Source: Saccharopolyspora elongata (GTDB lineage Bacteria > Actinomycetota > Actinomycetes > Mycobacteriales > Pseudonocardiaceae). Taken from it: DNA of 64,000 nt. The notes beneath the pieces were generated by a model. It saw nothing but the letters and a program-made list of their open reading frames with translations. It ran no database searches and was not told the origin of the DNA. This document shows, in pieces, positions 1 to 64,000 of the stretch; position 1 is the first letter of the stretch; each line of letters begins with the position of its first letter. Location: NCBI RefSeq assembly GCF_004348985.1, contig NZ_SMKW01000018.1, positions 1 through 64,000 on the forward strand. The letters are read 5' to 3'. The position numbers and the translations under genes were made by a program.

Positions 1-1200
1 GGGCCGGGTTGTGTTGTGGGGCTTGCGGTTCCGCGGTCGGTTGAGATGGTCGTGGCGGTGTGGGCGGTGCTCAAGGCGGGTGCTGCGTATTTGCCGGTCG
101 ATCCGGGCTTTCCGGCCGAGCGGATCGGGTTCGTGTTGGCCGACGCCGACCCGGTGCTGGTGGTGACGACCGTCGAAGCCGAACACGCGATGCCACGGGG
201 CTTTCCGGTTCTCGTGTTGGACGATCCAGGAACCGCGGCCGCAGTGGCCGGCGCTTCGGGTGCGGATATCACTTGTGCGGATCCTGCTGCCGTGCAGCTC
301 GATGATGCGGCGTACGTGTTGTTCACGTCGGGTTCGTCGGGGCGTCCGAAGGGCGTGGTGGTCTCTCACCGGAATGTGTGCGGGTTCGTTGCGGCCGTCG
401 ATCCGTGGTCGGGGACCCGCTCCGGGGACAGATTGCTCGCGGTGACGACCTTGTCGTTCGACATCGCCGTGGTCGAGTTGCTGGCGCCGCTGCTCGCCGG
501 TGCGGCGGTGGTCGTGGCTCGTGGTGGTGAGGTCGGGGATCCGCGGGCGTTGGCGGCGTTGGTGGCCGACCACGCGGTGACGGTCATGCAGGCGACACCG
601 GCTCTGTGGCAGGCGCTGGTGTCCGAAGCGCCGGGGATGATTCACGGGCTGCGGGTGTTGACCGGCGGTGAGGCCCTGCCAGAGCAGCTGGCGGTCCGGC
701 TGCGCGGTTCGGCCGGTGAGGTCGTCAACCTCTACGGGCCGACGGAGGCCACGGTGTGGTCGACGGCGGCGGAGATCGATCGCGATGGCCGGGTGACCAT
801 CGGCCGCCCGTTGGGCAATACCCGCGTCTACGTCCTCGGCCCGAACCTGCGGCCGGTGCTTCCCGGAGTGACCGGTGAGTTGTTCATCGCCGGTTCCGGG
901 GTGGCTCGGGGCTATCTCGGGCGTCCCGGGTTGACGGCCGGGCGGTTCGTGGCTGATCCGTTCGGTCCTTCGGGTGGGCGGATGTACCGGACCGGGGATG
1001 TGGCGCGCTGGAACCGGGATGGGGAGTTGGAGTTCGTTGGCCGGGTGGATGATCAGGTCAAGGTTCGGGGTTTCCGGATCGAGTTGGGTGAGGTCGAGGC
1101 GGTGCTGGCTGCTCATCCGGCGGTGGCGCAGTGCGTGGTGGCCGCGCGGGAGGACCGGCCGGGCGAAAAGCGCCTGGTCGCCTACGTGGTGGCCGATGCC
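1..1200 (+). repeat. A-domain segment nearly identical to 23237-24436
   Basis: The first 1.2 kb aligns without indels (constant offset of 23236 bases) to the third A domain of the second NRPS. Long stretches are identical, such as the first 150 bases and about 970-1185. Divergence is concentrated around 230-300 and 400-720. Both A domains give the same DIVQLGLVWK code. Confidence 0.8.
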
Positions 1201-4200
1201 GGTGACCCGGCTGAATTGCGGGCGTACGCGGCTCGGCGGCTGCCCGACTACATGGTCCCGTCGGCTGTGGTGGTCCTCGACGGTTTCCCGTTGACGGCGA
1301 ACGGGAAGCTGGATCGGAAGGCATTGCCCGCTCCCGATTTCGGCTCCGGCGTGGTGAAGGTTCCGCCGCGGACCGAGCGCGAGATGTTGTTGTGCGGGTT
1401 GTTCGCCGAGGTGCTGGGCGTTGCGGAGGTGGGGGTAGAAGACAGCTTCTTCGACCTGGGCGGCCACTCGTTGTTGGCGACTCGATTGGCCGGCCGTGTC
1501 CGTGCCGAATGCGGTGTGGAGTTGTCCGTACGCGCGGTGTTCGAGGCACCGACAGCCGCACAGCTGGCCATCCGGATCGACACCGAGGCGGGGATGCATC
1601 ACCCGGTGGCGCTGCGCGCCGAACAGCGGCCGGAAAGGGTTCCGCTGTCCTTCTCCCAACGCCGCTTGTGGTTCGTGGGAGAGCTCGACGCGACCGGCTC
1701 GGCGTACCACATCCCCCTGGCGTGGCGGATCCCCGGTGAGGTCGACAACGTCGCCCTGCGAACGGCGGTGCGGGACGTTCTCACGCGCCACGAGGCGCTG
1801 CGGACGGTATTCCCGTTCGGCGAGGACAGCGTGCCCTGGCAACAGGTCCTGGACGCCGACACCGCGCTGGAACGAGCCTTCGGTACTGCCGAAGTGGAGA
1901 TCAGCTCCGACGACGTTGAGCGGGTGGTCGCGGAGCATTCTGCGCAGGCCTTCGACCTGGGGGTGGAGCCGCCGATCAGGGTGCGATCGTGGGAGATCGT
2001 CGGCGGTGGCCGTGTCCTGATGGTGGTCTTGCACCACATCGCCGGCGACGGTTGGTCGGTGGGACCGCTGGTGCGGGACTTGGCCGTCGCATACGCGGCA
2101 CGGTGCACCGGCGAGGCGCCAGGTTGGCGGGAATTGCCGGTTCAATACGCGGATTTCGCGTTGTGGCAGCGGAAAAACCTGGGCAGCGAGGACGACCCCG
2201 GCAGTGCGATTTCGCGCCAGCTGGACTTCTGGAAGCAGGCTCTGCGGGACCTTCCGGAGGAACTGGCGCTTCCGGCGGACAGGTCTCGGCCGACCGTGGC
2301 GTCGTATCGGGGCCGGACTCTTTCGGCCGTCGTCGAGCCGGGTGTGCACCGGAGATTGGTCGAGCTGGCCCGGGAGTGCCGGGCGAGCACCTTCATGGTG
2401 CTCCAGGCCGCGCTCGCCGCGTTGTTGGCGCGGTTGGGTGCGGGGACGGACATCCCGATCGGAAGTCCGATCGCTGGACGTGACGATGAGGCGTTGCACG
2501 ATCTTGTTGGTGCGTTCGTCAACACGCTGGTGTTGCGGACGGATACTTCGGGGGATCCGAGTTTCCGGGAGCTGCTGGCGAGGGTCAGGGAGACGAACCT
2601 GGCTGCATACGCCCATCAGGACTTGCCGTTCGAGCGGCTCGTGGAGGCGTTGAACCCGCAGCGGTCCCTGGCGCGGCACCCGCTGTTCCAGGTGGCTCTC
2701 GCGCTCAACAACGGACCCGTCGCCGCGCTCGACCTGCCCGGCGGGAACGCCGAGCCGATTGCCGTCCCCATCAGCACCGCCAAGTTCGACCTCGCCTTCA
2801 CCGCGGTCGAACTCCCGGCCTCGGGGGAGCACCCCGGCGGCCTGGAGGTGTCCGTGGAGTACAGCGTGGACCTCTTCGACGCGGACACCGCCGAGCAGCT
2901 CCTCCAACGATTGCTGCGGCTGCTGGATCGGGCGTCCGCCGATCCCGATCGGCCACTGCACGAGCTCGACGTCCTCGCAGCAGCCGAGCGCCACCGGCTC
3001 CTCCACGAGTGGAACGGCGGTCAGGCGGCACCCGGTGCCGTGGTCCCCGATCTCTTCGAAGCCCAGGTCGCACGTACTCCCGACGCGATCGCGGTCCTGT
3101 GGGACGGGACGGCGGTGACGTACGCCGAGCTGAACGCGCGGGCGAACCAGTTGGCGCGATGCCTGGTCGAGAAAGGGGCCGGGCCGGAGACCGCGGTGGG
3201 GCTCGCGATCCCCCGGTCCGTCGAGATGGTGGTGGCGCTGCTCGCCGTGCTGAAGGCGGGGGCTGCATACCTGCCGCTGGATCCGGCATATCCGGCCGAC
3301 CGGCTCGCGTTCATGGTGGCCGACTCCGCACCGGTGCTCCTGCTCGCCCGCAGCGACGTCGAGCAGCAGTTCGCGGCCGGCCGAATGGTCTTGGACGAAC
3401 CGGGTGTCGTCGAGGCGCTGGCCCGGTACGCCGGTACCGACCTGACCGACGCCGAGCGGAATGGTCCGCTGGATCCGGCGAACCCGGCCTACGTCATGTA
3501 CACCTCCGGCTCGACCGGAACCCCCAAGGGGGTCGTCGTCACGCACTCGGGGATGGCGGATTCCGTCGCGTGCGCGCACGCGGTCGTCGGCCCGGAACGA
3601 CTCGCCCGCGTGCTCGCCTCGACATCGCTGAGCTTCGACACCTCGGTGCTGGAGATCTTCCCGCCGCTGACCTCCGGCGGGGCGATCGAAGTGGTACCCG
3701 ATCTCCTCACCTTGGCGGAGCGCCCGCAGGTGCTGTCGGACGGCGGCCTCGTCAGCGCCGTGCCGTCGGTCCTGGCGAAGGTGATTCGCGGCCAGGAGCG
3801 GGCGGAGGGGGTGCACACGGTGATCTTGGGCGGCGAATCCTTCACCGCCCAGCTCGTCCGGGACATCCGCGCGGTCTTCCCGAACTGCCGGATCATGAAC
3901 TTCTACGGGCCGACCGAGGCCACGGTCTACTCTGCGGTCTGGTACTCCGACGGCGACGAGCCGCCGCAGGCGCCGATCGGGCCGCCGGTGCCGGGCACCA
4001 GGGCTTACGTGCTGGGCCCCGCCCTGGAGCTGGTGCCCGCCGGGGTGGTGGGCGAGCTGTACATCGCAGGTGCCGGGGTGGCGCGCGGGTACTCGGGGCG
4101 TGCCGGGTTGACGGCCGAGCGCTTCGTGGCCGATCCGTTCGGCGCAGCCGGCGGGCGGATGTACCGGACCGGCGACCGGGTGCGCTGGAACCGGAACGGG

Positions 4201-7200
4201 GAGCTGGAGTTCCTCGGTCGCGCCGACGACCAGGTCAAGGTCCGTGGTTTCCGCATCGAACTGGGCGAGATCGAGGCGGCGGTCGCTGCGCACCCGCGGG
4301 TCGCGCAGTGCGTAGTCGTGGCGAGGGAGGAGCAGGAGGGCGAGAAGCGCCTGATCGCCTATGTCGTCCCCGAGGCCGGCGGGTGCGATCCGGCGGAGGT
4401 GCGGGCTCAGGTGGCCCGCAGCCGACCGGATCACATGGTGCCTTCGGCGGTGGTCCTGCTGGAGAGCCTTCCGCTGACCGCCAACGGGAAGCTGGACCGG
4501 AAGGCGCTGCCCGCGCCGGACTTCGGCTCAAGGAAGGCGATCACGCCGCCGCGGACGCCGCGCGAGGAATTGCTGTGCGGGTTGTTCGCCGAGGTCCTGG
4601 ACGTGGACGAGGTGGGGATAGGCGACGGCTTCTTCGATCTGGGCGGTCATTCGTTGCTGGCGACCCGGTTGGTGAGTCGCATCCGCACCACGTGCGGCGT
4701 GGGGTTGTCGGTGCGTGCGGTGTTCGAGGCGCCGACGGTGGCGGAGCTGGCCGCGCGGTTGGACGGCGCTGACGAGTCGGTGCGCCCGGTGTTGGCGGGG
4801 ATGGTGCGGCCGGAGCGGGTGCCGTTGTCGTTCGCGCAGTACCGGTTGTGGTTCGTGGACAAGCTGGACGCGGTTGGTTCGGCGTACCACATTCCGCTTG
4901 CTTGGCGGTTGACCGGTGAGGTCGACGTTCCCGCGTTGCAGGCGGCGGTGTGGGACGTGGTCGATCGTCACGAAGTCCTGCGGACGGCGTTCCCAGACGT
5001 GGCGGGGGTGCCGTTCCAGCGGGTGGTCGGCGATGCCCGGGATGTTCTGGACGTTCCGGTGCTCGCGGTCTCCGCGGATGACGTCGAGGAGGTGTTGGCC
5101 GATCAGGTCGAGCGGGGTTTCGACCTGTCCTGCGAGGCACCGGTCCGGGCGCGAATCCTCGTGGTGGACGAGCGCGAGGTCGTGCTCTCGGTGGTGTTGC
5201 ACCACATCGCCGGCGACGGTTGGTCGGTAGGTCCCTTGCTGCGGGACCTGGCCGCGGCGTATGCCGCGCGGTTCGCTGGTGAAGCGCCGGGTTGGCGGGA
5301 ATTGCCGGTGCAGTACGCGGATTTCGCGGTGTGGCAGCGGCAAGTCCTGGGCAGCGAAGAAGATCCGGACAGCGTGATCTCCCGCCAGCTGGAGTTCTGG
5401 AAGGAAGCCCTGCAGGGTCTTCCGGAAGAAAACGCCCTTCCCACCGACCAGCCGCGTCCGGCGACCGCTTCGTACCGGGGGCGGACCCATTCGGCCGCCG
5501 TCGCCCCCGAGGCGCATCGGAGGATGGTCGAACTGGCCCAGGCGTCTCAGGTGAGCACCTTCATGGTGGTGCAGGCTGCGTTGGCGATGTTGTTGACGCG
5601 GTTGGGTGCGGGTACGGACATCCCGATCGGAAGCCCGATCGCCGGTCGTACGGAGCAGGCGACCGAGGATCTGGTGGGGTTCTTCGTCAACACGCTTGTG
5701 TTGCGGACCGACACTTCCGGTGATCCGAGCTTCCGGGAACTGCTCGCGCGGGTCCGTGAGACGAACCTGGCCGCTTACGCCCACCAGGACTTGCCCTTCG
5801 AGCGGCTCGTCGAAGCACTCAACCCGCAGCGATCCCTCGCCCGGCACCCGCTGTTCCAGGTCCTGCTCACGGCCGACAACGCGCCGGCCGGGGCGCTCCA
5901 ACTGCCCGGCGCCCACGTGGAGCAGGTGACGGCCGCGGCCCGGACCGCCAAGTTCGACCTCGCCTTCACCGCACTCGAGCACGGTGGGACGGACGGCGGG
6001 CTCGACCTCTTCCTCGAATGCAGCGCGGACCTGTTCCGGCCGAACACCGGCGAGGCACTGCTCTGGCGGCTGGTTCGGGTGCTGGAAGCAGTCGTGGCCG
6101 ACCCCGACGTCCGGGTCGGGGACGTCGAGGTCCTGTCCGGGGCGGAGCGGCGCCTGCTGCTCGAAGCGCGGCGGGAAGCCGATGTCCCGGTCGCCACGCT
6201 GCCGGAGTTGTTCGAGGCCCGGGTGGCGGAGTCGCCGGACGCCGTGGCGGTGGCGTGCGGCGACGAGTCGGTGACCTACGCGGAGCTGAACTCCCGCGCG
6301 AACCGGCTCGCGCGGTGCTTGGCGGATCGCGGGGTGGGGCCGGAAAGCGTTGTGGGATTGGCGTTTCCGCGAACGCCCGCGATGATCACGGCGATGCTGG
6401 CCGTGCTCAAAGCCGGCGCCGCCTACTTGCCCATCGATCCGGATCAGCCCGCCGACCGGATCGCGTTCATGCTCGCCGACGCCGAGCCCGTGCTGGTGCT
6501 GACGACCACCGAGGTCGAACAGGCCCTGCCACCCGGAACGCCCCGTCTGGTCGTCGACGATCCACGCACGGCCGACGTGCTGGCCGGGATGCCGGATGCG
6601 GATCTCTCCGATGCCGATCGCGCTGCCCCGCTGCGCGTGGGCAACGCGGCGTACCTCCTCTACACCTCGGGTTCGTCGGGACGGCCGAAGGGCGTGGTGG
6701 TCGATCACGCGAACGTTGCGAGGTTGTTGGCGGTCGCCGGCTCCCGAATCGATGCGGGACCCGGCGATGTGTGGACGTTGTTCCACTCGTACGCGTTCGA
6801 CTTCTCGGTGTGGGAGATATGGGGCGCGCTGGCCGGCGGCGGGCGGCTCGTGGTCGTGCCGTGGGAGGTGACGCGTTCCCCGGCGGATTTCGCGGAGCTG
6901 CTGGTCCGTGAGCAGGTGTCGGTGCTGGACCAGACCCCGTCGGCGTTCTACCAGTTGGTGCAGGCCCTGGAGGACGAGCCGTCCCGACGGGACGGTTGGC
7001 GGGTGCGCTGCGTGGTCTTGGGCGGCGAGGCCCTGGACCCGGCTCGCGTCCCGGTCTGGGAAACCGGCATGCCCGCGGTGGTGAACATGTACGGGATCAC
7101 CGAGACCACCGTGCACGTCACCCACGCGGAGATCGACGCCGAGGATCGCCACGGCCGCAGCGTGATCGGCCGGCCGCTGGCGGACCTGCGGGTGTACGTG

Positions 7201-10200
7201 CTGGATGCGAACCTGCGACCGGTCGCGCCGGGCGTGGTGGGTGAGCTGTACGTCGCCGGTGCGGGGGTGGCGCGGGGCTATTCGGGGCGCCCCGGCTTGA
7301 CGGGGCAGCGGTTCGTGGCCGATTCGTTCGGCCCTGCCGGGAGCCGGATGTACCGGAGCGGCGACTTGGCGCGCTGGAACAGCGACGGCGAGCTGGAGTA
7401 CGCGGGGCGTGCCGACGACCAGGTCAAGGTGCGCGGTTTCCGGATCGAACTCGGCGAGGTCGAAACCGTCCTGACCGGCCACCCCGACGTCGCCCAGGTC
7501 GCCGCGGTCGCCCGAGAGGACCAGCCCGGCGAGAAGCGGCTCGTCGCCTACGTCGTCCCCGGCTCCGGTGGGTGCGATCCTGCCGACGTGCGGGCTCACG
7601 CGACCCGTCGCCTGCCGGACTACATGGTGCCCTCGGCGGTCGTGTTGCTCGATGCGATTCCGTTGACCACCAACGGAAAGCTCGACCGCAGTGCGCTGCC
7701 CGCGCCGGCGGTCGAAGCCGTCCGCGGGCGACGTCCGGGCAACGAGCGCGAGGAACGCCTGTGCGCGGCGTACGCCGAGGTGCTGGGCGTCGCCGAGGTG
7801 GGAGCGGACGACGACTTCTTCCGGCTCGGCGGCGACAGCATCATGACGATCCAGCTGGTGGCGAAGGCTCGTCGCGCGGGGGTTCGGATCAGCCCGAAGC
7901 AGGTCTTCGAGCAGAAGACCCCGGCGGCCCTGGCCGTCGTCGCCGAGGTCTCGGACGAGCCCGGCGCGATGGTCGGCGGTCCGGAGGCCGGACCGGTCGC
8001 GTTGACGCCGATCCTGCACTGGCTGCGCGATCGCGGCGGCCCGGTGGACCAGTACCACCAGAGCATGGTGGTGCAGGTGCCCGCGGCGGTCGGCGAAGCC
8101 GAATTGGCCAGGGCCCTGCAGGCCGTCATCGACCACCACGATGCGCTTCGGCTGAGCCTCGACGACTGGAACCTGCGGGTGCTCCCGCCCGGGACCGTTC
8201 GGGCCTCCTCGCGGCTGCGGCGCGTCGTGCTGGACGGCCCCGACTTGGACGAGGTCGTGGGCGAGCACCTCGACGACGCGGTGCGCCGCCTGAACCCCCG
8301 CACCGGCGAGCTGCTTTCCGCGACCTGGCTGGATGCGGGGAACCACTGCCCCGGCCGGCTCCTGCTCGTGGTCCACCACGTGGCCGTTGACGGGGTGTCC
8401 TGGCGGATCCTGCTGCCCGACCTGCAGGACGCGTGGTCCCAGGTCGCGGCGGGGGAAGACCAGGTGGTCCTCGAACCCGTCGGCACATCTCTGCGCGGCT
8501 GGGCCGACCACCTGGTCGAGCAGTCCCGCTCCCCGGAGCGGCTCGCCGAGCTGCCCGGCTGGCAGCTGGTGTCCGGTGTCGAGGAGCCCATGCTCGGAAA
8601 CCGGCCGCTGGATCCGGCCATCGACACCTCGGCGACGCTGCGCGCGATCGAAGTCGTCGTCTCCGCCGACGACGTGCTGCCGCTGCTGACGACCGTTCCC
8701 GCCGCGTTCCGCGGCAATGTCGACGACATCCTGCTCACCGCATTGGCCTTGGCCGTGCGGCACCGGCGTGGCGGCGGCGCCGTGCTGGTGGACGTGGAGA
8801 CGCACGGCAGGCAGGAGGCGGCCGGGATCGATCTGTCCCGCACCGTCGGGTGGTTCACCTGCATCGCCCCGGTCGTCCTCGATCCCGGCGAGGTGGACCG
8901 GGAACAGGTGCTCAACGGCGGCCCGGGTGCGGCGCGGGCCGTCAAGCGGATCAAGGAACAGCTGCGCGCCATGCCAGATCGCGGGCTCGGCTACGGGCTG
9001 CTGCGGTACCTCAACCCCGATGCCCGGCTCGCCGGCGCGAAGGCGCAGATCGCGTTCAACTACCTCGGCCGCTTCACCGCACCGGCCGAGGCCGCGGATT
9101 GGGCACCGGCGCCAGGGGCGGGCCTGGGAGCCGGGAGCGATCCGGATCTGCCCGCGGCCCACAGCCTCACCATCGACGCCGTGACGGAGGACGCCCCAGG
9201 CGGACCGAGGCTCGTGGCGACCTGGTCGTGGCCGGAAGGCCTGCTCGCGGAGTCAGAAGTGAGGGCCTTGGCGGCGGACTGGGTGGAGACGCTCCGGGCG
9301 TTCGTCCGCCACCCCGGCGGTGGCGGCAGCCCGTCGGACTTCCCGCTGGTTCCGCTGAGCCAGGACGACGTGGACCGCATCGAGCAGGCCGGCCCGGCGG
9401 TCGAGGACGTTCTCCCGCTGACCCCGCTGCAAGAGGGGTTGCTGTTCCACGCGTGGTTCGACGAGCTGGGGCCGGACGTGTACTTGGTCCAGCTGTGCGT
9501 GGAGCTGGCCGGTTCCTGGGACCTGCAGCGACTGCGCAACGCCGCGCAGCGGCTCTTGGATCGGCACGGGAGCCTGCGCGCCGGGTTCGACCGGCGCGGC
9601 CGGGAGCCGGTGCAGGTCGTCGCCCGGCAGGTGTCCCTGCCTTGGCGCGAGGTCGATCTGACGGGCGCGGACGATGTCGAGCAGGCGTACCGGGACCTGC
9701 TCGACCGCGACCGGCGGGAGCGGTTCGACCTGGGGCGTCCGCCGCTCCTGCGCTGCACCGCCGTGAAGGTCGGGGACGGTCGCCATCGTCTGGTGATGAC
9801 GCACCACCACGTGCTGCTGGACGGCTGGTCGCTCCCGATCGTGCTGCGGGAGCTGCTCGCCCTGTACTACTCCGAGGACGAACTTCCGCCGGCTCCGGTG
9901 TGGCGGGACTACTTGGCGTGGTTGTCCGATCAGGACGGTGCGGGGGCTGTTCGGGCGTGGGCCGAGGCCCTTGCGGGGGTGGAACAGCCGACGTTGGTGG
10001 CTCCGGGCGCGGCTCGGGGCGGAGTGGTGCCGGGCCGTGTGGTCGCGGGGGTGTCGGGCGAGCTATTGGGTGGTCTGCGGGCTCTGGCCGGCGGCCGTGG
10101 TGTGACGTTGTCGTCGGTGGTTCAGGCTGGTTGGGGGGTGTTGCTCGGTCGTCTGGTCGGTAGCGGGGATGTCGTTTTCGGTTCTGTGGTGGCGGTCCGC

Positions 10201-13200
10201 CCCTCGGAGGTCCGGGGTGTCGAGTCGCTGGTGGGTTTGTGCGTGAACACGGTTCCGGTGCGGGTTCGGTGGTCGTCCGGAACGCGTGTTGGCGGCTTGC
10301 TGGGGGAAGTTCAGTCCGCGCAGGTCGAGTTGATGCCGCACCGGCATGTGGCGTTGCCGGAGATCCAGGGTGCGCTGGGTGTTGGTGAGCTGTTCGACTC
10401 GGTGGTGATCTACGAGAACTATCCTGCGGGACCGGACCTTCTCTCGGATGGTCCTGACTCGACCGTCGACGACGAGCCGTCAGTAGTGAGCGTCGAAGGC
10501 CGCGATGCAACGCATTACGGGTTGGCCTTGGTAGTCGTACCGGGGGACGAGCGGCTGACGTTGCGCCTGGACTACCGGCCGGATTGCTTCACCGCCGAGG
10601 AAGCGGAACTGGTCCTGCGGCGGTTCGTCCGCGTGCTGGAGTCGATGGCGGCCGATCCCGACACGCTCGTGGCGGACATCGACATCCTCACCGACGAAGA
10701 ACGGTGCCAACTCCTCGAAGGCCGGAACGGACGGAGGCCTGACGTTCCGGTGTCGACTCTGCCAGAGCTGTTCGAGGCTCAGGTGGTGGAGTCGCCGGAT
10801 GCCACTGCAGTGGTGTGCGGCGATGAGTCGGCGTCGTACGCCGAGTTGAACGGCCGGGCGAATCGGCTTGCTCGGCGTCTGATCGCTCTTGGTGCCGGGC
10901 CGGGTTTCGTTGTGGGGCTTGCGGTTCCGCGGTCGATCGAGATGGTCGTGGCGGTGTGGGCGGTGCTCAAGGCGGGTGCCGCGTATCTGCCGGTCGACCC
11001 GGGCTTTCCGGCCGAGCGGATCGGGTTCATGCTCGCCGATGCCCGCCCGTTGCTGCTCGTAGCGACTTCCGGGGTTGTGCCTGGATTGCCCGGCGAGGTC
11101 GATGTTCCTGTTCTGGTGGTGGATGATCCGGTCGTTCGTTCGGAGGTCGCGGGTGCAAGTCCGGACGACGTGGTCGATGTTGATCGCGTGAGCGGTTTGT
11201 GCGCGGATCACCCGGCGTACGTGTTGTTCACGTCGGGTTCGTCGGGGCGGCCGAAGGGCGTGGTGGTCACGCACCGGAATGTGTGCGGGTTCGTTGCGGC
11301 GATCGATCCGTGGTTGCGGGTTGGGCCGGGGGATCGGTTGTTGGCGGTGACGACGCTGTCGTTCGACATCGCCGTGGTGGAGCTGCTGACGCCGCTGCTC
11401 AACGGTGCATCGGTGGTCGTGGCTCGGGGTGGCGAGGTCGGGGATCCGCACGAGTTGGCGGCGCTGGTGAGTGATCACGCGGCGACGGTCGTGCAGGCCA
11501 CGCCCGCTTTGTGGCAGGCCTTGGTTTCCGAGGTTCCCGAGACGTTGCGGGGGCTGCGGGTGTTGACCGGTGGCGAGGCCTTGCCGGAGCACCTGGCGAC
11601 CGGGCTGCGGACCTTGTCCGAGGAGGTCGTCAACCTCTATGGGCCGACGGAGGCCACGGTGTGGTCGACCGCGGCGGAAGTCGACAGCGATGGTCCGGTG
11701 ACCATCGGCCGGCCGCTGGGCAATACCAGTGTCTACGTCCTGGATGCGCGTTTGCGGCTCGTCCCGCCTGGTGTCGTGGGTGAGCTTTTCATCGCCGGTG
11801 ACGGCGTGGCGCGGGGATACCTCGGGCGCGCTGGGTTGACGGCCGGGCGTTTCGTGGCCGATCCGTTCGGTCCGTCCGGTGGGCGGATGTACCGGACCGG
11901 GGATTTGGCCCGCTGGAATCGCGATGGGGAGCTGGAGTTCGTCGGCCGGGTGGATGATCAGGTCAAGGTTCGCGGTTTCCGGATCGAGTTGGGTGAGATC
12001 GAGGCGGTGCTGGCTGCTCATCCGGCGGTGGCGCAGTGCGTGGTAGCGGCCCGTGAGGACCGGCCGGGCGACAAGCGCCTGATCGCCTATGTCGTCCCCG
12101 GGACCGGCGGATGCGATCAGGCCGAATTGCGGGCTCACGTCGCCGGCAGCCTGCCCGATCACATGGTGCCTTCAGCAGTGGTCCTGCTGGAGAGCCTTCC
12201 CCTGACCGCCAACGGGAAGCTGGACCGGAGGGCATTGCCTGCACCCGATTTCGGTTCCAAGCCGGTGAAAGCACCGCCGCGGACTGAGCGTGAGGCACTG
12301 TTGTGCGAGTTGTTCGCCGAGGTGCTGGGCGTCGATGGGGTGGGGGTGCGCGACAGCTTCTTCGAACTCGGCGGACATTCGTTGTTGGCGACTCGGTTGA
12401 CCGGCCGCATCCGAGCCGCGTGTGGCGTGGAGTTGTCCGTACGCGCAGTTTTCGAGGCGCCAACGGTGGCGCAGCTGACCTCGCGGGTAGAGCTCGCCGA
12501 CAAGTCGGCGGGTCCGGACCCGGTGTTGGCGAGGATGGTGCGGCCGGAGCGGGTGCCGTTGTCGTTCGCCCAGTACCGGTTGTGGTTCGTGGACAAGCTC
12601 GATGCCGCGGGTTCGGCGTACCACATCCCGCTGGTGTGGCGGTTGACCGGTGAGATCGATGTTCCCTCGTTGCAGGCGGCGGTGCGGGACGTGGTGGACC
12701 GCCACGAAGTGCTGCGCACGGTTTTTCCTGCTGCGGAAGGAAATCCGTGGCAACAGGTGATCCACGACGCGGGTTCGGTGCTGGGTGTGCCGGTGGTGTC
12801 GGCAGCCGAGCTGGACCCCTTGCTGGACACCGTGGTGGATGAGCGCTTCGACCTCGTCCGAGAGCTGCCGATCCGTGCGCGGATCGCCGTGGTGGACGAG
12901 CACGAGGTCGTGCTGTTGGTGGTGTTGCACCACATCGCCGGTGACGGTTGGTCGGTGGGCCCGTTGCTGCGTGACTTGGCTGCCGCGTACGCAGCGCGAT
13001 GCGCCGGAGCGGCACCGAGCTGGCAGGACTTGCCGGTGCAGTACGCGGACTTCGCGTTGTGGCAGCGGGAAGTCCTGGGGAGCGAGGAAGATCCGGGTAG
13101 CGTCATCTCCCGCCAACTGGAGTTCTGGAAGGACACCCTTCGGGATCTTCCGGAAGAACTGGTGCTCCCCACCGACCGGCCTAGACCCGCCGTGGCCTCG

Positions 13201-16200
13201 TACCAGGGCCGCCGAGTGGATCTCGAGGTCTCGCCCGAGCTGCACGTGGGCTTGATCCGCCTCGCCGGTGGAAGTCGAACGACGGTGTTCATGGTCGTGC
13301 AGGCCGCGCTCGCCGCGTTGCTGACGCGGTTGGGTGCGGGGACGGACATCCCGATCGGAAGTCCGATCGCCGGGCGCGACGATGAGGCGTTGCACGATCT
13401 CGTGGGGACGTTCGTCAACACGCTGGTGTTGCGGACGGATACTTCGGGGGATCCGAGCTTCCGGGAGCTGCTGGCGAGGGTCAGGGAGACGAACCTGGCT
13501 GCATACGCCCATCAGGATCTGCCGTTCGAGCGGCTCGTGGAGGCGTTGAACCCGCAGCGGTCCCTGGCCCGTCACCCGCTGTTCCAAGTGCTGCTGGTCG
13601 TCAACAACGGTCCTGCCGCGCCCCTCGGCCTACCGGACGCGGACATCGAGCAAATGACTCCGCCCGCTCGCACGGCGAAGTTCGACCTGACCGTGGAACT
13701 GACCGAGCGCAGCGGGACAGCGGGTGAGCCGCAGGGATTCGCCGGGGCGGTGGAGTTCAGCACCGACCTCTTCGACCTCGCCACCGCGCAACGGCTCGTC
13801 GCCAGGCTCGTGCGCGTCCTGGAGGCAGTCGTCGCCGATCCCGAGATCCGGGTCGGGGACATCGACGTCCTCACCGAACCGGAACGCCACCAGCTGCTCG
13901 AAGCGCGGACCGCAGAGGCCCCCGCGCCGATGGTGCACGCGGCGTTCGAGGCCCAGGCGGTGCGGACCCCGGATGCCACCGCGGTGGTGTGCGGCGGAGA
14001 TTCGGTGTCCTACGCAGAGCTGAACACGCGGGCCAACCGGCTGGCCCGATACCTGGTCGCGCAGGGGACGGGGCCGGAGTCCGTCGTGGCCTTGGCGGTG
14101 CCGCGGTCGGTGGACATGGTCGTGGCGATGCTGGCGGTGCTCAAGTCGGGAGCCGCCTACTCGCCGATCGACCCCGCCTACCCGGCGGAGCGGATCGAGT
14201 TCGTGCTGGCCGACACCGAGCCGACGCTGGTGGTGACGACCACCGAGGTCGCGGCCGGCCTGCCGATTTCGGGGATACCCGCAGTCGAGCTGGACGCACC
14301 CCACGTGCGCGGCCTGATCGCAGGAGAACCTCCCAGCGATCTCGCGGACGCGGAGCGCCGGCGACCGTTGCGACCGGACCACGCGTCGTACGTCCTGCAC
14401 ACCTCGGGTTCCACCGGCCGCCCGAAGGGCGTGGTGATCTCCCACCGCAACCTGGCCTCCTTCTCGACGGCGGTTCAGGCCTGGGCGGGATTCGAGCCCA
14501 CCGATCGGGTCGCGGCGGTCACCACGCTGTCGTTCGACCTCGCGGCCCTCGAACTGCTGGTGCCGCTGCTGACCGGTGCCGCGGTGGTGGTGTCGACCGG
14601 CAACACCCCGGAGGAACTGTCCCGGCTGGTGGCCGAGCACCGGATCTCGGTCATGCAGGCCACCCCCACGCACTGGCAGCTCCTCGTGTCGGCGGTCCCG
14701 GAGATGATCCGGGGATTGCGGGTCCTCGCCTGCGGCGAAGCCCTCCCCGACAGGCTCGGTGCCGAGCTCGCCGCCCTGGCCGGCGAGGTCGTCAACGCCT
14801 ACGGGCCGACCGAGGCCACGGTGTGGTCCACCGCGGCGCGGGTGACCCGGTCGGCACCGGTGACGATCGGCCGAGCGCTGCGCAACACCCGGGCGTACGT
14901 GCTGGATCCGGGCTTGCGGTTGGTGCCGCCCGGCGTGGCGGGGGAGCTCTACCTCGCCGGCGAGGGCGTGGCCCGTGGGTACTGGGGACGCCCCGCGCTG
15001 ACGGCCGAGCGGTTCGTGGCGGATCCGTTCTCCGCCGGTTCCCGGATGTACCGGACCGGGGACCTGGCCCGCTGGAACTCGGAAGGTGCTTTGGAGTTCG
15101 TCGGACGTGCCGATGACCAGGTCAAGGTCCGCGGCTTCCGCATCGAGCCAGGTGAGGTGGCGGCGGCGCTGGCCGATCACCCGCAGGTGGCCCGAGCCGT
15201 GGTGGTGGTCCGCGAGGACCGGCCGGGCGACCGGCGGCTCGTGGGCTATGTCGTGCCCGAAGCGAAACAACCTTGCGACCCGCTGGAGGTGCGCTCGCAC
15301 GCGACCCGGATCCTGCCCGACCACATGGTGCCCGCGGCCGTGGTGGTGCTGGACGAATTTCCGCTGACCAGCAACGGAAAGGTGGACCGTCGAGCACTGC
15401 CGGCCCCGGACCCGCACTCGGCGAGCGCGGCACCTCGCACGCCGGACGAGGAGTTGTTGTGCGGGCTGTTCGCCGAGGTTCTCGGGATGCCGCGAGTCGG
15501 AGTCGACGACAGCTTCTTCGACCTCGGCGGGCATTCCTTGCTGGTGCTGCGCCTGGTCGAGCGGATCCGGGCGGAGCTGGGGGTGGAGATCGGGATCGGC
15601 GCGGTGTTCCAGACGCCGAGCGTCGCCGGGCTCGCACCGCACCTGTCCGGCCGAACGCGGCAGGATCCGTTCGAAGTCGTGCTGCCGATCACGCCCGACG
15701 AGGGCAAGCCGAACCTCTTCTGCGTGCACGCCGCAGGCGGTATCGCCTGGTCGTACCGCGAGCTCGCCCGGACCGCATCCGCCTTCGCCGTCTACGGAAT
15801 CCAGGCGCGCGGCCTGGATCCGGCGGAGGAACTGCCCACCAGCGTGGCCGAGATCGCCGGGGATTACGCCGCGCAGATACGAACGATCCAGCGGCGTGGC
15901 CCCTACCGCCTGTTGGGGTGGTCGTTCGGCGGCGTGATCGCCCACGCCCTCGCCACGCTCCTGCAGGACGAGGGCGAGCAGGTCGAACTGCTCGCGGTGC
16001 TGGATGCCTACCCGGTCACGGCCGCCGAATCGGGGAACGCGGAACCGCCCACAGCGTACGAGATCAGGGAACTGCTGCCAGGGCTTTTCGGCACCCGCGA
16101 TGAGGACGGCCTCTGGCACCGGGTCGTCGAGGGCGTCCGCCGGGTGTACAGCAACAACACCGCCCTGCTCGCTTCGAGCGAACTAGGCGTCTTCCACGGC

Positions 16201-16392
16201 GACGTTCTGCTCTTCACCGCCGCGCGGGAGGCGAACGGACGCGCGGCGGCGCTCGACGTCTGGCGTCCCCACGCGACCGGGGAGATCCGCACCCACCAGA
16301 TCGACTGCAGGCACGCGGACATGATGCGACCGGAGTCCGCCGATCAGATCGCCCGCATTTTGATGGAGATACAGGAGGCAAGCGATGAGTAG
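1..16392 (+). CDS. NRPS (5'-partial): A-PCP, C-A-PCP, C-A-PCP-E, C-A-PCP, C-A-PCP-TE
   Basis: C-terminal part of a multimodular peptide synthetase; the frame is open at base 1 inside an A domain, so the start and at least one C domain lie outside the window. Domains by base position: A (1-1330), PCP (LGGHS near 1456), C (1635-3000, HHIAGDG), A (3040-4510), PCP, C (4815-6160), A (6200-7700), PCP (LGGDS), epimerase (8000-9300, HHVAVDG), D-type C (9400-10740, HHHVLLDG), A (10750-12240), PCP, C (12555-13900), A (13930-15400), PCP, TE (15700-16380; nucleophile Ser in GWSFGG, Asp in VLDAYP, His in CRHADM). Hand-read ten-residue codes in order: DIVQLGLVWK (Gly-like), DTLSIGFVYK (unassigned), DFWDVGMVHK (Thr-like with Asn to Asp), DIVQLGLVWK, DLLQLCAVWK (unassigned). 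The TE makes this the last protein of the line. The stop overlaps the MbtH gene by 8 bp. The product identity is unknown. Confidence 0.95.
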
Positions 16393-16606
16393 TCCGACGA
16401 ATCCGTTCGACGACGAGAATGGCAAGTTCCTCGTCCTGGTCAACGACGAGAACCAGCACTCCCTCTGGCCGTCGTTCGTCGACGTCCCGGCCGGATGGCA
16501 CGTGGTGCACCCGGAGGACACCCGGCAGGCCTGTCTGGAGTACATCGAGGCGAACTGGACCGACCTGCGGCCCCGGAGCCTGGTCGAGAAGATGAAGCAG
16601 GCCTGA
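16385..16606 (+). CDS. mbtH: MbtH-like NRPS accessory protein
   Basis: A 73-residue MbtH-family protein, the small chaperone that binds and activates or stabilises NRPS adenylation domains. It shows the family pattern: an [19 protein letters not shown] start, SLWP, a GWHVV segment, the three conserved Trp residues, and a C-terminal LRPRSL. The ATG lies inside the last codons of the upstream NRPS (ATGAGTAG, 8-bp overlap), so translation is probably coupled. It sits between two NRPS genes and is the only MbtH homologue in the window, so it may serve all three synthetases. Length and motifs are normal for the family. Confidence 0.97.
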
Positions 16607-16714
16607 CCCGAAGCCGAGCCGGTGAGGTCGCCCTGCGCCCGGTCCTACCGCGCCGGGCGGCCTCCCGATGCCGTCTCCGCCTGGTTGATGACGATTTGAA
16701 GGAGTCGGGCCTTG

Positions 16715-19700
16715 GTGGCGTTGAATCCTGTCCGGGGCAACACGGTGCCAGAGCTGTTCGAGGCGCAGGCCGCTCGCGCACCGGAAGCGATCGCGGTGGT
16801 GGCCGAGGACGCCACGCTGACCTACGCCGCGCTCAACGCCCGCGCCGACGACCTCGCCGGACTCCTCTTGAAGCGTGGTGCGGGAAGCGAGACCAGGGTG
16901 GCCGTGCTGCTGGACCGCTCCGCGGATCTGGTGGTGGCGTTGCTCGCGGTGCTGAAGGCGGGCGCGGCGTACGTTCCGCTGGACCCGCGTCACCCGGCGG
17001 ACCGCATTCGCTTCCTGCTGCGGGACTCCGCAGCGTCGATGCTGCTGACGGACGATGCCGCACCGGAGCTCGCTGAGTCGGTCGACATCGTCGTGCTCGA
17101 CGACGCGGCTGACCGGGCGGCATCGAAACCCGCGGGTCCACGCGATCCTCGGCAGCTCGCGTACGTGATGTACACGTCCGGTTCTTCCGGGCTGCCGAAG
17201 GGAGTTGCGACCACCCACGCCGACGTGGTGGCGCTCGCGTCGGACAGCGCATGGGACTCCGGGCAGCACGAGCGCGTCCTGGTGCACTCGCCGAGCGCCT
17301 TCGATGCGTCGACGTACGAGTTGTGGGTTCCGCTGCTGCGCGGCGGCCGGGTCGTGGTCGCGCCGCCGGGAGACCTGACCGCTCATGCGCTGGACCGCTT
17401 GATCGCGGAACACCGCATCACCGGGCTGTGGCTCACCGCAGCCCTTTTCAACGTCTTGGCGGACGAACGACCAGAGGTCTTCGCCAAGGTTGGCGAGGTT
17501 TGGACAGGTGGGGAAGCCGCTTCGGCCGCGGCCTTCCGCCGGGTCTTGGACGCTTGCCCGCGGACGACGTTGGTGAACGGGTACGGCCCGACGGAAGTCA
17601 CGACGTTCGCGACCAGCCATGTGGTGCGCCCGGGCACGGAACTGGGGAACGGTGTCCCGATCGGTGGTCCGCTGGACGACACGCGTGCGCACGTGCTGGA
17701 CGCGGGCCTGCGACCGGTGCCTCCGGGTGCGGTGGGCGAGCTGTACGTCGCAGGTGCCGGGGTGGCGCGCGGGTATTGGGGGCGTGCCGGGTTGACGGCC
17801 GAGCGGTTCGTGGCGGACCCGTTCTCCGCCGGTTCCCGGATGTACCGGACCGGGGACCTGGTCCGCCGGAACCCGGAAGGTGCTTTGGAGTTCGTCGGAC
17901 GCGCCGATGACCAGGTCAAGATCCGCGGCTTCCGGATCGAGTTGAGCGAGGTCGAGGCCGTCCTGAGCGCCGATCCCCGGGTGACGCGGTGCGTGGTGGT
18001 GGCCCGGGAGGACGGGCCGGGGGACAAGCGGCTGGTCGCGTACGTCGTCGCCGGGCCGGATGGGTGCGAACCGGCCGAGGTGCGGGCGAACGCGGCCCGG
18101 CTCCTACCGGACTACATGGTGCCCTCGGCGGTCGTGGTCCTCGAACGCTTTCCGTTGAACACCAATGGGAAGGTCGACCGGGGCGCGTTGCCGGTTCCGG
18201 AGGTCGCGGCCGGGAAGGGGCGGGGCCCCCGCACGCCCCACGAAGACCTGCTGTGCGGGTTGTTCACCGAGGTGTTGGGCGTGGCGGGGGTGGGGGTTGA
18301 CGACAGCTTCTTCGATCTGGGCGGCCATTCGCTGTTGGCGACGCGGTTGGTGAGTCGTGTTCGCGCCGCGTGTGGTGTGGAGTTGTCCGTACGTGCGGTG
18401 TTCGAGGCGCCGACGGTGGCGGAGCTCGCTGCGCAGGTCGGCGCTCAAGAGGGTGGGGCGAGTCTGCCGTTGGTGGCCGGGGACCGGCCGGATCGCATTC
18501 CGCTGTCGTTCGCCCAACACCGGCTTCGGTTCGTCGACGAGCTCGAAGCTGCCGGGTCGGCCTACCACATTCCGCTGGCATGGCGGCTGACCGGCGAGGT
18601 CGACGTTCCGGCCCTTCGCGAGGCGGTCTGGGACGTGGTGGACCGCCACGAAGCACTTCGGACGGTGTTGCCCGAGGTCGGGGGGGTGCCGGAGCAGAAG
18701 GTGCTCCACAACGCGCGGAGCGTCCTGGACGTTCCGGTGTTGCGCGCTTCGGCTGGTGAGGTCGACCGGATCGTGGCCGACCACGCGGAGCAGCGGTTCG
18801 ACCTGTCCCGGGAGGTGCCGGTTCGTGCGCGGATTCTCGTGGTGGACGAGCAAGAGGTCGTGCTGTCGGTGGTGTTGCACCACATTGCCGGTGATGGGTG
18901 GTCGGTGGTCTCGCTGGTGCGGGATCTGGGCACGGCGTATGCCGCGCGGTGCGTTGGTGAGGTGCCGGGTTGGCGGGATCTGCCGGTGCAGTACGCGGAT
19001 TTCGCGCTGTGGCAGCGGGAAGCCCTGGGGAGTGAGGATGATCCGGGGAGTGTGATCTCGCGCCAGTTGGAGTTCTGGAAGGGCGAACTCCGTGGTCTTC
19101 CGGACGAGATCGCGCTGCCGGTGGATCGGTCTCGTCCTGCGGTTGCTTCGCATTCGGGCCGGCGGTTGGGTTTTGGGGTCTCGCCGGAGTTGTACGCGGG
19201 TTTGGCGGGCGTGGCCGGTGAGTGCCGGGCGACGGTGTTCATGGTGGTGCAGGCCGCGTTGGCGGTGTTGTTGACGCGGTTGGGTGCGGGTACGGACATT
19301 CCGATCGGAACTCCGATCGCTGGTCGTAGGGAGCAGGCGACCGAGGATCTGGTGGGGTTCTTCGTCAACACGCTGGTGTTGCGGACCGACACATCGGGTG
19401 ATCCGAGTTTCCGGGAGCTCCTGGGGCGCGTCCGCGAGTCGGATCTGCCTGCATACGCCCACCAGGACCTGCCTTTCGAGCGTCTTGTCGAGGCGTTGAA
19501 CCCGCAGCGCTCTCTTGCCCGGCATCCGCTGTTCCAGGTCATGTTGGCGTTCCAGAACGTCGAGCAGGCGAGCTTCAGCTTGCCCGGCGTTGAGGCGGAA
19601 GCCCTATCGGCGGTCGACGGTTCGGCGAAGTTCGATCTGACTTTCGAGCTGACCGAGCGGCGTGGTGAGGGGCTCGCCGGTGAGCTGGAGTTCAGCACGG

Positions 19701-22700
19701 ACCTGTTCGATCGTGCCACCGCGGAACAACTCGCTGCCCGGCTGGTGCGCGTGCTGGAAATGGTTGCCGCAGAACCGGATGTCCGGGTCGGCGACATCGA
19801 CGTCCTGACCGAGGACGAGCGCCATCGGTTCCTCGAACGCTCGAATGAAGCACCGGACGTCCCGGTGTCGACCCTGCCGGCTTTGTTCGAGGCCCAGGCG
19901 GCGGATTCGCCCGATGCCGTCGCGGTGGTCTGCGGCGACGAGTCGGTGTCGTACGCCGAGTTGAACGCTTGCGCGAACCGGCTTGCCCGGCACTTGGCCG
20001 CCCGCGGCGTCGGCCCGGATTCCGTGGTGGCCTTGATGTTCCCGCGGTCGGTGGAGATGGTCGTGGGAATGCTGGCGGTGCTGAAGGCGGGTGCCGCGTA
20101 CCTGCCGATCGATCCGGACCAGCCCGCCGAGCGCATCGGGTTCATGCTCGCCGACGCCGATCCGGCGCTGGTGATGACGGTCCGCCGGGCCGAGGCCGGA
20201 CTACCTCGCGGACCCGGGTTCCCGGTGCTGACGGTGGACGATCCGGCCTCCGCCGAGGTCGTGGCCGGGATGTCGGGTGTCGATCTTTCCGATGCGGATC
20301 GTGCACTTCCGCTGGATACCGGTCATGCGGCGTACGTGTTGTTCACGTCGGGGTCGTCGGGGCGGCCGAAGGGTGTGGTCGTCACCCATGCCAACGTTGC
20401 GCGGCTGCTGGCGGTCGGTCGAGCCCGCTTCGGCTTCGGCCCCGACGACGTGTGGACCTTGTTCCACTCCTACGGGTTCGACTTCTCGGTCTGGGAGTTG
20501 TGGGGCGCGTTCTCGTGCGGCGGTCGGCTGGTGGTCGTCCCGTGGGAGGTGTCGCGCTCTCCCGGCGAGTTCGCCGAGCTGCTGGTCCGGGAGCGCGTGA
20601 CGGTGCTGAACCAGACGCCGTCGGCGTACTACCAGCTGGTGCGAGAAGCTCAAGATGGCCGGCTTTGGGAGCGGGGCTGCGTCCGGTACGTGGTCCTGGG
20701 CGGTGAGGCGCTGGATTGCAGCCGGGTTCCGGATCGGGGTGACGGTCGGGGCCCGGTGGTGGTGAACATGTACGGCATCACCGAGACGACCGTGCACGTC
20801 ACCCACGCTGAGATCGGGGCCGGTGATGGCGGGCGCGGCAGGATCGGTCGGCCCCTGGCCGATCTGCGGGTGCACGTGCTCGACGCGAACCTGGCACCGG
20901 TGCCGGTGGGCGTGGTGGGCGAGATGTACGTCGCCGGCGCGGGCGTGGCACGGGGCTACGCCGGGCGACCCGGGCTGACCGGGCAGCGGTTCGTCGCCGA
21001 CCCGTTCGGCGAGCCCGGTGGGCGGATGTACCGCAGCGGAGACCTGGCCCGCCGGAACCGGCACGGCGAACTGGAGTACGTCGGCCGGGCAGATGACCAG
21101 GTGAAGGTTCGTGGCTTCCGGATCGAATCGGGCGAGGTGGAGGCCGCGCTGGGCGCGCATCCTCGGGTGGCGCGGTGCGTGGTGGTCGCGCGCGAGGACC
21201 AGCCCGGCGACAAGCGGCTGGTGGCTTACATCGTGGCTGATGCTCACGGCTGCGACCCGGGCGAGGTGCGGGCGTTCGCGGCCGGACGCCTTCCGGACTA
21301 CATGGTGCCCTCGGCAGTGGTGGTGCTGGACGATTTGCCGCTGACAGCCAACGGGAAGCTCGATCGCCGCGCGCTACCTGCACCGGATCTCGGCCCCGCG
21401 GCGGGGAACGTGCCGCCTCGGACGCCGCGCGAAGTGCTGTTGTGCGGGTTGTTCGCCGAGGTGCTGGCGGTGGAGGGGGTGGGGATCGACGACAGCTTCT
21501 TCGATCTGGGCGGGCATTCGTTGCTGGCGACTCGGTTGGTGAGTCGCATCCGTGCCGCGTGCGGTGTGGAGTTGCCGGTGCGTGCGGTGTTCGAGGCGCC
21601 AACGGTCGCCGAACTCGCTGCGCGGATGGAGAGCAGTGACGTACCGGCGGGTGCCGTCCGGGGCTTGGTCGCTGATGTGCGGCCGGAGCGGGTGCCGTTG
21701 TCGTTCGCTCAGTACCGGTTGTGGTTCGTGGACAAGCTGGATGCGGTCGGTTCGGCGTATCACATTCCGCTGGCGTGGCGGCTGTCCGGCGAGGTCGACA
21801 TCCTGGCGTTGCAGGAAGCGGCGCGGGACGTCCTGGCGCGGCACGAGGTGTTGCGGACGGTCTTCCCGCAGGACGAGGACGATGTTCCTCGGCAGCGGAT
21901 CCTGGACACCGGAACTGCGTGGGAGCTGGCGGCCGGCGGAACCGGAGTACCGGAGATCGCCGCCGACGAGGTCTCTGGGGTGATGGCCGAGGAAGCCGGG
22001 CAGGCTTTCGACTTGGGTGTGGAGCCGCCGATCAGGGTGCGTTCGTGGGACGTCGCCGGAGGCGGCCACGTCTTGTTGGTGGTGTTGCACCACATCGCCG
22101 GTGATGGGTGGTCGGTGGTGCCGCTGCTGCGGGATCTGGGCACGGCGTATGCGAAGCGGCGTACCGGTGAGGCACCGGGTTGGCAGGACTTGCCGGTGCA
22201 GTACGCGGATTTTGCGTTGTGGCAGCGGGACGTGCTGGGCAGTGAGGAAGATCCGGGCAGCCTGATCTCTCTCCAGCTGGAGTTCTGGAAGGACGAGCTC
22301 CGCGGCCTTCCGGAGGAGATCGTCCTTCCGGTGGACCGGTCTCGTCCGGCGGTCGCTTCGCATTCGGGGCAGCGGTTGGGTTTTGAAGTCTCGCCGGAGT
22401 TGTACGCGGGCTTGGCGGGTGTGGCTGGTGAGTGCCGGGCGACGGTGTTCATGGTGGTGCAGGCCGGACTTGCTGCGTTGCTGACGCGGTTGGGTGCGGG
22501 TGCGGATATTCCGATCGGGAGTCCGATCGCTGGTCGTACAGAGCAGGCGACCGAGGATCTGGTGGGGTTCTTCGTCAACACGCTGGTGTTGCGGACCGAC
22601 ACATCGGGCGATCCGAGCTTCCGCGAGCTGCTGGCGCGGGTCCGGGAGACGGACCTGGCCGCATATGCCAATCAGGACCTGCCATTCGAGCGTCTCGTCG

Positions 22701-25700
22701 AGGCCATCAACCCGCAGCGGTCGCTGGCTCGGCATCCGCTGTTCCAGGTGATGTTGGCGTTCCAGAACGTTGAGCAGACGGATCTGGAGATCGCCGGCGC
22801 CGGAGTGGAATCCCTGCCGGTGGACGGTGCGGCGGCGAAGTTCGATCTCACCGTTGAGCTGACCGAGCGGCGTGGTGACGCGGGCGAGGCGGGGCTCGCC
22901 GGTGAGCTGGAGTTCAGCACGGATTTGTTCGATCTCGCCACCGCGGAACAACTCGCTGCCCGACTGGTGCGGGTGCTGGAAGCCGTTGTCGAAGACCCGG
23001 ATGTTCGGCTAGGAGAGATCGACATTCTCACCGGCGCCGAACGGGATCAGTTGCTTGAGGTGTGGAACGGGCGAGGTGTGGTCGTCGCCGAGTCGACCTT
23101 GCCGGAGTTGTTCGAGGTCCAGGTTGCGGAGTCGCCGGATGCCACTGCGGTGGTGTGCGGTGATGAGTCGGTGTCGTACGCCGAGTTGAACGGCCGGGCG
23201 AATCGGCTTGCTCGGTGTCTGATCGGTCGTGGTGCGGGGCCGGGTTGTGTTGTGGGGCTTGCGGTTCCGCGGTCGGTTGAGATGGTCGTGGCGGTGTGGG
23301 CGGTGCTCAAGGCGGGTGCTGCGTATTTGCCGGTCGATCCGGGCTTTCCGGCCGAGCGGATCGGGTTCATGTTGGCCGACGCCGACCCGGTGCTGGTGGT
23401 GACGACCGTCGAAGCCGAACACGCGATGCCACGGGGCTTTCCGGTTCTCGTGGTCGATGATCCGGGTACTGCGCCTGTGGTGGCCGGGTTCTCGGATGCG
23501 GATCTCACTCGCGGAGACCGGGCTGGAGCGGACCTCGATGATGCGGCGTACGTGTTGTTCACGTCGGGTTCTTCGGGGCGCCCGAAGGGTGTGATCGTCA
23601 CCCATCGGAACGTGTGCGGGTTCGTTTCGTCGATCGATCCGTGGTTGGAAGCAGGACCCGGGGATCGGTTGCTGGCGGTGACGACGTTGTCGTTCGACAT
23701 CGCCGTGGTGGAGCTGCTGGCGCCGCTGCTCGCCGGCGCCTCGGTCGTGGTCGCGACCAAGGCCGAGCTGGCGGATCCGCCCGCGTTGGCCGGGTTGGTG
23801 GCCGAGTGGGGTGTGACGGTCATGCAGGCCACACCAGCCCTGTGGCAGGTCGTGGCGGCCGAGACTCCGGCGATGTTGCGTGGGCTTCGCGTGTTGACCG
23901 GTGGCGAGGCCTTGCCGGAGGACCTGGCGACCCGGCTGGGGATGTTGGCCGGTGAGGTGGTCAACCTCTACGGGCCGACGGAGGCCACGGTGTGGTCGAC
24001 CGCGGCGGAAATCGACCGAACGGGTTCGGTGTCCATCGGCCGACCGCTGGACAACACCCGCGTCTACGTCCTGGATGTAGGCCTGCGTCCGGTACCGCCT
24101 GGTGTGCGAGGTGAGTTGTTCATCGCCGGTGCCGGGGTGGCCCGGGGCTATCTCGGGCGTCCCGGGTTGACGGCCGAGCGTTTCGTGGCTGATCCGTTCG
24201 GTCCTGCGGGTGGCCGGATGTACCGGACCGGGGATGTGGCGCGCTGGAACCGGGATGGGGAGTTGGAGTTCGTTGGCCGGGTGGATGATCAGGTCAAGGT
24301 TCGGGGTTTCCGGATCGAGCTGGGTGAGGTCGAGGCCGCCCTGGTTGCTCATCCGGCGGTGGCGCAGTGCGTGGTGGCCGCGCGGGAGGACCGGCCGGGC
24401 GAAAAGCGCCTGGTCGCCTATGTCGTGGCTCGCACGGGCGACCTAGACCCTGCGGACTTGCGGGATCACGTGTCCCGCAGCCTGCCGGATTACATGGTCC
24501 CTTCGGCAGTGCTGCCCCTGGAGCATCTTCCGCTCACCGCCAACGGGAAGCTGGACCGGAAGGCGCTGCCCGCTCCGGACTTCAACTCCGGGCCGGCGAA
24601 AGCGTCACCGCGGACACCGCGCGAGGAACTGCTTTGCGAGTTGTTCGCCGAGATCCGAGGCCTGCCGGAGGTGGGCGTCGAGGACAACTTCTTCGATCTC
24701 GGTGGGGACAGCATCGGGTCCATGCAGCTGGTGAGCCGCGCCCGAAGCGCCGGACTGGTGATCACCCCTCGCGATGTGTTCGAGCACAAGACGCCGGCGG
24801 CATTGGCGGCCGTCGCGGGAGTGCTGGAGACCGCGCCGGACACCTCGGACGAGTCCAGCGAATCCGATTCGGTGCTGGTCGTGCTCGATGCGGTTGAGGC
24901 TCGGCTGGTGGAGGAGGCGGTCGGTGGGGTGGTGGATGTCCTTCCGCTGTCGCCGCTTCAGGAAGGGTTGCTGTTCCACGCCGTCTTCGATGACGGATCG
25001 AACGATGTCTATTCGGTGCAGCTGGTTTTCGAGCTGTCGGGGGAGGCGGATGGCGAGAGGCTGCGGCGTGCTGGGGATGTGCTGCTCGCGAGGTATCCGA
25101 ATCTGCGGGCGTGCTTCGTTCACGAGGGGCTGAGTCGTCCGGTTCAGGTCGTGCCGGGGGAATCGGATATCGGCTGGACCGAGGTGGATCTGTCGGCCTG
25201 CGAGGAGACCGAGCGCGAGCTGGATCGGTTGTTGGAGCGGGATCGTGCTGCCGGGTTCGACGTGCAGCGGGGACCGCTGCTGCGGATGATGTTGGTTCGC
25301 CTCGGCGAGGAGCGTTCCCGAATGGTGGTGACCACCCACCACCTCGTGCTGGACGGCTGGTCGCTTCCGTTGCTGGTGCGTGAATTGTTCACGTTGTACG
25401 AGCGACGCGGCGATGATGGTGACTTGCCCATGCCGAGGAGGTATCGGGACTTCCTGGCGTGGCTGAGCAATCGTGACCGCGACGCGGCACTGGGAGCGTG
25501 GCGGGAGGCGCTGGAGGGTGTTGAGCCGTTGTTGCTCGGCGCTGGGGATCGGGTGCCGGTCGTACCGCAGCGGTTTTCATTGGAGCTGCCGGAGGAGCTG
25601 ACCGCAGGGCTGGTGGAATGGGCCCGGGCCTGCGGACTGACGCTGAACACGGTGGTGCAGGGCGCGTGGGCGCTGCTGCTGAGCCGGTGGACCGGGCGCG

Positions 25701-28700
25701 GGGATGTGGTGTTCGGGTCCACCGTGTCGGGTCGTCCTCCGGAGCTTCCGGAGGTGGACTCGATGTTGGGCCTGTTCATCAACACGATCCCGGTCCGGGT
25801 CCGGCTGGATCCTTCGGAGACCGTCGCGGAGCTGCTGGTCCGGTTGCAGGCGGAGCAGGCGCGGCTGCTGGACCACCAGTACTTGGGCCTGGCGGACATC
25901 CAGCGCCAGGTGGGCACCGGTGAGCTGTTCGATACCGCCACCGTCTACGAGAACCATCCGATCGACCTCGATGAACTGTCGAATCCGATGCGCGAGTTGC
26001 GGATGACGTCGGCGGAGAGCCTCGACGCCACCCACTACACCCTCAACCTGGCGGTGATGCCCGGCGAGCGGCTGCAACTGCGGTTCGGCTACCGCCCCGA
26101 CGTCTTCGAGCAGGCCACCGTCGAGACGCTCGCCAGCCGCTTCCAACGCATCCTCGAAACAGTTGTCGAAGATCCGGATCAGCGGGTGGGGCGCATCGAT
26201 GTCCTCTTCGAGGCGGAGCGCCATCGGCTTCTCGTGGACTGGAACGCGGCCGAGGTCGATGTTCCGGAGGTCGCGCTGCCGGAGTTGTTCGAGGCTCAGG
26301 TTGTGCGGGCGCCGGGGGCCACGGCGGTGGTGTGTGGTGGTGTGTCGGTGACGTACGGGGAGCTCAATGCGAGGGCGAACCGGCTCGCTCGTTGTTTGGT
26401 CGCGCGGGGTGCTGGGTCGGAATCCGTTGTTGCGTTGGCGCTTCCGAGGTCGGTGGACATGGTTGTCGCCGTGTTGGCCGTTCTCAAGGCGGGGGCCGCG
26501 TACCTGCCCATCGACTTGGACCATCCCGCCGAACGAATCCGGTTCATGCTCGACGACATCAAGCCGGTGCTGGTGGTGACGGCCGGTGACGTCGAAGATG
26601 TCGTTCCGCCAGACGTGCCTCGACTGGTGGTGGGTGATCCGGTGGCGGCCGCGTTGTCGGATGCGGATCTAGCTGATGGGGATCGGGTTGGTCCGTTGGC
26701 TGCGGGGAATGCGGCGTATGTGTTGTACACGTCGGGTTCGACGGGGCGGCCGAAGGGTGTCGTGGTCGGACATTCGAGTGTTGTTGGTTTGGCGATGTGG
26801 GCCGCGAAGGCTTTCGGCGATCGGTTGCGGTGTGTGTTGGCATCGACGTCGTTGAGCTTCGATGTTTCGGTTTTCGAGATCTTGGTGCCGTTGACGGTGG
26901 GCGGGCGCGTCGTGCTGGTGGATGATCTGCTTTCCTTGGCGGATTCGCCGGGGTTGCTGTCCGAGGTTTCTCTCGTCAGCGGTGTTCCGTCGGCAGTCGC
27001 AGGTCTGCTGGGGGCGTGCGACATGCCGGAGAAGCGGAGCGTCGAGACGTTGGTCCTGGCAGGTGAGGGGTTGCCGGCGTCGTTGTTGTCGCGGGTGAGG
27101 TCGGTGTTCCCGGATTGCTCGGTGGCCAACATCTATGGGCCGACCGAGGCGACGGTGTATGCGACGGCGTGGTTCTGGCGCGATGACCGGCCGGTGGAGG
27201 TGCCGCCGATCGGCCGCCCGGTTTCCAATACCCGGGTTCATGTGCTGGATTCCGAATTGCGGTTGGTACCGCCTGGCGTGGTGGGAGAGCTCTACCTCGC
27301 GGGAAGTGGGCTGGCCCGCGGCTACTCGGGGCGTTCCGGCCTGACCGCGGATCGTTTCGTCGCCGACCCGTTCGGCTCTGCGGGCGGCCGGCTGTACCGG
27401 ACCGGTGACCTGGTGCGCTGGAACCGGGATGGCGAGCTGGAGTTCGTCGGCCGGGCCGACGACCAGGTCAAGGTGCGCGGCTTCCGGATCGAGCTCGGCG
27501 AAGTCGAGACCGCCCTGACCTCCCACCCGCAAGTGGCTCACGCCGTCGTCGTCGCAAGGCAGGATCGGCCGGGGGAGAAGCGGCTGGTGGCCTACGTGGT
27601 GCCGACCGGCGACGGCTGTGAGCCGGACGAGCTGCGGGATCACGTCGCCAGGGCCCTGCCCGACTACATGGTGCCCACCGCTGTCGTGTTGCTGGACGGA
27701 TTGCCGTTGAACTCCAACGGGAAACTCGATCAGGAGGCGCTCCCCGCGCCCGAGGTGAAGGCAGGGGGAGGACGAGGTCCACGTTCCGAGCGGGAGGGGC
27801 TGTTGTGCGAGGCGTTCGCCGAGGTGCTCGAGATCGACGACGTCGGCCCGGAGGACAGCTTCTTCCAGCTGGGCGGGGACAGCATCTTGTCGATCCAACT
27901 GGTCGCCAGATTGCGCAGGGCCGGTTTGGTGTTGAGTCCGCGTCAGGTGTTCGAGCACCGGACTCCGGCAGGACTGGCGGTGGTGGCGGCATCGCGTTCG
28001 GCGTCGGCCTCGGTGGTTTCCGGGGTCGGGGCCGTGGCGTTGACGCCGGTGATGCATTGGCTGGGCGAACGGGGTGACCTGGGGGCGGCCTACTTCCAGT
28101 CGGTGGTGCTGGAGGTTCCGGCCGGATTGTCGTTGGGGGCCTTGGTATCGGCTCTCGGGGCTGTGGTGGATCGTCATGATCTATTGCGGGCTCGGTTGGG
28201 CGAGCAGGGTTTGGTGGTGCCGCCGGTGGGGTCGGTCGATGCCGCCGATCTGGTGGAGCGGGCCGAAGTTCCCGAGGCTGATCCGGACTGGCGGGTCGTG
28301 CTGGCGGGAGCGGAGGCAGCCGCGGCGGCTGGTTTGGATCCCGCGCGAGGGGTGATGCTCCGGGCGGTCTGGCTGGACGCGGGTGGTTCACGACCAGGAC
28401 GACTTCTGCTGGTCGCCCATCATCTGGTGGTCGATGGGGTGTCGTGGCGCGTTCTGGTGTCGGATCTGCGGGAAGCGCACCGAGCATTGGCCTCAGGGCG
28501 GCCCGCGGGGTTGCAGCCGGTCGGCACGTCGTTTCGCCAGTGGGCCGGTCTGCTGGGCGAACTCGCGGAATCGCGGGCGTCGGAGCTGCCGATCTGGAAA
28601 GAGGTCTTGGCCCATCCCGGCCTGCGTGTGACCGATCGCGACGTTGCGGGCGAGGACACGGTGGCAGGAGTGCGGTCGTTGAACGTCTCACTGCCTGCGG

Positions 28701-29470
28701 AGCAGACGGCGGCGTTGCTGACGAGAGTCCCTGCGGCGTTCTTCGCCGGTGTCGACGACGTGTTGCTTACGGCGCTGGCGTTGGCCGTGCGGCACCACAC
28801 CGGCTCACCGGGTGGCGTGCTGGTCGATGTGGAAGGGCACGGCAGGCACGAGGAGGTCGTCCAAGGGATCGATCTGACCCGAACGGTGGGTTGGTTCACC
28901 ACGTTGCACCCGGTGCTGCTGAATCCCAGCGAACTCGACTGGGCCGAGATCACCACCGGAGGCCCCGCTCTGGGAACGGCGTTGAAGCAGGTCAAGGAGC
29001 AGCTTCGGGCGATTCCCGATCACGGTTTGGGCTACGGACTCCTGCGGTACCTCAATCCGGACACCGCGCCAGAGCTCGTGAGGCCGGCAAGTCCGCAGAT
29101 CGCGTTCAACTACCTGGGGCGATTCAGCGCACCTGCCGGCGGTGAGTGGGCCTGGGCGCCGGAAGCCGATGCCCTCGGCGGTGGTGCGGACCCGAGGCTG
29201 GGCGTGGGGCATGGCATCGAGATCAACGCGATCGCGGAAGACCGTGCCGATGGGACGCGGTTGACAGCGACGTGGTCCTGGCACACCGATGTCACCAGCC
29301 GCGAAGCCGTGCACGGACTCGCGCAGGACTGGCTGGCAGTCCTGAATGGACTCCTCGCCCACGCCGATCGGCCCGGAACAGGTGGACGTACTCCGTCGGA
29401 CCTGCCCCTGCTCCAGCTCGACCAGCACGACATCGAGCGCCTTGAATCTTGGTGGAAGGACTCCAAATGA
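16715..29470 (+). CDS. NRPS with loading module: A-PCP, C-A-PCP, C-A-PCP, C-A-PCP-E
   Basis: A 4251-residue four-module synthetase. It opens directly with an A domain (no C domain), so it is the likely initiation protein. By base position: A1 (16740-18200), PCP (LGGHS near 18317), C (18490-19840), A2 (19870-21390), PCP, C (21690-23080), A3 (23100-24570), PCP (LGGDS), D-type C (24930-26270, HHLVLDG), A4 (26280-27750), PCP, epimerase (28030-29400, HHLVVDG). Hand-read codes: DAYWWGGTFK (Val-like), DFWNVGMVHK (Thr), DIVQLGLVWK (Gly-like), DVFSVAIVYK (unassigned; same as module 1 of the next gene). The C-terminus ([19 protein letters not shown]) looks like a donor COM linker. Start: AAGGAG at 16699-16704 precedes both TTG 16712 and GTG 16715; I chose GTG. 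The stop overlaps the next ATG by 4 bp. Confidence 0.95.
23237..24436 (+). repeat. A-domain segment nearly identical to 1-1200
   Basis: Partner copy of the repeat at the left edge; a third, more diverged relative lies at about 10880-12100. The pattern suggests recent duplication or gene conversion between modules. Confidence 0.8.
26280..27020 (+). repeat. A-domain segment closely similar to 30830-31580
   Basis: The N-terminal part of the A domain in the last module of NRPS 2 matches that in the first module of NRPS 3, with long identical tracts and a single-codon-sized offset change. Both copies give the same DVFSVAIVYK code. Confidence 0.7.
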
Positions 29471-32400
29471 CCAACCCGGATTTCGAAGACGTGCTGCCGC
29501 TGTCGCCGTTGCAGGAAGGGTTGCTGTTCCACGCCGTTTACGACGGGGGAGGGGGCGATGTGTATGTGATGCAGTTGGTGTTCGACTTCGCGGGTGAGGT
29601 GGACGGGGAGGCGTTGCGGCGCGCCTGGGACGTGTTGTTGCGGCGGTATCCGAATTTGCGGGCATGCTTTGTCCACGAGGGGTTGAGCCGTCCGGTTCAG
29701 GTCGTACCGCGGGATTCGGGTATCGGCTGGTCCGAGGTGGATCTTTCGGATTGCGACGAAGCCGGGCACGAGTTGACGCGGCTGCTGGAGCGGGATCGGG
29801 CCGCTGGGTTCGACGTGCAGCGGGGTCCGCTGCTGCGGCTGATGCTGGTTCGCCTGGGGGAGGGGCGTTCCCGGTTGGTGGTGACCAACCACCACCTCGT
29901 GTTGGACGGCTGGTCGCTCCCGCTGCTGGTTCGCGAGCTGTTCGCCCTGTACGAGCGGGGCGGCGACGACGGCGATCTACCGGTTCCGGGGAGATATCGG
30001 GACTTCCTCGTGTGGCTGAGCAACCGCGACCGAGAAGCTGCGCTGGGAGCGTGGGCCGAAGCGTTGGAGGACGCCCAGCCGCTGTTGGTGGGTTCGGGGG
30101 ATCGGGCTCCCGTGCTGCCGGACGGATACTCGCTGGAATTGCCCGAGCCCTTGACGACGGCCCTGGCCCGATGGGCTCGGGAGCGTGGGTTGACGCTGAA
30201 CACGGTGGTGCAGGGTGCGTGGGGGTTGTTGCTGAGTCGGTGGACCGGTCGAGGGGATGTGGTGTTCGGGTCCACTGTGTCCGGTCGTCCTCCGGAGCTT
30301 CCGGGGGTGGAGTCGGTGCTGGGGCTGTTCATCAACACGATCCCGGTCCGGATCCGGTTGGATCCGTCGGAGTCGATCGTGGACATGCTCGTCCGGTTCC
30401 AGGAGGAGCAGGCCAGGTTGTTGGACCACCAACACCTCGGCTTGGCCGACATCCAGCGGCAGGTCGGTACCGGGGAGCTGTTCGACACCGCCATCGCATT
30501 CGAGAACTACCCGCTCGACCCCGACGAGGTGCTCAACCCGTCCTCCGCGATCACCGTTACGTCGGTGTCGAGCTGGGACGCCACCCACTACGCGCTCCAC
30601 CTCGTGGTGATGCCCGGCGAGCGGCTCCGGCTGCGGTTCGGTTACCGGCCCGATGTCTTCGACCGCTCCACGGTGGAAGGATTCGCCGGACGTCTCGTCG
30701 AGATCTTGCGAACCATCGTCGACGAACCTGACCAGCACGTGGGGCGCATCGACATCCTCACCGACGCCGAACACCACCGGCTTCTCGAAGAATCGGGCGG
30801 GAGCCGGACCAACGTTCCGGCGGTCACATTGCCGGAGTTGTTCGAGCGTCAGGTGGTGCGGGCGCCGGAGGCCACGGCGGTGGTGTGTGGTGGTGTGTCG
30901 GTGACGTACGCGGAGCTCAATGCGAGGGCGAACCGGCTCGCTCGTTGTTTGGTCGGTAGGGGTGCTGGGCCGGAATCCGTTGTTGCGTTGGCGCTTCCGA
31001 GGTCGGTCGACATGGTTGTCGCTGTGTTGGCCGTTCTCAAAGCCGGAGCCGCCTATCTGCCCATCGAGCTCGACCATCCCGCCGAGCGGATTGAGCTCAT
31101 GCTCGACGACGCCAAGCCGGTGTTGCTGTTGACGGCTTCTGCGGTCGAGGTCGGCCTTTCCGACGAGGCCCTGCCCGTTGTGGTGGTGGACGATCCGGTG
31201 GTGGCCGGGTTGTCGGGTGCGGATCTGGTGGATGGGGATCGGGTTGGTCCGTTGGCTGTGGGGAATGCGGCGTATGTGTTGTTCACGTCGGGTTCGACGG
31301 GGCGGCCGAAAGGGGTCGTCGTCGGGCATTCGAGTGTCGCGGGTCTTTGTGCGTGGGCTGCGAAGGCGTTCGGTGATCGGTTGCGGTGCGTGTTGGCGTC
31401 GACGTCGTTGAGCTTCGATGTTTCGGTTTTCGAGATTTTGGTGCCGTTGACGGTGGGCGGGCGCGTCGTGCTGGTGGATGATCTGCTCGCCTTGGCGGAT
31501 TTGCCGGGGTTGCTGTCCGAGGTTTCTCTCGTCAGTGGTGTTCCGTCGGCAGTCGCAGGTCTGCTGGGGGCGTGGGGCGAGTCGGAGGCGCCGGGCCTGG
31601 AGACGTTGGTGCTGGCGGGCGAGGGGCTGCCGGGCTCGCTGCTTTCCCGGGTGAGGTCGGTGTTCCCGGACTGCTTGGTGGCCAACATCTACGGGCCGAC
31701 CGAGGCGACGGTGTATGCGACGGCGTGGTTCTGCAACGACGGCCGGCCGGTCGGAGTGCCGCCGATCGGCCGGCCGATCTCGAACACCCGGGTTTACGTG
31801 CTGGATTCCGAAATGCGGTTGGTCCCACCAGGCGCGGTTGGCGAGCTCCACCTGGCCGGTTCCGGACTGGCGCGGGGCTACTTCGGTCAAGCCGGGTTGA
31901 CCGGCCAGCGGTTCGTCGCGGATCCGTTCGCTGCTGGGGAGCGGATGTACCGGACCGGTGACCTGGTGCGCTGGAACCGGGATGGCGAGCTGGAGTTCGT
32001 CGGCCGGGTCGACGACCAGGTCAAGGTGCGGGGCTTCCGGATCGAGCTCGGTGAGGTCGAGGCCGCCCTGGCCGGCCACCCGCAGATCGCGCAGGCCGCG
32101 GCAGTCGTCCGCGAAGACCAACCTGGCGACAAGCGGCTCATCGCCTACGTCGTCCCCGACGCCGGGCGGCGGGAGCCTGGCGAGGCGGACCACCAGAAGG
32201 TCGGCGATTGGCGAGCGGTCTACGACGAGCTGTACCGGGAAGGTTCCGCCGCCGAGTTCGGTGCCGACTTCACGGGCTGGAACAGCAGCTACGACGGCCT
32301 CCCCATCCCGCTGCCCGAGATGCGGGAATGGCGCGACGCGACGGTGGAGAGGGTGGCATCGCTCGCCCCGGAGCGGATCCTGGAGATCGGCGTCGGCACC

Positions 32401-35400
32401 GGCCTGCTGATGTCGCAGCTGGCGCCGAGGTGCGAGTCCTACTGGGCGACCGATTTCTCGCCCGTGGTGGTCGAGGCGCTGCGGAACCGGCTCGACGGAG
32501 ATACCGGTTACGCGAACGTGGAGTTGTTGTGCCGGCCCGCGCACGTGCTGGACGACCTTCCCACCGACTTCTTCGACACCATCGTCATCAACTCCGTGGT
32601 CCAGTACTTCCCCAGCGTCGACTACCTGGTCGAAGTGCTGACCGCTGCCGTGCGGCTCCTCCGCCCGGGCGGTGCCGTCTTCGTCGGGGACGTGCGCAAC
32701 CTCCGGCTGCTCAGGTGCTTCGCCACCGCCGTCGAGCTCGGCCGGGCGGACGGCTCGACGCCGCCGTCGGTCCTGCGCAGGTCGGTCGAGCAGAACATCT
32801 TGCAGGAAAAGGAGCTGCTGGTCGCGCCCGACTTCTTCGCGCGGTTCCGCGACGTCGTCGAGGACGTGGGCGAGATCGATGTGCGGATCAAGCGCGGTGC
32901 GGGCCACAACGAGCTCACCCGCTACCGCTACGACGCGGTGCTGCGCAAGACGACCGATGTCGTCGGCCCGACCGGTGATGCCGCGGAACCGCTCGAACTG
33001 AGGTGGGGGCGCGATGTCCGGGACTTCGCCGGTCTGCGCGAGGTGCTTTCCAGCACCCGGCCCGAGCGGCTGAGCGTCTCCGGGATCCCCAATGCCCGCT
33101 TGACGACGGACCTGGCGGCCGTGCGGGCGGTCGAACACGGCGCGGACGTCGAATCCGCGCGAGCCGAGCTGGTGCGGGATGTGGCCGGTGCCGAGCCGGA
33201 CCCCGAGGGGTTCAACGAGTTGGCGGCGGAGATCGGCTACCGCGCGGCGCTCACGTGGTCGAGGGCAGCGGAAGAGCTCGATGCCGTGCTGGTTCGCGGC
33301 GACATCCTGGGCGACGGCCAACCGCACCCGCCCACCGGCGGCGCCGGGCGTCCCTGGTCGGTGTACGCCAACGACCCAGCGTCGTCGAGCGAGGTGGGTG
33401 CGGTCATCACGGCGTTGCAGCCCTACGTCGAGGAGCGGCTGCCCGCGCACATGGTCCCGGCGGCGATCGTCGCCGTGGACCGGCTTCCCCTGAATTCCAA
33501 CGGGAAGTTGGACCGGCGACGGCTACCGGCGCCGGACTTCGGCGGCACCACGTCGGGCCGCGAACCCCGGACACCGGGGGAAGAGCTGCTGTGCGAGCTG
33601 TTCGCGACGGTGCTCGGCGTGCCGCGGGTGGGCGCCGACGACAGCTTCTTCAAGCTCGGCGGGGACAGCATCATGTCGATCCAGCTGTCCAGCCGCGCCC
33701 GCCGGGACGGGGTGGTCATCAGTCCGCGGCAGATCTTCGAGCACAAGACGCCCGCGGCGCTCGCGGCCTTGGTCGCCGAGGAACGGAACGGCAGGCACGA
33801 GCAGACAGCCGATTCGGCTTCGGTCGTGCTCGACGGGGCCGAGACCGCTCTGGTGGAGGAAGTGGTCGGCGAGGTGGCCGACGCCCTTCCGCTCTCGCCG
33901 TTGCAGGAAGGACTGCTGTTCCACGCCGTCTATGACGATGGCCTGGGGGATGTGTATGTCGTGCAGTTGGCGTTCGAGCTGCTGGGGGAGGTGGATGGGG
34001 ACGGGTTGAGGCGCGCCGGGGACGCGTTGTTGGAGCGGTATCCGAACTTGCGGGCGCGTTTCGTCCATGAGGGGTTGAGTCGTCCGGTTCAGGTAGTGCC
34101 CCGGGAGTCGGCTGTCGCCTGGTCCGAGGCGGACCTGTCGGCTTGCGAGGAGGCCGAGCGCGAGGAGGAGTTGGATCGGCTGCTGGCAGCGGACCGGACG
34201 GCCGGCTTCGACGTGCAGCGGGGTCCATTGCTGCGAATGACTTTGGTACGGCTGGGCGAAGGGCGTTCTCGGCTCGTCGTGACCAACCACCACCTCGTGC
34301 TGGACGGCTGGTCGATGCCGCTTCTGGTGCGCGAGCTGTTCGCCCTGTACCGGGCGCGGGCGGATGGGTCCGGGATGCCGGCTCCGGGGGCGTACCGGGA
34401 TTTCCTCGCGTGGTTGGCGAATCGTGATCGTGACGCGGCGCTGGGCGCGTGGGCTGAGGCGCTGGAAGGCGTTCAGCCGCTACTGCTCGGCCCCGGGGAT
34501 CGAGTTTCGGTCGTTCCACAACGGTTCACGCTGGATATTCCGGAAGGGCTGACGGCCGACCTGGTGGAGTGGGCTCGGGAGCGTGGGTTGACGCTGAACA
34601 CGGTGGTGCAGGGTGCGTGGGGGGTGTTGCTGAGTCGGTGGACCGGGCGCGGGGATGTGGTGTTCGGGTCCACTGTGTCGGGTCGTCCTCCGGAGCTCCC
34701 GGGTGTGGAGTCGATGTTGGGCCTGTTCATCAACACGATCCCGGTCCGGATCCGGTTGGATCCGTCGGAGTCCGTTGTGGACATGCTCGTTCGGTTCCAG
34801 GAGGAGCAGGCCAGGTTGTTGGACCACCAACACCTCGGTTTGGCGGACATCCAACGGCAGGTCGGCACGGGGGAACTGTTCGACACCGCCACCGTCTACG
34901 AGAACTACCCGCTCGACCCCGACGAGGCGATCGACCCGGAATCAGAGCTCCAGGTGGGGTCGGTGTCCGGTTGGGACGCCACCCACTACGCGCTGAACCT
35001 GGTGGCGATCCCGGGGGAGCGCCTGCGCCTGCGCCTGGGCTACCGGCCCGATGTCTTCGACCACGCCACGATCGAGGCGCAGTCCGCCCGGCTCCAACGC
35101 GTCCTGGAAGCGATCATCGCAGATCCCGACCGGCAGGTGGGTCGGCTCGACCTCCTCTCCAGCGCAGAACGCCGCCAACTGCTCGACCAGTGGAACGGGC
35201 GCCAGACCGGCACCCAGGAGACCGTGCTGCCGGAGCTGTTCCGGACCCAGGTCGAGCGGACACCCGATGCGGTGGCGGTCGTCTGCGGCGGCGAATCGGT
35301 GACGTACGCGGAGCTCGACGACCGGGCGAACCGGCTCGCCGGCCTGCTCGTGGAGCTCGGGGTCGGGCCGGAATCCGTGGTCGCGCTGGCGCTCCCGAGG

Positions 35401-38400
35401 TCGATCGACATGGTCGTGTCGATGGTGGCGGTGCTCAAATCCGGAGGCGCTTATCTGCCGATCGATCTGGACCACCCCGCTGAGCGGATCGACTTCGTGC
35501 TCGCAGACGCCAAGCCGACCCTGCTGATCACCAACGGCTCCGGCGGGATGAGTGCCGACATGGCGACCGTGCTGCTCGACGATCCAGCCACCTTTGCGGG
35601 CCGCGCCGGGGCAGCCGCGCCGGGCCGATCGACGCCGCATCCGGAGAACATCGCCTACGTGATGTACACCTCGGGCTCCACCGGGCAGCCCAAGGCCGTC
35701 ATGGTCGCGCACGCCAACGTCGTCGACCTGGTCGCGTGTGCGCGGGAAACGATCGGCGTGGACAGGCTGGGCCGGGTGCTGGCGGCAACTTCGCTCGGCT
35801 TCGACTTCTCCGTGTTCGAGATCCTCGTACCGCTGATGGTCGGTGGCGCGGTCGAGGTGGTCCCCAACCTCTTGGCCCTGGCGGACGGCCCACCGCGCGG
35901 CGGGCTGGTCAGCGGCGTGCCGTCGGTGTTCGCCAGGGTCATCCAGGAGCAGGAGCGGCGTCCGGGAGTGGACACGGTGGTGCTCGGCGGGGAGCCGGTT
36001 CCACCCGAGTTGTACGACGGCATCCGCGCGGTCTTCCCCGGCTGCCGGGTGGCCAACATCTATGGCCCTACCGAGACGGTGGTGTACTCGACGATCTGGT
36101 CCTCCGACGACGACCTGGACGGCGCCCCGCCGATCGGAAGGCCGGTGCCCAACACGCGGGTGCACGTGCTGGACCCCGAGCTGAGGCTGGTCGCCCCTGG
36201 CGTGGTGGGGGAGCTGTACATCGCGGGCAGCGGGTTGGCACGGGGCTACTGGGAGCGGGCCGGGTTGACCGGCGAGCGGTTCGTCGCGGATCCGTACGGC
36301 CCTGCGGGCGGCCGGATGTACCGGACCGGTGACCTGGTGCGCTGGAACCGGGATGGTGCGTTGGAGTTCGTCGGCCGGGTCGACGACCAGGTGAAGGTCC
36401 GCGGTATCCGGATCGAGCCGGGCGAGATCGAGGCAGTGCTGACGACCCACCCGGACGTGGCTCGCAGTGCGGTGGTGGTCCGGCGGGACCGGCCGGGGGA
36501 GAAGCGGTTGGTGGCCTACGTGGTGCCGACCGGCGACGACTGCGAGCCGGGTGTGCTGCGGGATCACCTCGCCAGGACCCTGCCCGACTACATGGTGCCG
36601 TCCGCAGTGGTGGTGCTGGAGAGCTTCCCGCTGAACTCCAACGGGAAACTCGATCGTCAAGCCTTGCCCACGCCGGCGGTGACCACCGGGCCCAGCCGCG
36701 GTCCTCGCACCGATCGGGAGCGGCTCTTGTGCGAGGCGTTCGCCGAGGTGTTGGGGGTCGCTGAGGTCGGCGCGGAGGACGGTTTCTTCCAGTTGGGCGG
36801 GGACAGCATTGCCTCGATGCAGCTGGTTGCCAGATTGCGCAAGGTTGGGCTGGTTCTGAGTCCTCGTCAGGTGTTCGAGTGCAGGACGCCTGCGGGACTG
36901 GCGGTCGTGGCGTCGTCAGGTTCGGTGTCGGCCTCGGTGGCTTCCGGGGTCGGGGATGTGGCGTTGACGCCGGTGATGTGTTGGCTGGGCGAGCGGGGTG
37001 GGCTGAGGTCGGTCTTCTACCAGTCGGTGGTGCTGGAGGTTCCGGCGAGCTTGTCGCTGGACGTGTTGGTGGGTGCCCTCGGAGCGGTGGTGGACCGGCA
37101 TGATCTGTTGCGGGCTCGGTTGGGTGAGCAGGGCCTGGTCGTGCCGTCGGCGGGGTCGGTGGATGCCGCTGATCTGGTGGAGCGGGTAGTGGTGCCCGAA
37201 GCCGTGGACTGGGCTTCGGTGCTCGCCGGGCGGGGCGAGGTCGCTGCGGCTGGTTTGGATCCCGCGCGAGGTGTGATGCTCCGGGCGGTCTGGCTGGACG
37301 GCGGTGGTTCGCGGTCTGGCCGGTTGTTGGTGGTGGCTCATCATGCGGTGGTCGATGGGGTGTCGTGGCGGGTGCTGGTGTCGGATCTGGGGGAGGCGTG
37401 CCATGCGCTGCTCTCGGGGCGGTCAGTTGAGTTGCAGCCGGTGGGCACGTCGTTTCGCCAGTGGGCCGGTCTGTTGGGGGAGCTGGCGGAATCGCGGGTG
37501 TCGGAGCTGCCGGTGTGGAAAGAGGTGCTGGCTCATCCCGGCGTGCGTGTGACCGATCGCGACGTTGAGAACGGGGACGCGGTCGCAGGGACGCAGTCGT
37601 TGACGGTGTCGTTGTCGGTGGAGCGGACGGCGGCGTTGCTGACGAGGGTCCCTGCGGCGTTCTTTGCCGGTGTCGATGATGCGTTGCTGACGGCGCTGGT
37701 GTTGGCCGTGCGGCATTGCGCGGGCATGCCGGGTGGTGTGCTGGTCGATGTGGAGGGGCACGGTCGGTATGAGGAGGTCGTTCCGGGGGTTGATTTGACG
37801 CGGACGGTGGGTTGGTTCACCACCTTGCACCCGGTGCTGCTAGATCCCGTCGCCCTGGATTGGCGGGAGGTCACCACCGGAGGTCCGGGTTTGGGGACGG
37901 CGTTGAAGCAGGTCAAGGAGCAGCTTCGGGTGATTCCTGACCACGGGCTGGGTTATGGGCTGCTGCGGTACCTCAATCCGGACACCGCGCCGGAGCTTGC
38001 GAGGCTCGCGCGTCCGCAGATCGCGTTCAACTACCTGGGTCGTTTCGGCGCATCCGCCGGTGGTGAGTGGGGTTGGGCCCCGGAGGGCGATGCGCTCGGT
38101 GGTGGCGCCGATCCGGCGTTGGGTGTGGGGCATGGCATCGAGATCAATGCGGTTGTGGAGGACGGTGTCGATGGTCCGTGGTTGGGCGTGACGTGGTCCT
38201 GGCACACCGCCGTTACCAGCCGTGAAGCGGTGCACGACCTGGCGCAGGACTGGCTGGCGGTCCTGAATGGACTCATCGCCCACGTCGATCGGCCCGGCAC
38301 GGGCGGACGCACTCCGTCGGACCTGCCCCTGCTCCGGCTCGACCAGCACGACATCGAGGAGCTGGAAGCAGATCTGGAGCTGGAGTGGGAAGACCTCGAC

Positions 38401-38406
38401 CGCTGA
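29467..38406 (+). CDS. NRPS with N-methyltransferase: C-A(nMT)-PCP, C-A-PCP-E
   Basis: A 2979-residue two-module synthetase. The ATG at 29467 overlaps the upstream TGA (ATGA) and has GGAAGGA about 7 bases before it. The N-terminus ([18 protein letters not shown]) is a COM-acceptor and D-type C start, matching the epimerase-ended protein before it. By base position: C (29480-30800), A (30830-32170), SAM-dependent N-methyltransferase inserted after the A8 region (32190-33000; EIGVGTG near residue 975, [15 protein letters not shown]), A-domain tail, PCP (LGGDS near 33656), C (33880-35190), A (35220-36690), PCP, epimerase (36955-38370, HHAVVDG). Codes: DVFSVAIVYK (N-methylated residue) and DFFSVGIVYK; neither is assigned. 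It ends in an epimerase without TE, so the chain must move on, probably to the TE-bearing synthetase. Module 1 has no epimerase although the next C domain is D-type. Confidence 0.95.
30830..31580 (+). repeat. A-domain segment closely similar to 26280-27020
   Basis: Partner copy. After this segment the two A domains part ways: this one is interrupted by the N-methyltransferase, the other is not. Confidence 0.7.
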
Positions 38407-38499
38407 TCGCGGCGGCCGGCCGCTCGGCGGGTCCAGGCCCGTTCGGCGGGCGCCACCACTCGGGGCGCTCGTCGAGAGGACCCGTGCCTGCCGCCCGCC

Positions 38500-39576
38500 T
38501 TACCCGGCCGAGTCGGCGAGGTACGGCAACCGCCTGGGCCCCGGACGGCTGACTCCCCGGTGATCACCCGGCGCGACCGCGCCGGGCTGGTCATTGGTGC
38601 CGACGAGTTCCCGCCCGAGCGGGGTGAGGCTGTGCAGGACCGCCTTGCCCAGCCGGGTCGAAGTGATCAGACCGGCCTCGCGCAGGATGGTGGTGTGCTG
38701 GCTGGCGGAAGCCAGCGACGCGTCGATCTGCCGGGCGAGACCGGAGGTCGAACTGGGCGTCTGCAACGCCAGCAGGACCTGCGCGCGCGTGTGCCCGAGC
38801 AGGGCGGCCAGCCGCTTCGACGCGTTCTCCCTGCCACCGCCGGGGCGCACGCCGTTCGTCGCCTTGTGAGCGGGGTAGACGAGCACGGGCGGGAGCCCCG
38901 GGTCGATGAAGGTGATCGGGTTGCCGAAGCAGAAGTACGACGGGATCAGCGTCAGGCCGCGGCCGTCGAGGTGCAGCGTCCGGTTCTCCGGGTAGTTCGT
39001 CTCCAGGACTGGCCAGCGCCATTTGATGGGGGCCGGGAGCGAGTTGAACAGCTTCTCGGCGCCCCCGGTCGTGAGGTGACGTGTCCGCAGCGCGTGGTCT
39101 TCGGTGACCTGGTGGTGGACCTTCGGCCAGTGCGGGCGGATGGCGGTGTTGAAATAGTCCCGGAGCGTGTCGCAGAGCTTGTTGAGCGCGGCCCGGTCGC
39201 CGTTGGACAGCTTGCGGATCCAAGGCGGCGCGCTCTGCCGCGCGAACGCCGCGGAAAGGTCGTTGCTGAGTCGGGTCTGCCCGGCGGACAGGATGCTTTC
39301 GAGGCCGGCCTCGAAGTCCGGCCCGGCGGTGACCGGGGTGAGGAAGTCCGGGAAGTTCCCCTTGACGGGAACCAGCGAGGACACGAGATGCATTCGGGTG
39401 GATAAGCCCGTGTCGCGTAACCTGTGTCGCGTCCAGCCCCGCCACGCGAGTTGCGTCGGCCAGGTGACGTGTCCGCGGAGGACGTGCAAGCTGAGCGCGA
39501 GTTCCCACATCGGATCGGGCTGTTCCGCCACGCGGGTGCGGAGGACATCTTTGGGGGTGAAATAGATTCTCAGCAT
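38500..39576 (-). CDS. ArsR-family winged-helix transcriptional regulator (DUF5937-like N-terminus)
   Basis: A 358-residue regulator transcribed against the biosynthetic genes. The N-terminal two thirds (starting MLRIYFTPKDVLRTRVAEQ, then WELALSLHVLR) match the pattern of actinobacterial ArsR-type proteins with a DUF5937 region. The C-terminal part, about residues 250-330, is a winged helix (RLAALLGHTRAQVLLAL, then SGLARQIDASLASASQHTTIL and a beta wing ending LHSLTPLGREL). GGAG lies 7 bases before the ATG on the minus strand. It has a long upstream region with inverted repeats and is the only regulator in the window, so it is the best local candidate for cluster control. Ligand and targets are unknown. 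It lacks the metal-binding Cys cluster of classical ArsR proteins. Confidence 0.85.
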   Translation of the reverse strand: MLRIYFTPKDVLRTRVAEQPDPMWELALSLHVLRGHVTWPTQLAWRGWTRHRLRDTGLSTRMHLVSSLVPVKGNFPDFLTPVTAGPDFEAGLESILSAGQTRLSNDLSAAFARQSAPPWIRKLSNGDRAALNKLCDTLRDYFNTAIRPHWPKVHHQVTEDHALRTRHLTTGGAEKLFNSLPAPIKWRWPVLETNYPENRTLHLDGRGLTLIPSYFCFGNPITFIDPGLPPVLVYPAHKATNGVRPGGGRENASKRLAALLGHTRAQVLLALQTPSSTSGLARQIDASLASASQHTTILREAGLITSTRLGKAVLHSLTPLGRELVGTNDQPGAVAPGDHRGVSRPGPRRLPYLADSAG

Positions 39577-39601
39577 AACGATACTCCAACATGGTGATCA
39601 A

Positions 39602-39613
39602 CTACCAAGGTAG
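39602..39613. promoter_or_regulatory. short inverted repeat upstream of the ArsR-type gene
   Basis: CTACC-AA-GGTAG, perfect 5-bp arms, 26 bases before the regulator start and so within its leader or promoter. ArsR-family proteins commonly bind inverted repeats at their own promoters, so this is a possible autoregulatory operator. It is short and could be chance. Confidence 0.3.
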
Positions 39614-39689
39614 ATCCATTCGTAGTAATGCGATTCCTTTCATTGATCAGGTCGCGGGAGTCCATTCGGCACAGTTCACGGCTTTGTTG

Positions 39690-39703
39690 ACTCCTGTAGG
39701 AGT
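39690..39703. promoter_or_regulatory. inverted repeat ACTCCT-GT-AGGAGT (possible operator)
   Basis: A perfect 6-bp-arm inverted repeat, overlapping a plus-strand TTGACT (39687-39692) that resembles a -35 box. It lies between the divergently oriented regulator and thioesterase genes, where an operator would be expected. No good -10 box was found at the right spacing, so promoter function is uncertain. Confidence 0.35.
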
Positions 39704-39896
39704 TTCGCGGTTTCGGGCGTGGAACGGTTGCCGGATTGTTGGGTCGCCTGGCGATGGGAATAAGTGTGAATGAAATTGGGAAGCGTCGTCGGCGTTTCTG
39801 TGATAAGGTGTGTCCCGCGGTGCTTCGGAATGGGGAAAGCAGTGGGGTAGTTGTATTGAAAAAGGAAATACCTGATCACCCTGCTGGCGGTTGAAT

Positions 39897-40130
39897 TCAG
39901 GCGGTGATTCCGCGCGGCGGCGGCGAGCCGCTCGCCGACCGGTCTACCACGGCCCACGCCCCGAACGTCTTCGGCCGCTCGCCGGCCGGGAAGACCTGCG
40001 CCAAGATCGCCAGGGTGGCGGGCATGACCAGCGCGGCGCTCGCCCTCATTACCCCGCGCATCGCCGCGGATGCCCCGCCGCCGAGGGTGTGGCCGGGCCG
40101 TTGCCACCCCGCTTCCAAAGTGGATGGCAC
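39897..40130 (-). pseudogene. remnant of an MFS (DHA2-type) drug-efflux gene
   Basis: On the minus strand, one frame encodes a stretch containing ASAALVMPATLAIL and VFPAGERPKTFGAW. This strongly resembles the conserved core of 14-helix MFS exporters (typically ALVMPATLAIL, then FP, ER, and a GxW segment). The similarity stops on both sides: downstream the frame becomes Pro/Arg/Ser-rich and ends at a stop codon, and upstream no start region or first membrane helices can be found. About 45 residues of family-like sequence survive, against some 480 in an intact transporter. I read it as a decayed self-resistance or export gene. It is short, so chance similarity cannot be excluded. Confidence 0.4.
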
Positions 40131-40233
40131 GTCGGCGACCCTGGACGCTCCGGCTGACGATCGATGCCGAATCCCGTTGTGGTCCTGGGGAAAACAGCCG
40201 TGCTCGCGCTGGTCGGCAGGTGCGCGGTGGAAC

Positions 40234-40287
40234 CTGTGGCAGCTTGTGGCCGCAAGCTTGTGCGGCGGATCGCGTTCCTCCTAGCGT
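40234..40287 (+). promoter_or_regulatory. promoter-like element for the thioesterase-CCR genes
   Basis: A 19-base box CTGTGGCAGCTTGTGGCCG (40234-40252), then TTGTGC (40258-40263), an 18-base spacer and TAGCGT (40282-40287), a plausible actinobacterial -35/-10 pair. The same box, TTGTGC, 18-base spacer and TAGCGT occur at 42868-42922 before PKS 1. In this copy the box also forms an inverted repeat AGCTTG...CAAGCT. The thioesterase ATG lies about 145 bases downstream. Confidence 0.5.
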
Positions 40288-40431
40288 CGAGATGTGCCAG
40301 CGCCGGCGTCGCCGTGCGAGTTGGCCGCACCCCGCCGAGATCAGCAGCCCCGCGAAGACGACCACGCCCGGCAGGTGGGTAGTCGCCGGGTCGAAGTCCG
40401 CCGTGATGGCCGAACTGGGAGGCACCAACGC

Positions 40432-41217
40432 ATGAGCACGGCCGTGACCGAAGGTGGCGAATGGATCCGGTGCTTCGACGCGGAATCCGGCGGTGCCACC
40501 AGGTTGATCTGCTTTCCGCACGCGGGCGGCTCGGCGTCGTTCTTCCGGCCCCTCTCGATGCGGTTGGCGCCGGAGGTCGACGTGCTGGCCATCCAGTACC
40601 CCGGGCGGCAGGACCGCTACCGAGAGCCGGTGATCACCGAGATCGGCGAGCTGGCCGATCGGATCGCGACCGAACTGGCGGCGCTGCCGGGCCCGCCGCC
40701 GGTCTACCTCGGCCACAGCATGGGCGCGGTGCTCGCCTTCGAGGTGGCGCAGCGCCTGGAAGCACGCGATCGCAACGGCCCACGGGCGTTGCTGCTCTCC
40801 GGACGGCGGGCGCCGTCGAAGAAGTACGTCGAGCGGAACGTGCACCTCAAACCCGACGACGACGTCATCGCGGAGCTGAAGTTGCTGAGCGGAACATCCC
40901 CGGACCTGCTGGGCGATGACGAGATGCTCCGCCTGGTGCTGCCCGCCATCCGCGGCGACTTCCAGGCGGTCGAGACCTACCTGGCCGATCCGGAGTCGGT
41001 GGTGGGGTGCCCGATCACGGCCCTCGTCGGCGACGCCGACCCGCTCACCACGGTCGACGAGGCGCGTGCCTGGGGCAGGCACACGAGCGCCGCGTTCGAG
41101 GCGAAGGTCTTCGCCGGCGGCCACTTCTACCTGGCAGAGCGCCAACCCGAGGTGATCGAGGAGATCAGGAAGCAACTACGACACCTGTCGGCCCCGGCCG
41201 ACGCGAGTGGCAATTGA
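40432..41217 (+). CDS. type II thioesterase
   Basis: A 261-residue alpha/beta hydrolase of the external (type II) thioesterase family, which removes stalled or wrong acyl groups from carrier proteins of NRPS and PKS lines. Visible motifs: FPHAGGSASFF near the N-terminus, GHSMG with the nucleophile Ser (about residue 99), an Asp in the VGDADP turn, and the catalytic His in GGHFYL. GGGAGG at 40417-40422 sits 9 bases before the ATG and decides the start; longer in-frame upstream sequence has no family similarity. The CCR gene starts 10 bases after its stop, so the two are probably co-transcribed. Confidence 0.93.
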   Translation: MSTAVTEGGEWIRCFDAESGGATRLICFPHAGGSASFFRPLSMRLAPEVDVLAIQYPGRQDRYREPVITEIGELADRIATELAALPGPPPVYLGHSMGAVLAFEVAQRLEARDRNGPRALLLSGRRAPSKKYVERNVHLKPDDDVIAELKLLSGTSPDLLGDDEMLRLVLPAIRGDFQAVETYLADPESVVGCPITALVGDADPLTTVDEARAWGRHTSAAFEAKVFAGGHFYLAERQPEVIEEIRKQLRHLSAPADASGN

Positions 41218-41227
41218 GGAGAAGGCC

Positions 41228-42493
41228 ATGACGAAGTCGCTCTACGAGATCGGCGAGGTGCCTCCGCTGGGCGAGGTCCCCGAGCGGATGTACGCGTCGG
41301 TGATCCGCCAGGACCGGTTCGGACCGCCGAAGCAGGCGTTCCAGATCGAGGTCGTCGACGTGCCACGGGTGGGCCCCGGCGAGGTCCTGGTGTACGTGAT
41401 GGCGGCCGGGATCAACTACAACAACGTGTGGGCGGCGCTGGGCATACCGTTGGACGTCATCGGCATGCGGCAGCGCCTCGGGCAGCCGGAGGACTTCCAC
41501 ATCGGCGGCACCGACGGCGCGGGTGTGGTGTGGGCGGTCGGCGAGGGCGTGCGGCACGTCAAGGTCGGCGACCACGTGGTGCTCTCCGGCGGGCAGTACG
41601 ACGAGAAGGACGAGGACATCCGGTTGGGCGCGGACGTGGCGACGTCCAACAGCGGTCGTGCGTGGGGGTACGAGACCAACTACGGTTCCTTCGCGCAGTT
41701 CTGCTTGGTCAACGACTACCAGTGCCACCCGAAGCCCAAGGACGTGTCGTGGGAGGAGTCCGCCAGCTTCATGCTCTGCGGCTCCACCGCCTACCGGCAG
41801 CTCTTCGGCTGGCACGGCAACACGGTGCAGCCCGGTGACCCGGTGCTGATCTGGGGCGGGGCCGGCGGCCTGGGCTCCATGGCCATCCAGCTGGTCAAGA
41901 TGGCCGGTGGGGTCCCGATCGCGGTCGTCTCCGACGAGGCCCGCGGCGAGTACTGCCTCGAGCTCGGCGCGAAGGGCGTCATCAACCGGCACGAGTTCGA
42001 CCACTGGGGCCGGTTGCCCGCGGTGGACGACGTCGAGGGCATGACCAAGTTCCTGCGGGGCGCGCGGGCCATGGGCAAGAAGATCTGGGAGATCCTCGGG
42101 GAGCGGAAGTCACCGCGGATCGTGTTCGAGCACAGCGGGCAGGACACCCTGCCCACCTCCATGTACCTGTGCGACAGCGGCGGCATGGTGGTGATCTGCG
42201 GCGGCACGACCGGCTACAACGGCGACATCGACCTCCGGCACCTGTGGATGCGCTCCAAGCGGCTGCAGGGTTCGCACGGCGCGAACGCCCGCCAGTTCCG
42301 CGACGTCGTCAGGCTGGTCGATGCGGGCCTGCTCAACCCGTGCCTGTCCACCTGCGAGACCTTCGAGGACATCGGCTCCCTCCACCAGTTGCTGTTCGAC
42401 AACGCGCACCCGATGGGAAACATGGCCGTGCTCATCAACGCCCTGGAGCGCGGCACGAACACGATCGACCTGCCGGCCGCGGACGCGGCCTGA
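41228..42493 (+). CDS. ccr: crotonyl-CoA carboxylase/reductase (CCR) family protein
   Basis: A 421-residue NADPH-dependent reductive carboxylase that turns 2-enoyl-CoAs into alkylmalonyl-CoAs (ethylmalonyl-CoA from crotonyl-CoA), which are PKS extender units. Family marks: the zinc-free medium-chain dehydrogenase fold, MAAGINYNNVWAALG, STAYRQL, the nucleotide-binding GGAGGLGSMAIQLV, IVFEHSGQDT, and LWMRSKRLQGSHGAN with the His expected at the CO2-binding site. Length is normal or slightly short for the family. GAGGAGAAGG precedes the ATG, which lies 10 bases after the thioesterase stop. Its presence next to a PKS with unusual AT motifs suggests one module takes ethylmalonyl-CoA or a longer homologue; the side-chain length cannot be read by eye. 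Confidence 0.93.
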   Translation: MTKSLYEIGEVPPLGEVPERMYASVIRQDRFGPPKQAFQIEVVDVPRVGPGEVLVYVMAAGINYNNVWAALGIPLDVIGMRQRLGQPEDFHIGGTDGAGVVWAVGEGVRHVKVGDHVVLSGGQYDEKDEDIRLGADVATSNSGRAWGYETNYGSFAQFCLVNDYQCHPKPKDVSWEESASFMLCGSTAYRQLFGWHGNTVQPGDPVLIWGGAGGLGSMAIQLVKMAGGVPIAVVSDEARGEYCLELGAKGVINRHEFDHWGRLPAVDDVEGMTKFLRGARAMGKKIWEILGERKSPRIVFEHSGQDTLPTSMYLCDSGGMVVICGGTTGYNGDIDLRHLWMRSKRLQGSHGANARQFRDVVRLVDAGLLNPCLSTCETFEDIGSLHQLLFDNAHPMGNMAVLINALERGTNTIDLPAADAA

Positions 42494-42508
42494 GCGCTGG
42501 GGCCGAGC

Positions 42509-42536
42509 GCGGGTGCACGCGCACCGGTGCGCCCGC
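42509..42536 (+). terminator. GC-rich hairpin after the CCR gene
   Basis: Near-perfect 10-bp arms (GCGGGTGCAC and GTGCGCCCGC, one G-T pair) with an 8-base loop, 15 bases after the CCR stop and followed closely by a second, T-tailed hairpin. No T-run follows this first one. Confidence 0.4.
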
Positions 42537-42560
42537 GTGATCCCGATTTCGTTGTGCAGC

Positions 42561-42585
42561 AATGAGGTTTTTCCAACCTCGTTTT
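42561..42585 (+). terminator. Rho-independent terminator of the thioesterase-CCR unit
   Basis: Stem AATGAGGTT with AACCTCGTT (nine pairs, one G-T), a five-base loop TTTCC, and the stem runs into a TTTT tail. This is a textbook small intrinsic terminator, unusual in such GC-rich DNA, 67 bases after the CCR stop. It implies that PKS 1 is transcribed from its own promoter. Confidence 0.6.
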
Positions 42586-43136
42586 GGGTGGCGGTGCGGG
42601 TGGCGGAACCTCAGAGGCTCCCTGGTCTGTGGGTGCCCTGATTTATGTATGTCCAATACACGGCGTCAGGGCCGTCCTCGCCCAGGAGTGCCCCAGGGGC
42701 ACGGGCGCAGTGAACCCGCGGCGGTGCGAGTGTCGTAGGTGGGTTATGCGCCTGCGGCGCATGCGACAGCCCATCGACGTGCGGCTTTGCGACCCGGGGC
42801 TGCGGGCCGACCAGGATGAAAAACGCTCAATGATTCTTCCGAACTGGAGGCGAGTCGTGCCGTCGCGCTGTGGCAGCTTGTGGCCGTCTTCCTTGTGCAC
42901 CGGATCGGGCCGGACGTAGCGTCCCGTTTCGCCGACCTCGGCAACTCGCACACGTTGGAGGAGGCGCGACCGCAGCGGCGAGGAAGTCGTGCGTTGCAGC
43001 GGAAATCCTCGCGTTCCCGGCCGGTTCTTCGTGGCACTTCCCCGAATTCGGGGTGAGCTCGCAGGAACTGGCGTGCCGGCGGTGCGCCCCCATGGATCCA
43101 CCGAACGTCCCCGAGCCCACTAGTGGAAGGTATCTG
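42586..43136 (+). promoter_or_regulatory. long leader region of the PKS operon
   Basis: No gene is supported in these 550 bases. Two compact inverted repeats are present: GTGCCCC-A-GGGGCAC at 42688-42702 and ATGCGCC-TGC-GGCGCAT at 42746-42762. The promoter-like element lies at 42868-42922. The rest up to the GTG start would be an untranslated leader of about 210 bases. The repeats could be operators or folded leader RNA. Confidence 0.4.
42868..42922 (+). promoter_or_regulatory. promoter-like element for the PKS genes
   Basis: Second copy of the element seen at 40234-40287: the identical 19-base box CTGTGGCAGCTTGTGGCCG (42868-42886), TTGTGC (42893-42898), an 18-base spacer and TAGCGT (42917-42922). 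The gap between box and TTGTGC is one base longer than in the other copy. It lies after the CCR terminator and before PKS 1, as expected for the promoter of the PKS operon. Confidence 0.5.
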
Positions 43137-46100
43137 GTGAACACTCAGTCGGCGGCCGTGGCCGAGTTGCGGGACCTGCTGGCCGGGGAGACCGGCGATC
43201 GCCAGGACAGGATTCTGCTGAACCTGGTGCGAGCGCAGGTCGTCTCCGTGCTAGGCGGCGGTCTGCCCTCGCGGATCGCCGAGAGCAAGCCCTTCCGGGA
43301 CATGGGGATCAAGCGGGAGGCGAGGGAGGAGCTGCGGCAGGAGCTTTCGCGGGCCACCGGAATCGCCCTGCCGCCGACCTTGCTCTTCGACCACCCCAAC
43401 CCGATGTCGGTCGCCCGCTACCTGCGCGAGCGCATCACCGGCCGGTCGGGAGCGGAGTCCTCCGCCACGGCGCACGCAGAGGTGCGGTTGGACGAGCCGA
43501 TCGCGATCGTGGGGATGGCGTGCCGGTACGGGGGTGGCGTGTCGTCGCCGGAGGACTTGTGGGAGTTGGTCGCCGGCGGCCGTGATGCGGTGGCGGGGTT
43601 TCCGGTGGATCGGGGTTGGGACCTGGAGGGTCTTTACGACCCGGACCCCGACCACGCAGGCAAGTCGTACACCCGCGCGGGGGTTTTCCTCGACGGCATA
43701 GCCGGATTCGACGCCGCGTTCTTCGGCATCTCGCCCCGGGAGGCCGCGGTGATGGATCCGCAGCAGCGGCTGCTCCTGGAGACGACCTGGGAGGCGCTGG
43801 AACGGGCCGGAATCGACCCGACGAGCCTCGGCGGAACCAGCACCGGCGTGTTCGTCGGCACCAACTACCAGGACTACCGGTACGCCTTCGACGAGATCCC
43901 GGCGAGCAGCGAAGGCTATGTGATCACCGGGAACGCGGCCAGCGTGAAGTCCGGCCGGTTGGCGTACGTGCTGGGGCTGCACGGGCCGGCCGTCACGGTC
44001 GACACGGCGTGCTCGTCGTCGTTGGTGGCGTTGCACCAGGCGTGCCAGGCGTTGCGGTTGGGCGAGTGCGACCTCGCGATCACCGGCGGCGCATCGGTGC
44101 TTTCGACGCCCGAGGGTTTCGTCGAGTTCTCCCGCAAGCGCGTCCTTTCCGTCGACGGCCGGTGCAAGGCGTTCGCGGAGTCGGCGGACGGCACGGGCTG
44201 GGGTGAGGGCGTCGGCGTGCTCTTGGTCGAGCGCTTGTCGGATGCGGTGCGGCATGGCCGGAAGGTGCTGGCGGTCGTCCGCGGCAGCGCGGTGAGCCAG
44301 AACGGTGCGTCGAATGGTTTGACGGCGCCGAACGGCCCGTCGCAGGAGCGCGTGATTCGGGCGGCGCTCGCAAGCGGGGGCCTGTCGACGTCGGATGTTG
44401 ATGCGGTGGAGGCGCACGGGACTGGAACTCGGCTGGGAGATCCGATCGAGGCGGGGGCGTTGCTGGCGACCTACGGCGAGGGCCGCTCGTCGGAGCGGCC
44501 TTTGTGGTTGGGGTCGGTGAAGTCGAACATCGCGCACACGCAGGCCGCTTCGGGTGTTGCCGGTGTGATCAAGATGGTCATGGCCATGGAGAACGGCTTG
44601 CTGCCGAAGACCTTGCACGTGGACGAACCATCGTCCCATGTGGACTGGTCCTCGGGTGCGTTGCGGTTGTTGGTGGCGGAGCGTCCGTGGCCGGAGACCG
44701 GCCGCCCTCGCCGCGCGGCGGTGTCATCGTTCGGAGTCAGCGGCACCAACAGCCACGTCATCTTGGAACAAGCCCCCGCCCAAGCCGAGGAGGCCGCCGG
44801 CGAGGCGCTCCCCGCGGTGCCGTGGGTGCTGTCCGGCCGGACCGAGGACGCACTGCGCCAGCAGGCGGCGCGGCTGCTGGCGCGGGTCGAGCGGGACCCG
44901 GAACTGGACCTGGCGGACCTGGGTGCCGCTCTGGTGCGGAACCGATCGACCTTCGAGCACCGGGCGGTCGTCGTCGGGACGGAACGCGCGGACCTGCTCG
45001 CCGGGCTGGCGGCGCTCGCCGATGGCGAGCCGGCGCCCCAGGTGGTCCGCGGCGTCGCCGGTGACATCGACACAGCGCCGGTGTTCGTGTTCCCCGGACA
45101 AGGGTCGCACTGGGTGGGGATGGGCCGGGAACTGCTCGATTCTTCGCCGGTGTTCGCGGAATGGATGGACAAGTGCGGCGCGGCGCTGCGGCCCTGGGTG
45201 GACTGGGACCTGACCGACGTGCTGGACGACCAGGAGGCGCTGGCGCGGGTCGACGTGGTCCAGCCGGTGCTGTGGTCGGTGATGGTGTCGCTGGCTCAGG
45301 TGTGGCGCTCGCACGGCGTCGAGCCGGGCGCGGTGGTCGGGCACTCGCAGGGCGAGGTAGCCGCCGCATGCGTGGCCGGTGCGCTTTCGCTGGAGGACGG
45401 CGCGCGCGTGGTGGCCTTGCGCAGCCAGGCGCTGGCGCGGCTCGCCGGGAAGGGCGGGATGGTGTCGGTGATGGCGCCGGCCGACCGGGTGCGCGACATG
45501 ATCGCCCGGTGGGGGGATCGCCTCGCCATAGCGGCGGTCAACGGCCCGGCGTCGGTCTCCGTCTCCGGCGACGACGGCGCGCTGACCGAGCTGGAGCGCG
45601 AGCTGTCCGCGCAGCGCGTGGTGCGCTGGCGCGTGCCCGGAGTCGACTTCACGGCCCATTCGCAGCACGTCGAGGCCCTGGCCGGAGAACTGGAACGCGC
45701 CCTGGCGCCGACGGAACCGACGCCCGCGCGAATCCCCTTCTTCTCCACGGTGGAAGTCGACTGGCTCGACGGCCCGGAGCTCGACGGCGGCTACTGGTAC
45801 CGGAACTTGCGTCGCCAGGTCCGGTTCGGCGATGCCGTCGAGGCGCTGGCCGAACGGGGGCATGCCGCATTCGTCGAGATCAGCCCGCACTCCGTGTTGA
45901 CGGCGGCGGTGGAGCAGACCCTCGACGGCATGGGCGATCAGCTCTTCGTCGCCGCCACCCTCCAGCGCGACAGGGGCGATCTGAGCCACCTGTACCGCTC
46001 CATGGCCGAAGCCTTCGTCGTCGGCATCCCGGTGGACTGGGAGCCACCGTTCGCGGGATCCGCCCGTCGCGACGTGGACCTACCGACGTACCCCTTCCAG

Positions 46101-48404
46101 CGGCAGCGGTACTGGCCCGAGAAGCAGCCAGCGCCCGGACCCACGCCGGTGAGCAGCGGGTCATCGGCAGAGCAGCGGTTCTGGACCGTGGTCGAGGGCG
46201 AGGACGTCGCGGCGTTGGCGGCGACGCTGGGAGTTGAGGCGAGTGGGACGCTGCAGGACGTGCTGCCGGCGCTGGCCGCCTGGCGCCGCCGGGACTGCGA
46301 AGCCTCGGCGCTGGACGACCTGCGCTACCGAATCACTTGGGAGCCAACCGAATTCGAGACCCGCCGACTGTCGGGGACGTGGCTCGCGCTGACCCCCGAA
46401 GGCGACGCCGACGAGAAGTGGGCGACCGCGGTGCTGGACGGTCTGGCCGACCGCGGCGCCGTCGTGCTGCCGTTCGGGATGCCTGCCGGGATGCGGCGCG
46501 GCGAACTGCTCGACCGGCTCCGCGCCACGCTTGCCGACGCCGGGCTGCGGCCGTCGGACGTTTCCGGAGTGGTGTCGCTGCTCGCGTTGGACGAGACCGC
46601 CGACCCGGAGCACCCGGGTATCCCTGCGGGAACCACCGGGACGCTGGCGCTCATCCAGGCCCTCGGCGACGCGGAGGTGGGCGCACCGCTCTGGCTGCTG
46701 ACGCGGGGAGCGGTCTCCACCGGCGCCTCGGATCCGCTGGTCCGCCCGCTGCAGGCGTTGACCTGGGGCCTGGGCCGGGTCGTCGGCCTGGAACACCCCG
46801 AGCGGTGGGGAGGATTGGTCGACCTACCGCAGGAACCGGACGACGGCGTGCTCGGGCAGCTGGCCGGGGTGCTGGGCGCGGCCGACGACGAGGACCACAT
46901 CGCGATCCGCGACTCGGGGGCGTTCGTGCGCCGCCTGACCCGGGCCCGGCTCGGCGAGCGGACCGGAACTCGTGCCTGGCGCCCCCGGCCGGGCGGAACC
47001 GTGCTGATCACGGGCGGCACCGGCGTGCAGGCCGGGCACGTCGCCCGCTGGCTCGCCCGCAGCGGTGCCGGTCACCTCGTGCTGCTCGGCCGCCGCGGCG
47101 ATGCTGCGCCCGGCATGGCCGAGCGGGTCGCCGAACTGGAGGCGCTCGGCGCCGAGGTCACCGTGGTGGCCTGCGACGTGCGGGACCGGGAGGCGCTGCG
47201 CGGAGTACTGGCCGCGATCCCGGCGGAACGACCGCTGTCGGCGGTCGTGCACGCGGCCGGAATCGGCCGGTTGCAGTCGCTCCCCGACACGAGTCCTGCC
47301 GACTTCGCAGAGATCGCGGAGGCGAAGGCCGTTGGCGCGCGGCATCTGCACGAGCTGACCGAGGATCTGGACCTGGACGCGTTCGTCCTGTTCTCCGCGA
47401 TCACCGCGACTTGGGGCGTCGGGCGCCACGGCAGCTACGGCGCGGCGAACACGTACTTGGAGGCGCTCGCGCAGCACCGCCGAGCTCGCGGCCTGCCCGC
47501 GACCGCGATCGCCTGGGGCGGCTGGGCCGGGGACGGTATGGCGGTCCGCGACGCCGCTGAGGACACCTTGCGTCGCCGCGGGCTTCCGTGGGGTGCGTGG
47601 GCCGAAGCCGGTTCGACGATGCAGGAAGCGGCGGACGAGACGCTGCGCCGCTGGGGCGTCCACGTCATGGCGCCGGAACTGCTGATCACGGCGCTGCAGC
47701 AGACTCTCGACGTCGACGAGACGCTGGTGACGATTGCGGACATGGATTGGGAGCGCTTCGTCACCGGCTTCACCCTGGCCCGCAGGCGCCCGCTGCTGGA
47801 CGAGCTGCCGGAGGCGCGGCAGGCGATCGAGGCGATGAGCCGCACCGCCGCGGACGACGCCCGCGGCGGGGAGGAACCGGCGTCGCTGCCGCAACGGCTG
47901 GCGTCCGCCTCGCGGCACGAGCAAGACCGGCTGCTGCTGGATGCGGTCCGCACGCAGGTCGCCGCGGTGCTCGGGCATCCGTCGCCGGAGGCCGTGGACC
48001 CCGGGCAGACGTTCCTCGCCATGGGCCTGGACTCGGTGACCGCGGTGCAGCTGCGCAACGGACTCGGCGCCGTGATCGGCCAGCGGCTGCCGGCCACGGT
48101 GGTGTTCGACTACCCGACCACCACCGAGCTCGTGGCCTTCCTCCGCACCAGGCTCGTCAAGGACGACCCCGCCCCGGCCGTCAAGGCCCTGCTGGAGATC
48201 GACGGCCTGGAGAAGGCGCTGGCCGACGGCTCCTACGGCCCGGAGGAGCGCCGCGCGATCGCGGCGCGCCTCGTCGACCTGGCCGGGAGCCTGGGAGCCG
48301 CCGCTGCGGAGTCCGATGTGGACGGCAATGGGGTCCGTGACCTCGAATCCGCCGATATCGGCGAGATGTTCGACATCCTCGACAGCGAACTGGACACGCC
48401 CTGA
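43137..48404 (+). CDS. type I PKS: degenerate ACP-KS-AT-KR-ACP
   Basis: A 1755-residue single extension module. An ACP-like fold (about residues 25-100) lacks the phosphopantetheine Ser: the usual DSL reads K59-R60-E61. KS starts near residue 120 (active Cys292 in TACSSS, His in EAHGTGT and KSNIAH). AT starts near 648 (Ser737 in GHSQGE; F838-T839-A840-H841 where YASH or HAFH normally stands). KR (from about 1286) keeps Lys1397, Tyr1434 and Asn1438; a Trp eight residues before the Tyr and no LDD motif suggest A-type stereochemistry. ACP has Ser1633 (GLDSV). A C-terminal docking region ends ADIGEMFDILDSEL. No DH or ER is present. Start: GTG 43137 with GGAAGG six bases before it; upstream in-frame sequence has no similarity. 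No normal loading module is present, so the starter is unknown. Confidence 0.93.
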   Translation: MNTQSAAVAELRDLLAGETGDRQDRILLNLVRAQVVSVLGGGLPSRIAESKPFRDMGIKREAREELRQELSRATGIALPPTLLFDHPNPMSVARYLRERITGRSGAESSATAHAEVRLDEPIAIVGMACRYGGGVSSPEDLWELVAGGRDAVAGFPVDRGWDLEGLYDPDPDHAGKSYTRAGVFLDGIAGFDAAFFGISPREAAVMDPQQRLLLETTWEALERAGIDPTSLGGTSTGVFVGTNYQDYRYAFDEIPASSEGYVITGNAASVKSGRLAYVLGLHGPAVTVDTACSSSLVALHQACQALRLGECDLAITGGASVLSTPEGFVEFSRKRVLSVDGRCKAFAESADGTGWGEGVGVLLVERLSDAVRHGRKVLAVVRGSAVSQNGASNGLTAPNGPSQERVIRAALASGGLSTSDVDAVEAHGTGTRLGDPIEAGALLATYGEGRSSERPLWLGSVKSNIAHTQAASGVAGVIKMVMAMENGLLPKTLHVDEPSSHVDWSSGALRLLVAERPWPETGRPRRAAVSSFGVSGTNSHVILEQAPAQAEEAAGEALPAVPWVLSGRTEDALRQQAARLLARVERDPELDLADLGAALVRNRSTFEHRAVVVGTERADLLAGLAALADGEPAPQVVRGVAGDIDTAPVFVFPGQGSHWVGMGRELLDSSPVFAEWMDKCGAALRPWVDWDLTDVLDDQEALARVDVVQPVLWSVMVSLAQVWRSHGVEPGAVVGHSQGEVAAACVAGALSLEDGARVVALRSQALARLAGKGGMVSVMAPADRVRDMIARWGDRLAIAAVNGPASVSVSGDDGALTELERELSAQRVVRWRVPGVDFTAHSQHVEALAGELERALAPTEPTPARIPFFSTVEVDWLDGPELDGGYWYRNLRRQVRFGDAVEALAERGHAAFVEISPHSVLTAAVEQTLDGMGDQLFVAATLQRDRGDLSHLYRSMAEAFVVGIPVDWEPPFAGSARRDVDLPTYPFQRQRYWPEKQPAPGPTPVSSGSSAEQRFWTVVEGEDVAALAATLGVEASGTLQDVLPALAAWRRRDCEASALDDLRYRITWEPTEFETRRLSGTWLALTPEGDADEKWATAVLDGLADRGAVVLPFGMPAGMRRGELLDRLRATLADAGLRPSDVSGVVSLLALDETADPEHPGIPAGTTGTLALIQALGDAEVGAPLWLLTRGAVSTGASDPLVRPLQALTWGLGRVVGLEHPERWGGLVDLPQEPDDGVLGQLAGVLGAADDEDHIAIRDSGAFVRRLTRARLGERTGTRAWRPRPGGTVLITGGTGVQAGHVARWLARSGAGHLVLLGRRGDAAPGMAERVAELEALGAEVTVVACDVRDREALRGVLAAIPAERPLSAVVHAAGIGRLQSLPDTSPADFAEIAEAKAVGARHLHELTEDLDLDAFVLFSAITATWGVGRHGSYGAANTYLEALAQHRRARGLPATAIAWGGWAGDGMAVRDAAEDTLRRRGLPWGAWAEAGSTMQEAADETLRRWGVHVMAPELLITALQQTLDVDETLVTIADMDWERFVTGFTLARRRPLLDELPEARQAIEAMSRTAADDARGGEEPASLPQRLASASRHEQDRLLLDAVRTQVAAVLGHPSPEAVDPGQTFLAMGLDSVTAVQLRNGLGAVIGQRLPATVVFDYPTTTELVAFLRTRLVKDDPAPAVKALLEIDGLEKALADGSYGPEERRAIAARLVDLAGSLGAAAAESDVDGNGVRDLESADIGEMFDILDSELDTP

Positions 48405-48443
48405 GCTCGTGGATGCCCCGGCGGTCGGATAGGTGGAACTGAC

Positions 48444-51400
48444 GTGACGGAAGACGCGAAGACCCTCGACTACATGAAGCGGGCTACCGCCGCGCTGCGC
48501 GATGCCCGCAAGCGCGTGCGCGAGCTGGAGGAGCGTTCTCGCGAGCCGATCGCGATCGTGGGGATGGCGTGCCGGTACGGGGGTGGCGTGTCGTCGCCGG
48601 AGGACTTGTGGGAGTTGGTCGCCGCCGGTCGTGATGGGGTGGCGGGGTTTCCGGTGGATCGGGGTTGGGACCTGGAGGGTCTTTACGACCCGGACCCCGA
48701 CCGGCTCGGCAAGTCCTACGTCCGGCACGGGGCTTTCATGGACGACCCCGCCGGCTTCGATCCGGCGTTCTTTGGCATCTCACCGCGCGAGGCGCTGATG
48801 ATGGACCCGCGGCAGCGACTGCTGCTGGAGACCACCTGGGAGGCGTTCGAAAGGGCCGCCATCGCGCCGACTTCGGCGCACGGCACGTCGACCGGTGTGT
48901 TCATCGGCGCTTCCGGGGACGACTACCTGGGCCTCCTCGACCGGGTGCCCGACGCCGACGAGGGGTATCTGCTGGCTGCCAACGGGCAGAGCGTCATGTC
49001 CGGCCGGTTGGCGTACGTGTTGGGGCTGCACGGGCCCGCGGTGACGCTGGACACGGCGTGCTCGTCGTCGTTGGTGGCGTTGCACCAGGCGTGCCAGGCG
49101 TTGCGGCTGGGCGAGTGCGACCTCGCCATCGCAGGGGGAGCGGCCGTGATCGTCTCACCCCGGATCTTCGTCGAGGGTTCGCGGCAGCGGAGCCTGGCCG
49201 CGGACGGCCGGTGCAAGGCGTTCGCGGAGTCGGCGGACGGCACCGGTTGGGGCGAGGGCGTCGGCGTGGTTCTGGTGGAGCGCCTGTCGGATGCGGTGCG
49301 GCATGGCCGGAAGGTGCTGGCTGTCGTCCGCGGCAGCGCGGTGAGCCAAGACGGCGCGACCAACGGTTTGACGGCGCCGAATGGCCCGTCGCAGGAGCGG
49401 GTGATTCGTGCGGCGTTGGCGAACGCGGGCTTGTCGGCGTCGGATGTCGATGCGGTCGAGGCGCACGGGACCGGGACTCGGTTGGGGGATCCGATCGAGG
49501 CCGGTGCGTTGCTGGCGACCTACGGCGAAGGGCACTCGCCGGAACGGCCGTTGTGGTTGGGGTCGGTGAAGTCGAACATCGCGCACACGCAGGCCGCTTC
49601 GGGCGTGGCCGGTGTGATCAAGATGGTCATGGCCCTGGAACGTGGTTTCCTGCCGAGGACGTTGCACGTGGACGAACCATCGTCCCATGTGGACTGGTCC
49701 TCGGGTGCGTTGCGGTTGCTGGTGGACGAGCGGGAGTGGCCGGAGACGGGCCGCCCCCGCCGCGCAGCGGTCTCGTCCATCGGCGGAGCCGGCACCAACG
49801 CCCACGTGATCCTGGAACAGGCCGAGGCCGAGACCAGTACGGCGGAACCCGCAGCTGTTCCGGCGGTGCCGTGGTTGCTGTCCGGCAAGGGCACGCCCGC
49901 ATTGCGCGCACAGGCCGGAAACCTGCGGAGGTTCGCGGAGTCGGCCCCCGGCATCGGCAGCGAGGACCTGGGGCGGTCGTTGTTCCGGTCACGAGCGGCG
50001 TTGTCGCATCGCGCCGTGGTGGTCGGTCGGGACCGCGAACAGTTGCTCGCCGGTCTGGCCGCTGCCGAGCGCGACGAGCACTCCACGCAGGTCGTGGCGG
50101 GCGTCGCCCGGCAGCACATCGGCGCGCCGGTGTTCGTGTACCCGGGGCAGGGCGGGCAGTGGGCGGGCATGGGCATGGCGCTGCTGGACTCGTCCCCGGT
50201 GTTCGCGGCGGCGCTGCAGGAATGCGCGGACGCGTTCGCGCCGCTGGTGGGCTGGTCGGTAGTGGACGTGCTGCGCCAGCTGCCGGGAGCTCCGTCGCTG
50301 GACCGCGGCGAGGTCGTCCAGCCGGTGCTGTTCTCGGTGATGGTGGCGCTCACGCGCCTGTGGCAGTCCTACGGGGTGCAGCCCGCCGCCGTGCTCGGTC
50401 ACTCGCAAGGCGAGGTCGCCGCCGCCCACATCGCCGGGGCGCTGACGCTGGAGGACTCGGCCAAGCTCATCGCGAAGCGATGCGAAGCACTGATGCCGTT
50501 GCACCGCAAGGGAACCATGGCGGCCATCGCGATGCCGGTCGGGGAACTGCGCCAGCGGCTGGAGAAGTACGGCGACCGGTTGTCCGTCGCCGCGGAGAAC
50601 GGGCCGACCGCGCTCACCGTCTCCGGCGACCTGGACGCGATCGACGAACTGCTGGAAGAGCTGAAGGCCGCGGGCGTGCGCGCCCGCAGGATCCGGGCCG
50701 CCACCGGAGCCGGGCACTCGGCCCAGGTGGAGGCGCTGCGCGACGACCTGCTGGCCGCGTTCGACGGGATCTCCCCGGCGCGGGGGCAGATCCCGTTCTT
50801 CTCCACCGTGACCGGCGATGTCCTGGACACCACCGAGCTGGACGCCGACTACTGGTACCGCAACGCGCGCGAGACGGTCCGCTTCGAACCGGCCGTGCGC
50901 AGCCTGCTCGCCCGCGGGCACGAGGCGTTCGTCGAGATCAGCCCGCACCCGCTGCTCGCCGAAATGGTCCAGGCGATCGCCGATGCGGCGGAGGCCGAAG
51001 TGGTGGTGGGCGACACCCTGCACCGCGACGACGGTGACCTGGACCGGTTCTTCCTCGCCGCCGCCCAGATGCACGTCAACGGTGTGCACGTGGACTGGGA
51101 ACCCGCCTTCGGCGACGGCGCCTCCCGGACGGTCGACCTGCCGACCTACCCGTTCCAGCGCAAGCGGTACTGGATGGAGTACGTCCCCCGGGGAGCGACC
51201 GGATCGCGCTCGGAGGACGCCGAATTCTGGGATCTGGTGGAGAAGGCGGACCTCCCCGCGATGGCCGCCGAGCTGAGCGCCGATGCCACCGCGCTCGAAC
51301 CGGTCATCCCGCTGCTGTCCGCCTGGCGGCGGAAGCGCCGGGAGAGGTCCACACTGGACAACTGGCGGTACCGGACCGGTTTCGCCCGGGTGCCGGAAGC

Positions 51401-53858
51401 CACCGCGCCACAGCTCGACGGGACTTGGCTTCTCGTCGTTCCGGCCGGACTCGACGACGGCTGGAGGGCCGCATCGGCCCAGGCCCTCAGCGTGCACGGC
51501 GCGACGGTGCGCGCGGTGGAGTTGCCCGCCGACGCGGACCACGGCGTCGCGTTGGAGCGGTTGCGCGCGGCGATCGACGAACCACCGGTGGGCATACTCT
51601 CGCTGCTGGGGCTCGCATCCGGACCACACCCGGCGCTGCCCACCGGCCTGGTCGCCTCGATCGGCCTCGTGAGCGCGTTGGGTGAACTCGACGTCCAGGC
51701 GCCGCTGTGGTGCGCGACCAGCGGAGCCGTATCGACTTCGCCGACCGACGCGCCGCCCGATCCGGCGCAGGCCGAGCTGTGGGGTTTCGGCCGCGCAGTC
51801 GCGCAGGAACACCCCGTACGTTGGGGCGGGCTGATCGACCTTCCCGAAGCAGCGGACGAGTTCGCGATGCGGCGCCTGGCAGGCGTCCTCGCGGGACGGA
51901 CCGAAGACCAGGTCGCGGTGCGCGCATCGGGCGTGTTCGGCTGCCGCCTCGTTCGCGCCCCGCTGGCCGACGCCCAGCCGAAGCGCACCTGGCAGCCGCG
52001 CGGCACGGTGCTGGTCACCGGCGCGATCGGCAACGACATCGGAGAGGGCCTGGTGAAGTTGCTGGCCGAATCCGGCGTCGAGCACCTCGTGCTGCAACGC
52101 CGCCCCGGGGACCCGGAACCCGAGGGGCTGGCCACCGGAGACCGGGTGAGCATCGTCGAATGCGACACGAGCGACCGGGAGGCGCTCTCCCGGCTGCTGG
52201 CGGGGATCGACCGGGAGCTCACCGCAGTGCTCCACGTCGCGCCCCCGAACGCCGGAGCGGAGCAGTCCTGTACGGGCCTGGCCTACGACCTGGCGGCCGC
52301 CACCAACCTCGACGAACTGCTCGCGGACCGGGAACTGGATGCTTTCGTGCTGCTGTCCTCGGCCGGTGCGGTCTGGGGCAGCGCGGGGCAGGCCCGAACC
52401 GGGGCGGTCGGAGCGTTCTTCGACGGGCTGGCCCGGCGACGCCGCGCACGCGGAGCGGTCGCGACCGCGGTGGCGCTGGACCGCGGACCCGACCTTCCCG
52501 CAGAGCTGGTGGTCGACGCGCTTCGCCAGGCGGTGGAGCACGAGGAGACGTCGCTGATCGTGTCGCCGGTCGACTGGACGCGGTTCTTCCCCGACTTCAC
52601 CGCGTCCCGCCCGAGTCCGCTGCTCGCGGACCTACCGGACGTGCGGCGGCTGGGCCGGGGCGACGAGCCAGCGGACGCGTCGTCGCTCGTGGACGAGGTG
52701 TCCGGACTTCCGGAGGAGCAGCAGGAAGAAGCGCTCCTGGGCCTGGTCCGCGGCCAGATCGCCGCCGTCCTCAACTACACCGAGGCCGACGAAGTGGATC
52801 CGGCGCAGCGCTTCACCGAGCTGGGCCTGGATTCGCTGACCTCGGTCCAGTTGCGGAAGCGGCTCTCGGCGGCCACCGGCCTCAAACTGCCCACCAGCCT
52901 GGCCTTCGAACACCCCACACCGGCCGAGCTCGCCCGGTACCTGCGCACGGCGCTGACCGGCTCCCGCGAAAGCGGTCCGGCCGACATGATGGTCGAGCTC
53001 TACCGGCAGGCCTGCGAGAACGGCACGGCCATGGAGGCGATGCCGATGCTGGAGGCGGCCGCGAACCTGCGCCCCGGCGCCAGGAACCCGGAGGAGCTGC
53101 TGAACCGGCCCACCCCGCTACGCCTGGCGCGGGGACCGGAGCGGCCCGCGCTGATATGCCTGACCCCGTTCGTCACGCCGGCGGGCGCGCACCAGTTCGT
53201 GCGCCTCGCCGCCCCGTTCCGCGGCAAGCGGGACGTCTGGGTGCTGCCCCACCCCGGTTTCGGCCGTGGCGAACAGCTTCCCGAGAACATGGCGACGCTG
53301 GTCCGGCACCACGCGACGACAGTGCTGGAGTGCGCGGGCGACGAGCCGTTCGTGCTGCTCGGCTACTCCTCGGGCGGCTGGGTCGCGCAGGAGGTGGCGG
53401 CACACCTGGAGAGCATCTGCTCGCCGCCGCAGCGCCTGGTGCTGGTGGACGCCTACAGCCCCAACCTCCAGTACGCGCACCGGGTCTTCGACGAACTGAT
53501 GGCGGCGAACTCGCGGCTCGTGCGGACGCTGAACGTCGGCAGCGAAGAACTCACAGCCATGAGCCGGTACCTGCAGCTGTTCGAGAAGTGGGAGGCGCGG
53601 CCGGCCGCGGTTCGGACCCTGTTGCTGCGGGCCCGGGAGCAGGTGTTCCTCGACGCGACGGGCGGCGAGAGCCCGGCACCTCCGGACGGTGTCGACGAGA
53701 TCGTCGTCGTGCCCGGTGATCACGCCACCATGCTGCACGACCACGCCACCACGACCGCCGCCGCGCTGGAGACCTGGCTGGCCGATGACCTCGGGACAGC
53801 TGCAACGGCGTCCGGCGACCCATCGGTGCAGCCGCCGATGCGAGGAGGATCGTCATGA
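48444..53858 (+). CDS. type I PKS: KS-AT-inactive KR-ACP-TE
   Basis: An 1804-residue terminal module. The N-terminal coiled coil ([20 protein letters not shown]) is a typical docking helix that fits the C-terminus of the preceding PKS. KS starts near residue 34 (Cys206), AT near 563 (Ser654 in GHSQGE; G755-A756-G757-H758 at the specificity motif). The KR region (about 1187-1390) is degenerate: the TGGTGxLG loop reads TGAIGNDIG, the catalytic Lys is Asp1282, Tyr is Thr1319 and Asn is Gly1323, so the beta-keto group should be kept. ACP has Ser1464; TE nucleophile is Ser1642 in GYSSGG with His in PGDHATM. AGGTGG precedes the GTG start. The stop overlaps the P450 ATG by 4 bp. The TE should release or lactonise a short polyketide. 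Confidence 0.93.
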
Positions 53859-54994
53859 GGGACATCCCGGTTCGCCAGATGGTCATGTCGTCGGGGTTCC
53901 GGCCGTGGCTGATCACCGGCCACGCGGAGGTGCGCGCGGCGCTGGCCGACCAGCGGTTCGCGAAGGACTCGCACCGGGTCGCCGAAATGCTGGACCGGCA
54001 CTCGCTGGCCGGCACCGACAGCCTGTTCGGGCAGTCGCTCCTGCACCACATGCTCAACACCGATCCGCCGGAGCACGGCAGGCTGCGTGGGCTGGTCAAC
54101 AAGGCGTTCACCCCGCGCGCGGTCGAGCGCCTGCGGCCGCGGATCGAGGAGATCTGCGACGAGCTGCTGGACGCCTTGGGCGGGCGGCAGCACGTCGACC
54201 TGCTGGCGGTCTTCGCGGTTCCGCTGCCGATCAAGGTGATCTGCGAGCTCCTGGGTGTTCCACAGGAGGACCGGGAGGAGTTCCGGTCCTGGTCCAACGC
54301 GCTCGTCTCGGCGCTGCCGCGGGAAGTCGTGACGGAGGCGTCCAACGCGATGGCGGACTACCTGCACGGCTTGATCAAGGCAAAGGAACAGGACCCGGGC
54401 GAGGACATGCTCTCCGCGCTGGTCCACGCCCGGGACGGCGGTGATCGGCTGACCGCGGACGAGCTGGTCTCGATGGCGTGCCTGCTGCTGGCGGCCGGCC
54501 ACGAAACCACGGTGAACCTGATCGGCAACGGCGTGCTCGCGCTGCTGACCCACCCGGACCAGCTCGCGTCGCTGCGGGACGACCCGACCCGGTTGCCCGG
54601 CGCCATCGAGGAGTTCCTCCGCTACGACAGCCCCATCAACCAGGCGACGCTGCGGTTCACGACCGAACCCGTGGAGATCGCCGGGGTGCGCATCCCGGAG
54701 GGCGAGTTCGTGATGCTCAACATCGACTCCGCCAACCACGACGCGCGGCGCTACGCGGACCCGGACGTCCTGGACATCGGCCGGGACGAGGGCGGCCACC
54801 TCGCCTTCGGGCATGGCATCCACTACTGCCTCGGCGCGCCGCTGGCCCGGCTGGAGGCGGAGATCGCGTTCACCAAGCTGCTGGGCAGGTACGGCCGGAT
54901 CGACCTCGCGGTACCGGCCGAGCAGCTGGAGTGGCGGTTCAGCGTCGTGATGCGCGGACTCGAGCGACTCCCAGTCCGGCTCAGCCGGACGTAG
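53855..54994 (+). CDS. cytochrome P450 (bacterial class I, CYP107-like)
   Basis: A 379-residue soluble P450. Seen: I-helix oxygen-binding AGHETT, ExxR in EEFLRYDSP, and the haem loop [10 protein letters not shown] with the Cys ligand. The ATG overlaps the PKS stop (ATGA) and has GAGGAGG before it, so production is coupled to the PKS and a polyketide is the likely substrate. The protein begins about 25-30 residues later than usual for the family: it opens at the strand before [15 protein letters not shown], lacking the first helix. Redox partners are not encoded in the window. Confidence 0.92.
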
Positions 54995-55049
54995 CCGGAA
55001 CTCGCTCCGGAGGCACGAGGCAGGCATCAGGCGGGAGGTTGCAGAAGAC

Positions 55050-55718
55050 ATGGCCGATCAAACCGGGTTCTCCCCGGAACTGCTCTCCTACGTCCGCGAG
55101 GTTTCGCTGCGGGAGGACGAGATCCTGCGCGAACTGCGCGACGAGACGGTGGCCTATCCGATGGGGAAGGTCATGCAGGTCATGCCCGAGGAAGGGCAGC
55201 TGCTCGCGTTCCTGGTCGGGCTGATCGGGGCCCGTTCCGTGTTGGAGGTCGGCACCTTCACCGGCTACAGCACGCTGTGCATGGCCCGGGCACTTCCCGC
55301 CGACGGGCGCCTGGTGACCTGCGACATCACCGACAGGTGGCCGGCGATCGGCGCCCCGTACTGGAAGCGCGCCGGTGTCGCCGACCGGATCGAGGTCCGC
55401 GTCGGTGATGCGCGGACGACGCTCGCCGGACTCATCGCCGAGGGCGGCGGGAACCGGACGGACCTGGTGTTCATCGACGCCGACAAGGCGAACTACCCGA
55501 GCTACTACGAGGACGCCCTCGCCCTGGTGCGTCCAGGCGGGCTGATCGTGCTGGACAACACGGTGTTCTTCGGCAGGGTCGTCGATCCGGCGGCCCAGGA
55601 TCCGGACACGGCCGCGCTGCGCGAGCTCAACTCGCGCATCCGCGCCGACGACCGGGTCGACCTCGCGATGCTGACCATGGCGGACGGCATTTCCCTAGTC
55701 CGGAAGAAGGTGTCCTGA
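55050..55718 (+). CDS. fkbG: FkbG-type O-methyltransferase (methoxymalonyl-ACP pathway)
   Basis: A 222-residue class I SAM-dependent O-methyltransferase of the caffeoyl-CoA/catechol type. Motif I reads [25 protein letters not shown] and [11 protein letters not shown] are the metal- and substrate-site segments. It is the expected O-methylating member of the FkbG-H-I-J-K set, converting hydroxymalonyl-ACP to methoxymalonyl-ACP. GGGAGG lies 11 bases before the ATG. It sits 55 bases after the P450 and 121 bases before the dehydrogenase. Taken alone it could methylate another hydroxyl of the product; the neighbouring four genes make the extender-unit role likely. Confidence 0.88.
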
Positions 55719-55839
55719 TGCCCAGGCCCACCTCCGGCGGGCAGGAACGACTTGAGACGACAACCAGCCTCCCGTCCATCCGGCCGTCCGAACAGGACGG
55801 TCGGCGGCGGGTGGCCTCCACACTTCGATAGGAGATGCG

Positions 55840-56706
55840 GTGGAATTCGGTCCGGGAGAACACCGGCTCACCGTCCTGGGGGCGGGGGTGATGGGATCGA
55901 ACATCACGACCCTGGCCATCGGGTACGGGCTGCCCGTGCACCTGGTAGACGTGGACCGGCCGACGCTGGATCAGGCGCGGGCGCGGATCGCCCGGCAGCT
56001 GCGGCACGCCCACCTGCTGGGCGCGCTGCCCGCCGACCAACCCGCCGGCGAACTGGTCACCAGCACGTCCGTCGCGGGCGCGGAAGGGGCGACCGCCGTC
56101 CTGGAAGCGGTCACCGAACTTCCCGACGTGAAGCGGAAGGTGCTGGCCGAGGTCGCGGCGGTGGTCCCGCCCGGAACACCCCTGGTGTCCAACACCTCGG
56201 GCATCCCCATAGACGAACTCGCCGAGGAGCTGCCGTGCCCCGAGCAGCTCGTCGGGACGCACTTCATGAACCCGACGTACCTGATCAAGATGGTGGAACT
56301 CGTCCGCGGCCCGCGCACCTCCGACGCGGCGGTCGCGGCGGTCGAGTCGCTGCTGGGCGCGCTCGACCGGACCCCGGTCGTCGTGCGGGACGATCCCGGG
56401 TTCGTCACCAGCCGGTTGCTGCACCCGATGATCAACCAGGCGGCGCGGATCGTGGAGCGCGGCACCGCCACGGTGGACGCGGTCGACACCTTGATGCAGG
56501 GCTGTCTCGGCCACCCGACCGGCCCGCTGCGGACCGCGGACCTGATCGGCTTGGACAACCTCGTGGATTCCCTCGCGGCGCTGTACGAGCGGACCGGCGA
56601 GCAGAGCTGCCGACCGTGCGACCTGCTGCTGGAGAAGGTGGCCAGCGGAGACCTGGGGCGCAAGACCGGCCAGGGCTTCTACGACTACGGAGAGGTGCTC
56701 TCATGA
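55840..56706 (+). CDS. fkbK: FkbK-type 3-hydroxyacyl-CoA dehydrogenase
   Basis: A 288-residue NAD-dependent dehydrogenase of the 3-hydroxyacyl-CoA dehydrogenase family. The N-terminal Rossmann loop is GAGVMGSNI; the family signature DDPGFVTSRLLHPMINQAARIVERG and a C-terminal domain ending GRKTGQGFYDYGE follow. In methoxymalonyl-ACP clusters this enzyme oxidises glyceryl-ACP at the hydroxymethyl carbon. GTG start with AGGAG five bases before it. The stop overlaps the ACP gene (ATGA). Confidence 0.9.
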   Translation: MEFGPGEHRLTVLGAGVMGSNITTLAIGYGLPVHLVDVDRPTLDQARARIARQLRHAHLLGALPADQPAGELVTSTSVAGAEGATAVLEAVTELPDVKRKVLAEVAAVVPPGTPLVSNTSGIPIDELAEELPCPEQLVGTHFMNPTYLIKMVELVRGPRTSDAAVAAVESLLGALDRTPVVVRDDPGFVTSRLLHPMINQAARIVERGTATVDAVDTLMQGCLGHPTGPLRTADLIGLDNLVDSLAALYERTGEQSCRPCDLLLEKVASGDLGRKTGQGFYDYGEVLS

Positions 56707-56990
56707 CAACGGATCAATCGGTCGAGCAGGGTTCCCGCGCGGCGATCGAGCGCGAGCTGCTGTCGTTCCTGGAACAGCGGCTGAGGACGTCGGTGGCACC
56801 CGACCGGGACCTGTTCGCGGAGGGGCTGATCACGTCGCTGTTCGCGATGGAGCTGGTGGTCCAGCTGGAGCAGACCTTCGACGTGTCCATCGTCGGACCG
56901 GACCTGAAGATGGACAGCTTCCGCTCCGTCAACGCCATGGCGGACCTCGTCCACCGGCTCCAACGGGCCGCGCCCACCGATGGCGCCTGA
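56703..56990 (+). CDS. fkbJ: FkbJ-type discrete acyl carrier protein
   Basis: A 95-residue carrier protein. The phosphopantetheine Ser is in GLITSLFAMELV; the residue before the Ser is Thr instead of the common Asp, which is usual for this ACP family. It would carry the glyceryl, hydroxymalonyl and methoxymalonyl groups and deliver the extender unit to a PKS AT. The ATG overlaps the dehydrogenase stop by 4 bp, and its own end overlaps the acyl-CoA dehydrogenase start by 11 bp. Confidence 0.9.
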   Translation: MTTDQSVEQGSRAAIERELLSFLEQRLRTSVAPDRDLFAEGLITSLFAMELVVQLEQTFDVSIVGPDLKMDSFRSVNAMADLVHRLQRAAPTDGA

Positions 56991-58092
56991 GCGGCTCGCC
57001 GACGAACGCGCTCTGGTCGCGGCGCTCGTCGGCGACCAAGCCGATTCCTGGGACGTGGCGGGACTCCTGCCGGGAGAGGTGCTGCGCGAACTCGGCGACC
57101 GGGGCCTGCTGTGCCCCCAGGTCCCGACGGAGCACGGCGGCCTCGGCCTCGACAGCCTCGCCTGCGGGGAGTTCACCGCCCACGCGGGCAGCCTCTGCAG
57201 CTCGCTGCGCAGCGTGATGACCTCGCAGGGCATGGCGGCGTGGACCATCCAGCGACTCGGCGACGCCGACCAGCGCAGCACCTACCTCGCGCGCCTGACC
57301 GGCGGGGAGCTGGCTGCGGTCGGGTTCAGCGAACCGGAGGCGGGCAGCGACCTGTCTGCGATCGGCACCGAAATCCGCCAGGACGGCGACTCCGTCGTCG
57401 TGAGCGGGCAGAAGGTGTGGATGACCGCCGCGCACTACGCGGACCTGCTGGTGGTCTTCGGCCGCCACGGGGATGGCGCTGCCGCGGTCGTCGTGCCCGC
57501 CTCGGCACCCGGCGTGCACGTGGAGCGGATCGCGGAGCCGCTGGGTTGCCGCGCGGCAGGGCACGCAAACGTCCGCTTCGATTCCGTGCGGCTGCCGAGG
57601 AACAGCGTCCTCGGCGGCACCGGCCAGTCCCTCGCGCTGCTGGTCACGACGGCCCTCGCCTACGGCCGCATGTCGGTGGCCTGGGGCTGCGTCGGCATCC
57701 TGCGGGCTTGTCTGGCCGCGGCGAGCGGGCACGCCGCGTCGCGACGGCAGTTCGGCAAACCGCTGGCGGAGCACCAGCTGGTCGCCCGGCACCTCGCCGA
57801 GCTGCTGGTGGCCGAGCAGGTCGCGACGAGGGCGTGCGAACACGCGAGTCGCTGCTGGGATTCCGGTTCTCCGGACGCGGTCGTGTCCACAGTGCTCGCC
57901 AAGCACGTGAGCTCCGGCCAGGCCGTTGCGGGCGCCGCGTCGGCGGTGCAGGTCCTGGCCTCGGCGGGCGCGCGCGACGGGCACGTCGTGGCCCGCGCCT
58001 ACCGCGACGCGAAGCTGATGGAGGTCATCGAAGGCAGCAGCGAGATCTGCCAGCTCATCTTGGCGCAGCACGCGCTGACCGCAGCACGATGA
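56980..58092 (+). CDS. fkbI: FkbI-type acyl-CoA/acyl-ACP dehydrogenase
   Basis: A 370-residue flavoprotein of the acyl-CoA dehydrogenase family. Seen: GFSEPEAGSDLSAIGT (FAD and substrate binding), SGQKVWMTAAHYAD, the ASRRQFGKPLAEHQLV helix, and EVIEGSSEICQLILAQ near the C-terminus. In methoxymalonyl-ACP pathways it works with the FkbK enzyme to oxidise the three-carbon unit on the ACP. It overlaps the genes on both sides (11 bp with the ACP; 4 bp if the next gene uses its first ATG), so the set is one translational unit. Confidence 0.9.
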   Translation: MAPERLADERALVAALVGDQADSWDVAGLLPGEVLRELGDRGLLCPQVPTEHGGLGLDSLACGEFTAHAGSLCSSLRSVMTSQGMAAWTIQRLGDADQRSTYLARLTGGELAAVGFSEPEAGSDLSAIGTEIRQDGDSVVVSGQKVWMTAAHYADLLVVFGRHGDGAAAVVVPASAPGVHVERIAEPLGCRAAGHANVRFDSVRLPRNSVLGGTGQSLALLVTTALAYGRMSVAWGCVGILRACLAAASGHAASRRQFGKPLAEHQLVARHLAELLVAEQVATRACEHASRCWDSGSPDAVVSTVLAKHVSSGQAVAGAASAVQVLASAGARDGHVVARAYRDAKLMEVIEGSSEICQLILAQHALTAAR

Positions 58093-58109
58093 ACGTTTCG
58101 GGAGTACCG

Positions 58110-59189
58110 ATGGACGACAAGCAGACGCTGGTGAAATGCCTGGTCTGGGACCTGGACGAAACCCTGTGGCGGGGCACCCTGGTCGAGGACGGAAACGTGC
58201 GCTTGGCCGACGGGATCACCGCCGTCATCGAGGAGCTCGACTCCCGCGGCGTCCTGCAGGCGGTGGCCAGCAAGAACGATCACGACCTGGCGTGGACGCG
58301 GCTGGTGGAGCTGGGCGTGGCCGACTACTTCGTGCTTCCCCAGATCGGTTGGGGGCGCAAGTCGGATTCGGTTCGCCGCATCGCTGAGCGATTGAACTTC
58401 GCGCCCGGCACGATCGCCTTCATCGACGACCAGCCGGCCGAACGCGCGGAGGTCGCCTTCCACCTCCCCGAGGTCCGCTGCTACCCGGCCGACCAGGCGC
58501 TGGCCCTGCCGGGGCTGCCCGAGTTCAGCCCGCGGGCGGTGACGGTCGATTCCCGGCGGCGCAGGCAGCTGTACCAGGCGAACTTCCAGCGGGAGTCCGA
58601 ACGGGAGTCCTTCGCCGGGCCCGACGAGGAGTTCCTGCGCACGCTGGGCCTCGAACTGCGCGTCGGCCGGGCGGACGACGAGGAGCTGTCGCGGGTCGAA
58701 GAGCTGACGCTGCGCACCAGCCAGATGAACGCCACCGGGGTGCACTACCCGGACGCCGTGCTGCGCGAGCTCTGCGCCGACCCGGCCCACGAGGTCCTGG
58801 TGGCCACGCTCACCGACCGCTTCGGCCCGCACGGCGCCATCGGCGTGCTGCTGCTGGAAACCCGCCCCGACCACTGGCACCTCAAGCTGCTGGCCACCTC
58901 GTGCCGGGTGGTCTCCTTCGGGGTGGGCACGGTTGTCCTGAACTGGTTGGTGGACCAGGCATTCCGGGCCGGCGTGCACCTCGTCGCCGACTTCCGGGCC
59001 ACCGACCGGAACCGGATGATGGACATCGCCTACCGCTTCGCGGGCTTCACCGACGAGCGCTGCGAATGCAGCGCCGAACGGCCGGCGGAAGCCGGGGTCC
59101 AGCGGCTGCACCTGGTTCCGGAACCGCGAGCCTTGCCCGACACCATGCGCCTCGACGCCCCGGCCATCGGCCGCCCCCGCGTCCCGTAG
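58110..59189 (+). CDS. fkbH: FkbH-like HAD-superfamily enzyme (glyceryl-ACP formation)
   Basis: A 359-residue FkbH-type protein that loads a glyceryl unit from 1,3-bisphosphoglycerate onto the discrete ACP and removes phosphate, the first step to methoxymalonyl-ACP. The HAD nucleophile motif is DLDETLWRGTL (residues 14-24), followed by ASKND and IDDQPAERAEV. The C-terminal acyltransferase-like half includes SQMNATGVHY and ADFRATDRNRMM. Two starts are possible: ATG 58089, overlapping the previous stop, or ATG 58110 with GGGAG five bases before it; I prefer the latter. A long perfect inverted repeat follows the stop. Confidence 0.9.
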   Translation: MDDKQTLVKCLVWDLDETLWRGTLVEDGNVRLADGITAVIEELDSRGVLQAVASKNDHDLAWTRLVELGVADYFVLPQIGWGRKSDSVRRIAERLNFAPGTIAFIDDQPAERAEVAFHLPEVRCYPADQALALPGLPEFSPRAVTVDSRRRRQLYQANFQRESERESFAGPDEEFLRTLGLELRVGRADDEELSRVEELTLRTSQMNATGVHYPDAVLRELCADPAHEVLVATLTDRFGPHGAIGVLLLETRPDHWHLKLLATSCRVVSFGVGTVVLNWLVDQAFRAGVHLVADFRATDRNRMMDIAYRFAGFTDERCECSAERPAEAGVQRLHLVPEPRALPDTMRLDAPAIGRPRVP

Positions 59190-59196
59190 CGAAGTG

Positions 59197-59244
59197 CCGC
59201 AATTTCCATTGAAATCGAAGGTCCGATTTCAATGGAAATTGCGG
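59197..59244 (+). terminator. 21-bp perfect inverted repeat after the methoxymalonyl genes
   Basis: Two perfectly complementary 21-base arms around a six-base loop (AAGGTC), starting 8 bases after the FkbH stop. The arms are A+T-rich for this genome (core CAATTTCCATTGAAATC). No T-run follows. Position fits a terminator between FkbH and the second P450; the length and symmetry would also fit a regulator site for the P450 gene 98 bases downstream. Confidence 0.5.
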
Positions 59245-59341
59245 AGGACGGAGTCTGGACGGCTTCTGAGGTTCCGCTACTCCGTCACGCAGAACGAGTT
59301 CTCGAACAGGTTCTCATCCCAAGGATGACGGAGGTTCCACG

Positions 59342-60640
59342 ATGTCCGGTCAGCAGTCCCGGGCCGACCAGAGCACGTTCGCCGAGCTCGGGCTCCGGGC
59401 GAGGCTGTTCGCCCAAGGGGCGCTGGCCTACCTGTTCGCCAAGGGCGGTGATTCCTTCGCCCGCCTGCTGCACTCCCCGTGGCGCGACGACCCGTACCCG
59501 ATCTACGCGGCGATGCGGGCGCGGGGACCGCTGATCCGCAGCAAGCTCGGGCTGCTGATCTGCACCACCCACGAACTCTGCGAGGAAGTGCTGCGGGACC
59601 GGCGATTCGGCGTGCTCCGCAGCGACGGGTCCTACGGCGACCCCACCGCGGCCGCCGTCGACCTCCAGCTCTCGCTGCTCGAACTCGACCCGCCGGACCA
59701 CACCCGGATCCGGCGCCTGGCCGCGCCGGAGCTGCGGCCGCGCCGCATGGAGAAGTACCGCCAGCGGATCGAGGACATCGCCAACGAACTGCTGGACGAG
59801 GCGATCGCGCGCGGCAGCTTCGACCTGGTCCGCGACTACGCCAGTCTGCTGCCGATCCGGGTGATCTGCGACCTGCTCGGGCTGTCCCAAGTGGACGCCG
59901 ACCGGCTGGGGCACCACGGCCTGGTGGTGTCCGGCTCGTTGGACGGGGTCCGTTCGACCAAGCAGCTCCGGCAGATGCGGGAATCCCTGAACGAGCTGGA
60001 CGCGATGTTCGCCAGGCTCATCGAGCAGCGCCGCGCGGACCCTGGCGACGACGTCGTGAGCAACCTGGTGACCGCGCTCGACGATGACAAGATCACCAGC
60101 ACGGAGCTGGTGCAGCTGTGCAACCTGCTGCTGGTCGCCGGTTTCGAGACGACCGTCAGCATGGTCGGCAACGGCGCGAACGCGCTGCTGAACCACCCGG
60201 AGCAGTGGGACCTCCTGCGCGCCGACCCGAGCCTGGCACCGGCCGTGGTGGAGGAGGCGCTGCGCTGGGACCCGCCGGTGCAGATGACCGGCCGGATCGC
60301 GCACGAGCCGCTCGAGCTCGCCGGCCGCCGGCTGCGCAAGGACACGCCGGTGCTGGTGCTGCTGGCCTCGGCCGGCCGGGACCCGGCGAAGCACGAGGAT
60401 CCCGACCGCTTCGACATCACCCGGGAGGTCCAGGGCGAGCACCTGGCCTTCTCCTCGGGCAGCCACTACTGCCTCGGCGCCCCGCTGGCGCGGATCGAGG
60501 GGGAGGTCGCGTTCCGCTGCCTGGCCACCCGGGTGCCCGATCTGCGCCGCGCCGGACCCGCGGTGCGCCGCCCGACGTCGGTCGTCCGCGGCCTGGCGTC
60601 CTTCCCGGCGTTCCCGGGCAAGACCGCTCAGCGCGCCTGA
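59342..60640 (+). CDS. cytochrome P450 (second)
   Basis: A 432-residue class I bacterial P450. Seen: I-helix AGFETT, ExxR in EEALRWDPP, the PERF-like DPDRFDITR segment, and the haem loop FSSGSHYCLG. An extra N-terminal stretch of about 45 residues precedes the usual DPYPIYAAMRARGPL start. GGAGG at 59330-59334 lies seven bases before the ATG. It is separated from the methoxymalonyl genes by the inverted repeat, so it may have its own promoter. It is the last plus-strand gene that looks biosynthetic; the substrate is unknown. Confidence 0.9.
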   Translation: MSGQQSRADQSTFAELGLRARLFAQGALAYLFAKGGDSFARLLHSPWRDDPYPIYAAMRARGPLIRSKLGLLICTTHELCEEVLRDRRFGVLRSDGSYGDPTAAAVDLQLSLLELDPPDHTRIRRLAAPELRPRRMEKYRQRIEDIANELLDEAIARGSFDLVRDYASLLPIRVICDLLGLSQVDADRLGHHGLVVSGSLDGVRSTKQLRQMRESLNELDAMFARLIEQRRADPGDDVVSNLVTALDDDKITSTELVQLCNLLLVAGFETTVSMVGNGANALLNHPEQWDLLRADPSLAPAVVEEALRWDPPVQMTGRIAHEPLELAGRRLRKDTPVLVLLASAGRDPAKHEDPDRFDITREVQGEHLAFSSGSHYCLGAPLARIEGEVAFRCLATRVPDLRRAGPAVRRPTSVVRGLASFPAFPGKTAQRA

Positions 60641-60829
60641 ACCGCCCCGCCAGGCATCCGAGCGGTGCCCTCCGAGCTGGTCCAGCGGCTGTGCACATGG
60701 CATGCCGTACCCATCGCCGGGACCTCCCCGTTGAACCATGACAGGCTGGCACAGCGCTCAACTCCTCACCGGGCCAGCGCTGCGTCGGGACATGATCCTT
60801 CTGGAGAGGTCTCAGGCCCCAGTGCTAAG
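60641..60829. other. gap between second P450 and the MITE-like element
   Basis: No gene, clear hairpin or promoter is seen in these bases; open frames here lack codon bias and similarity. Probably the right margin of the cluster. Confidence 0.5.
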
Positions 60830-61004
60830 AGGTCGTTTCAGGATGGCTCCGCCCGGCTGATGCCGAAGGCGCCGGTGCCTGGCGCCGGATGGTGATTTCG
60901 CGCGAAATCACCATCCGGCCCTCACGAGGAACGGCGATTTCGCGCGAAATCACCGCCCTGCACCCCAGCCGGCCGCATGCCTACGCACCATGCTGAAACG
61001 ACCT
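60830..61004. mobile_element. MITE-like element with 17-bp terminal inverted repeats
   Basis: Ends are AGGTCGTTTCAGGATGG (60830-60846) and the complement of AGGTCGTTTCAGCATGG (60988-61004), 16 of 17 matching. AAG stands directly outside both ends (60827-60829 and 61005-61007), a fitting 3-bp target duplication. The 175-bp body has no open frame for a transposase and consists largely of palindromes, including a 36-bp perfect one. This is what a non-autonomous insertion sequence derivative looks like; the mother element is not in the window. Confidence 0.6.
60884..60919. repeat. 36-bp perfect palindrome
   Basis: Perfect dyad without loop, centred on GATTTCGCGCGAAATC (60894-60909). The same 16-base core recurs at 60936-60951 in an imperfect palindrome, 42 bp away centre to centre. 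Both lie inside the MITE-like element. Confidence 0.8.
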
Positions 61005-61100
61005 AAGTGCGTTCTTCTGCAGGCGAGTGGCGAGTTCTTCCCGGCCGAGCGCGGGTCGTGGGTTTCTGCGGCCGGCGAGCTCTGACGGTCGTGGGTCGGG

Positions 61101-61129
61101 GGCGGGGCGCGGGTGGGCCGCGCCCCGCC
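61101..61129 (-). terminator. strong GC hairpin after the secreted dehydrogenase gene
   Basis: Perfect 12-bp arms GGCGGGGCGCGG and CCGCGCCCCGCC around a five-base loop, 7 bases beyond the stop of the minus-strand gene. It could also stop transcription coming from the plus-strand cluster. Confidence 0.55.
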
Positions 61130-61136
61130 TCGGGGC

Positions 61137-63437
61137 TCAGCGTTGGAAGAAGCGGCGGTACTGGTGGGCTATCGCGTCTGGTTCTGCCGCCGTGTTCAGG
61201 AACATCAGCGAGTCCATCCGGCAGTTGCAGGGGTTTCGCTCCGCCGTGTTCTGCGGGAAGCTGCCGCCGATCTTGATCCCTCGCGGGTTCGTCTTCGTCG
61301 TTCCCGACCCGTCGAGCTGCCACGGATCGCCCGGGACCGTGTAGAAGCCCGGGAGCGGCTCGCCGTTGCGGTAGAGGGCGATTTCGCCCGTCGTGTAGTC
61401 GAACGTCGCCGCCAGGTGCACCCATTCGCCGGGCGGGAGCAGCTCGCGCCAGTCCTGCTCGGCGGCGAACGTCTGGGAGCTGCCGCCGTCGATGCGGCGA
61501 CCCAGCCCCACCAGCCGCAGTTCACCGTCGACCTGGATCAGCTCCAGCAGCGCCCGGACGTCGTGGCCGTCGGAGTCGCCACTGAGTATCCCAGCGAGAC
61601 CGACGGCGTTGTACCGGTCGCCCGGGTCCGGTGTGTTCGAGTCGGGGCTGGGGTTCTCGCCGGTCATCTTGAACCAGCCCATCACGGTCGCGCCCTCGAC
61701 GCCGTTGAACGCGCTGAGCGACGAGACCCCGTTGCCGTCCCAGACACCGGCTTTCCAGTCGTCGTTGCCGGCCACTTCGGGGTTGACCTGCTGCGCTTGG
61801 AGGGCGTTGTTGCTGCCGGGGAACGCGCCGTCGGCCACCCGCATGTCCTCGCCGCCGCCCAGCAGGCTCAGCAGGGTGCGGGACGAGCCGCGGTCTAGCT
61901 CGCGGGAATCGTCGGCGGCGAAGGGGCGCTCGAAGTCGTAGTAGGCGACCAGGTTCCGCTGCACCTGCTCGGTGACCTCCGAGCCGGGGGCCGCGCGGGT
62001 TCCGACCACCTTCCAGATCTTGCCGTTGGCCTTGGCGAGCAGGTACAGGTTGCGCTGCGCGTCCGTGCCGAAGCGCAGGTCCACCCGGCCGTCGCCGACG
62101 AAGTCCGTCATCCGCATCTGCTTGCCCGCGGTGTCGAACAGCTGCAACTCGTGCAGGGGCGCGCGTTCCGCGCCGCGCTTCATCCGGTTGACGTCGGTGT
62201 AGAAAACGCGTCCGTCCACCAGATCGCCGAAGACGTACTTGCCCCGCAGCAGCGGGAATTGCGTTCCCCGGTACACCTGACCGCCGGAGATCGCGTGGCC
62301 GCTGTCGGAGTTGCACGGCCAGCCCTGCGGCGGATCGTGGTCGTAGGCCGCGACCGGGTAGACGTAGCCGTACTTCTCGTCGTCCGCCGGCAGCGGGTAC
62401 AGGTAGCATTGGTTCTCCGGGCGGAAGGTGAAGTCGCCCTCGCGCTCGCTCCACCCGAAGTTGTCCCCGGCGCGGACCTCGTACACCGCCTCGATCGCGT
62501 GCTGGCCGATGTGGCCGAGGTACATCGCGTGCCGCCCCCCGGGATCCCAGCTGAACCGGTGCGGGTCGCGCATGCCGACTGCGTAGATCTCGCCCAGCGC
62601 GCCGGGTGTGCCGACGAACGGATTTGACGCCGGAATGCCGTACTGGCCGCTTGGGCCATCGTTGCCCGCCGGGTCGATCCGCAGGATCTTGCCCGCCGGG
62701 GTGCTCATGTCCTGCGGCACGTCGGAGTCCAGACCGATGCCGCCGTCACCGACTCCCAGGTACAGCAGGCCGTAGTCGGGGTCGCCCGGCCTGGCGGTGG
62801 GGTTGAAGTCGATCTGCTGGATCGCGTGGATCTGGGTGGTGAACCCGAAGCGGAAGATCTCCCGCTGGGAACCCGAGAACACGTCGGCGGCCGGATCGTC
62901 GGCGGTCCACTCGGTCACCACGCTCTGCACGGACGCGTTCGGCTGGTTCGGATAGGTCGGCTCCTCGGAGTCGATGGCCGCCTTGTCCTCGCTGTGCACC
63001 GTGTAGAACTTGCCGTTGCGCGCGAAGTCGGGGTGGAAGGCGACGAATCCGAAGCCGCTGCCCATCCCGCGCCCGGAGAAGAAGTGCTCGAAGCGCGCCT
63101 TGAAGTCCAGGTACACGTGCTGCTGACCGCCGTCCAGCAGGTACAGCGGACCGTTGAGGTCGGGTACGAACATCCGGCCGGAGCCGTCGGGCACCTCGCC
63201 GACGTAGTTGATCCGGTTGTGCCGGATCAGCCGCGGGTCGGTCGCCGGTGGCGTCGCCTCGGACGCGGGCAGCTGCGCGACCTCCTGGAGCACCAGGCCG
63301 AGCCGGGACTGCTGCGGCTCTTCGGGGATCGGATCGATGATCGGTTCGTCGGCGGCACCGGCCGCCGGTGGTGCTAACAGGGTCGCTGCGGCCACCACTG
63401 CGGTGACCGCGGCGCACCAAGATCTGCGCACGCGCAT
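61137..63437 (-). CDS. secreted PQQ-type glucose/sorbosone dehydrogenase-like protein with LamG-like domain
   Basis: A 766-residue exported protein. Residues 1-29 form a signal peptide (RRSW, hydrophobic core, AAGAA). Residues about 70-480 show the beta-propeller pattern of soluble quinoprotein sugar dehydrogenases: NYVGEVPDGSGRMFV, LLYLGVGDGG, GKILRIDP, IYAVGMRDPHRFSWD, GDNFGWSEREG, ISGGQVYRGTQFPLLRGKYVFGD. Residues about 510-766 form a concanavalin/LamG-like jelly roll (VMGWFKMTG, EWVHLAATFDYTTGEIALYRNG). It may oxidise sugars or bind glycans outside the cell. Quinone use cannot be confirmed by eye. The ATG has GGAG seven bases before it. It runs against the cluster and is probably unrelated to it. 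Confidence 0.85.
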   Translation of the reverse strand: MRVRRSWCAAVTAVVAAATLLAPPAAGAADEPIIDPIPEEPQQSRLGLVLQEVAQLPASEATPPATDPRLIRHNRINYVGEVPDGSGRMFVPDLNGPLYLLDGGQQHVYLDFKARFEHFFSGRGMGSGFGFVAFHPDFARNGKFYTVHSEDKAAIDSEEPTYPNQPNASVQSVVTEWTADDPAADVFSGSQREIFRFGFTTQIHAIQQIDFNPTARPGDPDYGLLYLGVGDGGIGLDSDVPQDMSTPAGKILRIDPAGNDGPSGQYGIPASNPFVGTPGALGEIYAVGMRDPHRFSWDPGGRHAMYLGHIGQHAIEAVYEVRAGDNFGWSEREGDFTFRPENQCYLYPLPADDEKYGYVYPVAAYDHDPPQGWPCNSDSGHAISGGQVYRGTQFPLLRGKYVFGDLVDGRVFYTDVNRMKRGAERAPLHELQLFDTAGKQMRMTDFVGDGRVDLRFGTDAQRNLYLLAKANGKIWKVVGTRAAPGSEVTEQVQRNLVAYYDFERPFAADDSRELDRGSSRTLLSLLGGGEDMRVADGAFPGSNNALQAQQVNPEVAGNDDWKAGVWDGNGVSSLSAFNGVEGATVMGWFKMTGENPSPDSNTPDPGDRYNAVGLAGILSGDSDGHDVRALLELIQVDGELRLVGLGRRIDGGSSQTFAAEQDWRELLPPGEWVHLAATFDYTTGEIALYRNGEPLPGFYTVPGDPWQLDGSGTTKTNPRGIKIGGSFPQNTAERNPCNCRMDSLMFLNTAAEPDAIAHQYRRFFQR

Positions 63438-63527
63438 GGTAGGACTCCATCCCTCGCCGTTGTGGGTCGGTCATGGGGCGCAGGCCACCGGCGGAAAGCG
63501 GCGGACTGCGGGAGAAATTCCGGAAAG

Positions 63528-64000
63528 TCAGGAAGCGGGAGTGCCGATGATGGTGACGCCGCGGACGCGCCCGTAGTTGTCGAACGAGCCGAAACCGACC
63601 CGGCCACCGGAGAAGGTGGTGTCGGTCGCGGTCATCAGCGGCTCGTCGGCGCCGTCGACGTACACCGCGACCTCACCCCTCTGGGCGCGGTAGTCGAGGC
63701 GGACGTCGTGCCAGTCGGTGTCGCCTATGGCGGGCGGTGCGCCTGTGGTGCCGTCCCACTGGTCGTCGATGCGGACCCGGTCAGCGTTGTCGACGACGAA
63801 GATCCCGTTGTGCGGGTAGATCGTGTTGTCCTGCGACAGGTGCGCGTAGTAGAAGCGGGTGGGGGACTGGTAGTTGAAGATCAGCACGACATCGCGGTCG
63901 TTGCGGGTCACCGGTTCGTCGATGCGGACCTCGCCGGTCAGGCTCAGCGAGCCGAACTCCGGTCCTTTTCGGACGATGGCGTACTCGAACGGGCGGCGCG
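63528..64000 (-). CDS. C-terminal part of a lectin-like (concanavalin-fold) protein, partial
   Basis: The reading frame is open to the right edge of the window, so the start lies outside; 157 codons are visible. The sequence is a beta-rich jelly roll: SLSLTGEVRIDEP, FYYAHLSQDN, WHDVRLDYRAQRGEVAVYVDG and GRVGFGSFDNYGRV, as in LamG/concanavalin-like or DUF1080-type domains of secreted carbohydrate-active proteins. It ends 90 bases before the start of the secreted dehydrogenase on the same strand, so the two may be co-transcribed. No catalytic residues can be named. Confidence 0.6.
   Translation of the reverse strand, partial: RRPFEYAIVRKGPEFGSLSLTGEVRIDEPVTRNDRDVVLIFNYQSPTRFYYAHLSQDNTIYPHNGIFVVDNADRVRIDDQWDGTTGAPPAIGDTDWHDVRLDYRAQRGEVAVYVDGADEPLMTATDTTFSGGRVGFGSFDNYGRVRGVTIIGTPAS

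What the first reader, a model, noticed from the sequence alone, without database searches (positions are those of the whole stretch)
1..60640. Large peptide synthetase and two-module PKS, each with its own thioesterase, in one locus
The NRPS line ends in a TE (GWSFGG) and the PKS line ends in another (GYSSGG), with a shared type II thioesterase, two P450s, CCR and a methoxymalonyl-ACP set. Two cis release domains mean two released chains: joined later, acting as a pair, or made by two abutting clusters. I know no described product that fits an 11-or-more-module Gly/Thr-containing N-methyl peptide plus a short methoxylated polyketide.
Basis: partly seen in the sequence, partly recalled or inferred. 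Interest (0 to 1): 0.75.

Follow-up and report, generated by a model that had tools for sequence, protein, structure and literature searches.

The report
Three-engine peptide and polyketide gene cluster

Summary
In detail: NRPSs with a TE, and a two-module type I PKS with its own TE, TEII, CCR, two P450s and a methoxymalonyl-ACP set. Base 1 is a contig end. An exact 127-bp overlap joins contig C184 and completes NRPS1 in frame. C184 adds a polyene-type (highly reducing) type II PKS, an acyl-CoA ligase, and an A domain interrupted by a luciferase-like monooxygenase, with MT, PCP and thioester reductase. The peptide line then reads as 11 modules, most likely nrps2 -> nrps3 -> nrps1-TE. All ten condensation domains fall in two clades that I read as LCL and DCL; I recognised no starter C, so the type II chain has no visible peptide acceptor. 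PKS1 has no loading domain, only an ACP-like domain without its serine. Best reading: the type II chain primes the PKS pair, a second line beside the peptide (0.4). Main rival: two abutting clusters (0.35). Three relatives carry type II + NRPS without the PKS block, and no relative of the whole PKS block was found (nearest partial match 54%). No product could be assigned. New variant of a known kind.

The parts
1..16392 (+). NRPS1, 5' part on contig C184 (99713-101372). Complete: C(DCL type)-A-PCP | C-A-PCP | C-A-PCP-E | C(DCL type)-A-PCP | C-A-PCP-TE; 5 modules, 5974 aa when joined. A codes read by hand: Gly, DTLSIGFVY (unassigned), Thr, Gly, DLAQLCAVW (unassigned)
15661..16389 (+). TE domain of NRPS1 (GWSFGG)
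16385..16606 (+). MbtH-like protein
16715..29470 (+). NRPS2: A-PCP | C-A-PCP | C-A-PCP | C(DCL type)-A-PCP-E; no N-terminal C; codes read Val, Thr, Gly, DVFSVAIVY (unassigned); likely starts the peptide
29467..38406 (+). NRPS3: C(DCL type)-A-MT-PCP | C(DCL type)-A-PCP-E with an acidic tail; no TE; codes DVFSVAIVY (with MT) and DFFSVGIVY (unassigned)
38500..39393 (-). DUF5937 protein with ArsR-like HTH, divergent, between the two blocks
40432..41217 (+). Type II thioesterase (stand-alone)
41207..42493 (+). Crotonyl-CoA carboxylase/reductase
   Evidence: TIGR01751, 577 bits, cut-off 379
42560..42833 (.). About 270-bp dispersed repeat between CCR and PKS1
43092..48404 (+). PKS1: ACP-like domain without serine - KS - AT(FTAH) - KR - ACP - C-terminal docking tail
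43191..43439 (+). Degenerate N-terminal ACP-like domain of PKS1 (KR where the two other ACPs have DS)
48444..53858 (+). PKS2: N docking coil - KS - AT(GAGH) - KR lacking the usual NADPH motif and catalytic Tyr - ACP - TE(GYSSGG)
53855..54994 (+). Cytochrome P450, overlapping the stop of PKS2
55050..59189 (+). Methoxymalonyl-ACP set: O-MT 55050-55718, FkbK-like 55840-56706, ACP 56703-56990, FkbI-like 56980-58092, FkbH 58110-59189
59342..60640 (+). Second P450; match to P450-derived GT activators under the cut-off (301 vs 343 bits), heme Cys loop present

Best explanation
One cluster of about 82 kb (C184:79.8 kb to window 60.6 kb) with two assembly lines. Peptide line: nrps2 (Val-Thr-Gly-D-X) -> nrps3 (N-Me-X - D-Y) -> nrps1 (Gly-Z-D-Thr-Gly-W), released by the nrps1 TE, probably as a ring or lactone. 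Acyl line: the type II PKS builds a polyene-type acyl chain on its own ACP. Because no condensation domain of starter type was recognised, that chain is passed in trans to PKS1, whose loading ACP is dead. PKS1 adds methoxymalonate and reduces; PKS2 adds an alkylmalonate (ethyl or longer, from the CCR) and leaves the ketone; the PKS2 TE releases an acid or lactone. P450s tailor, and the two products are joined later or act together. Shown here: the genes, the join, the domain make-up and the missing parts. Inferred: the order of NRPS subunits (fairly strong), residues and extender units (moderate), the type II to type I hand-off and a shared pathway (weak). Stated confidence is for the whole.
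For: Join: window 1-127 equals C184:101246-101372, the exact contig end; the shared repeat is only 132 bp; the joined frame is open for 5974 aa. Subunit order: nrps2 starts with A and ends in E, nrps3 ends in E; nrps1 C1 is 74% identical to the C that follows the internal E of nrps1; nrps3 tail net charge -10, nrps1 head +1. Type II PKS: KS 82027 has best PDB hit 6kxd_A (562 bits; next 9s5h_B 385, FabF types 266 or less) and CLF-like 88694 has 6kxd_B (262 bits, next 75); ACPs, DH, KR and a DsbA/FrnE-like isomerase beside them. No starter C recognised: the ten C domains fall in two clades, while the C of two relatives' single modules beside the cassette forms a third. PKS1 has an ACP-like N-terminus lacking the serine and Pfam shows no loading domain. 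The PKS2 AT motif GAGH equals that of a 60% identical AT in G571 beside a 75% identical CCR. No gene annotated between C184:79.8 kb and window 60.6 kb looks like housekeeping.
Against: Relatives of the type II + NRPS part lack the PKS block (4 of 4 inspected), and the 80 methoxymalonyl loci lack a close polyene KS. A divergent regulator, 1.04 kb without called genes and a dispersed repeat lie at the block border. Two of the five DCL-type C domains follow modules without an E domain (n2 C4 after Gly, n3 C2 after the MT module), so that clade alone does not prove a D-donor. No known starter C was in the trees, and warns of a long-branch effect for the third clade. The other two KS-like proteins match the PDB less tellingly: 83294 best 6kxd_A with 166 bits, 84436 best a FabF-type with 61. 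An acyl-CoA ligase and an A-LLM-A-MT / PCP-R unit also lack assigned substrates, so the type II chain may go there. No docking evidence links a type II ACP to PKS1. In relatives the module beside the type II cassette is an NRPS with a TE, not a PKS.
Confidence: 0.4

Rival explanations
1. Two abutting, independent clusters: a type II PKS/NRPS cluster ending at 38.4 kb and a small PKS cluster from 40.4 to 60.6 kb whose KS is primed by a primary-metabolism acyl group; two unrelated products.
For: Neither half was found with the other in the loci inspected. The border holds a divergent regulator and a 1.04-kb gap. The PKS block carries its own TEII, CCR and extender genes.
Against: No loading module or starter enzyme was found in the PKS block. 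The type II chain has no recognised starter C. The biosynthetic genes run the same way with no housekeeping-like gene between.
Confidence: 0.35
2. Gene-order collinear hybrid: nrps2 -> nrps3 -> pks1 -> pks2-TE gives a hexapeptide with two polyketide units, and nrps1-TE ends some other chain.
For: Gene order in the window; nrps3 has no TE; PKS1 lacks a loading domain.
Against: nrps3 ends in an E domain with a tail like that of nrps2, and nrps1 begins with a C of the DCL clade; the PKS1 head is an ACP relic, with no resemblance to the C-domain heads of nrps1 and nrps3.
Confidence: 0.08
3. Cinnamoyl-type peptide: the type II acyl chain is released, activated by the FadD-like ligase and put on the N-terminal Val or a Thr hydroxyl by an enzyme outside the NRPS; the PKS block supplies a second decoration.
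For: The cassette fits the CCNP mining criteria of KS, KR, DH, ACP and isomerase next to an NRPS (PMC6510318, section 6); a FadD-like gene follows the isomerase.
Against: No free-standing C domain among the C184 genes scanned at 79.8-101.4 kb and no recognised starter C.
Confidence: 0.12

Closest known systems
Cinnamoyl-containing nonribosomal peptide clusters (skyllamycin, epoxinnamide, kitacinnamycin, WS9326A)
   Same: Highly reducing type II PKS with several KS/CLF proteins (four KS-like here, EpcS/P and EpcR/Q in epoxinnamide), KR, DH, ACP and isomerase next to a multi-module NRPS; in epoxinnamide too the TE-bearing subunit EpcC is named before EpcD/EpcE (PMC9321520 passages; PMC6510318 passages and section 6).
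   Different: In epoxinnamide the first NRPS subunit EpcA begins with C; here nrps2 begins with A and no starter C was recognised, and a two-module type I PKS with methoxymalonyl genes and a reductase-ended A-LLM-MT unit are added.
Type II cassette + NRPS loci in unnamed same-family genomes G205, G236, G118 (cassette without detected NRPS: G280)
   Same: Cassette genes in the same order, KS 74-77% identical (G280 with extra genes inserted); G118 and G236 have an NRPS subunit beginning with A, DCL-first subunits and a terminal TE.
   Different: G205, G236 and G118 carry a single-module NRPS with its own TE beside the cassette (its C a third clade in the two placed in the tree); no AT-bearing type I PKS, CCR or methoxymalonyl gene was detected in the 55-60 kb read; TEII-like genes occur in G118 and G236.
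Last module of a modular PKS with CCR and two P450s in G571 (filipin-like layout by recall)
   Same: AT 60%, KR-like 50%, ACP-TE 50%, CCR 75% identical; AT motif GAGH; best of 394 class genomes with the PKS2 KR-ACP-TE query, 54% (2 candidates scored a genome).
   Different: There it ends a long PKS; here only two modules exist. Its P450s are 38% identical.
FkbG-K methoxymalonyl-ACP gene sets (FK506/FK520, ansamitocin by recall)
   Same: O-MT, 3-hydroxyacyl-CoA DH type, ACP, acyl-CoA DH type and FkbH in one run.
   Different: FkbH is at most 75% identical to any of the 80 best loci.

Membership tests
Cinnamoyl-containing nonribosomal peptide (CCNP) cluster | Polyene type II KS, KR, DH, ACP and isomerase clustered with NRPS genes | tested here: met
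   criteria from PMC6510318 section 6. Comparison was with PDB and Pfam, not with Sky17, Sky26 or Sky27 themselves; the isomerase matched only DsbA/FrnE-like proteins.
Cinnamoyl-containing nonribosomal peptide (CCNP) cluster | First NRPS module has a C domain that takes the type II acyl chain | tested here: not met
   nrps2 starts with A; the ten C domains fall in two clades read as LCL and DCL. No known starter C was available as a reference.
Cinnamoyl-containing nonribosomal peptide (CCNP) cluster | Desaturation step that gives the aromatic ring | tested here: inconclusive
   No desaturase-type gene among those scanned at C184:79.8-101 kb; an FAD aromatic-hydroxylase-type gene lies on the other strand at 76.5-78.0 kb; the enzyme may lie elsewhere.
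Piperazic acid-containing peptide | A-domain code DVFSVA-x-YA plus KtzI/KtzT genes | tested here: not met
   Two codes read DVFSVAIVY, the last pair VY not YA (published codes in passages). PF04299 finds two places in the genome, neither with an ornithine hydroxylase recognised among the translated neighbours (read by eye).
Methoxymalonyl-using type I PKS | FkbG-K genes and an AT selective for methoxymalonyl-ACP | tested here: inconclusive
   Genes present. PKS1 AT motif FTAH resembles FAAH and FPAH of one AT each in two methoxymalonyl loci, L105 and L114, but specificity is untested.
Streptogramin-like pair cluster | Two products acting together | not testable with these tools
   Needs metabolites.

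The most novel reading that the evidence does not exclude
A discrete, highly reducing type II (polyene) PKS directly primes a modular type I PKS. The type I protein keeps its old loading ACP only as a dead docking relic, and in this cluster the type I pair takes the place that a single-module NRPS with its own TE has in relatives.
Probability: 0.3. Interest if true: 0.75.

Novelty: new variant of a known kind. Interest (0 to 1): 0.5.

Why it matters
If the type II to type I hand-off is real, it would be a further way for assembly lines to exchange chains and a part for engineering. Even if not, the locus is an unassigned cluster with an 11-module peptide line, and three relatives show a TE-ended single module beside the type II cassette next to a TE-ended peptide line (that this module takes the type II chain is inference). 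Such a layout, seen in a single window, would be taken for two clusters.

Tried and rejected
Piperazic acid as residue X: rejected (codes end VY; PF04299 hits lack a recognised ornithine hydroxylase neighbour). Continuation of the large PKS on C168/C236 into PKS1: rejected, that PKS has its own TE on C236. C64, C218, C63, C236, C168 or C21 as neighbour: no exact overlap of 30-399 bases among the ends tested; C184 overlaps by 127 bases. P450-2 as a heme-less glycosyltransferase activator: rejected, the FSSGSHYCLG loop is present and the score is under the cut-off. A-LLM-MT relatives G250, G043, G243: same unit in a different NRPS setting, no cluster match in 80 kb each. GTDB-wide scan with the PKS1 N-terminus: 125 pattern matches, none a relative. 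Family search with PKS1 N-terminus+KS: 1 of 297 genomes, itself, at a strict cut (1e-120) with 7 scored candidates a genome. P450-1 in 22 genus genomes: best elsewhere 57%. nrps1 PCP-TE in 390 family genomes: 101 match at 1e-60, full-length ones elsewhere under 50% identity, shorter ones up to 57%. PKS2 KR-ACP-TE in 394 class genomes: 33 match at 1e-80, best elsewhere 54% (G571). Paper searches for A-domain codes such as DFFSVG gave three piperazic acid papers and three unrelated ones. The listings showed no paper whose title or abstract start describes this hand-off or this interrupted-A/LLM/reductase unit (165 matched, 12 listed; 48 matched, 15 listed; 4 listed); this is no claim that none exists.

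Full report
What is there. The window is contig C98:1-64000 of a 10.3-Mb draft genome in 277 contigs. A codon-based gene call and domain searches give nrps1 (1-16392, open to the left), MbtH, nrps2 (16715-29470), nrps3 (29467-38406), a divergent regulator, TEII, CCR, pks1 (43092-48404), pks2 (48444-53858), P450, five methoxymalonyl-ACP genes and a second P450 ending at 60640. To the right come GSDH, xylose-isomerase-like and DUF993 genes, so the right edge is probably near 60.7 kb.

The NRPS TE closes the first NRPS gene, not the NRPS block; nrps3 ends in an E domain with an acidic tail. Base 1 is a contig end. The first 127 bases equal the last 127 of contig C184. The same 127 bases recur inside nrps2 at 23237, where identity runs for 132 bases only, as expected for a k-mer-limited break. 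The joined nrps1 frame is open for 5974 aa.

What the join adds. The C184 genes at 79.8-101.4 kb run the same way as the window: two proteins with weak HTH matches, ACP, KS, KS, a KS-like protein, hydrolase, 4HBT-like protein, a DsrE-like protein (just under the cut-off) and two more small proteins, a CLF-like protein, ACP, FabA-like DH, FabG-like KR, a DsbA/FrnE-like isomerase, a FadD-like ligase, an A domain interrupted by a MupA-type monooxygenase (TIGR04020, 463 bits) and followed by an MT, then PCP-thioester reductase, then nrps1. KS 82027 matches 6kxd_A best (562 bits; next 9s5h_B 385, FabF types 266 or less) and CLF-like 88694 matches 6kxd_B (262, next 75); by recall these are the ishigamide Iga11/Iga12 pair. 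KS 83294 and KS-like 84436 are less telling (166 bits to 6kxd_A; 61 bits to a FabF type). I read this as a polyene-type type II PKS.

Peptide line. The ten C domains of the three NRPSs split into two clades of five that I read as LCL and DCL; nrps1 C1 is 74% identical to the C after the internal E, and its best PDB matches are McyB, TycB and SrfA-C. Two of the five DCL-type C domains follow modules without E, so the clade alone is not proof. With the E endings of nrps2 and nrps3 and the opposite charges of the nrps3 tail (-10) and nrps1 head (+1) the order nrps2 -> nrps3 -> nrps1 is the best supported: 11 residues. Codes were read by hand on an alignment and interpreted from recall: Val-Thr-Gly-D-X-(MT)X-D-Y-Gly-Z-D-Thr-Gly-W. 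X, Y, Z and W are unassigned. X shares six positions with published piperazic acid codes (passages of PMC9866976, PMC5031334, PMC3943440), but the last pair differs and no such pathway was recognised in the genome.

PKS line. PKS1 has an ACP-like N-terminus with KR where its own and the PKS2 ACP have DS (Pfam PP-binding 26 bits over half the model), active-looking KS and KR, and AT motif FTAH; PKS2 has AT motif GAGH and a KR without the usual NADPH motif and catalytic Tyr (read by eye). Of 82 AT places compared, motifs were YASH 31, HAFH 22, unparsed 17, FASH 4, VAGH 2, YAPH 2, and GAGH, FAAH, ARAH, FPAH one each; the two best matches of the PKS1 AT are among the unparsed. GAGH is shared with G571's CCR-linked last module. 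Neither motif proves the extender.

Do the blocks travel together? FkbH scan of the GTDB r220 collection (84,980 species): 290 of 317 candidate stretches encode relatives, the best 80 were kept, at most 75% identity; none shows an orthologous PKS pair (PKS1 AT up to 57%, PKS2 AT up to 53%, PKS2 KR-like up to 45%) or a close polyene KS within its flanks of up to 10 kb (best 38% over 241 aa, L096). The type II KS occurs at E<=1e-130 in 93 of 390 family genomes, the window's own included; the 20 other genus genomes listed have none. I inspected the four best: all four hold the cassette genes in order, three with NRPSs; none shows the PKS block in 55-60 kb. In G205 and G236 the C domain of a single-module NRPS with its own TE, beside the cassette, forms a third C clade (which warns of a long-branch effect; G118 has the module but its C was not placed). 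So a TE-ended module beside the cassette and a TE-ended peptide line recur in relatives; here no such C module is present while the PKS pair is. That the relatives' module takes the type II chain is inference.

Judgement. I favour one cluster with a type II chain priming PKS1 (0.4) over two abutting clusters (0.35). The link rests on two complementary gaps, not on a direct test. A collinear NRPS-to-PKS reading is unlikely (0.08). The locus fits CCNP mining criteria (PMC6510318 section 6) but not the starter-C feature, so I do not file it as a member.

Noticed in passing
window 42560-42833: A GC-rich repeat of about 270 bp with near-matching ends, folding at -131 kcal/mol over 285 bases (no shuffle control), present at 26 other places of the genome at 80-96% identity (40 of 619 candidates scored, so a lower bound); MITE-like, directly upstream of PKS1.
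   Followed up: partly
C184:87520-88650: Three small proteins, the first DsrE-like, inside the type II PKS cassette; the second and third found in the same order in G205, G236, G118 and G280, the first in G236 and G280. Role unknown.
   Followed up: partly
C184:94375-99479: A domain interrupted by a MupA-type luciferase-like monooxygenase, followed by MT and, on a second overlapping gene, PCP-thioester reductase; in G250, G043 and G243 the same unit (about 52-53% identical) follows other NRPS modules.
   Followed up: partly
window 44448-44522 and 49497-49571 (-): Rfam ASpks matches antisense to both KS domains; most likely reflect KS sequence conservation, not an RNA.
   Followed up: no
window 18329-18420 (+): ARAGORN tRNA-Ala call inside nrps2 coding sequence, probably false.
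   Followed up: no
C168:59.5-117.1 kb and C236 from 1: A separate large modular PKS (12 KS places on C168 and one on C236) with its own TE on C236; the two contigs appear to continue each other but no exact end overlap was found at the lengths tested.
   Followed up: partly
window 59342-60640: P450-2 scores close to, but under the cut-off of, the P450-derived glycosyltransferase activator family and keeps the heme Cys; no glycosyltransferase family appeared in the window genes scanned.
   Followed up: partly
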